64,000 bases of DNA from Tribonema minus (lineage: Eukaryota > Sar > Xanthophyceae > Tribonematales > Tribonemataceae): the NCBI GenBank assembly GCA_017506865.1, contig JAFCMP010000013.1:1054001-1118000 (forward strand), given 5' to 3'. Position numbers and translations under genes: made by a program. Below, piece after piece: positions 1 to 64,000 of the stretch. Below the pieces are notes generated by a model. The model saw only the letters and a list, made by a program, of their open reading frames with translations, was not told the DNA's origin and ran no database searches. The first letter of the stretch is position 1. Each line of letters opens with the position of its first letter.

Positions 1-439
1 ACACTCGTTGCTCTGTGACCATTGAGGATTGAGGCAACTGACGTAGGCCTGTCACATTGATTGCAATCGCTCGTCAGTCAATCCTGCTGGGGCTTGATGC
101 CTTGTGCTAGAGCTGAGTGTGGAATGCTACGCACACTTCAAAGACATCAACCACTCATTTTGAGCAGTGTCATAGCTCACTGCAGCAACGGTTTCATGGC
201 TGCTGACCTCCAGTCGCTCTTGGTTTTTCCCAAGGTCATTGGGTTGGTGATTTACAAAACAAGGAGCGTTATTTCCGCCTCACAACACAATATTTCTTAC
301 ATCTCGCTGAGCAACTGCAGTGACATATCCCATGGCCTAGGTTCTTGGTTCCCTAAGTCATTTGGTTGATTATGTGAAGAGCATTCCCCCGTCTCAGGGC
401 TCAATCCATCCGCTGCGCAATGGCCTCGTTGTCGTCCAT

Positions 440-722
440 CGCGCCCCGTCGCAGCCATCACCTTCAGTGACCTAGAGCTGGTGGGACGCAAAAACATTAC
501 CCACTCACTTTGAGCAGTGTCCTAGCTAACCGTGGTGACTTTTTTATGGCTGTTGACCTGGGCTCTTGGCTTTTTCGAAGTCATTTGGTTGGTCATTTTC
601 AGAACGAGAGCGTTCTTTCCGTCGTACGGCGCAACTTCTCAGATTTTGCTGAGCAATGCCCAATGCCTCGTTGGCGTGTGCCGTGCGCCGTCGCAGCCAT
701 CACCTTCAGCGATCTGGAGCTG
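440..722 (+). repeat. Duplicated 3' intron end and start of HECT exon a
   Basis: The stretch CAGCCATCACCTTCAG followed by GACCTAGAGCTGGT at 453-483 is a near copy of 694-723, where the HECT exon starts. The upstream copy soon runs out of frame. Flanking intron text is also shared (TTTGAGCAGTGTC, TCATTTGGTTG), including an older copy near 155-290. Confidence 0.7.
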
Positions 723-3700
723 GTGGACGCGGAGCTGTACCGCCACCTCAACTGGCTCAGGACGCACTCCGCGGACGGGTGAGCGCTGCCACGCAGTTAG
801 CTGCTGAGCAATGCTGCACGCACATATAAACGCCCATCGCTGAGTTGAGAGCGCTGCCATGCTGTGCGTACATGATGCATGTTGGAAGGCTGGCGCTGTC
901 GTGCAGACTAGATGCATGCATACCGTGCTGTGCGAGCACTGCCGCGCACACATGCCTACTTACATTCTCTGCAGACTTGAGCGCTGCCATGCATACATGC
1001 TGTGCATCTGTGGGACGCAAGCACTGTCGTGCAGAGATGCATGTAAATTCTGCGGACGGACGAGCGCTGCCGCACAGTCGCTAGAGCGCTGCCCTATGCG
1101 CATACGCACTGCGGCGGCGGGTGAGCACAGCGGCACAAATAATGACTCTCAAAGCCCTGAGCCATCGAGGGGGCGACGCTTCCACCGCGTAGCCCTGAGG
1201 AAGAGAGTTGACGTCGGGTACAGTAGTACCAGAGAGTCGACGAGAAGCAGTGGTAACACAGCATGTATCTGAATGCACACCCACTCTGCAATGGGTGAGT
1301 GCCGAGTGCTTTATGATCTCCAATTTAGACGCCAAAGGCAGCCCTGGTCAGTGCATGTGCGGTGTCGGCGGTGTCGCCTGAGCAGTACGCATGTATGTAT
1401 GTATGGATGGATGGATGGCGTTTGGCATGACTTCTCGCTGCGTGTCACCGCACGGCGCCGCTGGTCACCGCGTCCTGCCCTAACCCTAACCCTAACCCTA
1501 ACCCTAACCCAAGGCAGCGCAAGCAGGTCGAGAGGTGCAATTGCGCGGCGGGATTCTGTGGGTCGTGGCAAACGCGAGAGGATGATGCGACACCACTCAA
1601 ATGGTCACTGCGACCCGCCAAGTCAGCGCGAGCGGGTTGACTACATGGTGCCATCGCTCAGTGGGACTCTGGTCGCGGCAAACGCTATCCGAGGTCACAG
1701 CCGGCAGTTTCTTGGCTTGTTTCAGAAAATGCATGCTGAGCACTGCTATTTCTACGCGCGCGCCAGGCTGGGGCTGGACTTCACGGTCGTCTCGGAGCAC
1801 TTTGGCCTCAAGGAGGTGACGGAGCTGGCGCCGGACGGCGCACACGTTGCCGTAACCGACGCCAACAAGCACGAGTACCTGAAGCTGATGCTCAGGCACA
1901 GGTGAGCGCCGTGAAAACTTCAATACCAACCTCACCTCACAGGAGTTGAGGTTGCGTCACCGGCGCCAACAAGCACGAGTTCCTCAAGCTGATGCTCAGG
2001 CACAGGCGAGTTGCTGAGCGCTGTGACAACCTCAACTCAATGTTTACCCTCAACTTCAGACAACTTGAAGATTTTGAGGTCGCCGTTACCAACATCAACA
2101 AGCATGAGTACCTCAAGCTGATGCTCAGGCACAGGCGAGTTGCTGAGCGCTGTGAATACTTCAATTTCAATCTTGACTAACAAAAGTTGAAGTTAGTTTG
2201 AGGTCACCGTAATTGACGCCAACAAGCATGAGTACCTGAAGTTGATGCTCAGGCACAGGCGAGTTGCTGACGCACAACTTCAATGCCTAACCTCAATTCA
2301 CACAGCCTGAAGTTTGTCTGAGGTCGCCGTAACCGACGCCAACAAGCACGAGTGCCTCAAGCTGGTGCTCAGGCACAGGCGAGTTGCTGAGCGCTGTGAA
2401 AACCTCAAATTCAATCTTGACTAACACAACTTGAAGTTTGTCTGAGGTCGCGGTGACCGACACCAACAAGCACGAGGACCTGCAGCTGATGCTCAGGCAC
2501 AGGCGAGTTGCTGAGCGCTGTGACAACATCAGCTTTGACCTCAACGCACACAACTTGAAGCTTGTTTGAGGTTGCGGTGACCGACACCAACAAGCACGAG
2601 TACCTGAAGCTGATGCTCAGGCGCAGGCGAGTTGCTAAGCGCTGCGACAACCTCAACTTTAATCTCAACTCACACAGCTGAAGTTTGTTTGAGGTTGCCG
2701 TAACCGACGCCAACGAGCGCAAGTACCTCAAGCTGATGCTCAGGCACAGGCGAGTTTCTGGCGCGCTTCGACAACCTCAATTTCAACATCAGCTCACACT
2801 ATGCCCTTCTCGCCATCGTGCAGAGTTGTGGGCCGCATTGAGCCGCAGCTGTGGCAGCTGATCTGCGGCCTCTTTGAGGTGGTGCCGCCGCAGCTGATCG
2901 CCGTGTTTGACTACTGCGAGCTGGAGCACCTCCTGTGCGGCATCCAAGAGGTCAGTCCCAGACCATGCGTTGAAGTTGAAGTTGAACAGGTAGTCGATTT
3001 TCACGGATCGTGACTCTGTGGCTTCCGGGACGTCCCCTAGTTGAGAAGGCGGTAGTGGTGATGGTGGGGGGGGGGGGGCGGTGACCCTGGAACCATCATG
3101 CGCAGCAGCTTCACGTGCTGATGCAGACGCACGCAATGCATGCACCTGAGAGACGATGACTGGAAGCGCAAGGCATTGTCAGCAGTTTTCAACAGTGTGT
3201 GCCCGGCGTCGCCGCCCTACGGCCACGCCTCGCGGCTGACGTCGTGTCCTGACGTGAATGATGAGGCACCGTCCATATGCAGTTGTGCTTTGCCGCACCT
3301 GCAAGGTCAGGGTGTGGGGTACTGGATGTCTTGAGTACTTCTATATTGATGGTTGACATTTCAGGCAACCTGTGTCTGTCCCGTTAGCGCTCCGCAGCTC
3401 CTGCATGCTGTCTGACAGAAATGAGTATCATGCACATATACCGACATGGGCAGCAGGGGAGGGGGTGGAGCATGTGATCACACCTTACATTCTCACAACA
3501 CGGCCTGTTGATGAGTACGGCCATATCATGGTGACAGCACCAGCTCTCGTCCGATCGCTGAAGTTAAGCACCCTTGAGCGGAGCTAGTACTACGGTGGGG
3601 GACCACGTGGGAAGCCTCCGTGCTGTACTCTTTTTGGCGGGCGTGGACCATATTCCTTTTCATCTCACCCGTTTACGAGGTGAGGAGCTCATCTGCTCCA

Positions 3701-6371
3701 TGACAGCAGCATGATTTTTGCATGCGGTGACGTGGCAAGATCTTGCTGTAATGGATTCGCTCTGGCAGCAGCATGGTGCAGAGCGCTGCTGCCCGCCATT
3801 AGGCTATCCATTCATCACTGCATCCACTTTATGTCGCGTCATTCAACCAGACGTGTGTGTTGCATTGGCTTCCGCAGAGCGTTGCTATCACCGCATTGAC
3901 ATTGTGGCATCATTCAACCATGCTTGTGTTGCATTGGCTTCTGTGCAGATTGACGTGGATGACTGGCGGCGGCACACCACATATCACGGCGAGTACCGCC
4001 GCCTGGGCGAGAAGCACCCCGTCGTCGCCTGGTTCTGGCAGCTGGTGCAGGTATGTAGGACAACTTATTAGTAAGTAAAACGTGATAAACTATCATGTTG
4101 TAACAGATTGATCAAACGTGATAAATTGTTATGTACAGTAGTAAAAAACTGATGAAATGCGTCGATGACATGCGGGTACAATGGTGTGCTTCTAGGGTTC
4201 TAGCGAGAAGCGCCCCGTCGTCACCTGGTTCTGGCAGCTGATGCAGGTGTGTATGATAGCCGAGCAAACCCTTGGAATGCGTTGATGACATATGTTTCCC
4301 TGAGTGTTATCAACCTGTACGCTGCCTTTTCCTGCATCTGAGCACTGTCATCAAACCTGTGCCGAGCGCTGCTGCCGTTTCATCGACTGAGCACTGATCC
4401 TGATCCTTTCTGAGCGCTGCAGCCTTTTAGTGAACTGCCCCGCTACAAAATCGACCCTGTAAAAAAATAGACCTCCTACTTCAGAAAAAGGACAAAAAAC
4501 TCAACTCAAAAATCATTTTTTTACGTTTTTGAGCGAGCGCTGCCATCCACTGGTCCTGAGCACTGCATTTTGGTGCGCGCGCACCGCCCTTGCTCTCAGG
4601 AGGACTTCACGGCGGAGGAGCGTGCGCGCCTGCTGCAGTTCATCACCGGCTCCAGCTGGTGAGTGCGCTGTCAGCATGCAGAGCTGCCGCCGCGCTTCAG
4701 TGGCGAGCGCGGCTGTCGGTGCGCGCCAACGCTGCTTGGTGAGCGTAGTGCTTCATAGCATGCGCTGTCGGTAGCTTTCGCTTTTCAGCAAAGATTGCGG
4801 CCGCCGGTCCGCGCCAACACCGGTCTGGTGAGCGTAGTGCTTGATAGCATCAGAGTCATCGTACTCTGCTGTGAAGTGCTCGGGGGCAGCAGTGTGGTGC
4901 ATCAATCTTGTTGTGAAACGGCGGGCGCATCTGCTGCAGCGCTCAGCACGGCCGTCAGCTGGCGTGCACGCGTGCGCGCTGTCGGCCATCGCGCTGCGGC
5001 GTCCTGCGCAGCTACCAACAGTGCCTGGCGGCGGGCGTCGTGATTAGGGTCGGAGTTAGGGTTGAGGTTAGATTGGTGCACGTCGCCGTCATCTCTCGCA
5101 TAGATGAGCCCTCCAAATGACCGTATACCTCATGATGTTTCCGACAACTTCAATTCTGTTTTCTACAACTTCAAATTGCTGTCCTGCCCTGCCCACGCCG
5201 CCCTCCTTTGCAGCGTGCCGCCGCATGGGTTCAAGGCGCTGCAGTCCAACGACGGACAGTTCAGGTGCGCGCCGCGGCCGCCCGCGCTCCCTGTGTTGCG
5301 CTCGCATGTGTACATTGCAGATGAATGCAGATGAATGAGACACGTACTGGTCAAGATGATGATCTGAAAGTGCTGTGGTTTCTGGCATTCATGCTGGGGC
5401 TGACGAGTCCGGGGGCTAGCTTGTCGGCCGGGCGCTCACGAGGTGGCCATATCACATTGCATGACAGCATCCAAGCCTCCAATTCTTTGGTCACGCACGG
5501 ATTTTTGGTGCGTAGGAGGATGAGCAGGACACAGTCAGATTTTCATAATTTGCCATTTTAGCAATCATGTACAGTGCCCGCATACTTCAAAGGTGAGGCT
5601 GCCCCCCGTAAGCCTCGCATGGCGTCGATCCCTGCGGCATAATCATCACTTGCGGCCGTTGCTGCGCAATGCTGCTCAAACTGGCTGACACAGACGTCCG
5701 CGCTTGTACCTGCCAGCCTGGTGCACACAGGAGGCGTCACTGAGCTCACGCATGTAGGCGCATGTAGATGCTGTGACATGTCCAGCGTCCAGCGCACCCT
5801 CGGCATCAGGTTGTAGCTGTAACTGCTCGCTGTTGTGACGCCCTTCAAAACGCTGCCGGGCACTCATGGTTACACCTAATGAGCGCGGCGCTGCATCCCG
5901 CGAACGTGCGCTCTCCGAAATGTGACGCCAGTGCAGCAGGGCTCCCACTTGTCTCATGACTGCCACATTGATTTGGGATTATGGCAAGGGGTTGGTTATG
6001 GGTAGGGTTAAGGTTATGGTTCAGATTAGGGCCAGGTCAGGGCCAGTTTAGCTTAGGTGTTGCTCGCTCTGCCGCGCGTGCACGAGCGTTTCCCCACCTT
6101 GGACCGGTGCGCTGCGCGCAGGCCAACGACAAAGCTCGCAATGCCTCGCACGCCCTCTCCCACTAACCCTAACCCTGGCCCTGACCCTACCCCCCACGCG
6201 CTCCGCAGGCGCTTCAGCATCTGCAGCGCGCGCAAGGCCGACACGCACTACCCTCGCGCCCACACGTGCTTCAACAAGCTGGACCTGCCGCTGTACGAGA
6301 GCCGCGCGGAGCTCGAGGAGTGCCTGTCCACCGCCATCGCGTTCGCGTGCACGGGCTTCGACATCGACTGA
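697..6371 (+). CDS. HECT-type E3 ubiquitin ligase, 3' part (C-terminal HECT domain), seven exons, 5' end outside window
   Basis: The product would accept ubiquitin from an E2 on a catalytic Cys and pass it to substrates. Proposed exons: 697 or 710-778, 1767-1901, 2824-2950, 3949-4050, 4600-4658, 5214-5264 and 6209-6371, with phases agreeing at every junction (2/2, 2/2, 0/0, 0/0, 2/2, 2/2). In order they give DLELVDAELYRHLNWLR, then LGLDFTVVSEHFG, VTDANKHEYLKLMLRHR, VFDYCELEHLLCGIQE, IDVDDWRRHTTYHGEY, VVAWFWQLVQ, ERARLLQFITGSS, VPPHGFKALQ and AHTCFNKLDLPLYES. These match the HECT N-lobe end and C-lobe consensus block by block. The catalytic Cys is in AHTCFN (codon 6267-6269). The protein ends FDID. 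About 234 residues are visible; substrate-recognition domains lie upstream of the window, so the subfamily cannot be named. Exon 1 may start at either of two AGs (696 or 709). Several of its exon edges are copied in the introns. Confidence 0.88.
763..1300 (+). repeat. Degenerate copies of the HECT exon a donor region
   Basis: The real junction at 778/779 reads TCCGCGGACGG/GTGAGCGCTGCC. Related strings follow at about 963-988 (CTGCAGACTTGAGCGCTGCC), 1046-1075 (CTGCGGACGGACGAGCGCTG), 1107-1130 (CTGCGGCGGCGGGTGAGCAC) and 1267-1300 (TCTGCAATGGGTGAGTGCC). They are decayed, and none is followed by reading frame with HECT similarity. Confidence 0.55.
1478..1510 (+). repeat. Interstitial telomere-like repeat (CCCTAA)n
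   Basis: Five and a half perfect CCCTAA units lie inside the HECT intron 779-1766. This is the longest perfect telomere-like tract in the window. Confidence 0.95.
1849..2770 (+). repeat. Eight tandem copies (about 120 bp period) of the 3' end of HECT exon b plus its donor
   Basis: A segment encoding VTDANKHEYLKLMLRHR followed by the donor region recurs with its GCCAACAAGC-like start near 1861, 1965, 2094, 2218, 2338, 2462, 2586 and 2709. Only the first copy continues an open HECT exon and has a GT donor (CACAG/GTGAGC at 1902). The other seven read CACAG/GCGAGT, or CGCAG/GCGAG in the seventh copy. Spacer sequence with CAACTTGAAGTTTGT and CTGAGCGCTGTGACAAC is also shared, so the repeat unit is exon end plus start of intron. 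Confidence 0.9.
3513..3630 (+). rRNA. 5S ribosomal RNA
   Basis: This 118-nt sequence has the universal 5S blocks: GAGTACGGCCAT at the 5' end, CCGATCGCTGAAGTTAAGCA in the centre, GCTAGTACT, and GTGCTGTACTC at the 3' end. The two ends pair as helix I (GAGTACGG with the terminal CTGTACTC, one G-U). The AAGTTAAGCA region is the usual internal pol III control region. A run of five T follows at 3631-3635, a standard pol III terminator. It lies in the intron between HECT exons c and d, on the same strand. Loop sequences differ slightly from textbook 5S, so function is likely but not proven. Confidence 0.9.
3630..3635 (+). terminator. Pol III T-tract behind the 5S gene
   Basis: CTCTTTTTGG directly follows the last paired base of the 5S helix I, which is where pol III stops. 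Confidence 0.7.
4200..4252 (+). repeat. Second copy of the 3' end of HECT exon d with donor
   Basis: The sequence encoding EKRPVVTWFWQLMQ and a GTGTGT donor (4247) repeats the real exon end EKHPVVAWFWQLVQ/GTATGT (4051). It is preceded by TTCTAG, a plausible acceptor. It is either a dead copy or a potential alternative mini-exon. Confidence 0.7.
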
Positions 6372-9263
6372 GCGCTGCGCCCAGCCCCCGCAGACGCCAC
6401 AGGATTGCGGCGCCGCCGTGCGATGCAGTAGTGCCGCATGCACCGGCCGCCGCTGCGGCGGTGCATTTGCTGGATTGCACACGAACACCAGCACTGCAGT
6501 GCGTCGCAGCGATGCGAGGGGGGGGGTGGGGGGCGGTACTCGCCGGCGCGCTGGAAGTGCGCGAGCGCGGATGTTGAAGTTCCCGATGCGCCCGCCGTGG
6601 CGGTCAGGCGTCTCCAGCAGAGAGCGCACGTGCTGAGCACTGCTGCATCACGTACGTACAACGCTCGTGAGCGCGCTGGCGGCGAGTGTGCCGCGCCCCC
6701 GCTTGGCTGCGCATCCACGAGGGCTGCCGTGCGAACGCTGCTAGCGCCTTGCGAAAGCAGCGTGTGCACCGGAGCCGCAGCAACGCCTTACGTGACAGGC
6801 GGCGGGGGCGGTGGGTCCCATCGCTGACCACCATGGAGGCAACACGCGGCGTCTTCGCCAGGGACGTTGATGGTACCCGGGGGATCCCCCCCCCCCCCCC
6901 ATGTTTCTTCTGCCACAGCATGCGCCCGCGAGACTGGCTCGCGCCATCAACAAAAAGAAATCCGATTGGCGCCGCGATGGCACATGATGCACTCCCCGCG
7001 CAGGGTGACGCGCGCGCGCCCGCGCAGGTCCCTGGTGGGTGTCGCTGCAACGCGCGGCCCGTCTGTCGCGGCGCGCAGCGATACGTCGTTTGCGCCAGCG
7101 CTCCGCAGCGTGGCAGCGTCACAGGGTCAATCGGAGACGTTGAAGAGGCTGTTCCCCGAGCGTAGCTACGGCTCGCGCATTCCGCTGACTTCTCTCAACT
7201 AGTTGAGAGGCTCTCAATGATGTTCGCCCACAGGTCAGCGCTCAGCACAAATAGGGGCCGCATGTTCACAGATGATGTAGGGTTAGGGCTACGGTCAGGC
7301 GTGGCCCCATTCCAGCGTGTGCGCACTGGCAACTCCACTGTGCTGCATGGCCGCTTGTGCTTTCTCTGCGTGGCTGAGTAGGCACGGGGCGCCGCTGCTG
7401 CAAAGACGCTTAAAACGCAGCAGCAGCAGCGGCGGCGGTTACAGCGGCGGCGGCAGCGTCGCGCCGCCTTTGCCAGTACCCGCGTGCCGCCCGGCGTACA
7501 CCGCAGAATCTCAGACCTTGGACCAGGGGGCAACTGCTGCGGCATTTGTAAATAGAGACGGGGACGCGCGTTGCTGCAGGGAGGTGAAGTGCCTTGAGTT
7601 TGATTGCATAGACGCGATTACCTCCGCAAATCCGACAATGCCTCCGCAAATCCGACAAGCTAGTCGTCTAGACACGTTCCATGTACAAATGCGCGACAAT
7701 GCACAAAATTTTGTGACGAGGAGCATCACTGTTGACTTCGCAGTGATTGGTTTCCCTTCCAATGGCTGGAGCAAGTCGTCTGCTTTGCCCGATACACCAG
7801 GTGACTGCGCTGATTGTGTTGAAGTGGGCATTTTGTGCTTTCTGCGGTTGCCATGCACATGGACTGATTTATGGCCCAGCCTGCCTAGGGCACCCTGCAA
7901 TCCCAGTTGGTGAGCCTTGGTGTACGTTTGCCGCACACAAAGCACTGCTGCTTGGGAATGGCACTCACGGACTCGCCTGCACAGCGTGTGTCCACACAAG
8001 GGCAGTGCTCAGTGCATGCACTTGAACTTCTGATAATGCACTTGAACCTCTTGAGACTTGCGACTGGCCAATTGTCGCATTCATCATCTACCAGATGTGA
8101 TTGCTCTGCTTGCAGTACGACACCCTGATGAACCACAAGTTGCACAACCCCCCCCCCCCTCGCTGCTCTGCAGCACATACCCTGGGCACAAAAGAACGTG
8201 CAAGTCGCATGATGGTGTCATGTGCAGGCGCAAAGTTTGCCGCCTAAATGCGCCACGCGCTGGCATCCGTTGCGCTCACAGACTTTTCTTGGTACTGTAC
8301 AATGACTGTGGTCAGCACTTGAGGAGTCTGCGACTCATTGCAAGACACGCAGTGCTCAGGTTAAAAACACACACAGGAGCAGTATGTGGCATGCATCATT
8401 TTGAAGGCGCGGTAGCCATGGCAAAGCTCAAGAAATGGTGCGCTTGGACACAAAAGAAGCAATGCGCAGTGGAAAACGCAGACACGCTAGATGTCCACAA
8501 ATAAAGGTTGTGCCATTGGGTACACACAGGAAGTCTACTGAGCGTTGCAGATCTGGGGTCTGCATTTGCCCCAGGGAGCTGCACAGGCTGCAAAGCACAT
8601 CGGACGTCACGGCACTGAACACGTAGATGACGCAATGTCGAGCAGTGGGGGGTTGTTAAGCCTGGGAGAGAGCTGCGAAACACTAGACTGGTGGTGCAAC
8701 GAGGCCGGGGTGCAGGGCGTGTAGGGTATGCAAGGTAGGGTATGCCGTGCCCGGACATACATGCCGCCACTGCAAACAAAGCAGCGCCGCCGTCGCTGTC
8801 AAGTGCTGACTGAGCACTGTGTCTGGCAGCTTCACCCGCTGCCGAACACAGAACACAGCGGGGCAAGATCAAGCAAGCCGACAAGCGTGTACATGCCGGC
8901 ACAGCAAGAAGTTACGCGCCGCATCAGACGCCGCGGCGCGCACGCACGAGTGGGCGGAGTTCTTGCTCCTTGGGCCCGGGAAGAGGGGTAGGGGGGACTC
9001 CAGGGGGAGCCAGCACACGCACGCACCACCATCACGTCTCACCGTATACGCAACCCTTTTGAGAGTGCGGCAGCTGGGGGCGCATTGCGTTCCCCCTGCG
9101 CGGGGGCCGCAGGTACGCTGCCGCGAGGGCGCGCATGAGGGGGAGGGGGGGGGGGGGACTCCAGTGTAACAAGGAACGGGAAACGAGCATCACAGTTGCA
9201 GGAGAGGGCAGAGGGCCCACGACGAGAAGAGGGGGGTAGGAGCAGATGCAGGCGACGCGCAAA
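6372..9263. other. Convergent intergenic region, no gene supported
   Basis: This lies between the HECT stop codon and the peroxidase stop codon. It holds poly-C at 6887-6900 and 8150-8159 and short open frames on both strands (such as 7511-7999 on the minus strand), but I see no family motif or convincing exon chain. A Cys-containing minus-strand stretch near 7.9-8.5 kb could be a decayed gene; I cannot name it. Confidence 0.4.
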
Positions 9264-12200
9264 TCACTGCGCAGCCGCCGCCGCCGCGGCCGCATCCGCC
9301 GCCGCCACCGCCGCCGCCGCCGCTGCCGCTGCCGCCTTTACAGCCGCCGCATCCGGGTCGGGGTCTACGATGGCCAGCTTCTTGATGTCGAGGGAGTTGT
9401 TGTAGGGGGGGTACAGGTCCTCCCGATCCCTGTCGGACGGCTCCGTGCCGGCAGGCACGACGAAGTGCGCGCTGACGGCGCGCAGCTGAGCCGCGGACAC
9501 GGCGCGGCCAATGGTGGACATGGCCTGGAAGGAGTCGCAGAACGCGGCCTGGAAGGCGGCGTCGGACCCGGCCCTGCGGGGAGCGAGCGCGCGCGCAGTG
9601 CATCTCAGAATTGAGTTTAACGTTGCCGACAGTTGCATGTTGCAGGACATGTAGTTCTCGGCAGATTCGGATGGCGTGAGAGAGCTGCACAACGCAGCGA
9701 CGGACGCAGCGGCCTGCGAGGAGAAGGCACGTGCCGTTCGCGTCGCAGAAATGGTGTTGAGCATTTCCGACAGTTGTGCCCGAGAGGGGAAAGCGTGCGC
9801 AGGTTCGGTAGGAGCACGGGTGTGTGCATCGTGGTGCAGAAAAGCCCCAGGGTTTCCGCCGCTCAAGCGGAAGCAGATGAAGTACGTTGAACTATAGGTG
9901 TCGACAGAATCAAAGGGTGTTGGAGAGCTGCGAAACACGCCGACGGCGGCAGCGGCCTGCGTCACGGGTGTTGACGCGGTACGGCGCATCGGACGCTACG
10001 CGAGTCTGAGCGCGGTGACACTCCTACTTCCGCGGCGTCGGAGCCGGCCCTGCGAGGAGGACGCGCGTTTTTTTGGCACCGTGCGCAGCGGACATAGATG
10101 AGCCTGAACATGGCGTGGCGGACCTTGCTGACTTGGGGCAGTTTGCCTGAGGTCGCGGCGGTTACGCATGTGTAGTTCATGGTGTCTGGCACCTGAAGTT
10201 GTCCGTGTACGCCGTGAAGCTCTGCACATGAGAGCGAAGTGAAAAATATCAACTTCAACTTCAATTTGCACCTGAAGTTGTCGGCGTACTCCTTGTAGAA
10301 GCGCGCCATGGGGCTCTCCGCGTCCTGGCAGAAGCGCTCCTCCAGCTCGTGCAGTGGCTTGTTGAGGACCTCGCAGCGGCCGTGGCGGTCCGACTCGAAC
10401 CAGCCCGCCTGCTTGGGGTCCCAGTACTTGTAGAACACCTGCCAACGCACCAGCAAATGCAATAATAACAGCAGGTGCCGTTAAGCATCGGTGTCTCCTG
10501 CCCACACACGTGCACTGTGCAACGTTCGCGTGTCGCACTGCAGTCTTGAATTTACGGCCGTAAAGCAAAAACATGAGGTGATGCACGTATTCTCGTTTCA
10601 GCCCGCCTGCTTGGGGGTCTCAGTACTTGTAGAACACCCGCCACAGCCAGCAGCAAGTACAACAACGGAACATCCCGGTCGGGACAGTGTCTGCTGCCGT
10701 ACGCGCATTGTACGGGCAAGTGCACAATGGAAGGTGCGATTCGGATCAGTGTCTGCTGCCAACACACGCACTGTGCGTCGTGTCGCGAGTGAAGCCCAGA
10801 ATTTCAGTGCCTGCCGACAAGGGCATCCCTGTCTGTGGCTGTCGCGCACCGCTTATGCTGGCTAGTCAAAGAGGGACTGGGAAGTGCGTGGAGGTGGGGT
10901 GTTGATGAAACTGAAGCACTTGATCAAGGCTCTGGCATACAGAGTAGGGGTTAGGGTCAAGGTTAAGGTTAGGATTAGGGCTACCCCTGAGCAGAGCACC
11001 TGCACCCCCAAGCACAAACAGCGTGATTGGTGACTGACACGCTGTGTAAACAATGCTTGAAGTTCTTGCTCTTATGGCACGTCATCTCACCTTAACAGAT
11101 GGCTCTCGTCATGAATGCGGCTACGGCCCTCAAGACGTGCAACTCGTACTTCACAACATTCAATTGTATAATAGACCCCAGCTACTGCTGCGGCCCACAT
11201 GACTTAGGAATATGTACTTCGCGATACACAATACTATTGAAACACACTCTCATGGCACTACGGCCCAGACATAAGACATGCACTTCACATCTAACATACT
11301 TCGAAGTACTATCTAAAGGTAATAAATACTCTTGTGGCACGTCACCTCGTCGTAGTAGATGCCGTCGAAGGTGTTGATGGGGCCGCCGGAAAGCTCATCA
11401 ATGCCGAGGCTCGTGGGGCTCTCGTCGTGCACCCTGCTGCGGCCCACCGTGTGCGCGCCCGACAGCGTCGCGATGAGCTTGTAGGGCGACTGGTTGAAGG
11501 CCGCCATGGCAATGTCGTAGAATGCGTACTTTGCAAACTGAGGCCGGCGCGGGCAGAGCAAGGTGTGCATCTGTCTTTAAAAATTCTGCTGAGCAAAGCG
11601 CGCCCGACAGCGTCGCGATGAGCTTGTACGGCGACTGGTTGAACGCCGCCATGGCAATGTCGTAGAATGCGTACTTGGCAAACTTCAAGTAGCAGAGAAA
11701 GTGCGCGGCACAGAACACACTCCCAAATACATACATACCCCTCGCTCGGCAGCAGCGACGTGTCGTCGCACTGGCACACGTAGCTGCCACACATCTGCAC
11801 CAGCGCATGTGCACGCCGCACAAAAACAGCCCTGCACACCACTGTACTTCTGAGTGTACACTTGAAGTACGTGTATGCGCCCCCCCCCGCCCCCGCCCCC
11901 TCACCTGCGCCTCGAGCGCCGCCACGTCGGACGCCTCGCTCGGCAGCAGTGACATGTCGTCGTAGTGGTCGCGCGGCGCGTCCATCACTTCAACAGTACA
12001 TCAGTGTACTTCTGAATGTACACTTGACGAGCGTGTCTGCCCGCGCGCGCACATACGGCAGCCATCGCTCCACGAGTACATTTTAAAATATATCATACTG
12101 TGTACTTTTATTATATTCCACTTGTGGCTGTGGAAATGCCATGTTGTAGGTGTGTCGCCTTGTTCTCACTCTTGGATGTAGCATGCAAAGCTTGCACGCC

Positions 12201-15200
12201 ACACCCCGCCCCCCACATCACCCCCAACAAAGCACCCGCAAGCGACTGTCCCCCACATACTAGCAGGGATACCAAACAAAGCTGCAAGACTCTCCCCCCA
12301 CAGACAGACCCGTCTTAGGGCCACCCAGCTCCACGCAGACTCCATCTCAAAGTTTTCATGCAGGCCAAGGTCACCATAATGGGCCCTGAACTGGAGATTG
12401 TGGCTATCTACGTGAACCCCGATATCATAAAGATAAGCAGAGGGAGTCACTGGGCGCCAGGCGCTGACGCTAGAAAGAAAGGCTATATAACTAAGCAAAG
12501 CATCGCCTCCTTGATGAGCGGGACGGTGGTTCACCGGGCCTCCCATATCACCCCCAACAAAGCATCCGCAAGCGACTGTCCCCCACACACTAGCAGGGAT
12601 ACCAAACAAAGCTGCAAGACTCTCCCCCCACAGACAGACCCTTCTAAGGGCCACCCAGCTCCACGCAGACTCCATCTCAAAGTTTTCATGCAGGCCAAGG
12701 TCACCATGATGGGCCCTGAACTGGAGATTGTGGCTATCTACGTGAACCCCGATATCATAGAGATAAGCAGAGGGAGTCACTGGGCGCCAGGCGCTGACGC
12801 TAGAGAGAAAGGCTATATAACTAAGTAAAGCATCGCCTCCTTGATGAGCGAGGTCACGGCTCACCGCAGGCTGCAAGCCTGACAAGATATTGCCATTTAC
12901 CGCTGCTAGTAACTTGTGGTTGGTGCCGTGGCGTGCAGCCGACTCCGCTTGCTCTCCAAGCACGCCAAGCCGCTCCCTGTCCCTCCTCCGCACGCCAGCC
13001 AGGGCTTCCGAGACACCACCACACGTTTGAAGTTCTCTCGAAGGGGCTACGCACGCTGGCATCACCTGGGGGCCGCTGGTGCTAGCTCCTGCAAGCCCTG
13101 CAGCCCAGCCCACCCACCAAACCAGCCGCATTCGCTGCCACGCCTTTCGGCGTTAACGAGCTTTTTTTTTTACTCTGTGTACTTCTGAGTGTACAATTGA
13201 AGTACGTGCACGCCCCCCCCTCACCTGCGCCTCGAGCGCCGCCGCGTCGGACGCCTCGCTCGGCAGCAGCGTCGTGTCGTCGTAGTGGTCGCACGGCAAC
13301 AGTACATCACGTGTACTTCCGAGTGTGCACTTGAAGTACATGTACGCACGTGCGCGCCCCCGCCGCCTCACCTGTCAGTGTCGATGCGCGCACACACACT
13401 AAAATACATACATTTCTCTTGCCTGAGCTTTGAGTGCTGCTGCATCAGAAGCCTCGCTCGGCAGCAGCGACGTGTCGTCGTAGTGGTCGCGTGGAGCATC
13501 GGCGCGCCCGGGCAGCCAGGGGCACCCCCGCAGCGGCGTCCCCCCCGCGCGCTTCACGGCGTACAGGCCCAGCAGCGAGATGATGTCGGCATTGGACATG
13601 GCGCGGCAGTCGTAGGCGCTGCCCTCTTTCGCGCGGATGAGGTCAGCGAGGGTGGTGGTGGCGGAGGCGTCGGAGGCGCGCTCGCGCTTCGCAAAGAGGA
13701 AGTCGTACCACAGCTGCATGCCTGCGCGCGCAGAGCCGGGGGTGGGGGAGGGGGGGGAGGAGAGGGGAGCAATATTTGTGTTGTGAATTAATGATGACGC
13801 GATGGTCGATGCTTCAAGTACGTCGTAAGGAAGGTCAACGAAGCACTGAGAGAATGTGTTCGTGAACAGATGCTCAGGGCCAGTCTTCAGCCATTGTTGA
13901 TGACGTGTCACCTGCACGCACCGGGGAGGGGGGGGTAGTCTCATTTCACGGTAGTGCAATTGTCGGTAGTCCAAAGTGGTTGATCAGGCGTATCGATGCA
14001 GCGTTGACGAAGTTGTATCACTTCAAATCCTATGAGCGGATGCCTGGAACGCCGATCTGTATGCGAGATTTGTCGGATTTGTCAACGCGTCAGCGGTGAG
14101 CCGTGACCGTGCCACCACGACACAGCAAACCAGTGGCGACTGCAGCAATGCTCACCGTTCTGCTCCCCGAAGACCTGCCAGCCGCTCAGCTTGCCGAGCT
14201 CGAACTCCTGCTTGATGGAGCCGTTGCAGCCGCCGCAACGCAGCGGCACGGTCATCGCCCCCGTCTTGAGACCGCTGCCGTCCAGCGGCACGTTGTATGT
14301 GGCCGCCGTCTTTACGGGCGAAGCGACATACGTGCCGCAGTCGTGGAACGATGCGCGTAGCGCGGGGCCGGTGACCTCGGGGCGCCAGTTGGCGCGGAAG
14401 ACGGAGAGCGCGCGGTTGAAGCACGCCTTGGCCTGCGGCGGGGGAGGAGCAGGGGGGCAAGGGGGGGGGTCAGTGAGTGTGCGTGTTTGGGGTGGGGTGG
14501 GGGGGTTGGGGGGGGGGGGACTGGCGGAAGACGGAGAGCGCGCGGCTGAAGCACGCCTTGGCCTGTGCGCGGGGGTTGCAGGGTAAGGGGCGGGGGGGGT
14601 CAGTGAGTGTGTAATTGAGGGGGGGGGGGGTTCTGGCGGAAGACGGAGAGCGCGCGGTTGAAGCACGGCTTGGCCTGCGAGGGGGCAGCAGGGGTGGGTG
14701 GGGTCAGTGAGTACACATTGGGGGGGGGCAATACTGATGGAAGATGGAGAGCGTGCGGTGGAAGCACGTCTTGGCCTGTGCGGGGGTTAGCAGAGGGGCG
14801 GGGGGGGGGGGGGGGCAGTGTGCACGTGTTTTGGGGGGGAGGGGAAGGGGGGGTGCTGGCGGAAGACGGAGAGCACCCGGTGGAAGCACGCCTTGCCCTG
14901 TGCAGGGGTAGCAGGGGGGGACGGGGGGGCGTGCAAGGCCGCGCTGTTGAAGCTGATGCAGGGTGCTAGCGCAGCGCTGGAGGTTGAAGTATCAGGTGCA
15001 AGAAGTACACAGTCCATCCGCTTAAGTGCCCACAGGCTGTCAGCGGCAGCAGCGCGCGCACGCCATCGTCGCCTCATCGCGTGTGGCACGTGCGCGGCTT
15101 GACCCTGCGAGCACTGCTGCAGCGACGACACGCATACAACGACAGCATGCACACGACACCTGACAGCACACAGCTCAGCTCACGTTGTGGTTGGGTCCTA

Positions 15201-15431
15201 CATGTCGGGCGAACATGAACAGCCGTGTTTGCTTTGGGTCCCTTGGTCGTCCATCTCTGGCATGGTGGTGAGGTATACGGTCTCAGCACCATCCTCTATT
15301 GACGGCGCTACTGCACATGACAAGAATTGCACTCACATTCGCAATGCTGCCGTACATGCCCGTGGGGTCGAAGCCGCCCTTCGGGCAGGTGACGCTCCTT
15401 GCCGCCTGTGCGCCGCCGTCAGGCAGCAGCA

Positions 15432-15463
<32 letters not shown>

Positions 15464-17271
15464 GCCTGCTGCTGCAGCTGCTGCTGTTGCAGCTGCTGCT
15501 GCTGCTGCAGCTGCGCCTGTTGCTGCAGCTGCTGCTGCAGCTGCTGCTGCTGCTGCTGCTGCTGCGCCGCCGCGGCGTCGAACGCCTGCTGCTGAGCAAT
15601 GTTGAAGTTAGGGAACGCGCCCCCGTCGAGCGCTGCTGCCGTCCCCTGCTGCGCCGTGCCCGGGAACTGAATCGCTGCGGTCCCAAAGTCCAAGTCCGCC
15701 GGCGGGAAGACCCCCGTGGGCTGCAGTTGCTGCAGCGGGTCCGGGGGGGGTATGCCGTCGCCGGGCGCGAACAGTACCTACCGTATGCACAGAAGGGGCA
15801 GGCAATGCCGACATAAATGAGTGCTTTGTGAAGCAATGTGCGGTTCATGAGAGTGTCTTGGATGTGTCAAAGCGCATCGTGGCAGCGGGCAGCCCCATCA
15901 ACCGTGCGTCTTAAGACTTAAATTCAATGCGGCTCTACAGAGATGCCTGTGATGCAGCAACCTACTTGCCAGTGCTGCGAGCTTAGCCTTGTCGGACTCT
16001 TACCGACAGAGAGGCGCAGGTCTCAAGTCAGAGTTGTGTGTATATGTCAGAGTCATGTGACCAAGCAGCCGCAGCCGCCGAGGCCAGGCGTGCGCACAGG
16101 TGGTCTGTGGGTGTGTGTGGGGGGGTGTGTGGGTGTGTGTGGGGGGGTGTGTGGCAATGCCGCCGCTGCCTACGGGCGGCACCGGAGCTGTAGCTGCGAC
16201 TTCAACTTCAACATAGGTTGGGTTTTGCCATTGTCTCCGCGCCGCATGCGCCGCTGCCGCCGTGCGCGACGACGGGCCTGTAGACGCACGAACTTCAACT
16301 TGAAAAACTTCGAAAAGAAGCGACGCGCGCGCCAGCCGCTGCGGACCAGCCCCATGCTTGGGTTAGGATTAGGTTAGGGTTAGGGTTAGGACACCGAGCC
16401 TGACTCCTGACCTCCGCCCCATTGTTAGCCTCGCCAGAGTCATCAGGGCTGCGTTGACACGGAGTTGGGGGGTTAGGGTTGGGGCTAGGGTTAGCCGCTT
16501 CATGGAAGTGCTCCGCCTCAGAGCGAGGCAGGCATTGGACAACGCGAAGCTGATGTGGCTGCGTCAGGAGCAGCGGCCCCTGGCATATTCCAAAATTCGT
16601 GGCCATCGACATCACAATCACTTGCAGAGTCAGTACATGACACTGACGCAAAAGGTGAGTCTTTCAGACTGAGGATGAAAAAGGGGCCAGTATGGCTGCG
16701 TCACCAGCTGGTCACGTGCCTGATGGTGCGTGGGGGTCACAAAAACGTTGCTCAATGGTCGGCTATTGCGAGGAGAGGCACCGCAGGAGTGTCTGTGCAG
16801 CTGTTCCATGCTTCTATATTCAGGTACACGGGGGGGTGGCGATGCTGGGGTGGCGCATGGCGCAGCTGAACCTGCTGCATCGTGCCTGGCTGCACCCGTG
16901 TGCGAAACAGCTAGCCTCTCGGAGAGGCGCCCAAGGGGGGGGGGGCAGGTGGGGGGCAGGGGAGGGCGGGGGGGGGGGGGCGCTGCAAAGGCAGGTCTCC
17001 GGGCCGGCAGCGAAAATGCGGTGCCCCCAGGTTTCTACACAGGTCTCCATGGGCCACGCTGCTTGATGCTCCAAGTTGAGCTTGCAAGCAGGAGTATTGC
17101 AGAATTGTCAGTGCAATGATGCCTGTCCGATACCTGGTTCGGGTTAGCCACCAGGGGGTCCAGCGCCTGGAGGCCTCGGGGGTCCACGCCCCCCTGGAAG
17201 CCGCGCAGCCCCTGCTTGCCCCCCTGCTGCGGCACGGCCTGCACCGCGACTCCGCCGTCGTCCTGGGTGAC
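9264..17271 (-). CDS. Heme peroxidase (plant/fungal superfamily, class II-like), seven exons, 5' exon(s) not found
   Basis: The product would oxidise substrates with H2O2. Exons in gene order: 17271-17134, 15777-15337, 14432-14156, 13721-13423, 11537-11346, 10438-10272 and 9573-9264. Their sum of 1,824 nt is in frame (607 residues plus stop). Motifs in order: distal site LRASFHDCGTY (Arg-x3-His), GGCNGSIKQEFEL (Ca-site-like), ADIISLLGLYAVKRAGG, CPWLPGRAD, proximal heme ligand LIATLSGAHTVG, FDGIYYDE, SPMARFYKEYADNF, then FQAAFCDSFQAMSTIG. The order and spacing fit the superfamily. Unusual are a Gln-rich N-terminal region (exon 15777-15337) and an Ala-rich C-terminus. The 13423 donor reads CAG/GCAAGA, a GC-type donor. 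I found no start codon or signal peptide exon upstream, so the 5' end is incomplete. Extra copies of its exon edges fill the introns. Confidence 0.85.
9690..10060 (-). repeat. Copies of the start of the last peroxidase exon
   Basis: The acceptor plus exon start (CGCAG/GGCCGGGTCCGACGCC at 9573) recurs near 10047 (CGCAG/GGCCGGCTCCGACGCC) and, more diverged, near 9955 and 9710 (GCAGGCCGCTGCGTCCG type). None leads into the reading frame of the exon. Confidence 0.7.
10186..10220 (-). repeat. Copy of the end of peroxidase exon 6
   Basis: On the minus strand GGCGTACACGGACAACTTCA followed by G/GTGCCAG repeats the real junction TACGCCGACAACTTCAG/GTGC at 10272, about 60 bp downstream in gene sense. 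Confidence 0.65.
10600..10650 (-). repeat. Copy of the start of peroxidase exon 6, with a stop codon
   Basis: On the minus strand GGTGTTCTACAAGTACTGAG repeats GGTGTTCTACAAGTACTGGG of exon 10438-10272. The change creates an in-frame TGA, so this copy cannot replace the real exon. Confidence 0.75.
11608..11690 (-). repeat. Truncated upstream copy of the proximal-heme exon start
   Basis: It encodes FAKYAFYDIAMAAFNQSPYK then LIATLSGA and breaks off just before the heme-ligand His. The complete exon is 11537-11346. The copy lies 150 bp upstream in gene sense. Confidence 0.85.
11740..13290 (-). repeat. Extra copies of the end of peroxidase exon 4 with donor
   Basis: The exon end DHYDDTSLLPSEASD ... 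AAALKAQ (exon 13721-13423) recurs at about 13224-13290 and 11906-11985, both with GT donors (CAG/GTGAGG), and as a partial copy at about 11745-11775. The copy attached to the open exon has the GC donor, the reverse of the HECT exon b case. Confidence 0.8.
12220..12870. repeat. 330-bp direct tandem repeat, open on both strands
   Basis: Two nearly identical copies (about 12211-12540 and 12541-12840) plus a short start of a third lie in the peroxidase intron 11538-13422. The period of 330 bp is a multiple of three, so frames pass through both copies: plus-strand 12358-12828 (contains GPELEIVAIYVNPDI) and minus-strand 12166-13131. The plus frame faintly recalls an endonuclease domain of a LINE element, but this is only an impression. 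I do not call a gene. Confidence 0.75.
14393..14905 (-). repeat. Five copies of the start of peroxidase exon 3 with its acceptor
   Basis: The segment read on the minus strand as CAG/GCCAAGGCGTGCTTCAA followed by CGCGCGCTCTCCGTCTTCCGC is real at 14432. Near copies sit at about 14524-14567, 14635-14678, 14737-14780 and 14858-14903, separated by G-rich spacers with CAGTGAGTGTG. Only the lowest-coordinate copy leads into the distal-His exon. Confidence 0.85.
15424..15590 (-). repeat. CAG/CTG-rich polyglutamine tract in the peroxidase gene
   Basis: CTG-rich plus-strand sequence is read on the minus strand as runs of Gln broken by Leu and Ala. It lies within exon 15777-15337, between FNIAQQQAFDAAAA and LLLPDGGAQAARSV. 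The reading frame is kept through the whole exon. Confidence 0.85.
16440..16662 (+). other. Possible plus-strand exon within the peroxidase intron
   Basis: An open frame encoding FMEVLRLRARQALDNAKLMW and SQYMTLTQK ends at a good donor (AAAAG/GTGAGT at about 16653). It is helical in character and of no recognised family. It may belong to a small nested antisense gene or be chance. Confidence 0.2.
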
Positions 17272-20200
17272 CTGAGGCGCAGCGGCGCGAGTGAGGGGCT
17301 GACATGAGCCGGTTATTGCGTGGATGACGATGCGCGCGCGATGCGCAACTTCAACTGCGCCACCCAGCGTTTACTTGTGCTTTCGAGTACATGCAGGTAT
17401 GTGTTGCAGTGCACCGCGACTCTGCCATCGTCCTGGGTGACCTGAGACGCAGCGCGAGTGAATTTCACTCTGAAGGTTCACTGCACAGCGCTGGACTTTG
17501 ATGCTGTCAGCTGATGACAACGTGAGGGTCGCTGCCATGAGCCGGGTGTCGCATGGGCGAGGCGGGCGCGCGTGCGGCGCAACTTCAACTGCGTCCGCGC
17601 GTACTCGTGCTTGCAACGAAAAGATGGTAGGTGTGCGGCGCAGTGCTCAGCTGTTAAAGTCCAACTCGAGGAAAAGATGGCAGGTTTGTGTTGCAGTGCT
17701 CAGGTGTTGAAGTCCAATCCTGAGCATTGGAACGTGTCTTGGAGTACTCAAGGGCTCCACAAAAACGACGTTTAGCGGGTCTGACGGGCACCAGAAACAT
17801 TACACTTCGCACAGCTTTTTCAGCAATGCCGCAGGTGCCTTCTGCTCTTGAGAGGTTTAGCCTGAAAAACCAAACGTGCGGCCTTACATATGTCGAGAAT
17901 CAGCCCCAGCCACAAGGAACTCCTTGCTGGGGGGACGAGGACGTCCGAACACGGCCTGGGTGCGAGAGATGCGGGGGGGGCTTCGAGTGGCGCCGCAGTG
18001 TCTGCAGCAGCCGCAGCACTGCTCAGCACGTTGTCAGCGCGCGGCGTGGAAAGTGCAACTGCGTCTCAAGCGCGCTACAGCATCCGTGGCCGATACTGCA
18101 CACAAATCGAACGATGATCAGCATTACATCAGTGCTCAGCACAGATCGGCAGTTCGCAGCGCGGGGCGCGCGCCTTGGGCAACGCACTCCCAGTACGCGT
18201 CGGCGGTGTACCATTTGCACGGATTAGTCTAGAGTCTCCGAGGCTGCATGTAGTGCCTGTTCTTGCTTCCCTCAAAAAAACATTTTGGAATGCTGTGGTA
18301 GAACCCTGTGTCCTGCTGGTTCTCGTCGTTTCGGTTGCAATCAATGGTGACCACGAAAGCTCCAGTTGATCACAAGGGCTTGAGGTTTCCAGTGAACGGT
18401 AGAGCTGGGCAGGCGCCTTCAAACTTTTACAAGCTGATGCCGATGTTTGTCTGCTGACGCCGATGTCGACACAACACTTGCAACAAGATACCAGAAATTG
18501 CTGCGCATGTGCGAGACTTGCAAGCAGCTATGTTCCGTCGTAAGGGCTGCTGATCTCGTTTTTCATCTATTTGGCATGCGATCTACCAATACGACATGGG
18601 TCCAGTCACTCATCTTGTCGGCGGACCAGGAGTCACCCACCTGCAGTTTGAGCATAACGTCGATCGTGTCCATTTGCGCCTCGACCAGGCACCTGCTCAT
18701 CAAGCCCAGGTGAAGCATGACCGCCGCGAGAGCCACGCCTTTGCAACTGGAAAGGGGTCGCATGATTCCACAGCACTACCACCAAACTGTCTCTGGGTGG
18801 GTTCGAAGTTCAACAACCGTTTTACAACCGTTTCCGAAAACCGTTCCAACGTTGCCCCCAACGGCCACAATGAAGAAGAGCCACACGAAGATGGGACCAC
18901 AACACAACGCCAAGCAGCTTCGAATCGCCTAGGAGGTCTACGGCCACATGAAGCAGAGCCACGAAGACGGCAAGATCATCATCGCCGAGAAGGGCATCAA
19001 CACAAATATTGCACCTTCTGCTTGAACTTGTGGACCAGTTGAGCGCAGGCTTCACACTCATTTCGAAAAGCTACAGTCGGGACGATGCCTGCCGGCGAGC
19101 ACACTCGGTATGTAGATCGAAAGTACCCACGCCATCAACACGAAATGCAACTGGAACTCTTCAATGCAGTGAAAGTTCGCAGCGCAGCACGCTAGCAGAT
19201 ACTCTAGATAACCTTCAACGGCGATGAAATGCTTTCAGTCAACCAGAGACAGCAGGCTTAATCTCCACACTGTGAGTTGGCCTTGCTGAGCTGCTGTACG
19301 CCTCTACTTGGTAGCTCTCCACTGCTGCCTTCTGTCCATCAGCTCTGCGCTTGCGGCTGCCGTTGTTGCCAGCCAACAGCACGATGGCGTCATTTAGGCT
19401 AGCAGCAGCTCCACGCGCAGTTGCCGTTCCTGTGTAATCTTTTCTGTCAGCTGCTGATAGCTGATGTTAGAGGCGAGCCAGCGTGGGTCATCGTGATTGT
19501 GGGCGTTGCTGCCATCAATGTCGCCGTGCTAAAAGAGGTATGAAGCCTACTGTCTCTGGTTGACGAAGTAGTGTTTCCTCGCTGCAGAAAAACGTGGATA
19601 TCTGCTAGCGTGATGCGCTGCGGAGTCCTCATTGCCTTCCAGTAGATTTCGTGTTGGTCGTGGTGCAGTGCGTGGTTGCCGTGACAATTCCTGGCTCTAT
19701 TTACCAGTGCGCTCGCCAATAGGTATCGTCCCAACTGCAGCTTCATGAGTGTGATGCCTGTGCTAAACAGAAACGGCTCCACATAATCTTGCATGAAGCG
19801 GTACATTGCGCTGTTTATCCCCTTCTTCGTGATGATGATTTTGTCGTCTTCGTGGCTCTGCTTCATATGGCCGTAAACCTCCTTAACGATTCAAAGCCGC
19901 TTAGCGTATGACGTTACCAAACCTGCATAGTGGTCCTGGTCAGTGGGGGGGAGGGGGGGGGTAGGCCACACATGCACATGCTGAGGTTCTGCTCACAGTG
20001 ACATGAGCGACGAAGCAAGCGCACACTGCAGCGCCATCCTCGTGATGCTTTTTGATGTATGTACTGCTGATTTGACGAAGACGGGCTATGATATGCAGTG
20101 ATTTGCGTTGGCATACTGTTAGTGGTTAGAGATTTTCATCATCACAAGTAGGGTCGCAGGCCAAGTCACGCATATGTTTGCATTGCTGGCAACCACAAAG

Positions 20201-21266
20201 TGCGTGCAGCACAGGGGCAGGTCATGCAGCAGGCGATGTACAAAAACGCAGTTGCGAAGGACCACAGTTTGCACATGTATTGACACCTCTATGAAACCTA
20301 CTCGGAATGGCATTGCGGAGTGTACTCCAAGTATCATCGGGGTCTGGAATCGGACAACACATCGAGTAAGGATTGGACACCGGCTGTAGACGGTCCTTAC
20401 TCCACCCTCACACAGCACGTAACATGCGCTAATGCAGCGAGCACTGAGTAAATGACGCCAGAGCAGAACGGCCCTGGACAGCACAAGAAAAAAGCACTCT
20501 ACTCCAAGTACAATGTGGAGAGGCGCTACGGGCGGACAGGAGTCTTTGGCTCTGACGGCACATGTGCAATGGCGGCAGCGGTCTGCAGCACAATGCGCGC
20601 GCAGATGAAGTGGATGGGTGGTCCGAAGCAGGGACACTACAACTGCATGGCCGACGCCGGGGGGGGGGATGCCTCCACTGCAAGCTGCCCCCATGTTCGC
20701 TGGCTACAGCGTGTAATGCGCTGTCGCTTTGCGCCAATGGGCACTGCACGGTGTGTGCGGCATGCGAGCCTCGTGAACATTGGCACGCGTTGCAGCAAGG
20801 CTTGGCGGCAACAACTAGCAGCGGAGCAGCCGTCACGGCGGACGGCGGCGGCGGCAACGACCGCAGCTGCTGCGCTGTCTGCTGGGTCGCAATGACAGCG
20901 GCGCCAGCAGCAGCAGCAACGCGAGAAGAGCGTGCCCCAGCTCTCCAAAGAACTATGGCGGCTGCGGCAGCAGCAGCGCCGGCAACAGCGCTCCCCAGCC
21001 CCCTCTGCCCCCCCCCATTCCCCCCCCCCCCCCCCCCGCGCTCTGTGGAGGCCACCAGCACTCCCAAACACCCCCTTGTAACTGACTTGCACTTGAAACA
21101 CTCTAATACTTTCAAGATGTCGCTGGCGAGCCCCGCGCGCTCCGCTATGACTGACTCGCGCTCAGCGCGGCACCGGCCGTGGACGCGGACAGAGCCGCCG
21201 CCGAGCTGCTGCCGCTGCCGCCGCTGCTGCCGCTGCCACCGCCGCCGCTGCCGCTCTTCGCCAAGA
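17272..21266. other. Intergenic or 5' region with decayed repeats
   Basis: This lies between the first recognised peroxidase exon and the PH-gene stop. It should hold the missing peroxidase 5' exon(s), which I could not identify. A copy of the peroxidase exon start lies at about 17411-17452, and an inverted duplication lies at 18.9-19.9 kb. Low-complexity GC-rich text fills 20.8-21.26 kb. Confidence 0.4.
18932..19881. repeat. Inverted duplication of an unidentified gene fragment
   Basis: Plus-strand 18932-19215 and minus-strand 19881-19580 carry the same fragment: EVYGHMKQSHEDGKIIIAEK on the plus arm and EVYGHMKQSHEDDKIIITKK on the minus arm. Both then have KLQxGRxLxAS and a shared CGCTAGCAGATA end. 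The plus arm has in-frame stops; the minus arm stays open for 139 residues (19866-19447). A short third copy (GGCCACAATGAAGAAGAGCC) lies at 18861-18895. The family is unknown and the fragment could come from a mobile element. Confidence 0.7.
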
Positions 21267-24200
21267 TCACGGCGCGGCGCCGGCCATGGAGGCGGACAGC
21301 GCCGCCGCGCCGCCGCCGCCGCCGCCGCTGCCGCTCTTGGCGACGATCATGTTGAAGATGGCGGCGAGGATCTGCGCGTCGCGCTCCTTGCGCGTCTCGA
21401 GACGCGTGGACGCGGCGCCGCCGGACATGCGGCTGCGCGCCGTCGCCAGCGTGATGACACTGCCTTCGCGCGTGATCTGCAGGGGGGGGGGGCGGGGGGG
21501 GGCGTGTGAAGGTGTACGTGGGTGGGGGGGGGTGAGGGGGGTGGATGGTGAGCAGGAGGGGGGGGGGAGTTGGGGAGGGGGGGGGGGGAGGGGGGAGGCG
21601 GGGCAGTTCAGGTGGTGGCGTAATTGATGATGATGCATGGCTGCACGATGGGTGATGCCCTGGACACGTGACTCGTGGGTACTGCCAGCCTGAGGAGCGC
21701 TGCCTTCGTCTCCCGTAACCTACCCATCAAGCACCTGCCAACTATCAGTCGAACGCACACGTGCTGTCGTCCAGAAGCAGCATATGAGCATACCATGTCA
21801 TACCTACTCTATTGATCACGAACCCTTCAGGCACCCGCCGACCAATTACATACTTCTAAATGCTCACCTTCTTCACATGAGCAGCAGATGAGCGTACAAG
21901 CCTACCAAACAATGAACTTAACTAACACCTACTGCGTACCTTCTTAACGGAGCGCATTGGCAGCCGGTCCTCGCCCTTCCGGAACGCGTGCTTGCTGGTC
22001 CACACCAGAGTGTTTGCCTGCGCACGAGTGCACAACGGAAGGGGAAGTGCTGAGGCGTGAGGACAGCTTTCATAGTAATACTTCAAGTTCGCTGCAATTT
22101 TGAGGTTGTCAGATGCGGAACAACTCTGCGAGACTTGCGCTGTCGTCATGTCAGGGGGATCGTTAACATGGCGCTCTTGAAACAGTCAAGGTGCTGCAAA
22201 GTGTTTTGCAATCGTGTATAGCCACAATATGGCACAGGTCAGAGTAAGCTGCATGAGCAGCGCGTCATGACAGTATGCCATGGACTTCATTCAGAGTCCT
22301 CAGCGCACACCACGTGCGGGCGGGAGCCGCAGCGCAGCGAGGTGGTCATCGCAGCTGAGCAGTGCTGCGTGCGCCTGCAGCTCGTGGCGGCATCAACAAT
22401 GGTAAACCGACCTGGCATACTACTACTGTGCTCGGCGTCGCCACAGCGTACGCGCGGCTGCCTCCAGCGCCCATTGCGGCGCTTAGCGCGTGCGGTGAGA
22501 ACGCATGTCGGCAAGGCAGGCGCTCAAGCGCACCGGCATGTCATCATTTGCGCTCCACACGCGCCGCGTTCCAGCCCGCACAGCCTCGGTTTTAATAACT
22601 CTGCGCTGCTGTAACACATGGTTTTGGCCGTGAGCTCTCCTCAGCCCCAAGTTGGGCAACAGCGCAGATCCTGAAATTGAATTCCTGGCGAGCATGCTGT
22701 GCCGTCCGACACCGGCGTCCCATGCGGGCATGTGTGTACACCACAGTCACCATGCAAGTCAGAGGCTGCGCCCGCAGGGCAGTTTTGGCGACGCCTGCAC
22801 ACGCCAGTGCCAACGCCGCCGCCATGTCAGACGCCCCTTCTGTCCCCTCGTCCCTTCTTGCCTCCCCTCAAATCCTACCCCCCATCACCTGAGCGTCTGC
22901 AAGGAAGCTCGAATTCTTGAATAATAATCTGCAACGGCCGCGCGCTCATCATACCGCAGCAGGATTCCCCCCCGCCCCCCTGCCGCTGCGCCGTACCGTG
23001 CCGCCTGCCATCCACTGAGCGAGTCGCGTGCATGCGCGTGTGTCCACCGCGGTCTGGGTACTTGAAGTTGAAGTCTGCAACTGCGGCACGTCGCACTCGC
23101 CTGCCTGCTGGTCCTACGCCCAACCTCGTCATGCTGCAGAGGCATGCGCACTTCATGTTGGAATTGCCCGAGTCCTTGAATAGGTGTCACAAAATGCAGC
23201 ACCACTCACCTGCCCGTCGTACCTCCGCAGGATGCCGTGCCGCCTGCTGCTGCGCCCGCAGCGAATCACCTGCGGACCGCTGAGACTCCAAGCTCGTCGC
23301 AAATCTTGCACACTGAGTACCTTCTGCAATCGCAACTTCAAACACGTGATATCCCCAAGTGCGACAGCAGTGCTCACCTGCCCGTCGTACCGCAGCAGGA
23401 TGCCGCGCCCCCTGCCGCTGCGCCCGTAGCGGATCATCTGCAGGCCGCCGCCGTCCACCAGCGTCGCGTGCAGGTACGCCTCCAGCATCGCGTCCGGCCA
23501 CGTCGACGGGTCGTCCGCCTGAGCGCTGCTGCCGCCGCTGCCGCTGCCGCCCTGCCCCAGCTGCGCCGCCGTTGGCGACGGCAGCGAGGTCATCCCCAGC
23601 GACGGGGACATGCTGCCGCTGAGTGAGCCTACAATCAGTGCGTGCGCGCATGCATGTGTCGGTGTTGGGATTTGGCGTGATGGGTGTAATTGGTGCTAGG
23701 ATGGTGGGGGTGGTACATCATGCAGTGCGACTCGCAATGCTGCCTGCACTGCGCTGCAATCGGCGGCGCTGGCAGCGTGCCCATCCAATGTGGGAGCGTG
23801 GACAGCGTGCAAGAGTGCAAGAGCGTGTTGAATGCAACATCAATGGAGTTTAGGACGGCGTGATGGGAATGAAGACACTCTTTAAGGCCTGTCCACGCTG
23901 CGTCGCGGTTGGCAGCGGCAGAGCAAAGCGCGCACATCGCCAGCGACAATGCACCACAGCTGTGCGCACCTACAGAGATTACTAGGGCGTATCAGCCGTG
24001 AGGACAACACAAAGTTCTAGTACAGATGCAACAAAGTGATGTTCATGCAAGAATAAATGGTTGATTCAATGAAGTGGTATCAGTGTACCAGTGGCGAATG
24101 GCCAGAGCGCTGGTGCTGCCCGATTGGTGCTGCAGAGGGTAACGGCAACTGGCTCAAGTCCATTCTGGTTCGGATCAGAGTAGAATTCGGATGGTCCCTT

Positions 24201-24950
24201 GCGTACTGCACATTGTGGCCGTGCACGGCCTTTGGTGTTGACAGCACCACACCGCACCATTGTTTGTTGGCATGAGTACATTGCAGCACCTCGCTTACTG
24301 CTCAAACAGCATTTGAGCCTGTCAAGCGCCGTATGCAGCCATACGACCACATGGCTGTGTCACACTGCTTCTGTCCACAAGCACATACCTGGGCTGTGTG
24401 CAGTGTGCGTGCTGCTGGCAATGCTGGCAATGCACGTGTCCGAGCTCAGGCTGCTCCCCCGCGTGCGCGCGTGCGGCGATCGCCCTCCGTCCGAGCCAGA
24501 TCCGGGCAGGCCATCAAGCGACGGGCTAGCATCACTGAGATATGTCAGAGTGCCTTGCTCCAGCAAAGTTGTGCCGACACTGCTGCCGCCAGGGCTTTGT
24601 GTAGCGGGTCGCACACTCTCACCCAAGTGGAGAGGCGGCGGTCTCTCAGTCTCCGGCTTGGCTCGAGGAGACTCCTGCTGCCGGCGGGCTGCGAGCTTGC
24701 CCACCTGTTCTAAAGCTGCATTAGGCTGTCGCTCTCTGCTGCTCCGACCCTTACGTGACTTACGAGAGCTAGCACTGTGCCGTCTGGTGCTGTGGCGGCT
24801 CGCGCTGCTCAGAGCTTTGTCTGATGGGTGCGCCGAGGCTGCCTTTGGAGGCGGTGTGGCAGGAGCTGTCTTGTCCTCATCTACTTCATCATCTGTTACA
24901 ACTATACCACAGCATGCCTGGTCCATCATCGCCACCAGGCGCTCGAACAT
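21267..24950 (-). CDS. PH-domain protein, complete, four exons, 366 residues
   Basis: PH domains usually bind phosphoinositides or partner proteins at membranes. Exons: 24950-24389, 23628-23378, 22017-21940 and 21476-21267, joined in phases 1, 0 and 0; the total of 1,101 nt is in frame. The ATG at 24950 opens MFERLVAMMDQACCGIVV, then an acidic and Ser/Arg/Pro-rich, probably disordered, stretch of about 170 residues. After AMLEAYLHATLVDGG comes the domain: LQMIRYGRSGRGRGILLRYD, ANTLVWTSK, GEDRLPMRSVKKITREGS, VITLATARSR and a C-terminal helix LETRKERDAQILAAIFNMIV. The pattern of basic beta1-2 loop, LxW, charged residues before VKKI, and final amphipathic helix fits PH domains of the PLC/kinesin-like type. 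It lies head-to-head with the giant gene, 392 bp apart. The terminal Gly/Ala-rich tail is low complexity. Confidence 0.75.
22940..23275 (-). repeat. Two extra copies of the end of PH-gene exon 2
   Basis: The real exon end, YGRSGRGRGILLRYDGQ with its donor at 23378/23377, recurs as CGRSSRRHGILRRYDGQ/GTGAGT at about 23205-23270 and as YGAAAGGRGGILLRYDE at about 22945-23010. The first copy keeps a good donor. Both lie in the intron just downstream in gene sense. Confidence 0.8.
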
Positions 24951-25342
24951 GCTGCTGCCTTCCCAGCTGGCCAGCCTCAGCCTGACTCTCTAATGATACT
25001 GTAGGTCTGCCCTGAGACACGAACAGCTAGTACAAGTCCGAATTGCGCCGGCTGCGCTGCAGGATCGCCAGACTCAGCGAGTGAGTGACTGCAAAGTGCT
25101 AGTGGCTGCTCAGACCGCCGTCGGCGTTTTCGGTGCAGGATCCAGATTTGACGGTTATTGATTTGAACAGCCGAACTCGGGTGATCCAGATCTTGCAGTT
25201 GTTTTTGGCTGGGTGAGGAGAAGATGGCTCCTGCTGGATGCGCTGCATGGATGAGCTTGCGTGATGGTGCCGGTGCTTTGCAATAACAAGCAGGCAGGCT
25301 GCAGCAAAAGCACAAATTCAGGTACTGGGAGTGGATTAAGCT
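24951..25342. promoter_or_regulatory. Divergent intergenic region between the PH gene and the giant modular gene
   Basis: Only 392 bp separate the two start codons, so both core promoters must lie here unless 5' non-coding exons exist. I see no TATA-like box or other recognisable element. Confidence 0.4.
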
Positions 25343-25514
25343 ATGGCGGGTCCCAGATTGCGGATGCTGGCGGGGTTGGTGATTGTGGAGTGGAGTTGGC
25401 TGCTGTTACTCGTGCAGTGCGCTGCGAGTGCGAGCTCCAGCTCAATCATCTTGGCTCCAGCGACGGCAGGGACAAACTTGACCATCAGTTACTCTTTCAA
25501 GCTGGGCAACGATG
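25343..25514 (+). CDS. Giant gene exon 1: signal peptide and first A half-strand
   Basis: The ATG opens MAGPRLRMLAGL with hydrophobic WSWLLLLVQCAASA, a clear signal peptide. It is followed by IILAPATAGTNLTISYSFKL, which matches the C-terminal end of the A modules. The exon ends in phase 1 (GAT G/GTGAGT). Confidence 0.85.
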
Positions 25515-28500
25515 GTGAGTGCAGATTACTGCAGCATTCATTTTACTGCAGACCAAAGCATTTTCGGATAAACTCAACTACTGGACCCTTAAAATTCTCG
25601 AAGATCTCATTGACAACAGATCCAAGTCCCAAGTATCCTACATCGCTACGTTCTGAGGCCAAGGACTACAGTACATAGGGATCAGCACTGATGCTGCTGT
25701 CGAGTGTCATTCATTGGTTGGTGCTTGCAACCCAGACCAAGTCGAGCTGGCACGCTTTGTTGACGGATGACAGAAACACTGTGACAGCACTGCACCAGCA
25801 CAGGCCACGCCAGCAGCAGGCCTGCACCAGCACCATTTTGATCCCTTATGCCAGTCCTGCCCCGATCAAAAATCTGCAGCAGCAGCCAATGCGGACGGCC
25901 TGCGCCCCTTTCGTGCTGATCTGATGTCAGCGCTTCAATTCGGTTGCTAACTGAAACATGCCAGTAGGGTTACTATTCATGGTGTCACTTGCAGACACAG
26001 ACTGTTGATGATCAATTTTCGTAATTCAATTTTCGTAATTCAGCAGCTGCGCAGCCATCCTGCGCGTGTTCATGATGGCCGCTCAAAGTCAGTGGGCGCG
26101 CGCTCGCTCGGCACGCCAAACCGGAATGCTTGTTGCATTATTACTACTATATCATGACATAGGCCTGTTCAAGGCGCTACAGCGTACAGTCTGAAACGAG
26201 GTGCCTCTATGGCGAACAAGTGTGGGGACCCCCTTGCACGTGCACCTCACCCTGATTCTAACCCACAGCCTTGAAACAGGCGCAGCGGCAGAAAATGTGA
26301 CCCCTATGAGGTACATGACACGGAATTCTGACATGCATCAAAGCCCATGCGGGACACGCTACTTTGCAGCTACGGAATGGTGCGTACTGTCTGTGAAATA
26401 GCACAAGTCACGCGTATGGCACCATCATTCCTACCAAAACAGCGAATCGCTGCTGGACGCGCCGCAGTGTCCTGAGTGCAGTAGTTGATACCAAAATAGC
26501 ACACTCATCATAAAAATGGCATGAGGACAAATAAATCATAAAATGTAAAGAAGCATACCCAAGCAACAAGCATCAAGCCTTCCGGATACTGGCGCGCGTC
26601 CACGTCGCTTGCCGTAGTGCCGGCAACAGAGTCTGCGCGCGCTGATTATGGCGACGCTGTCGAATTGCGCACGACTTGAGGTTCATCAAGATGCAAAGTG
26701 TACTGTGCGCTCATTGTGCCATCGGGGCGGCACATGGAATAGGGAGCCAACAACCCGACGAATGCACCGCAACGGATCGGTGAATTTCTTTCCAGGCTCC
26801 TCGGGCGCTCCAACACTGGGCATACGAAGTGCCACAAGCGCGTTCACTCTCCAGATCCCCTTGAGTACGATGTGCGGGATACACTGACATAAAGATGTAT
26901 TATCAACAGAACAAAACAAGGTTTTTGCATTTATACGCACATCGCGAGCGAGGCTGTCTGCAGGGGTGCAGCAGCGCTGCCGTGCCTTCATTCATGTTGC
27001 ATTTGGCGGCACTTGAAGAAAGTGGACTGCGTACGTGCGTGGCGCAATGCATCAGGCATCACAAAGAGCGTTCAAATGCGCACCAACGCCTGACCGCACG
27101 TAATGCAGCGCTACCAAACCAGAGTACATGAGTAGAGCTTCAAATGTACTCTGGTCCGGAATTTCAGCATGCATTGGCCTGAAGGGCTCGCATACGCTGT
27201 GATTATGTAGCCAACCACCGGCACGGAGCAAACTGGCCCAGTGACTTTAAGTGCACAATGTTCAACGGGTATGCCCAGCCGTTTTGCATGGCACGCGCAG
27301 CCCCGGCTCAATCGATTTGCTGCCTGGCTTCACCACTGCGACTCATGCTGCGCCTCCTTGCACATACATCCTCACATGCCACAATCATGCCTACCACCGA
27401 GTGCCACACGTCTCAACCCTCCCCCCCCCCCCCCCCCCCTACCCCCCCCTAGCCAATGTCGGCGACACATTCACCCTCGCCCTGCCCGGCTTCACGACGG
27501 GCCCGCTGGGCGGCTTCAGGGGCGCGGACATTGGCGCGGCGTCGCCCCTCGCGTCGCGCAAGCTCGCCATCGCCGCGGCGACGATCGACGGCGTCGCCGC
27601 CACCGCAGCGCTCAGCGGGTGGTACGCGGAGGGCGCCCCCGCGACGAACTTCGCCAACTCCGCGGCGTCGCTCGTCCTCGATGCTATTCCGGCGCCGACG
27701 CCGACGCCGACGCTTGTGCCCCTCGCGACGGACGTCGTCGTGGTGCTGAGCGCTGCCAACGGCATCAAGTCGAACTGCGGCGGCGCCGCCGCGCAGGTGC
27801 CGCTGTTCCAGATCACGCACACGCCGAGCGCTGCCCCGGGGACCCCTTATCCCGCGAGCGCCGTGGCGGCGAGCTCTGTCACCGCAATCGCGAGCGCATG
27901 CGGCGCCATTGGCTCCAGCAGCCTCACGCTGACGCCGGCGTCAGTAGGCACGGCGCTCACCGTCGGTTACACGTTCCGAAACCAGTACGATCTCTCCAGC
28001 GGTGAGTCCCCCTTTGCATCCATCGATGTGCTCAGTCATAGCGCCAGCGACGGGATTGATGCGATTGTTTAGTTTGCAGGCTGGCGTGTTTAGCATTGCA
28101 ACTGACTTGGCGGCAATCTGAGTGAGAGTCCATTCAAGGCAGTTCTGGTACGTCTGGATCGGATGTTACATTTTGAAGTGTAATTCAGGTGTCAGGTCTT
28201 CATTTTGTGCTTCAAGCATCAGGTTTGCTCTCGGTGTCAAGATGTCTGTGTACTTTGTGTATTTTGCTTGAGGGGCTGCCTGCACCACCGTGTACAACAC
28301 TTCGGGCTTGCTCTCTTGTGCCTCAGTGCCGACCCCATCGTCTGTGCCTCGCTCCCTCCTGCTCCTTGCCGCTCGATCCACTGACTGCGCCGCGTGCAGG
28401 CGACACGCTGCGGCTCGTGCTGCCCGGTTTTACCGCCGGCGCCGGCATAGGCTTGTCAACTTCGCGCCAAAGTTTCGGCACGCCGGCGAGCGACACACTC

Positions 28501-31500
28501 ATGATCAACGGCGTCGCGTCGACGACTGCGCTTACATGGTGGTACGTGGAGGGCTCCCTCGCGGACGACTACGCCGCGTCAGCGCTCGTCCTGTACGTCG
28601 CGACAGCGCTCCCCAGCGGCACCGTCGTCACGCTCGCCATCGGCGCTGGCCACCTCATCAAGTCCAACTGCGGCATCAGCAGCGCGCGCCTCCCGCTCTT
28701 CACCGCCACGCACACGTACTTGGGGGGCGCGGTGATGGGCACCAGCGTTGTGCAGTACGTGACGCCCATCGCGAATGCGTGCCACGCGGTCACCGGTGCC
28801 GCCATCGCGATGACTCCCAATACACTGGGCGTAGCGCAGCCGGGCATCAGCCTCGCCGTCACCTACACATTCACGCTGGCATACAGCCTGGCGGCGGGTG
28901 AGTGTCCACGGCGCCCGAATGACCATTGGTACCGTGACATGTGAAGTGGAGTGCCGCTAGCTTAGGACTGGCTGATGTACTGCAGGCATCACAGGCACGT
29001 GGCACTGGCAGCGGGAGAGCCTGGCCTACGCGGCCGGCAGCGCGTGTGTCGGCAAGTAGGACTGACAAAACGCAGGGTTGCCACGCATTCAAATCTTTGA
29101 TTGCTGTGTGCTTACCTTGCAATGAACGCCCCTCAAGTGTACATTCTTGGCCTGGCACCGACATGCTATCATGCTTGCCACCCTATGTCAGTGACGATCA
29201 TTTTGTGCTTCTGAGATTCACGCGGCGTAGCTGGTGCCTTAACTACAACCTTGTTGTGGAAACACTTTTGCCGCCACTCTGTGGATGCCATCCACACGTT
29301 CACCTCAAAAAGGCTCAGCCATGCATGCAGGGAGCGCACAGGCAAAGATCACAACGGTGCCTGAAAGCTAAATGCTTTCAAATTAGAGTTCTGGTTCCCT
29401 TGTACCTGCAGCCATTTCACCCTGGCTAGCAGTACTTTAGCTCTTGACAATGGCAACCAATCGTAGCAGCAACAGCTGGCAGTGTGAGATTCGCCATGCC
29501 AGCCGCCCGCCGCCGGCAGTGCTGATGTGGTTCTGGAGCGGGCGGTGCTCACAGCAACGTGCATCTGCACACTCAAAGGCTGGCTGCTTCTAGCAGTAGC
29601 TCATGGACACCGTCCCTCGCATAGCATCAATACTTACCAGTGCACTGCGCCGCTGCCTGCGCAGGCGACACCAACGCCTGCGCAGGCACCACCATGCGGC
29701 TCGTGCAGCCGCGTCCCTGTGCTGCCTTGTGCAACAAGGATTGACAATGGTAACACTATTCTCTGTGCGCTATGCTGCTGCCCGTGCAGGCGACATCACG
29801 CAGCTCGTGCTGCCGGGCTTCACCTCCGGCGTCGCCGACAGCGGCACCCCCGGCCCCGACATCGGCTCCGCGTCCTCCCGCACGCTTGTCCTGACGACTG
29901 CGTCCGCCGGCGCCGTCGCGACCGGCGCGTTCACTGCGTGGTACGTCGAGGGCGACGCCACCAAGAACTTCATCGACTCGGCGGTGTACCTGCGCGCGGA
30001 GGCGGCGCTGTCGAGCGCTGCTGCCGTGACCGTCGCGATCGCGAGCGCCAACGGCCTCAAGTCCAACTGCGGCACCGCCGCGGGGCGGCAGTTCACGATC
30101 GCGAACGCGTACGGCACCGACACCGTGGGGATCGTCACCAGCGTCAGTAACGAGTGTGGAGCCGTGTGGTCGAGCAGCGTGAACTTTGCACCCGCGCAGG
30201 CTGGCGCTGATTTGACCATCACGTACAGCTTCGGGCTAACAGACGCTCTCCCAGCGGGTGCGTGCTTGTGCTGCTGGTGAAATGCGCGGCTCTGCGGCTC
30301 TGTTTGCGGCAAAATCTGGTACGGTGTTCAATCGGACGCCGTTTCGGCGCGCTGAACCATGCTGCAGTGCCATTGAGGAATGATGCCCACTGGACACTCC
30401 TAGCTGGATTTTGATTTCAAAAGTGCCATGTAATGTAGTGGGCAGGAAACCTCCCTACGACAAACCAGGTCCATGATTGATGCTTATCGAGCCCACATCA
30501 GTAACTTACAGGTCGCCATCATTCACAGCATATGTGGGGCTGAGCTGATCTGCAGCACTTTGGCTTGTAGGCCCAGCTATTGGCCAGAAGCACGCCCAAT
30601 CGTGCTACTCTTCACCAGCTGGATAGTTTTGGCACCACTGGCTTCCTGCTATTCCCTTCCACTCTTCCTGATTAACAGCTCCAGCTTCATCAGTCTAGTA
30701 CTCGCCCTGATGGCAGTGCAAAGCACGGGCTTGTCAGAAGCACACACACCATACATACACACACGCGCGCTTCTGTGCCCTGCCATTGCCGCGCCCGCAG
30801 GCGACCGTCACGCCTTCGATCTGGGGCCCGACACGACGCGCGCCATCACCACCACCGCGTGCCCGCCGCTGTCCATCGTCACGGGCATCACTCTACGTGC
30901 GAGCACTGCTGTGCACAGCATCACCTCCATCGTCTGCACTCGGCCGAGCACCACCATCACAGCGACGCTCGCCATCAGTCCGGTGGACAGCACTGGCACC
31001 TCATACACGGCCTCGAGTTCAGCCGGCTTCAACAGCGCTAGCGCAGGCCAGACAGCCGTTGGTGGAGCTGCCGTGGTTTCACAGTTGGTGCTGTCAACAA
31101 TGCCCGCCAGTCCGGTGGCTTTCGGAAGTGCCGGCTCAGCAGGAACGAGTACCCCATGCCCCTCTGGGCTGGTGTTTGTCGCGCTGCGGACTGCGACAGT
31201 CACGGTCGGGGGAGTTGGGGGAGTCACGTACCTCAGCTCCTTCGGCTTCGTCTGCGGCAAAGCGACAGGTGAGCTGGCAGCATGGCAGAGGTCTGCGAGG
31301 TTGCTCGCTCGTTTCCCCAGTGCGCTAAATCGCCTCAACACAACACACGGCTGTAAAGCATTTCACAGTATACTTCAGTACACTGGCATATGCGAGGCAA
31401 AGGGGCGCTGGGACATGTGGCCCACTCAGGGTTTCCGGTTTGCAGCAGCATGATGCAATCGGACTGTCTGATGCACTATGCTCCTGCTGCAGGGAAGCAC

Positions 31501-34500
31501 ACACTTTTTCATTTTTGTCAAAGTGTTTGACTGCTTTGTTGGTGCCATACAGCGTCTCACGATGCTGGCCGCAGGCACGGTGTTGCGTGTGCGATCACGG
31601 CCCAGGGCGACACTGGAGCCATCAACAGGCGTCATAAAATTCACCTTTCGTCGACCTGCTCATGAATACTTCTGACTATAACTCAGCAATGCCGGACTTG
31701 CACCCCCCCCCCCCCCCCCTCCCCTCCCCCGCCTGTCCCCATCTAAGCCTGCCCCCATTCCCCCGTTCTGGCTGCGCAGGCGACACCGTGGTACTCAATC
31801 TGCCGGGATTCACGCGCTCAGCGACGGGCTGCTCCACCACTGCGGCAGGGTGCGATGCGGGGCCGTCGGCGTTCACGATCGCAAAGTCCACGGTGAACGG
31901 CGCGGCGACGAGTGCGTTCACTGGCGGGTACACGGAGGGTTCAGCCGCGACCAACTTTGCGGACTCGCAGATTCACCTGTGGGCCACGGCAGCGCTCGCC
32001 AGCGGCGACGACGTGTCCGTCACCGTCAGCGCGGCGAACGCGATTCGCTCGAGCTGCGGCACGGGCGACGCGCGCCTGCCGCTGTTCACGATTAAGAATT
32101 CCGTTGCCGTGACCACGTCCGTGGTCGGCAGCGTGACCGCCATAGAGGACCGCTGCGCAGCCGTCACCGCCAGCTCCCTCGCGCTGTCGCCTGCGACGGA
32201 GGGCACGGATCTCACCATCACGTACTCTTTTACGTTGCTGCACCCCCTTTCTATCGGTGAGTGCAACAGGTCCTTGCAATTTCAGCGGCGGTTGCCTCAG
32301 TCGCTGATGTTGCGATCTGCTCGACTCGCGCACGCGTAATGATGACCAGCGTCGCAGCGCACTTCACGTTGCCATGTCTGGCAAGGGACCGATGGCGGAA
32401 GCCTGGAGTGCCGCGCAGCTCAAATGGAGCTGTCTCGCTGACCTGACTGTACTGTTGCCCAAAACAATGCAACCAACGTGGTAGGAGAATCTTGGCCCCA
32501 TGTCTCCGTCGATGGGTTAATCGGCCTCTCATCGTAACCGCAAGCCACCCCTGCAGGGCCACCCCAAACTGGATTAGAAGTATACAACACTGGTCTGTAT
32601 TTCAGATTGCAGGTGGGTTGCGTAGCCATGCGTGGACACGCGCAGGGTGAGGTTTGTGGGTGGCTCCGCGCCGCCACCCGTCGCTCGTACGTTTCCTGTG
32701 CTGCGCTCACCGCTGTCCCGCGCTGCGCGAACGCAGGCGACCAGATGCGCCTCACGCTGCCGGGCTTCACGCACATCGGCGGCGGCATACATTCGGCGAA
32801 TAGCCGCGGCACGGTGTCCGCTGCTCTCTCGTGGTGGTACGTTGAGGGCGACTCCAGCACCAACTACGAGGACTCCGCCTTGTTCCTGCATGTGGATTCC
32901 GCGCTGTCGAGCGGTGCTGTCGTCGCTGTGGCCATCGCCGCCAGCGAGGGCATCCAGTGCAACTGCGGCTTTGGTGCGGCGGAGCTGCCGCTCTTCACGA
33001 TCAGCGACCCGGTGGGCACGACAACGGTGGCGACGGTGACGCCGATTACGAAGACCTGCAGCGCAGTGAGCTTTGCGCCTCTGGCGCCCGCGGTGCCGCT
33101 CGCCATCACCTACTCGTTCACTCTAACTCGGGACCTGGATGCTGGTGAGTCCCTGGTGCTGTTGGTGACATATGTGAGCACCCTTACTGAGCCGTTGCTT
33201 CGCGTAGCAGCCCGGTGCGCCTGTGTCCAAGCATGAGCTGCGCTGTTGACTTTGAGGCAGGATGAATCCGGAAACCGCGCGATTGCAACACTCTGACCGC
33301 GCTGCGCCGTTGCATTTGTCACCACCGCGGTACATCACCACATTGGCACCATCTTGCACTGCCTTTGGTGCCTGTGGAAGCAGTATGATGCTCCAGCAAT
33401 GCCCCTCACCTGACGGAACTAACTGCGCCCACCCTGCATTTGTTGTGCCCCGCCGTCGTCCCTCGCAGGCTACGCCGCCGCCTTCAACCTGGGCCCCTCC
33501 ACGTCGCTCGTCGGCACCGCCTACACCTTGTGCACGCCACCCGCCGTCATTACATCCATCGCATTGTACAGCGGCACACAGTTGAACGCCATCACTTCCA
33601 TCACCTGCACCGTTCTGAGCACCATGGCAACTTCAACGCCTATTCCTGTCAACGCCGGCGGCGCCGCCTCCTCTCCCACCACGGTCACGAAAGCCGGCGG
33701 CTTTAACGGCGCCAGCGCTGGCTGGACGCTGTCCGGCAGCACCGCGGTGGTGTCACAGTTGAAGTTCACGGACGACGCATTTGCCACCACCGTCGGGCCC
33801 TACGGCACCGCCGGCACCGCGGGACCGAGCACCACGTACTGCCCCGGCGGCCGCAAGCTGGTGGGGCTGCGAACCGCGACGGCTGCGGGGCTGAACGCGC
33901 TGAGCGCTGTGGGGTTCATCTGCGGAGGTAGGTAGACTGTCAGGAGCATATACCTACCCACATGCGCAAGAACGTATGTATGTACGAGTGCGGGAAGCCT
34001 TTTGCTGTTGATGAGCTGCGTGAAGGGGCTCAGGCAACTCCGATGATTGGTGAGTGGCGTAGCAAACACGTGAACAAGATTTAGCTGTTGTGTGGACAGC
34101 AGGACAAGGGTCTGTACAGAACCTGGCAACTCGTTGAACTATACATCATCAATGCTCATGCAAGGGAGGGACGAGTTGAAGTTGCTGACAGCATTTTCAA
34201 CCTAAGGGTACCTTGCGGCACCTCCTACACATGTACACGTGCACAATTTTTTCAGTCTCATGGTGCCGACAAGATGTGTGGGGGTTCTCTGGTATCCAGC
34301 GGCCAGGGTATGCTCGCAGTCCACCAAATATGAAGGCCTGAGCGATTTGTGTGTGACCTTGTGTCCAGCCAATTTTGGGAAGTTCTTGATTGTATGCCGG
34401 GGCGTCGTGATGTTGTACACTCGGATATTTTGCTTTCCTAGTACGCATCAGGTGCCTGTCAATTCACTGGAAAATCCAGTGCCCTCGACTGCAAAAACAC

Positions 34501-37500
34501 ATGAACTCATGACTTTCGCCGACCGTAGTCTGAAGAACTGTTGACCTTTGCCAATGCCTTCCTTCACAGTTTCAACTCGCGTACCTGACCACTGCACAAT
34601 GCTATACACTTCATGTACAGCCATGTACCCAGCCTTATTCAAGCAGTCCGATTATCGGAGATCCATGGCCATACGCTCGGCCATGCGCTAGCCTACTTGC
34701 ACGCCAAAGTAGCTGACATTGCCAAAGGTGGTAACCCTTGGTACTGAAACATCAGTGCCACGCCAAAAGCCTTGGACCTGAACTGCATGACTACTGCCAG
34801 CCTTGCTCAGCTGCGCATCAGCCTACACACGTGGACACGCGCTCTCTGCTGACTCACTCGATGGCTGGGCACCAGCGGGTCTCTGAATGCTCACTTGCTC
34901 AGCGGTCAAGCATCAACACGCCTGTGACCAACCCGAGCAGCAGCGTATGCGGCGCCCCTGACTGCTGTCCACTTTTGCAAGCGGCGCGCCCCGCAGCCAG
35001 ACCTGGTAGACCGCGCTTGTGCAACGCATTGCATACTATCGACGACAGATGTTGTACTTCTACCTATATCACCAAGCGCGCTTGTTGACATTGCGCGACC
35101 GCCGCCGCCGCACGCGCAGGCGACCGTTTCGCCTTCGACCTGGGGCCCGATGGATCGCACGCCGTCACCACCACCACGTGCCCGCCGCTGTCCATAATCA
35201 CGAAAATCAAGCTCACTGCGAGCACTGCCGTGCACAGCATTGTATCCGTCGACTGCACCGGACCGAACACCTCCGTCACAACGCTCGACATCAATGCGGG
35301 CAGCGCGAGCGGCACCCAGACTACGGCAACAAACTCTGGCGGCTTTACCAGCGCCAGCGCAGTCCAGACGACCGTCGGTGGTGCCGCAGTGGTTTCACAG
35401 TTGGTGCTGTCAACGATGCCCACCGGTGTGGCATCTTTCGGAAGTGCCGGCACTGCGGGGGTGACGGTGGCATGCCCCAGTGGGCTGGTGTTTGTTGCGC
35501 TGCGCACCGCGACAGTCACGGTTGGGGGTGTAACATCGCTCAGCTCTTTCGGCTTCGTCTGTGGCAATGCGGCTGGTGAGTCTCTGGCAAGGGCACAGCT
35601 TCAATGGCATCAGGCAAAGTTTTTGTTGCACGCTGATGTTGCTTATTGGCAAATAAATGAACGAAGCACTCGATAATGTCAGCTAGAGCAATTGACATTC
35701 GAAGCAACTGGCATCAAAACCGTGCGGTAGCGCTGTCTTAGCACTTTGCAGTGTTTAATCAAATCCAAAACCACTCAAAGCTTCATTTTGCATCACACAT
35801 GCGCTTGCACAATTTCAACCCTGAACGTTGCAGCGTTCTTGCGCAATTATTTTGAAAGAATGCTGATGTGAGGCACGGAAAAATGAAGATCATATCTTCA
35901 TTCCAGGCAATATTTGCACTTTGGATGCACTGATACCATCGTGTAGTGATGGTATAGCATCACATTTTTTGGGTGACAATCTGCGTCAACAGTATTGATC
36001 ACACTGAAACAAACTCTCTTCACATTTTAATGGCAGGGTGAGTCATCTTGTTGAATTTGATGCCAATGCCAGATCTTTACAATCCTTTGTCACCCAAACA
36101 AAGGTTGCTGTCACTTCGGAATCATGGCAGCAATGTAAAAAATGCGCAGCATGCACATGCACTTTGAGATGACAACAGCGAGCTAGTGCACCTCACCTCC
36201 CACCGGTCTTTGAAGCAAGCTTACTGCCTGCGATATAATGTCACACATCCTTTGGGTAACACCTCACTCTAGAAGATGAAACGAAAATTTGATTTTAGCG
36301 AATAAAACTTGCTATATATTGATAATCATGAACATCATTCATTAAAAATATGAGAACTCAATGCACTGGCGCTGTCTGCTCACTGTTAATACGCAGTATG
36401 CTTCGCGTGTGTGCTCTTGCCTAATCCTCCTCGTGTGCTTCATATTAATGATGGTGGCACAGCCACGCTTCTGTGGGCTCGTGACTGACTGCGATGCTTG
36501 GAAGCACCTCAGCAGTTACTGTTGCATGTTTCTTGGCGCTTGTGCATTCTGCCTGGTCTATCATACTGAGGCTTGGATACCATCAAACTGTGACTCTGCA
36601 GATTTTCGGCAGCGTCCCTCCCCTGGAGCTCTGTGAACGCGGAAGCCGGCAGCATCATGCACAAGCTTGTTGCCCTCATCCGATGCGATTTTACTGCACC
36701 ATCCAGAGTTTACCACAGATTTTTTTTTTCAAAGCAACGTAGTGTACTTTCGCATCGCGTCCTGCACTTTACCTGCCAGTGTCCATCAGCCACCTTCCTT
36801 GCATGCCTCAGAGCCCCCCCCCCCCCCCCCCCCCCCCCTCTTGCGCACCACCGCCGCCGCAGACGGCACCATCAAACTCACGCTCCCCGGCTTCACCACT
36901 GGCCCACTCAACGGTGCCGCCGGGTCGGACATCGGAGCGCCATCGCTCCGCACGCTCGCGCTGAGCAGCGCCACCACCGTCAACGGCATCGTCCGCCCAA
37001 ACGCGCTCACGGGCTGGTACGAAGAGGGCGCCGCCGCGTCGTACTTTGCGGACTCGGCGCTGTACCTGCACGCGGACGCCGCGCTGCGCGGCGGCGACGA
37101 CGTCGTGGTGACGCTCAGCGCCGCGAACCGCATCCAGTGGAACTGCGGCGTCGTCGGCGCCGGCGCCGCGGCGCTGCCGGCGATGCGGATCGACGACACG
37201 AGCGGCATCGCGCGCGCGGTCGGCGCGGCGGCGGCGATCCCTCAGACGTGCAGCGCCGTGAGCTTTGCGCCCGCGGTTGCGGGGTCAGTGCTGACGGGGT
37301 CAGCGCTCATCATCACGTACACCCTGAAGCTGCGGCGCGATATGGCTGCAGGTGAGCCGTGTGCCGAGCTGTGTGGTTTGGAGTGGCGGTGACAGGTGGC
37401 CATGCTGCAGTTGCTGTGACGGCGTTGCTGCTGAAAGTGAAGTTGATTGCGGGCCTGAGCGGCGTGAGAGCAGCAGGAGGTGTGCAACGGTGCCTGCAGC

Positions 37501-40500
37501 ACGAGTGGCGCGCGTGCTGGCAGGCCGGAACATGCTGCTGCAGTCTTTCGATCTTCATCGTGACGCCAGCGCAAGCAGTATGGCCTTTAATGTTCGGCAT
37601 GGCAATTGTGTTGCGAATCTGATGTTAATTGTTCAGAAATACAGAACAATATCAGTAAAAGGATGATGAAGGCTTGTGAAAATGCGCGCGCCATGATGAC
37701 AGCATTCTGAAAGGACTGAGCATCGTGTCAGTTGTCTACACACCCATGATCCCCGTGATCGACGTCGCTTGTGCACTGTGGCTCTTCAGATATGTGCTTT
37801 TTATAATAGCAGCCTGATGGGACTCTTTTAGATTGGCTACCGCCACCGCATGGTGTATCTTTGCACCCAACACCAAACCTATTGCTTCACCTGAATGCAA
37901 TGTTACATGGCCAGTCTCAACGTATTTTTGTAATCTGTACTTCAAAGTACAGTGGCGGCTACGATATAAGAGCGCTCGATATAAGAGCGGTCACGGTATC
38001 AGAGCGGTCTAACGGCTGAACACGGATCTAGTCGACATAAGAGCGGTTTGGCGCTGCTCGGGGCAGACCGCTCTTATATCGTGTCCACCTACCACTAGCC
38101 GCCTCACGAACGATGTCTGAACAGCGGCTTTGCGTGATATTCAACAACGCTCAAGCGCGTATCAATCAGTCACAGTGTAAAGCGCACGGTGCGGTTGCTT
38201 TCCGGCTCAATTCATAGCCAACTTCAACTGTCGGCACACTAACCCTAGATATATACTTCAAACCTAGGTCTAGGGCTAGGGTTAGCCTAGGGCTAGGGCT
38301 AACCCTACTTAAGCACAAGGACGATATAGGACTGGTCACGGTATAAGAGCGGTGAGGCTGGCGGGACGGACCCGCTCTTTTTACATCTTGACCCCTACAA
38401 CTTTGACTCACCAGCAACATGAAATCTGCGCTGTCACGCACTGTTGCAGTGACGGGTCTGCATCCTCACGCCTCGCCCGGCTGGCAAACTTCAGTGGTCA
38501 GCCGTGCTTCCGGCTAGGACTACAATTGACGTTACACTCTCCACATGTTTTGAGGACAGCATTTTGCAAACCCACCCTGACGCAAGCCAACTTCCTTCCC
38601 GCCATGCTGCTGCTCGGTGACTGAGCTGCCAGGCGCTGCGCTGAAGTTCGCGCTGCCGGGCTTCACCAGGGGGGACTGCGCTGGCACCGCCGGCGCCGAC
38701 ATCCCCTTGCAATCAGCGTCCCTGACAGCAACACGCACAAACGCGGCCATCACAGGCCTGAAATGGATGTATGACGAGGGGGATCCGGCGACGCAGTTCG
38801 CAGACTCTGCGCTCTATGTGTACGCCGGTACTCCTCCGACCGACTCGGCGCTTTGGGCTGGCGACGAGGTCACCCTTGCTTTCGCCGGTGCCGGCATCAA
38901 GTCGTGCTGCGGCTTCGGCGCCGCGCAGCTGCCGCTGTTCACCGTCACCGACGCCGCCGGCACGGGCGCGATCGGGTCTGTGATGCCCATCGCGCGCGGC
39001 TGCGCCTTCGTTGGCTTGTTGTCAACACCCCCCCTCCCCGCCACAACCCCCGCCGCCACCGCGCTGAACATCCACTACTCCTTCACCGTGGCGCACCCCG
39101 TCGCGGCCGGTGAGTGAGCAGTCTTGTGAGAAGTTGAACTCTACACGGGTGACGCTCCTGCACGGAATGTCAGGGCGCAACTTCTACAAAAGCTGGAGGT
39201 GTACTGAGCCTCTGATGTCGAGCCTCATTCATGCCAAACATGGTCATACTTGGATACTTAGAAGTATTGATCGGGAAACGTGTAAGTAGCGCTGATTCAT
39301 CCATGTAGCAAAATTTCCCATCAATCATGCCCCATTGCCAGCATGAAATAGGTGCGTGAGGGACCAGAGTTGAATTGAGATTTAGGGTTCAAGCACACTA
39401 CTGTTGTTACAGAGGCTGCTTATCAGTTGATTGCAACGTGATGCCAGGGCACAGACAATCAGCATCTTCGGCGGCCCAGCGTCATGTAGACCCGGGATAA
39501 TCTCCTCAGCAAACTGATGGAGCAACGGTGGAAACTTTGTGACGCAGCCTGTTGCATGACTGCAACACGCAATTGCGTGCATTCTGGCGTCACAGCGCAC
39601 ATTGTAGCCAACGTTGCTGCTTCAGCGACTGGTGCCACCTTTGACGGTTCACCTGAAAACACGGACATCTGCTGCGGCTGCCAGATCCATGGCTGCCAGT
39701 CACGCCACCCTTCACCACATGTGTGCTGCTGAATGCACAAATCAGCTGCTTCTCCTTGTCCAACTGGCATCCCTCACCCTAACCCTGGCCCTCCCCACCG
39801 CTCCGCGCAGGCGACACGGTGCAACTGACTCTCCCGGGCTTCTCTACGGGGGCATGCTCAGGCGCCGCTGGCGCCGACATTGCCGCCCTCAGCATTTCCA
39901 GCAGCCCTGGAGTTGTGCTGAATGCTGCCGCGGCGCCGGCGCTGCTCTCGGGCTGGTACTCGGAGGGGGACCCCACCGTCAACTTCCCAGACTCAGCGGT
40001 GTTCCTGCGCGCAGCGGCGTCGCTGTCGACAGGCGACCACCTGAGCCTCACCATCGGTGTCGCCGCAGGCATCAAGAGCTGCTGCGGGTTCCGCCTGGCA
40101 GATGCCGGGTTCACCATTGTGTACGCGGCCGGCGCCACGCAGATTGCCACGCTCGTAACCGGCGCCATTGCCAAGACGTGCAGCGCCGTGAGCTTTGTCC
40201 CTGCGCAGCCGGGGTTCACGCCCGCATCCCCCGCTCGCCCGCTCCAGATCAACTACGCGTTCACCCTGAAAAACGCTGTGGCCGCTGTGGGTGCTGGTGA
40301 GTCTGGCTCTTGCCGCTTGAGCACGTTCATGCCTGGCAGTTCTGATACAGTGTGATGGTTAGGATTTTGGGGGTAGCTCTTGATGGTGGCCCTCGGTGGT
40401 CAGTGGTCCCGCCCTCCGCCCCCCCGGTTGCCCACACCTTACCGCTTACTCCACCTTAACCCCTGGCCCTGATGTCACGGCAAATGTGGTGACACCTGCA

Positions 40501-43500
40501 TCATGAAGCAGATTCGAAGGATCAGGCAGCCTGTGGAATCGCACTATGTCCTGCATGAACACAGGCACACGCAAGTCAACATTGAAGTTTGAGCCAGTCA
40601 AAATCTAGCCCTCAAAAAACGGCTGTGCCAATGCTGACAGTGCTGCCTCTCACTCACCGTGATTTGCAGGTGGCACAATCACGCTAACACTGCCGGGGTT
40701 TACCACGGGAGTTGTGGACGGTAGTACTGCAGGGGCTAACATAGCGTCGCTGGCAATTGGAGCAGTCACTGTCAGCTCTGCCGTTGGCGTTGCTAAGGCG
40801 GCCACTTTCACAGGCTCATACCTGGAGGGCACAGCGGGCTTGGACTTCAAAGACTCTATCATCTCCCTGTTTCCAACGGCGGCGCTGGCCGTCGGCGATG
40901 ATGTCACCGTCGTCATCAGCAGCTCCAATGGCATCAAGTGGAACTGCGGCGTAGGCAGATCGGCACTGCAGGCAATGCAGATTAATGACAAGCCTGCCGA
41001 TCCTGCCGCTGTGAGGGTCATTGGGGCTGTGGCGCCGATCACGCAGACGTGCAGCAGCGTCGCATTTGCCGGGCCGGTGCCCATGCAGCCGGCGATGGCT
41101 CTCACCGTCACCTACTCCTTCCGGCTGATGAGTGACATCGCCACTGGTGCGTCCTTGCGACTCTCAAAGAATTTGCAACAAGTTGCAAGGGCTTGTGTGT
41201 ACGCAAGGAAGTGGTACTCAAAAAGACAGCAAGCCTGGGCATGCCATCTCAGGATCGCTGAGTGGACGATGCAAAATATCTCAAACTGATCTCATGCGGA
41301 TGTCGAAATACAAATCCAACGCTGCAATGTCCAGTGCTCTACCAGGTGAAACTTCAAGTTCTCGTGATGCCGCAAATCATTGGTGCTCCATTGTCACAAT
41401 TCAAGATCGTCATTGATCGACCGCGCTCCCGCTGACTGTCAGAAGCAGCAGGGCTTTGGCCAAATGTTGTAATCATTCTCGTCGAGCAGTGGACTCTGAC
41501 ATATTACGCACACGCTGTTTGTTGTTATCGTGGTCGCAGCGGGCAGCAGCACCTATGACCTGGGGCCCAACACGGCGCCTGCCGCCATCACCAGCACGGT
41601 GTGCCCGCCAGGAAGCATCTTGACGTCCGTGATGCTGCACAGCAGCACTGGTGTGAACGCCATCGACTTCATCGTCTGCACCGACCTGAGCACTGCTGCC
41701 ACCACAACGCTCAGCATTGTTGCGGGCAGCGCCATGGTTGTTCGCGCAACGGGTTTCACTGGCATCAGCGCGAGTCAAACCACATCCGGGGGTGTTGCGG
41801 TGGTGTCACAGCTCAAGTTCCTACCACTCACGACCGTGTTTGGCAGTGGGGGCTCTGCTGGCGCGGACGTGACCTGTGGTGCGGGTCTCAACGTGCTGGG
41901 GCTGCGCGCAGCAAGCGTCACAGGATCTGGCAGTTCCTACATTGGAGGCATTGGCTTCTTCTGCGGAGGTGAGGAGCAGATAATGCCGCTTCTATACATA
42001 TATATGTGCACACACCTGCCTGCCCGCAAGTGGTTGTTACCAAGGGCTCTGGCCTCAGCACAGTGGTGTCGCCGTGCGTGAGCCTGCTGTCATCTGTGTT
42101 GTTGTCTGTGTTAGGCGCTGCTGCGCAGCGTAACCGTGGCTCATTGACTGAATTTTGCCCCTTTGCTCTTACTTGTCGTGATTGCAAAGGCATCAGTGTC
42201 CAGCAAGCTCTATGTCACCATTATTCTGATTTGGTCTTGGGAGTGACAAGTGTGAAGAGCTGGCACCACGTCCAATGCGTACCTGTCTTTATCTGATTGC
42301 ACATGCAGATTCCAGCGCTGTCAAAGACCTGGGACCAACAACAACTGCTTCTGCCATCACCACTACTCTCTGCCCGCCGAGAAGCGTAGTCACTACCATA
42401 AACCTCTACAGCAACACTGAGGTGAACGGTATAGCCTCAATTGTGTGCACCGACCAGAGCGACGGCAGCACCACAGTGCTCAATGTCAACGCTGGTGGCA
42501 CCGGCGGCACTTCATATACGGAGACCAGCGCAACGGGTTTCACAGGTGTAAACGCGGGCCAAGTCACTGTCAGCGGCGTCGCAGCAGTGTCAAAACTCCA
42601 GTTCTTGCCTTCGGCGACCCTATACGGCAGCGGCGGCTCAACTGGAGCAAATGTGCTTTGCAGTGGCAGCGAAAAGCTCGTGGGTCTGCGCACTGCAACG
42701 GTCACAGGCACTGGCCCCACGAACAACCTGGGCGCTCTCGGGTTTGTATGCGGAGGTGAGCCGTGCAAGACCCCACTTCTTTGAAGCATGTTTTAGACAG
42801 GTGGCGCTAGCGCTGGCACATGGCCTTGGTGTGTTGGTAGGGCACAAATGCAGCAATGGTGGCCTGAATAAATAATGCATGTCAAAGTATGCTGCATTAA
42901 ATAATGCAGCATAATGAAGTACCTCGCAAACAGACCTCAGTACTGAACATTTTGCCAGGTGAAACACTCAGGGGTTTGGTCATGTGGACCTTGATGCGTT
43001 TGATGTAGGGGAGAACCACAAGAGGGGAAGGGGGCTGCAATTCATTATGTTCCTGTCGTCCAATGCCTCTGGCGCTGCAGCGTCAGCCTCTTCTGTGACA
43101 GTTTCGGTGCACTGGCAACCTGCAGAGCAGCCGCACGTTAAACGGCCATCGTATTTTGCGAGAAGTGAGCTGAAGCTACAGAGCTGGTAGCTGCAGCGAT
43201 AAATACTCTGCGGCAGATGAAGATGCTGACATGTCACAGTGGTGTCAGTGATTGTGAGTATTCTTTCGGAAATGTTGAATACTTCGAACCTTACTCCGCT
43301 CCTTTGCCAGTATTTCCGAGCAAGTCCAGACGCGCTGACTGACACAACAAGCACCAGCGCACTTGGCCATTGCGTTTGCCAGGCACCTGCTGTACTTATT
43401 TTACTGCTTGTTCTGCGCCAGCGCCAATGTCAACCGCAGCAATCTTAGTGCGCGTTGCAACGCTCAGTCATGACCTTGAAGTGGGGGTCATAACCTAACC

Positions 43501-46500
43501 CTGAGCTGCATGCCATTGCGCCCCTGAACCCCACAGCAACGGTCATGACCTATGACCTGGGGCCCAACAATCCAGCCACGACCATCACCAGCACCGAATG
43601 CCCTCCTGGCTACATCATCACGTCAATCGCCATTTACAGCGGCGCTGTTGTGGACGGCATCGGCTCAATCACTTGCACCGACCAGAGCAACTTCAGCATC
43701 CCACCGCTGATCATCAATGCTGGTGACACCAGCGGCACACCAGCCCCAGAGACTAGCGCGACCGGATTTGATGGTGCCAAGGCAGGGACATACACCGACA
43801 CCAACACAGCCGAGATAGTGGCCAACATGTACTTTACCGTAGACTCATTTGGCACCACCACGTCAGCGACCCCATACGGCAACACAGGTGCTGCCACATC
43901 CGGCACACCGACAAGCTGCCTTACCGGCCAACGGTTTGTCGGGTTGCGCACTGCGACCGTTACAAACGCAAGCTCTCAGAGCAAGCTGGGCGCCATGGGC
44001 TTCATATGCGGACCGTCAGGTCAGTTATCAGCAGCACAGTCGAACAAACAGCTTGCGTGTGATGTGAGGTACTCTTGGGGTCAGTCGGCAGAACATGCTG
44101 ACGATGAGCCACTGCCAGCATGACATTGTTTGTGATGACCATTGCTGTGAGGCTCCATCAGCATTGTTGCCACACGTATTATTCCCTCATCATGACAGAG
44201 CAGCACTGAGTTGGCTAACAGAAAGCTGATTCTTGCACGCATAAACTTGCTTTTACAAGTTTGCATCAACGAATCGGCCATTTGAATCAGATTGGCCCGC
44301 AGTGGCGCAGCTGCCTGGTGGCTTAACAACAATGACCCGTTCTTGACACGCTTGACGCTCTCTGATGAGCTTTACACTGATGCCCACATACTGCATCCAC
44401 CTTGGTTTCAGCGGGCAGCACCACCTACGACCTGGGGCCGATCACGACGCCTGCCACTATTACCAGCACGGTATGCCCGCCTGGCTACGTCATGACCTCC
44501 GTCGTGCTGCACAGCGGCACCGAGGTGGACGCTATCGACCAGATTATGTGCACCAACCTCGGCACTGCGGCTACCATTATGCTGACCATTGCCGCCGGCA
44601 GCGGCAGCCTGATGTCCAGTGCGACAGGGTTTGATGGCATCAGCGCCGGCACCGTTACTGTCGGTAGCGCCTCTGTAGTGTCCAAGCTCCAGGTCTCCAC
44701 AGACATGTTTGTCACAACACCGACTGCCTATGGCAGTGGCGGCGCCGCTGTTGTGGCTCGTACTTGCAGCGCCAGCCGCAAGATCGTGGGGCTGCGCACC
44801 GCAACGGCGACGGATGCCGGCACCAACTACCTTGGCAACATCGGCTTCTTTTGCGGAGGTGAGAAGTGTTCAGGTTTGAGCATGATGAATGCCGTGTTAG
44901 ACAGCCGGAAGTGACTGTTTGAGAGCAGCATAGCGTCGTCGTCATGGCCGCGCCTGCTGTGCAGTTCGTGCTACCACTTCAAGGTCCAGACTGGCAGAAG
45001 CCCCATCCTTGCTGTCTGCGTGTTCAATGGCGTTGTGATTGCCAGGTTGTGCGAACTCGTCCAGGGCGCGGGAAGCATTGATGCCTGAGGCACTCGCACA
45101 CAAATACGATAATTGAGGGCATGAGCAACTATCACAATGCATCTGGATCGGCTGCATAAGGGCGGGCGGCCTGTGACCACACAACCCTCCTACCTTGTTC
45201 ACCCTCACACGTCCCTTGCAGATACAGCTGGCAGCGCAGTCCTCGACCTGGGGCCAGCGACGACGCCCGCTACCATCACCAGCACCCTGTGCCCACCCAC
45301 CCAAATCGTGACGTCGGTAGCGCTGAGATCCTTGACACTAGTGGATCAGCTGGTCTCCATCACCTGCACCAGCACCAGCAGCGGCGCAACGACAACTCTC
45401 GCCATCGGCGCTGGCGGCACGGGCGGCAGCGCAGCGGCAATCACAAGCACCAGCGGCTTCAATGGAGCCTCGGCTGTCGTCGGAGCCATCTCTGGCACCG
45501 TCTCCAAGTTGCTGTTCACAGTGGACTCTTTTGTCACTTCAACCGCCGCCTTCGGAAGTGCTGGCACCGTCGGCAGCAACACGCCGTGCCCTGCCAAGCT
45601 GAAGATTGTTGGGCTGCGCACTGCCCCTGTCACAAACATGGGCAACACGTATCTCGGCGCTCTGGGCATTGTGTGTGGACCAGGTGAGGGTGCAAACGAC
45701 ATTTTTTTACCATACTTTGCAACAGGATCCAGGCAGCAGTCATCTCCTGATGGTGGTGTAGCCTCCTGCTGGAGCTGGTATCATACCGTGATGTGCTTTG
45801 TATTGACCTGATGAATGCTCTCTGGTCCTAAGGTTAGCCATGCGGTCGGTGTACATGGAGCTCACTGCCTGGCTAAATGATGTAAGTCGCCGTGTCACCT
45901 CGTGTCCATAACGCTGGTGCGTCTCTGAGCACAGCGGGCAGGTACTGTGCAGTGTTTCACAAAGCAGCGCTGCAGCATGAGGTGCGCGCAGTCGTTGCAA
46001 GCTGCAACAGTGCTTTTCACCCTCTCTTCCGCTGTTGTCTGCACCAACGTTGCCTGATGAAGCAAGCGTGCCAGGATGACGACAGCGACAGCGTGTTTTC
46101 ATCTGTGGTGCCTGTAGCAGTCTGTTGTGTGCAGACTTTCATGACAGCGCTTGAGGTGGCGCCTTTTCTGAAAGTATGCAATGTTCTGGGCCCAGCTTGT
46201 TCTGCCTCCTCTTCCACCTGAGCGTTGCTTGCAACTCGGTGTGCACAATCCTCCCCCACATCAGCTCACAGCCTGCTGTCGCAGTCCGGACCCCCCCATG
46301 ACACCCTCAAGCATGTCATCGCACCGCTGCTTGCGCTCGCGCGCGGCGCAGATGACCACATAACGCTCGCGATGCCGGGCTTCACGTCGGGCGCGGGCAC
46401 CGGCATCGCTGGATCGAATATACCATCGCTCGCGATTGCGACGGTCTCTAGCGGACTTGTGGGGTCGTACATCGAGGGCAGCCTCGCTCAAGACTTTGCC

Positions 46501-49500
46501 GACTCGCGCATGTCTCTAGCCGGCTCGGCGACTCTTTTGAAGGGGGATGACGTCACCGTCGTCATCAGCATCGCGAACGGCCTCAAGTCCGCGTACGGCG
46601 TCAGCGCCGCGGAGCAGCCGCTGTTCACCATCACCGAGGTGGTCGGGACCACTAGCGTCACCGGCATCGTTGGCTCCGTCGCGCCGGTACCGTACAGCAG
46701 CGTGAGCTTCGGCCGGCCGGAGGTGGGGGTGCCACTGGAGATTGCCGTCTCCTTCACGCTCATGGGCGCGCTTGCGCAAGGTGCGTGCAATGGTGTGTGG
46801 ATGCTTGATGCACCTCGTGCGCTCACTCGCACAGTCCTGTACAACCGTAGTAGGACAATGTTGTAGAACAGTCTTCCACAGATACAAAAGTTTCGGTGCA
46901 ACAGCAGTCGTCAGGATGCCTCCTGCCTCACTTACCCTTCCCCAGTCCATGCACGCCACACGCAGGCACGACGGATAAGCTGGCGCTGCCGGTAGCGGTC
47001 CTTCGCCAACATCCTCTAGAAAACCAGCGCGATTTTAAGCAATCCAAAGATATTGACAACAACGTGATGCTAATAGTCGCTGAGCCCCCCCCCCGCACCC
47101 CCTCCCTGATGCGCACAACGACGCACCTCACACGCGCGCAGGCAAGACGGTCAAGCTCGCGCTCCCGGGCTTCACCACCGGCGCGCGCGCCGGCGCCGCG
47201 GGCCCCAACGTCGGCGCCGCCACCAACGCCACCACGCGCTCAGCGCTCAGCATGACGAAATCGCCGGCGACGCTCTCCGGCTGGTACGCGGAGGGCGACC
47301 CTAAGACGAATTTTGCGGACTCGGCGTTGTACCTGTACGCCGAGTCGGCGGCGCTCGCGGCCGGCACGGCCGTCGCCGTCACCGTCGACGCTGTCAACGG
47401 CGTCGCCTCTAACTGCGGCCACAGCGCTGCGCCAATATTGAACTCGGCGGCGCACGCGCTGACGGCAGACTATACGCTGAGCGCGGCGCTGGGAATAGCG
47501 ATAACGCCGCTGGCGCGCGCGGTCGTGCGCGTCGGCGCGCTGCCGCTCGCGTGCTACGCTTCGCACGCCGCGCTGGCGTTTTTCCCCGCGGTCCCGCGCC
47601 GCGCGCTCGACGTGTCCTTTACGCTCGCGCCCGGCATGCCGCTGCCCGCGGGGTCCTCCGTAACCGTCGCCATGCCGGGGTTCACGCTCGGCGCCTTCGA
47701 CCGCGCCACGCGCGCGTTCACGGCGGTCGTGCAGCCGGGCGCCGTTGTTGAAGTTGATGTTGAGGATGGCGCGGCGTACGCGGCGACGTGGACGGAGGGT
47801 AGGTATGTACAGCGCGCGCCGGGCTTCGCGGACAGCGTGCTGGAGTTCACGCTGCTGGTGGACGTGCCCGCCGCCACCGTGTTCACGTTCCAGGTGAGTT
47901 GAAGTGCCTCAGCAATGAGTCGAAGTTCCGAGTGTGAGGGGTTCAGCGAACCCCCTTGCGGCGGCAGCATGCCTTGCTGTGCCTATGTCGTGTTTGGCAG
48001 CTGTGGATGGCTTTTTGTTTGGTCAGGGCAGCGGGCTCAGATTAGCAAGAGGAGGGCGCATTGCCTTGCAGCCGCAGCAGCCTGGCTGCAAGGCTCTCTG
48101 CAGTTCTGTGGGCACCGCAATAGCATTTGATACTAACGTGTCCTAGCGCACGAGCAAACAAAACTGGCGGCATCAGCAAGCGTGTTGTATCGCAATGAGC
48201 TCATCTCGCTGAGTGCAATGCCGCAGGCACTTCACGTGTTCACATCACTCATCTTAGCTGACTGGCGCTGACGTGCGCTCAATCTGGATGCTCTGCAGCG
48301 CGCACACGTCACACGCTACTCTTCTAGAGCGCTGAGCAATGCCTAAGCTCAAGACGCGACATGCCCCGCACCCCGTGTGCCGCAGATCCACCAAGCGTTC
48401 ACGTCAGCCAATTCGCACCTGATTGAGCTCTCTCGTTGCCGCTCAAGCAGCGGCGCTGTCGGCAGTGCTTCTAAGCAGGTCATTCTGGCCACACGTACAG
48501 TACAACAACAGATGACATGCCCAACCTCAACCTGTGGCGTGCCCCCTTTCGGCGCAGACCAAGCGCAGCGCACGCATCTCAGCGGCGTGCGGCCTGGAGG
48601 CCAACAGGACGTCCGCCACGTACAGCATCAACGCCGTGGCAGCGCTCGGCGCGCCGGCGTGGAGCGTCACAGATGCGGTTGTGGAGACCAGCTCCGCCGT
48701 CGGCCCCGGGTGCCTACGGCTCAACAACTGCAACGGCCACGTGAGTTGCCGAACTTCAACTGTTTGAAGAGGAGGTCGCGAGCGTGCGCTGCGACAGTAG
48801 CAAGCAGTGTGCCCGATGCTCACCGTGTTAGCGTTGAGCGCCGTAGTTGAAGGTGTGAAAGTATTTCTCCACAAAATTCGCTCACGGTGCTATGTAGCAT
48901 TCATTGGTATTTGCTGCCTGCAGAAGAGTGTAATTGAGTGCCGCAGAGGGCAACTACTTACTCAGCTATGTACATACTGTGCAATTCTTATGCAACAGTT
49001 CACGTTGCGGTATGCAGTGCTGCCATCCCAGGATGGGTCGCTGGCGCATACAAGCTTTGAGTGTTGTGTCAAATTATATCTCTGCCAGACACTGGATGTC
49101 AGTGACCATACTGGTGTGGCAAAATCATGTACTTCAAGGTTTCTGTACCTCTGTGTATGCTTCTATGTATATGGGAAACACATGCGCATTCAGAGGCTTG
49201 TGTCGTCAGTCCAGCTCCACATGCAATCGGCAATTGCTTTCTTCAACCGTTCTGCGTCGTCTTCTGATTGCTTGCTGCCGCAGGGCGCTTGCGACGCGTG
49301 CCTGGAGACATGCACCTGCGCTGAAGGTGAGCACTTCAATCATGATGGAATGAACGATCATGAATTCATGTTCATGATTTCATGGTCAAGCACGGTGTGG
49401 ACTCGCGGATTGCGCCCGCACTCCGCAGCTGCACCAACGCAGAATATTGACATGGTTGCTATGTGTGAATGCTGCTGACGTCACACATAGCCACCACAAG

Positions 49501-52500
49501 GAGGGCTTCAGCAGCGGACACAGTGAGTGCAGCGAGGCAGATGGGCTGACTGCCCACTTGCAGAACCAGTTCTGCGCCCAAGGCGAAACAATTGTGAGAC
49601 AATATCACCGCCTTGGGCAACAGTGGCGCGCTGCTGTGGCGAACTGTGCCAGTGACAGCAATGATGCATTACAAGGCTCTGCAGATACCAGCTGCATGCA
49701 AGGCGTGCCGCGCGCGTTGGCGCCTCCAACTCTCACGCCAAACTTTCACCACTATTCCTCTGCCCCGCATTCCATGCCCCTCCATGAGAGCAATCAGTTT
49801 GTACGATTCAGGTGTCAACACCTTGCCTCAACAGCGGCGCCGCCGCCGTCCTCTGTACCGGATGCCCGCGCGCAGACTACAGATTTACGACAAATCATGC
49901 TGCCCTACCCTAGTTTGCGGCAGCGCTGCTGCGGCGGGCTTCGCCGGTATCAGCAACGCGCTGCAAGGCCCTGGAGACGACAGCAGTGCGCACGCCGTGC
50001 AGTGCGCTAGTATTGCCGTCTTGTGTAGAAGTCACCCCCGAATTCTAGTGAACCGACCAGCTGAGCATCACCGCCACTATATGTTGCTGTTGCCGCTGCA
50101 GGCTGGGGCTCTGCGAGCCACGCCAACGACCTCTCCGACATCGCCCACGACTGCTCGCAGCGCCTGTGCCCCACCGGCGTCAGCGTCTCTGGCACCTTGC
50201 AGGTAACTCCACTGCGAGAGCTGGCCCTGCTCCTGTATTGTGACCTCACACCCCCGAGCCTGAGCTCCGCTTTTCGCTTTTCGTGTTGCCGGGCATCTTG
50301 CAGCTGACGCCGCCTGAAAGTGCAGACCTAGTCCTAGGGTTTGCCACTGTAGTGACCCCGCACCGTAGGCCTCAGCTGTCATTTTTTGTCTGTGGTAGTC
50401 GTCATGCAGCGCTGGAGTACAATTTGCGCACAACTGCGTGCAGCGCCTCTGCTCAATCAAGTTGGGCTTAGCAATGCCAGCATCTGAGGGGAGCCTTGTG
50501 CTGTGCTATGAGTGCACACGCCGAGCCTCGCTGCGCTCAGCAAATTAAGCGCCCGCGCGCACTGCCGTTACAATGACAGGGCGTGGATGACCCCGATGAG
50601 GGGCACGTTCTCGTGGAATGTTCCGGCGCCGGCGCCTGCGACCGCTCCACCGGCACCTGCAAATGCAACCAGGTGAGAAAGCACTGGTTCTTGAATGTGA
50701 CTGAATGTAACTGAACGCAACATTGCTGGCCTGTGCGCGACACTTCTGCACGCACATGTTGTGTGAATTATTCTTGACGGAACCAATGGCGGCTGAACAC
50801 TGCAGCGTACGGCGCTCAAAGTGGACGCGACACATACATGCAGAGCATGTCTTCATAGGGGCAGGAGAATGTGACCATCGCCATGTCAAGGTATGCCTCG
50901 AGGTGTGAGGGAAAATTGCGCCTTGCGTCTCTCACTGCTGCACACCGCTGCCCCGTGCGCGCATCATCATGCATGATCAAACGCACTGCAAAATACCTGA
51001 CAACCATCTCGCCATGAGCTTCAGTGGTGCAGGCAGCCAGGCGGGTAGCTTGCACACGTTTATCCAGCATCAGCGGAATGCCCAGTGCAGGCAACTCAAA
51101 CGGGGCATAAATCATGTGCTCGCTGCCATACTGCACTTGGGGACCTGTCAAGCCAATACTCCCTGTACAAAATCTTGCGAGGTATGATTGCTTGCCACGA
51201 TAGTACGACATACAGACTTTTGAGGCAGGCTCATGCGTGGTCGGCAACAGCAATACACGCACTGCTCAGAATGTAATTGCATCCTCCCAAAAAACAGCGC
51301 TTGCCGCTGATTTACGCTCTCACATTTTTCACGGACCACACCCGCTTCATGTGAATGTCAGCGTGTGCCGTTTACTGAGCGTTGCTGCTCTTGCACGCTG
51401 CTGCAGGGATTCAGCGGCCCCGCCTGCGAGAGACTGGACTGCCCCAACATGTGCAGGTACTGCTTCGCTGTGCACTGCCCCTCTGTGCCTGAGCATGCCG
51501 CGGACAGTAGATGTGGTACTTCTATATACAGACTGGGCGCGACTGTATTTTCTTGCTGTGCTTCGCCACGCTTTGCTGTACATCAACGCTGCCAAGTGGT
51601 AGGTAGGATGACATTGCACAGTCCGGGGCACAGAGCGTCAGCTCAAGCTGGCACAATGTGCAATGACCCTTCCGCTTTGTCTTGATCGCTGTCCACATCT
51701 GGACCAGCACTTTTATGTTCAAAGAGCATTGCAATAATCTTGCACAGCGTCCTTATGGCACTGCGACAGTTACGCATGATGCAACTGCAACGAGCGCGCT
51801 GTCGTGTCTTTGCGCACTGCTCCGCGCCTGGCCCTGAACTGTGCTGTGCTTCTGCAGCTGGCAGGACATGTGGGGGTTACAGCAAGCTTAGGGTTGAAAT
51901 TGAGCTTGACCTCAGGTTTATGTTAGGTTTAGGTCGAAGGCAAGCGCACGCCAGTGCTGCATGCAAGACGATGGCCTCTGAATGAAGCCCCAACTGTTGT
52001 GAAGTGTGTTGTGTGTGACGGGCCAGGACCTTAATGTATCGTTCTGGGCATTGGGATGCCAGTGCTTGCAGCAGCGCTCACCAACTTCCTCCGCTGCAGC
52101 GGCCGCGGCATGCGCACAAGCATGCGCCATTGGACAATTCGCGCAAATGCACTCTCCCACGGAGCCACCTCAGCTGCCAAGTGTGATGCGTGACCTTGCA
52201 GCCGCAGCTGGCACCCACCTCCGTGCAAGCCTTGCAGTCCGCTGCGCCTCTGACGCTTCTCGCTCACCGCGTCCTCCGCTGAACTGCGGACACGCCACAT
52301 GCAGCAGCACGCGCCCCCCGATGATGAGGTACGAGGGCTTCTCCACTGAACAGTCATGTCCAGCTGCGGAGCGCGACGCATGACCTCAAACGGCGCCCCG
52401 CCCGCCCGCGGAGCGCTCATGCTCTCACTTATCCTCCATGATCTTTCGCGGAGCTGCACCAGCACGCGCCATCTGGGCTCGAGGCGCAAGGGCTTGCCCA

Positions 52501-55500
52501 CATTGTATTTTTCAATTGTGAAGCGCGACACGTGACATCACACTCTGCAGAGCGCTCATTCTCTGCTCGCACTTCTCCACGTCTTTGGCGGCATAGCGGG
52601 CACGGCACTCGCACTAGCAGCCCCACCTAGGTGTAAGGCACAAGGTCTCACACCCACTTAACAATCATCAACTGCGAAGTGCGACGCATGCTCTCAACAG
52701 ACGCATCCCACACATCTGCACGAGCATTGCCGTCTGCTGAGCCACTGACGCTTCTACTCTGTGTTTGCGCCCCGTGCTGAGCAGCGGACACGGCACAATC
52801 TTCAACTATGAAGTACGACGCATGCTCTCAACAGACGCACCCCGCACATCTGCACGAGCATCGCCGTCAGCTGAGCCCCTAACGTTTTTCCTCTGTGTTT
52901 CCGCCCCGTGCTGAGCAGCGGACACGGCACAATCTTCAACTATGATGTACAACGCATGCTCTCAGCAGACGCACCTAACACATCTGCGCGAGCATCGCCG
53001 TCTGCCGAGCCCCTGACGCTTCTGTGTTTTCGTGCCTTTTGCTGAGCAGCGGACACGGCACGTGCACCAGCATGCGCCACCTCGGCATGAACAAAGAGGC
53101 CTTCCCGCTCACCTCTGGCAGTAACACGTACGGCTCGGCTGCGTCCGGTGCCGCCGTCGCCGCTGCCTGGGACGCCGACACGCACTACGGCTGCATGTGA
53201 GTGCGCCGCGGCTCCGGATACTCGACGAGTTGTACTCATGACTTCGTAGTTGTTGCGGTCCTGTGGAGAGACCCGAGGGGAGTCAAAAGCTGGCGCAGGC
53301 ATGCTCAGCACGGCACACTGCGGTGAGGGGAAAGCCTTTGGGCGGCGGCACTGCGATGCGCTGATCAAAGGGCTTGCACGCAGACACAAATGCTAAGGCT
53401 GGAGGACGTGCGATCGTGCGCCATGTCAGCGGCAGTGCTCAGCAGCTCTGCGCCCCTGCCGCTGCGCATCGGCGCACACTCCGCGCCCGCAAAAGCCGCT
53501 GTGTTCTCGACTTCCCCGGCGTGAGCGACACTAGCATGGACAGCGTGTGGCGCCATACACTAGCATGGTCGTCAGAGACAGTGTGTGGCGCCATTGACGA
53601 TTACATTAGGGCATGGTCACGTGATTCGTCGCTGTGTATCAACAAGGTATTTACGCATTGCCCCACACATAAAGCTGCGCGTGCAAGGTATTCAGCCGCG
53701 GCACGTCACTCGCCAGAACGCGCGCATTGAAGAACTTGTACTTGAATCCGTGCTGCGGGTGTACGCGCCGCCTCTGATTATCGTGCAGCGCGCATACGTG
53801 TTCTGCAATCAGACGAGGGCTCGTGGTGCTACATATTGTGAGATGATCACCTGCGGCCTCTATGGGTGTGGCGTGCTTGTCGGTGGTGTATTGGGGTATG
53901 CTCGTCTGCAGCCTCCATTGGTGTAGCGCGCAATGGCGCTAACCTCACTGCCTGCCTGCGCCCTTGCTTTCCCGTACGACTGCGCAGCTGCGACAGCAGC
54001 TGGGAGGTGGGCTTTCTACATGGCCAGACTCAGGTATGCTCTTGGTGCACCTTCGCTGCCCTCCCCTTCCCCCCCCCTCACCCTTATTTGTGCTGTAGTC
54101 AGAGTTCTGAGGTCATGGACCGTCTGTAAGATACAGCGGATGACAATAATTACCAAAATGCAACCATGCTCGACGAAAGAGACAGAGAGAGAGAGGGGGG
54201 GGGGGACTCTGGCCGGCAAGGGCGGCCGTGCATAACGCACACGCCGCTTGGCAGGCACGCGCGTCTAGTTAACCCCGACCCTAACTCTAACCAGATTTGA
54301 CCAAAAACCACTCAACCAACCCTACCCCTGACCAGCCTGTGCAGCACTCCAGTCACGTCAAACACGCCTTTCTCTTCATCTTCAGCCAGCAGGGCGTGCC
54401 TTGAACAGTTGTGTGTTGCCAGGCAGTGAGCCTGTGGGTACAGCTGATGGATTGAATTGGAACCTGCGGTACTGTAGCGCGCAGTGCATACCCATCCACG
54501 ATGTTGTGTGACTGTCAGCGCTGCGTGTGTGCACAGATACGTGCTGTTGCAGTCAGTTGCACTATTGATCTGTGCAGGCGTCATCGCACCCGTTGCACGC
54601 ACATCAATGGCGTCAGCCCAGCTTCTGGGCTCTTGCTCGAGTATGAAGGCATGCGGTAGAGACACCCACCCATTAACGTTCACATGGCTCACAGGCGGTG
54701 CCGGACCTCCGCATGAAAGATAGGCCATGAGTGTGTAGAAGTTGATGCCTGAAGTAGTGGGGGGTCAGACGCTGGTACATCTGCGGGTCCCAGATCCGCC
54801 TAGCGTGTGTGGCATGACCAGGGCCCTGACAACGCCATAGCCTTGTAGCCAATTGCACGCTCTACAAATGATGCAAACCCTGCTGCCAGCGGAGCAGGCA
54901 CCAAACTGGCGCAGCTCTGGCAGTCGTTTCGCAGCAGCGATGTCGCTTGCAGCCCTCAATGACTTTTTTCGGTGGCTGCCTTAGCCCGAGCTCCATGTGC
55001 CCCCCGGACCCCTGCATTTGGCCGTTCCCCTCCCCCTTACCTCTTTGCATACCTACATGCTAGGTACACAGCGAGACGATGTCAACGTGAACACCATCAC
55101 AGACGCCCTTGGTTGTGTCTCCGCCGCTTACGTGTTTCTCATCCTGATTCTCGGCCAAGACACTAACCCCCCCCCCCCCCCCCCCCCTCCCGCACGTGCA
55201 CCGCCGCCTCAGGTCAACCTGTTTCAAGTTCACTGACTTTTGGCACAGATGCTGACAGTGACACACCCCCCCCCCCCTCCCCCCCCCCTTCCCCCCTTGC
55301 CGCCTCATCCCGCGCAGGCATCGGAGTGGTTTGGGCCCGACTGCAGCCTTCGGCGCTGCCCCAGCGGTGACAACCCCGACACCATTAGAGATGAGACAGA
55401 CGGCAGTGGCATCAACTGCATGGACAGGTGAAATTCTGGCCCCAACCGGAGCATGTCTCCACTCCTGCTGTTGCACAATGACGCGAGGTCTGCCTGTCGA

Positions 55501-56507
55501 TTTCCCCACGTTTTGACTTTCCAGTCTTGGCTTTCCCCCCGAATGACCTGGTCTCTCTGCGTGCACTTCATTCGATTGCGGCGATGACATCGCTTGCGCT
55601 CAACTCCTTCTCATCGAAGTTGCAAAATCTGTAGGAAGAAGGGCCTTCATATGCAACTATTTATATACCTCGAAGTTTACCCTCTGTTGCAGTTGGCAAT
55701 AGCAGCGGCTGCATTTCGGCATACTCCCCCCCCAGGGTCCACTTCATGGTTCCATGCGCCAGGCGTACACAGCCGCAGGAAACGGCCAGAGGCTTATGCC
55801 AACGGCCACAGCGTATGCCACCTGTAGGATGCCAGTAGGCAGCATTTGACGTGCAGCCTCTGGTGCGCTGACCTAACCTGACCCTAAACCCTAACCCTAA
55901 CCCAAACCCTGACCCTGTTGTTGTGAGAGCAGCGGGTACTCAGCATGCAGCATGTAGAACAGGAGTGATTTCACACCGGGCACTCAGTGCTGCCAATACT
56001 CTGAATGTGCATGTTGTACTTCAACATATAGCTGTGGCGTTGCTTCTGATGTTCACTACGTTGGAAGTTGATGCTTGCAAAGAGTGTGTCAAGCACATAC
56101 ACTTCTATATGATGCTGAACGCTGCCTCAACTGACCCCGTCGCCCTCCTGGCACCTCCGCAGCGCTTTGAGGGTCAACAGACAGGTCGGCAACACGTGCC
56201 ACCTGGGCTGATCCATGGATTGTCGAGATGCGCTCGTTCTTGAAGTAGAAGTACACAACCTTTTGGCACGATGCTGACTTCCGCTCAATCACACCGACGG
56301 CGCCTCCGCAGTGCATCGAGCAGCACAGGAGCGGCGCACGACGCAACTGAGGACGACAACAAGTGCCACCTGGACTGCTCCGGGCGCGGCGTGTGCGACT
56401 TCACGACTGGCGCGTGCAGGTGCTTCAAGGGCTACGCGTCGTCCAACTGCGGCGCGTACGAGGACGACGGCTACTCGCTCACGGCTCAGAAGCGGCGCTC
56501 CAAGTGA
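25343..56507 (+). CDS. Giant secreted modular protein: signal peptide, 11 A (LPGF) exons, 8 B (jacalin-like) exons, EGF-type tail; 29 exons
   Basis: This is probably an extracellular matrix or cell-surface adhesion protein; that role is inferred. Exons sum to 10,302 nt, exactly 3,434 codons including the stop, which supports the model. Order: signal exon, A1 A2 A3 B1 A4 A5 B2 B3 A6 A7 A8 A9 B4 B5 B6 B7 B8 A10 A11, then nine tail exons. Every junction from exon 1 to the start of A11 is phase 1, the classic signature of exon shuffling. A modules share LPGF, WYxEGxxxxNFADSxL, NGIKSNCG and a C-terminal LTITYSFTLxxxLAAG. B modules share DLGPxTTxxxITSTxCPP, FGSxGxAG and GLRTATVT with LGxxGFxCGG. 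The tail has EGF-like cysteine knots and the EWFGPDCSL block. No membrane segment follows the signal peptide, and the protein ends KRRSK. Alternative splicing could skip modules without a frame change. Confidence 0.85.
27453..28001 (+). CDS. Giant gene module A1
   Basis: This is the longest single A exon (549 nt). It has LALPGFTTG, GWYAEGAPATNFANSA and NGIKSNCG, plus an extra PAPTPTPTL insertion after the ADS helix position. The acceptor sits behind about 30 C with a CTAG end. Confidence 0.85.
28400..28897 (+). CDS. Giant gene module A2
   Basis: It has LVLPGFTAG, WWYVEGSLADDYAASAL and HLIKSNCG, with the second Cys in IANACHAV. Acceptor GTGCAG/GCGACACG; donor GCGG/GTGAGT. Confidence 0.85.
29790..30257 (+). 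CDS. Giant gene module A3
   Basis: It has LVLPGFTSG, AWYVEGDATKNFIDSAV and NGLKSNCG. Decoy copies of its acceptor and first codons (TGCGCAGGCGACACC and TGCGCAGGCACCACC) occur just upstream, at about 29657-29692. Confidence 0.85.
30801..31268 (+). CDS. Giant gene module B1 (jacalin-like)
   Basis: It has FDLGPDTTRAITTTACPP, SIVCT, GAAVVSQLVL, FGSAGSAG, TPCPSG and ALRTATVT ... SFGFVCG. It carries the four invariant B cysteines and is closely similar to B3, suggesting a recent duplication. Confidence 0.8.
31780..32256 (+). CDS. Giant gene module A4
   Basis: It has LNLPGFTRS, GGYTEGSAATNFADSQI and NAIRSSCG. An extra local cysteine pair, GCSTTAAGC, lies after LPGF. Confidence 0.85.
32737..33144 (+). 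CDS. Giant gene module A5
   Basis: This is the shortest A exon (136 codons), with LTLPGFTHI, WWYVEGDSSTNYEDSAL, EGIQCNCG and ITKTCSAV. An additional Cys sits beside the conserved one. Confidence 0.85.
33469..33927 (+). CDS. Giant gene module B2
   Basis: It has FNLGPSTSLVGTAYTLCTPP, ITCT, AVVSQLKF, YGTAGTAG, TYCPGG and GLRTATAA with VGFICGG. The donor is GTAGGT. Confidence 0.8.
35120..35575 (+). CDS. Giant gene module B3
   Basis: It has FDLGPDGSHAVTTTTCPP, VDCT, AVVSQLVL, FGSAGTAG, VACPSG and ALRTATVT with SFGFVCG. It is the nearest relative of B1 in the array. Confidence 0.8.
35576..36862. other. Intron B3-A6 with an AT-rich core
   Basis: From about 35.7 to 36.4 kb the sequence is clearly more AT-rich than neighbouring introns and lacks the poly-C and telomere-like motifs until 36.8 kb. 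It may be an old insertion. I see no coding frame or clear ends. Confidence 0.4.
36863..37351 (+). CDS. Giant gene module A6
   Basis: It has LTLPGFTTG, GWYEEGAAASYFADSAL, NRIQWNCG and IPQTCSAV. The acceptor lies behind a run of about 30 C (36810-36838). Confidence 0.85.
37950..38095. mobile_element. Short pogo-like TIR element (MITE)
   Basis: A 146-bp element flanked by TA on both sides. The left end CAGTGGCGGCTACGATATAA and the right end, read inward as AGTGGTAGGTGGACACGATA, form imperfect inverted repeats, with GATATAAGAGCG repeats inside. CAGTGG plus GATATAA ends with TA target sites are typical of pogo/Tigger-type Tc1-mariner elements. It has no coding capacity. A related fragment with GGTATAAGAGCGGT lies at 38316-38380. 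Confidence 0.6.
38238..38310. repeat. Degenerate telomere-like block
   Basis: Strings of CTAACCCTAG, CTAGGGCTAGGGTTAG and GGGCTAACCCTAC, in both orientations, lie between the pogo-like element and its related fragment. Confidence 0.7.
38633..39109 (+). CDS. Giant gene module A7
   Basis: It has FALPGFTRG, KWMYDEGDPATQFADSAL and AGIKSCCG (doubled Cys). Confidence 0.85.
39811..40296 (+). CDS. Giant gene module A8
   Basis: It has LTLPGFSTG, GWYSEGDPTVNFPDSAV and AGIKSCCG. The acceptor is preceded by CCCTAACCCTGGCCCTCC, a telomere-like pyrimidine tract. Confidence 0.85.
40670..41146 (+). CDS. Giant gene module A9
   Basis: It has LTLPGFTTG, GSYLEGTAGLDFKDSII, NGIKWNCG and ITQTCSSV. The donor is GTGCGT. 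Confidence 0.85.
41540..41968 (+). CDS. Giant gene module B4
   Basis: It has YDLGPNTAPAAITSTVCPP, VMLHSSTGVNAIDFIVCT, FGSGGSAG and GLRAASVT with IGGIGFFCGG. LHSSTGVNAI resembles the SGxxIDAI strand of jacalin domains. Confidence 0.8.
42309..42755 (+). CDS. Giant gene module B5
   Basis: It has KDLGPTTTASAITTTLCPP, LYSNTEVNGIASIVCT, YGSGGSTG and GLRTATVT with LGALGFVCGG. Confidence 0.8.
43537..44019 (+). CDS. Giant gene module B6
   Basis: It has YDLGPNNPATTITSTECPP, IYSGAVVDGIGSITCT, YGNTGAATSGTP and GLRTATVT with LGAMGFICG. Longest B module (161 codons). Upstream of the acceptor is CATAACCTAACCCTGAGC. Confidence 0.8.
44412..44858 (+). CDS. Giant gene module B7
   Basis: It has YDLGPITTPATITSTVCPP, VVLHSGTEVDAIDQIMCT, YGSGGAAV and GLRTATAT with LGNIGFFCGG. 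LHSGTEVDAI is the best match to the jacalin SGxxIDAI strand. Confidence 0.8.
45222..45683 (+). CDS. Giant gene module B8
   Basis: It has LDLGPATTPATITSTLCPP, VSITCT, FGSAGTVG, TPCPAK and GLRTAPVT with LGALGIVCG. Confidence 0.8.
46352..46780 (+). CDS. Giant gene module A10 (lacks both conserved cysteines)
   Basis: It has LAMPGFTSG, GSYIEGSLAQDFADSRM, but NGLKSAYG in place of SNCG and VAPVPYSSV in place of the usual TC. The A-module Cys pair is thus lost together. Confidence 0.8.
46963..46995 (+). repeat. Decoy copy of the A11 exon start
   Basis: CACGCAG/GCACGACGGATAAGCTGGCGC reads GTTDKLALP, a copy of the A11 start GKTVKLALPGF, 180 bp upstream of the real acceptor. It soon leaves the module pattern. 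Confidence 0.55.
47142..47893 (+). CDS. Giant gene exon A11 (A module fused to a second partial A module)
   Basis: It starts as a normal A module (LALPGFTTG, GWYAEGDPKTNFADSAL, VASNCG). It runs through the usual module end LPAG without an intron into VTVAMPGFTLG ... WTEG ... GFADSVLEFTL. It ends in phase 0 (TTC CAG), unlike the preceding phase-1 exons, and leads into the tail. Confidence 0.8.
48558..48740 (+). CDS. Giant gene tail exon 1
   Basis: A phase 0-0 exon of 61 codons starting TKRSARISAACGLEANRTS and ending CLRLNNCNGH. It contains potential N-glycosylation (NRT) and three Cys. I do not recognise it as a defined domain. Confidence 0.7.
49284..50672 (+). CDS. Giant gene tail exons 2-4 (first EGF-like repeats)
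   Basis: Exons 49284-49326 (GACDACLETCTCAE), 50102-50202 (GWGSASHANDLSDIAHDCSQ then RLCPTG) and 50580-50672 (VECSGAGACDRSTGTCKCNQ). Phases 0/1, 1/0 and 0/0 fit. The last is a typical EGF core (CxxxGxCDxxTGxCxC). Confidence 0.75.
51407..53196 (+). CDS. Giant gene tail exons 5-6 (EGF core and linker)
   Basis: Exons 51407-51456 (GFSGPACERLDCPNMC) and 53050-53196 (SGHGTCTSMRHLG ... AAAWDADTHYGCM). Joined, they read CPNMCSGHGTC, the usual EGF join. Phase 2 at both joins. The intron between them contains six decoy copies of the second exon's start. Confidence 0.8.
52090..53065 (+). repeat. Seven copies of an EGF exon start with acceptor
   Basis: The real acceptor and exon start GAGCAG/CGGACACGGCAC (53050) is preceded by copies at about 52100, 52281, 52445, 52591, 52785 and 52919. 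The last two are about 130 bp apart and share long flanking text (CAACTATGA, ACGCATGCTCTCA). The older ones also keep GCACCAGCATGCGCC-like sequence. Confidence 0.75.
53988..54033 (+). CDS. Giant gene tail exon 7
   Basis: A 46-nt exon, phase 2 to 0, encoding CDSSWEVGFLHGQTQ. This is the conserved block that precedes EWFGPDCSL in related extracellular proteins. Acceptor CTGCGCAG; donor GTATGC. Confidence 0.8.
55318..55427 (+). CDS. Giant gene tail exon 8
   Basis: It encodes ASEWFGPDCSLRRCPSGDNP and DETDGSGINCMD, phase 0 to 2. The acceptor follows several long poly-C runs (55169-55188, 55266-55296). Confidence 0.85.
55870..55916 (+). repeat. Telomere-like repeat in a giant-gene intron
   Basis: ACCCTAAACCCTAACCCTAA and flanking variants. 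Similar short tracts occur at 6165-6190, 10947-10985, 16361-16390, 16472-16497, 39776-39795 and 54270-54285. Confidence 0.8.
56312..56507 (+). CDS. Giant gene last exon: EGF-like repeat and stop
   Basis: It encodes a short Ser/Ala/Asp linker, then CHLDCSGRGVCDFTTGACRC and FKGYASSNCG, a full EGF core, then YSLTAQKRRSK and TGA at 56505. The phase 2 start matches exon 55318-55427. Confidence 0.85.
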
Positions 56508-58850
56508 TACTTCAACATTGAAGTTCATGGAGTTGAACTTCAGAAGTTGCGACGAAGTCGGCGTGGCACTACCTTTGGCCTAAGCAACTTGAAGCGGCCG
56601 CGGCAGTAGCCAGAAGATCTGTGCCCCAGGCGCCTGCGCTGATACGTCGTGCAGCAGGTCGTCGTTGTCGACGGCAGCGCTCATGTCAGCTGCGCTGTCG
56701 GCAGCACACGCGCTCGAGGGCTGCAGGCCACCTGAAGCACGTGTGGCTACAAATGTGCACGCGTGGCACCACACTGCACAGCGGGACGTGGACCGCATGG
56801 TGCAGCTGCCAGCATTGGGCCATCATACGACAGCAGTGCACATCTGCATTGAGGCTTGCGCAGCTGGCGCCTCTCATGACAGCACTCGCGTAGAATGCGC
56901 GCTGAATCTCCATGCAGCTGAGCTCCACTCGCTCGCACAGACTAGGTGGTACTTCAAAAGTACACGCGGGGGGCGAGGGGGCGGGGGGGGGGCGGGGGGG
57001 GGGGCACATACTGCTGCTGCAAATATGTGCGTGGGGCAATGTTTTGGTGACGTCCTAGGATGCTGTGCAAGTTTATGAGTGACCATGTACTCGCTGTTGC
57101 CATCTGCGTACTACCTGCGATGGCGTACAGCCCCTTGCCCGTGCCACGGGTAGCTCGCTCTGTGGCTGGGATGCACCACACGAAACGATGATGCGGTGGC
57201 CGCAGCTGGCGCGAATGCCACGACAGTACGGCGCAGGGGCATTGTGATCACATAACATACTGCCGCGACTGCCTTCCATGCCGTAATTTGTCATGCCTCG
57301 TTTTGATGGCTGCCTGTCTGCTTGCCTAGCGTAGGATGTGCTCGTCGCCAGGGCTTGTCATGGGCTTCAGCAGACACGCGCACATGACTGGACGTTGAGC
57401 CCTTGCACACATGCCAATGAGCAGGACATCAGTTCAGGCCCCTGCAGCATGTGAAGGCCGTTGCACCAGCCCCCGGGCCTCAATGCCTGCTGAAGCTTCT
57501 AGCAAAATGTCATGCACATGATACGCAGTGGGGAGGGAAGTAGCATTTGACGATGTCATTGATAGTGAGCGCCAACTCTCATTTAGGCTTGATGATAGCG
57601 ACACTTTCAAGTGTTCACAAGATACATGTAGATTCTGATAGCAAGCTGGACATCGACCACTTAGGCTTTATTTGCGTACAAAGCGACAATGTGATCAAAG
57701 TGTATTTTACTTCGCGTATACGCGAAGCACATTACACACAAGTAGCAATGCCTGAAGCCATGCAAAAGCACCAATGCTTGGCGCTTGGACATTGAGGCCG
57801 CCCTGGCACCATGATCTATGTTGTGAAGGCTTTCTGTTTGTTCACAGCAGCGAATTTCAAATTGGCTCGCGTTGGAGGTTGCACGAAATGCTGCACGCCA
57901 CACACATTGTCCCCTGGGACTCCCCCTCTACATACCCCCTATAGGGACTCATGGGGGGAAAGTCAGAAGGCTTTCGGCTTGTTCTGTCAATGACTGCTGT
58001 CCATCTCAGTAGAGTGCAGGCAACAACCTGTCAAAGGGTCCACTGCTTAGCTTGGACGCCAGCTTTAATAATGTTATCAACGTTGCAGGCGCCGTTAAGG
58101 TGAGGGTTTGACCACGCTTTCCTGCAGAGGTGGCCACCCCACCTAACAACTTGTTCCAAGGGTTCCAGGGCATAATATTTGCTTCGCGGCCCGTACTTCT
58201 TGAAAAGTTTTTCAGAAGTGTTTTTCACATGTCTGCATTGCTTGTTTGTTTCCGTCCTCTGCTTGTTAGCAACCATGGAACATCTTCCAGACAGGGACTA
58301 TCGGGATCTTTCAACCTGCATGCTCTCGATTCAAAACACGGCATTGCAGCATCATGCGCGCACAATGGCTGCCGTAACCACTAGTAACATGCAAGGCAGG
58401 GCTTTACTGCAAACGGGCTATAGCTGATGACGGTTACATTGGACAGAGAAGGAATGTTAGCCTGTAGCCGCATGCACCTGTCACTTCTTGATAAAAGCCA
58501 TGTCAATCTTGTAGGCCGCGTTTCATCTCAGTTGATGCAGTGAGGCAAACAATGCCACACTGAAAACCAGTCATCTGAAACAACAATACGCGCACGGCGT
58601 GCAGTGCTGCACAGTCGATACATCAATGTAGCATTGCATGGCCGTGGAATCCCTTGCTCGTAGATGCTTGGTGTCGTTGGCTGTGTGTGTCTCACCCCAA
58701 GACGGCTTGCACACAGCACACCTGCCGAAGGCTCCTGTATAGGTATGAGTAGGGGAGCGCGTGCCAGGTCTGGTGCCAACATGGAAGTGTCAGCTCCTCC
58801 GAGTGTTGTCTGATCTGATGCTTCATTTGTGATTACTTGGCGTCAATGCG
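56508..58850. other. Intergenic region, nothing recognised
   Basis: It contains a poly-G tract (56969-57004) and short frames without family motifs. The stretch 57895-57960 is rich in CCCC and GGGG with partial inverted symmetry. Confidence 0.4.
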
Positions 58851-59300
58851 GTGAAATCCCAATTACAGGTGAATGTGGTGGGTGGCACTCTGTCACCTTG
58901 CAGACTGAGGCTTTCCCTAGTCCTTGGCTACGTCCGAGCTTGGGCCCGCTCCCACTCTGCGAGCATTAGCGCTTTGGAAAACTTCGTCCTGAGGTTGCCA
59001 AACTTCAACAATATACAACTTCAACTTGACCACTTCGGCGCTATGTCATGCGACACACAAGCGCTGCTACACGCACTCGCCGAGCAGAGCTCGCAGGGCA
59101 GCTACAATCTCGCGCAGCGCGTTGCCTTCTGGCGCCGCCGCACCTCCCTCGCGCTACAGCGCGCGCTCACACGTGTCGTGATCGACAACTGGAACGCAGT
59201 CATTGCCCCTGATGGCGACGTCAGTGCTTACCGCCGCATCGCACTGTTGCAAGTGCCGCGGCCCTCGCCGGCCAGCGCCGAACCGCCGGCCCCTCCGTAG
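58851..59300 (+). CDS. Hypothetical open frame upstream of the FNIP gene
   Basis: An open frame (start unclear; no good ATG at its head) encodes a Leu/Ala/Arg-rich, probably helical stretch including LAQRVAFWRRRTSLALQRAL and VVIDNWNAVIAP, ending in a Pro-rich tail at 59300. Codon use looks coding. It may be an exon of the FNIP gene (a donor GTCAGT occurs at about 59221) or a separate gene. No family recognised. Confidence 0.35.
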   Translation: MKSQLQVNVVGGTLSPCRLRLSLVLGYVRAWARSHSASISALENFVLRLPNFNNIQLQLDHFGAMSCDTQALLHALAEQSSQGSYNLAQRVAFWRRRTSLALQRALTRVVIDNWNAVIAPDGDVSAYRRIALLQVPRPSPASAEPPAPP

Positions 59301-59471
59301 ATTTAGTTATTGCCCGATTATCGTGTGCTCAACCCATGCGGTCCAGGACATAAAATACAACTTCAACTTAAGGGACTGAAAGTCTTCTAGGAAGGTTACG
59401 GTCGTAGTGCAACCATCAAACACCGTCAGCATAACAGTATCGAGGCACTCAAGGAGCACCGAGCAGCCAGC

Positions 59472-61303
59472 ATGATGCTCTCATCAGAGCGGGGTAGACG
59501 CCGCAGTGGTTCCACCAGCCGTGAACGGGATCTGACGCCAGTGGGAAGTCCTACGGTGCAGGTTTTCAAGATCCTGGCATCACTTTCGCTGCTGCCTAGA
59601 CCCGCATGGGGCCTCAACAAGGAGCTGCAGCGTGAAGTGAAGGTGGCGGTGAAGATCAGTTTCAGCACACGAATGCCTGCCGCCGTCTTTCGCGCGTTGC
59701 TGACCACCAGGACAGTCAAGCACCTGGTTGTCTACGGTGCAATGCCGCAAGTACAGTACTTGCCGGACACAATTGGGGCTCTGGAGCTGCATGGTGGTGG
59801 GGGCATGCTGAAGGCCATGCCGCAGCATCTGCACTCCCTGATGCTCGTGCTGCCGCAAGGAATGGGCACCGCATGCGCAGCGGCGTACCTCAACGTGCTT
59901 CCAGAGACTGTGCGCAGCCTGACCCTCCATGCCAGGTACTGTCAGGCAAACTTGACGGACCTTGCGCTGCCCGCCCGCCTGCGGACGCTGACATTGACGC
60001 TCCTGCATCAGCTCATCTCACCAGTATTACGTTGGAGTCGTGCTCTCTTGAGGCTACCGTGCAGCTGCCGCCGTCAGTGACGGAAGCCGACCTCAGTCAC
60101 ACGTCAGCCCGTACCGAAACCCACACTGCAACATGCGTTGCAGTCACAGGCCCGTCCCTCCGCCGCATGCGGCTGACGGGGCTGCAACCTGCATGGGCAG
60201 TTTAGCCACTGCCACAGGGCCTCATTGACCTACACGTTGACATCGAATATGACAGCCGGGCACAAGGGATTTCCGTCGCCCTGACAGTGCTGCCGCAGAG
60301 CCTGGAGGTGCTGACGCTCCGCAGCGGCTACAAACGCCTGAATCTCACGCTCGGCACGCTGCATCACAGTCTTAGAACACTCGACATAACCCGCTCCTCC
60401 GACTTCAGCAGCGCCTTGGGCCCGCTGCCTGACAGCCTAACTCATCTCAGCTTGGGGTGGGGATTCGATCACGCCCTCGGGCCGCTACCGGCTGGCCTGA
60501 CGGAGCTAAGCATTGCCGGCGACTTCAACCAGCCCATGGGTACGCTCCCGCGGTCGCTGCGGGTGCTCGATTTGCCTCGGTGCCGCCAATTCAATCACCT
60601 GCTGGGCTGCCTGCCCCTTGCGCTCCGCGAGCTGCGCCTCGGCGCCGCCTTCAACCAGCCGCTGCTGCACGCACCGCTCCCCGCCGCGCAGGGTCAGCAG
60701 GCAGCGGCGCAAGCTCTCTGTGCCGGGCTGGCTGCGGAGCCACTGCAGCCACCGCCCGACACGCTTGTGCGGCTGCCTGAGACCCTCACAGAGCTGCATG
60801 TGGGCGAGGCCTTTGACCACCCCCTGGGGCCACTCCCTGAGAGCCTGACGGAGCTGCAGGTGGGCGGGTGCAGCGGCGACAGCTGCTTCAGCCACGCCCT
60901 GGGCCCACTGCCTGCGGCGCTGCGCATACTAGACCTGGGGGTGTGCGCCGCATACAACCATGCGCTCTATGGCCTGCCGGACACGCTACGCAGTGTTTGC
61001 CTTGGCCACATGGGTGACCAGCCATTGCTGCATTTTCCTGCGCGACTCGAGGTGTTGGCACTGGGGGATTCGTTTGATGCGGCTCTGCCAGCAGTGCTGC
61101 CGCGCACGCTGCGCGAGCTGTACCTAGGGAACCGCTTCAACGCACCACTGACGCTGCCGCCGGGGCTGAATTTGCTGGCCATCGGCGACCGGTACCCGCA
61201 CCGGCTTGACCTGGCGGCGTTGCCGCTGAAGAAGCTATACGTCAGCCACAGATACCCGTATGCGCTGCCGCCGCTGCCCGGGACGCTCGTCATCAGGCGC
61301 TGA
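59472..61303 (+). CDS. FNIP/leucine-rich-repeat protein, with an intron or frameshift near 60.0-60.2 kb
   Basis: FNIP-type repeats form LRR-like solenoids used for protein binding; the role here is unknown. The ATG at 59472 opens a charged head (SSERGRRRSGSTSRERD) followed by imperfect repeats. From 60287 come at least nine clear units of about 22 residues: LPDSLTHLSLGWGFDHALGP, LPAGLTELSIAGDFNQPMGT, LPRSLRVLDL, LPLALRELRLGAAFNQPL, LPETLTELHVGEAFDHPLGP and so on, ending LPGTLVIRR and TGA. The first part reads in one frame to about 60023, and the rest is in another frame with a TAG at 60203. An intron 60024-60205 (GTATTA ... TTTAG, 182 bp) restores frame and removes the stop. However, its inside still reads as repeats, so a broken gene is also possible. 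Confidence 0.7.
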
Positions 61304-62500
61304 GCCGGGCGTCCACAGGAGGACACGAAGCGCAGGCCGTTGCTTCAACGGCGTACTGGGGGCGGGGCTTGTTGGGCTGCCACTTTGCTGCAGTGGTGCG
61401 CGTCCTGCAGCGTGTGCGACAGCGCTCAGCAAGAGCAACACGCAGAGCATTGCGGTGAGCGGCTCAGGTGCGCTTGTTGAGCGAGGCGTGCGGTGCTGAC
61501 TTGTGTCAAAGCTCGAGTTGTTGGCTGATTGATTGCAGGCTCACAAGCAGTAGGTCCACTGGACAAACGCAGAGCAGTGCAGTGATGTGATACGCCTTGT
61601 GGAGCAAGCGCAACCCACAACGACGAAGACTTGTATGGTGGCGCCATGAAATGCACGCATGCAACATCAGATCCATATTGTGTTTGACTGCTGCGCACGC
61701 CCTCTTCTACGTCTACCTGCGTCATTTGCGCTGCCTGCTGGCACTTGGCAGTGCATCAGATGTGCATTCAGTGGCTGTGCCTCAACAAGTGCTGCTTGGC
61801 ATATTGTAGCAATGGCAATTTTGCTGTGTAGCAAGTGGCTTCTAGCAACATCAGCATGTTGCGGTACATGCTCCCAACAATTGACATTAATCCTCATGTA
61901 TGCGGCCTGGTTGACTCTTGCATACGAGCAAGACGAGGCAATTGATCAACAAGTTGTTCCAGCCTGCGTATGCTGTGGGTGCGCCTGCTGCTTGCTGCCA
62001 CCTGCTGCTTTGACCTTGCTCTCTGAAACTGAAGCAGGACAGAAAAATTTGCACTGCTGATGGGCCTAACGGCACTTGCAGTGGTGTCACATGGTGCTGC
62101 AGGTGTGTTGATGCCTGCCTATGGTTCTTTAGTGCTGCCAAATCATATATTGCAATGCATGCATCTGTGCGTGTTCAGGGCATTTATTGATGTGTTTGCG
62201 CTACTACGCCATGATGCTAGGGGAGTGAAGCCATATGCTTATAAGCTGCAGCGGCATGTATGCGCGCGTGCACCACCCTCATACGCCATCATGTACGGAT
62301 GTTGGACAGTTTATACGCAGTATGTCGATGTATGCGTCATACGGATGTACGCCATACATGATTGGCGCATGTACGTTTTGTCGCAACCCTAGCAGAACGT
62401 GTGCAATTGAAGCAGCACCAGTCTGCCACATTATGGTTCCGCAATGGTGAGTGTTTATTGTGTTGCGAAGCATTCGCGCACAGCACTGCAATGCGCATTT
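61304..62500. other. Intergenic region, no gene supported
   Basis: Short overlapping frames on both strands lack motifs. A Cys-rich plus frame (61659-62060) has no recognisable pattern and mixed codon use. Confidence 0.35.
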
Positions 62501-62501
62501 A

Positions 62502-63530
62502 CTATGCACACTCCATGTTACCAATACAAGAGTGATTGATTGTTTGCAGAAGCAGAATGCTTTGTAGGGCAACATCCATTCCCTTGTGCATCACATTGGC
62601 CCCTGCCAGCATGTAGCACATCCGCACCATTGCTCCGAGACCAGAAATCAACACATGGTGATCAGTGACATGAAAATCAAACATGCGATGAAAACTCAGC
62701 ACTTGCTGCACAACAGCAAGTGCACCTTGCAAGCCAACATGCAATACAAGAGGAAGCCACGCAGTTCAGTGTCACACGGTGCTTTCGCCCCAAGCAAGCA
62801 CCGCGCGCCGCGCGGCCGCTCACATCCACCAGGCATATGGTAGGCTGTGACGGCCGGAAGCTTGCGTGCGCGCTGCAGACAATCCCATTATGCCGCGGAC
62901 TGTATGTGTACCACTGCTGCTAGCTGCCTGCAAGCAATGCGTGTGCGCACTGCATCCAGGCATCATGGGCGGCGCTGCAAACGTACGCCGCCGCTGCATG
63001 ATGCGTCGTTGCCGGCTTCATGTTGAATGGTCAAAGCACTACTGCACACCATATCCAGCTGTATGTATATGGCCTGTGGGAACTCAGAATACAACAGCTC
63101 GCCGTAGACATCAGTGCAGGCGCACAGTACTTCCAGTCCAGCAGCTGCAGCAGACCGCATCTCCTGCGCTGGCTGCACCTGCGGCAGGAGCACCTCACTG
63201 CGCAGCAGCTTTCATGCTTCCTCTGCGCATCCACATGCTCGTGTTGCGTTGTGGTCCTTTATTGTCATCAATTCCCAGCGCTTGATGGTCTCCCTGGCAT
63301 CAAGCCGCAGCTTGGCAACTGCAGAAGCGGCCGCGCCGCACGGTAACACCCAGTCGTGAAGAGCTGCGCGCGCCTGCTCTTTCACACTGGTGCATATCAA
63401 ATTGCAGAAAAATCTGAAGCTTTGCTAACATCTGCTGCCTGCAAGATGCGCCAGCAAGAACGCTAGCCCCATTGCCGTGACTGCAAGTGAAGGCCTTGAG
63501 TGGCAAATCCGCCGCCAGGGCTGCCATGTA
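62502..63530 (-). other. Exon-like segments of a possible minus-strand gene
   Basis: Several minus-strand segments look coding and helical: LRLDARETIKRWELMTIK (about 63.3 kb), PAQEMRSAAAAGLEVLCA and YGELLYSEFPQ (about 63.1 kb, behind CTGCCGCAG), and HHVLISGLGAMVRMCYMLAG followed by ALQSILLLQTI (about 62.6 kb). The repetitive Leu/Ala helices suggest an armadillo/HEAT-like protein, but I could not join them with confidence. Confidence 0.25.
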
Positions 63531-64000
63531 CTTAGTGCAACAAGGAGTACTTATTGCAGGTCCTCCTTTGGCGATTCTTCAAGTTGGCTGTAAGTGCTGT
63601 GTCAAGTGCCCACATTATCTTCAAACTCATCAGTCCTTCAACAGTGCATGGCCCTTGGCAGTGGCATCGGGGGGACGCTGTTGACATAGGTCAAATTCTG
63701 CTGTGAAGGTGAAGAAACAATGAAAGTGCAGAAAGAATAAGCGAGGACAAGCTGCCGTGAAGCAAGCTCAGGACTTTCCGCTGCTCCTCGCACGCTCGTG
63801 CCTATGTACTTCATTCTGTTAGCATACCTCTACTCGCGCTTTGAAGGTGGCATCCTCTCTTTTCAGAAACACGGCATTGCACAACATAGCGAAGCATGCT
63901 GCATCATGCACGAACCATGGGAAGAGGAGTTGCTGCCTGCCACAACTACTCGGGACGTGCAAGAAATGGCACTCCTGTAAAAGGCTATGACATTTACATT
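63531..64000. other. Window end, nothing recognised
   Basis: No open frame with motifs and no clear repeat in this stretch. Confidence 0.3.

Follow-up and report, generated by a model that had tools for sequence, protein, structure and literature searches.

It is clear that copies of exon ends lying in the adjoining introns are a real and common feature of this genome, and that they represent a known kind of event that is unusually visible here. They are probably the outcome of a widespread local duplication of noncoding DNA, often in tandem, that sometimes overlaps splice sites and involves no machinery dedicated to them. The copies occur widely, duplications are found at a similar density at random noncoding edges, and the decay of the copies is near neutral.

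The window, the whole stretch of 64,000 nucleotides that was analysed, is part of contig C13 of a eukaryotic genome of 158 Mb in 554 contigs, and it was compared with a sample of 26 other loci of 10 kb each at preset positions (20, then 6 more). Exons were predicted by a splice-aware gene finder, self-trained on the window and the sample loci, which recovers the HECT exons and yields a consensus donor CAG/GTGAGT and acceptor GCAG/G (the slash marks the exon-intron boundary). Copies were detected by self-BLAST and by Smith-Waterman alignment judged against shuffled and reversed introns, with exons of log-likelihood ratio <8 and hits of low trinucleotide entropy excluded. Pfam identifies the HECT gene (PF00632 on the joined exons, E 1.3e-48), the peroxidase (E 8.2e-9) and FNIP repeats close to the right end of the window (E 5.5e-14), while the tested piece of a gene that the first-pass annotation had called PH gave no PH match in Pfam and only a sub-threshold hit to another family. 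Matches to the light-harvesting family PF00504 number 92 in the genome as a whole, each exon being counted separately; for one such piece, from sample locus L028, the nearest among solved structures are fucoxanthin chlorophyll a/c proteins, which we take to be diatom proteins, and the genome may be that of a stramenopile, possibly a Tribonema-like one.

A significant local copy was found by Smith-Waterman alignment against shuffled and reversed introns at 20 of the 110 curated exon edges of the window; this count leaves out eight exons called by the gene finder that were taken to be copies or to lie inside a dispersed element. Nearly every place at which the first-pass annotation had reported a duplicated exon end does hold a diverged copy of a nearby one (Table 1), and the occurrence of such copies on both strands, in unrelated genes and with graded divergence is borne out. 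In the HECT gene the copies proposed near 453 (exon-a start), downstream of the exon-b end (seven extra) and at 4200 (exon-d end) were recovered by self-BLAST, Smith-Waterman or array alignment; the copy proposed for the exon-a end is weak, the segment 1049-1078 scoring 20, equal to the best of 100 shuffles (20). The seven extra copies of the exon-b end have cores at 1962-2706 with a spacing of 104-129 bp, and all seven carry CAG/GC in place of CAG/GT in the array alignment. Conservation among them peaks at the junction, with almost no variation in 24 columns about the donor (p 0.0014 by permutation inside the well-aligned part, in one array noticed post hoc). The exon-b region (window positions 1700-2960) and window positions 1-1000 each have a single match in the genome, themselves, so that dating through a haplotype or paralogue is impossible for these stretches. 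A HECT intron also contains a 5S rRNA gene (3513-3631, sense strand, 106.6 bits).

Table 1. Exon-end copies and related features in the window (coordinates are window positions).
Position	Strand	Feature	Source and support
414-484	+	Copy of HECT exon-a start, in upstream noncoding DNA	Source 657-726; 83% identity; Smith-Waterman 46 vs null maximum 14
1767-1901	+	HECT exon b, source exon, donor CAG/GTGAGC	PF00632 on joined exons; gene finder
1948-2799	+	Array of 7 intronic copies of exon-b end (~56 nt) plus intron	Self-comparison; array alignment
4203-4256	+	Copy of HECT exon-d end	Source 4007-4060; 90.7% identity; Smith-Waterman
4779-4850	+	Local copy of 4691-4761	Intron-only in second gene model; first model placed small exon 4789-4827
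10032-10067	-	Copy of peroxidase exon start	Source 9556-9591; self-BLAST, Smith-Waterman
10189-10219	-	Copy of peroxidase exon end (exon 10272-10438)	Smith-Waterman 21 vs null maximum 12-14
10592-10665	-	Copy of peroxidase exon start containing an in-frame stop and a gap	Self-BLAST, codon comparison
11598-11684	-	Copy of first 85 nt of exon 11346-11537 and its AG	96.6% identical
11737-11774	-	Partial copy of exon-end segment 11931-11968	86.8%; self-BLAST
11905-11985	-	Version of peroxidase exon-end segment common to 13224 and 13422	Self-BLAST
13224-13292	-	Copy of peroxidase exon end (cf. 13422-13490)	Self-BLAST, Smith-Waterman
14524-14932	-	Four copies of start of exon 14156-14432 plus flanking intron	Self-BLAST
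17410-17454	-	Copy of part of exon 17152-17298	Self-BLAST
23197-23280	-	Copy of end of exon 23378-23611 that keeps donor GTGAG	Self-BLAST, Smith-Waterman
22944-22998	-	Second, more diverged copy of end of exon 23378-23611	Smith-Waterman 28 vs null maximum 15
52098-53061	+	Diverged copies and array of 134-bp period over start of exon at 53047	Self-comparison

The peroxidase copies reported at 17411, 14524-14903, 11608, 10600, 13224, 11906, 11745 and 10186 were all found again by self-BLAST or Smith-Waterman alignment, and of the stretch reported as 9700-10047 the copy at 10032-10067 was confirmed. The gene-finder 'exons' at 11905-11985 and 13225-13284 are probably copies themselves. The closely similar pair 11453-11539 and 11598-11684 (96.6% identity) is separated by a 58-bp unrelated spacer. 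The same region holds a dispersed element of about 1.06 kb at 12101-13163, the only dispersed part of 9200-14500 among the genome matches listed. It recurs near full length, at 99-100% identity, in at least 46 further places of the genome, some of them tandem, as a recent burst. Its ends are GAGTAAAAAAAA and AATATAATAAAA, flanked in the four copies that were compared by apparent target-site duplications that begin with GTAC, and it includes an internal tandem duplication of 330 bp and, on the minus strand, an open frame of 328 aa (12166-13152) without Pfam match. Elsewhere in the window, the two copies reported for the end of the second exon of the presumed PH gene (23205, 22945) and the exon-start array ahead of the exon at 53047 were likewise reproduced at the positions in Table 1. 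At acceptor edges of the giant gene, short copies lie at 29621-29673 (score 21 against a null maximum of 15) and 46961-46992 (22 against 12), although their correspondence to the exons A3 and A11 of the first-pass annotation is uncertain. The gene at 27472-47893 has many paralogous exons, 351-530 bp long in 16 of the 18 confident ones, and its tested piece has no Pfam match.

Beyond the window, 13 of the 26 sample loci hold assigned exon-end copies (29 rows), and 13 of 45 predicted genes carry them, beside local duplications confined to introns or to intergenic DNA. The sample clusters comprise 22 that span a junction, 8 with an exon piece in an intron, 13 intron-only, 26 intergenic and 9 gene-edge, and the corresponding window numbers are 8, 4, 4, 2 and 1; a further 21 and 4 clusters with exon sequence in both copies were excluded. 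The arrangement is the direct, short-range, head-to-tail one of tandem duplication, the 26 sample loci yielding 223 local hit pairs in direct and 26 in inverted orientation, and the direct pairs fall to 0 after one 3-mer-block shuffle of each locus. The period ranges from 37 to 453 bp (median about 133 bp). The aligned length reaches at least 0.9 of the period in 41 of 87 clusters (intron-only 8/18, intergenic 14/28, junction 16/29, exon-piece 3/12), and these are ordinary tandem duplications; the rest are partial or spaced. Some young pairs are not strictly tandem and have unrelated DNA between them, which suggests later deletion or templated insertion during repair. The copies sit within longer introns, an edge-spanning copy is present at 39 of the 322 splice edges of the length-matched test described below (about 1 in 8), and about one tenth of the noncoding bases in the loci examined, in this one genome, belong to local duplications that can still be recognised. 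Interstitial runs of TTAGGG/CCCTAA, all short and some of them degenerate, occur in the window at 1478-1510, 16360-16391 and 55872-55916 and in 9 of the first 20 sample loci, and may mark repaired breaks to which telomeric repeats were added.

That all of this is an artefact of assembly or gene finding, comprising false tandem copies or spurious exons within repeats, is most improbable. The exons do come from a self-trained gene finder, some of whose calls are probably copies, and the sequence is available as an assembly only, but most pairs are 70-95% identical, a level that misassembly does not make, the exon half is less diverged than the intron half in 16 of 20 pairs, and the HECT and peroxidase exons match Pfam.

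The first cluster tests hinted that duplications are enriched at junctions. Exon sequence is touched by 30 of 43 genic clusters, compared with 34-42% when tandem duplication is simulated and events internal to exons are purged (binomial p 2e-6 to 2e-4), and an earlier run on 20 loci had given 27 of 38 against 34-37%. If the clusters of these 20 loci are placed at random, 9.2 junction clusters are predicted where 16 of 26 were observed (p 0.005); stricter exon thresholds gave 7/14, 7/13 and 5/9 (p 0.16, 0.04 and 0.03), and rising thresholds in the window gave 8/12, 7/11, 4/9 and 1/4 (p 0.02, 0.02, 0.15 and 0.75). These cluster tests call a cluster junctional as soon as one of its copies reaches into an exon, and visibility is left out of account in the placement test. 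When the partner must be noncoding, 27 of 294 internal splice edges (9.2%) are duplicated compared with 7.2% of random noncoding edges, 9 of 200 random sets reaching the real rate, and with 4.9% of random intron edges, where 0 of 200 sets reach it. In the window alone the length-matched difference is about twofold (16 of 86 real edges, 32 of 344 random noncoding, 34 of 344 random intron; 9 of 172 random edges when length is unmatched), the junction ratio being larger there, where the pattern was originally seen, than in the sample. The exon part of junction copies is also shorter than simulated (median 55 vs 78-88 bp, KS p 1e-4 to 0.016, in sample rows with a period of at most 460 bp), perhaps because copies with more exon sequence interfere with splicing and do not persist.

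In controls where exon labels are taken as random, the enrichment falls to about 1.4-fold. With length matched, 62 of 384 internal splice edges being left out because the adjacent noncoding stretch was too short, near a locus end or of low entropy, local copies are found at 56 of 322 real splice edges (17.4%) and 158 of 1296 random noncoding edges (12.2%), a ratio of 1.4 with a locus bootstrap of 0.92-2.04; for random intron edges (159 of 1296) the bootstrap interval of the ratio is 1.06-1.82. The 26 sample loci alone give 40 of 236 real edges against 126 of 952 random noncoding and 125 of 952 random intron edges, or against 68 of 475 and 49 of 462 random edges when length is not matched. If any partner is counted for random edges, as we think it should be when exon labels are random, the BLAST rates are 9.2% at real edges (27 of 294, gene bootstrap 4.9-13.7%), 9.7% at noncoding and 7.8% at intron edges. 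Donor and acceptor edges are affected alike (15/147 and 12/147). Duplicate coverage with exons masked, over all loci, is 6.8% at 0-30 nt from the junction, 9.5% at 30-60 and 9.6% at 60-100, compared with 8-12% in deeper intron and 11.3% in intergenic DNA, and masked coverage at real edges exceeds that at pseudo-exon edges by less than 2 sd. A spanning copy is present at 36 of 394 real exon edges in the sample and 9 of 98 in the window, against 6.9% (sd 1.1) for random noncoding pseudo-exons in the sample. In simulation, exon constraint alone raises the detection of junction events 1.2-1.8 times, and 1.25 times in the run with the best-fitting identities, slightly below the observed ratio of 1.4.

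The proposal of the first-pass annotation that copying is aimed at splice junctions is not supported, the excess (17.4% vs 12.2%) being about the size of the visibility bias; given the controls and this bias, a strong junction-specific process is not needed. A mutational process that favours exon-intron junctions and is coupled to transcription or splicing, for example through R-loops, RNA-templated repair or nucleosome edges, would fit the uncorrected excess, which is 1.3-2 times in several tests and close to twofold in the window by itself, and exon parts that are mostly 27-85 nt. We nevertheless regard it as unlikely, since visibility bias of 1.2-1.8 matches most of the excess, exon-masked coverage does not rise near junctions and stays within 2 sd of pseudo-exon edges, and the same kind of duplication is found in intergenic DNA. 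A junction preference below about twofold is possible. The masked-coverage, any-partner and length-matched tests are compatible with independence from gene structure; several others, and the length-matched figures of the window, lean to a junction excess. Junction-targeted copying was tried in all by simulation, cluster placement, masked coverage, pseudo-exons and Smith-Waterman edges.

The fate of the copies bears on whether they are used. In the 20 pairs with both halves of at least 20 nt, divergence is 12.9% in the exon half and 21.6% in the intron half, a ratio of about 0.6 that is not far from the 1:2 that a constrained exon and a free copy would give. Codon positions differ at 123/109/179 over about 727 sites each in the 33 countable of 41 pairs (in the other 8, re-alignment landed elsewhere in the array), with a third-position excess (p 2e-6). 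The per-position rates of 0.169/0.150/0.247 include one pair, 41540-41968 against a paralogous exon, that contributes 40, 29 and 67 of the differences; without it they are 0.141/0.135/0.190 (32 pairs), the third about 1.4 times the others, which we infer to be the amount that evolution of the source exon alone would add. Stops are present in 4 and gaps in 9 of the 33 countable copies. Of 36 donor copies 27 still have GT, and of 28 acceptor copies 20 still have AG; left out of these figures are 13 of 77 copies that lacked a clear source dinucleotide in the alignment, among them 5 HECT copies holding GC. One-sided neutral decay at 13% predicts retention of about three quarters, in agreement with these counts. 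Identity between copies is 0.83 on the exon side and 0.78 on the intron side over 17 arrays, some counted from more than one edge, and is higher on the exon side in 14 of 17. Such a difference can follow from choosing hits by their similarity to exons, and also from a constrained source being copied repeatedly. The near-invariant donor columns of the HECT array stand as one exception to the unconstrained copies. Between the peroxidase segment at 13422 and its copy at 13224 the differences fall, by eye, largely at third codon positions, and this pair may be a second exception, as well as one to the absence of whole-exon duplication.

That selection keeps the copies as decoy or alternative splice sites or exons, as had also been suggested, is very unlikely. 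Many do retain GT or AG, the HECT donor columns are nearly invariant and exon-side identity is the higher in most arrays, but the retention of GT and AG is that of neutral expectation, codon positions diverge almost evenly, stops and gaps occur, and the HECT copies all have GC instead of GT. By divergence, codon positions and the survival of GT and AG the copies look neutral; decoy or coding use was tried by codon positions, stops and splice dinucleotides, and near-neutral decay speaks against it. Quite unlikely, too, is a mixed reading in which break repair coupled to transcription or splicing gives an up-to-twofold preference for exon edges and some arrays, such as that of HECT exon b, were recruited as decoys.

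Under the preferred reading of pervasive local duplication, the genome would gain short local duplications, apparently regardless of gene structure, by replication slippage, unequal exchange or microhomology-mediated repair, and would be doing so today. Duplications internal to exons would be purged by selection, while those in introns, between genes and across junctions would be tolerated because one intact exon end and splice site remains, and the extra copies would then decay without constraint. As the source exon is conserved, the exon half of a duplication remains recognisable longest and junction-spanning events are over-noticed, which, with about one tenth of noncoding bases in local duplications, would account for the pattern in several unrelated genes.

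Tandem exon duplication, which can give mutually exclusive exons, also leaves exon sequence repeated in the adjoining intron. The copies described here, in contrast, usually comprise 27-85 nt of one exon end with little sign of coding constraint; their exon parts have a median of 51 nt and the source exons one of 192 nt, and codon positions are nearly even, so that these are not whole-exon duplications. In the tandem-duplication model, as outlined in PMC4974935 and PMC3443670 (Gao and Lynch, 2009; Hellsten et al., 2011), a duplicated segment becomes a new functional intron. That model shares with the present case local tandem duplication within genes that includes splice signals and pieces of exon and intron, whereas here existing introns only gain extra, seemingly unused copies. 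Introners, presented in PMC9860276 as transposable elements that create introns, are similar in being recurrent intron-associated sequences in many genes, but the duplicated units examined here derive from their own locus. A literature search of partial coverage returned no recognised description of exon-end copies in adjoining introns. A striking splice-site pattern can come from unselective duplication together with the better visibility of conserved exons, and work on alternative splice sites, on the growth of introns and on errors of gene prediction can draw on this genome as raw material.
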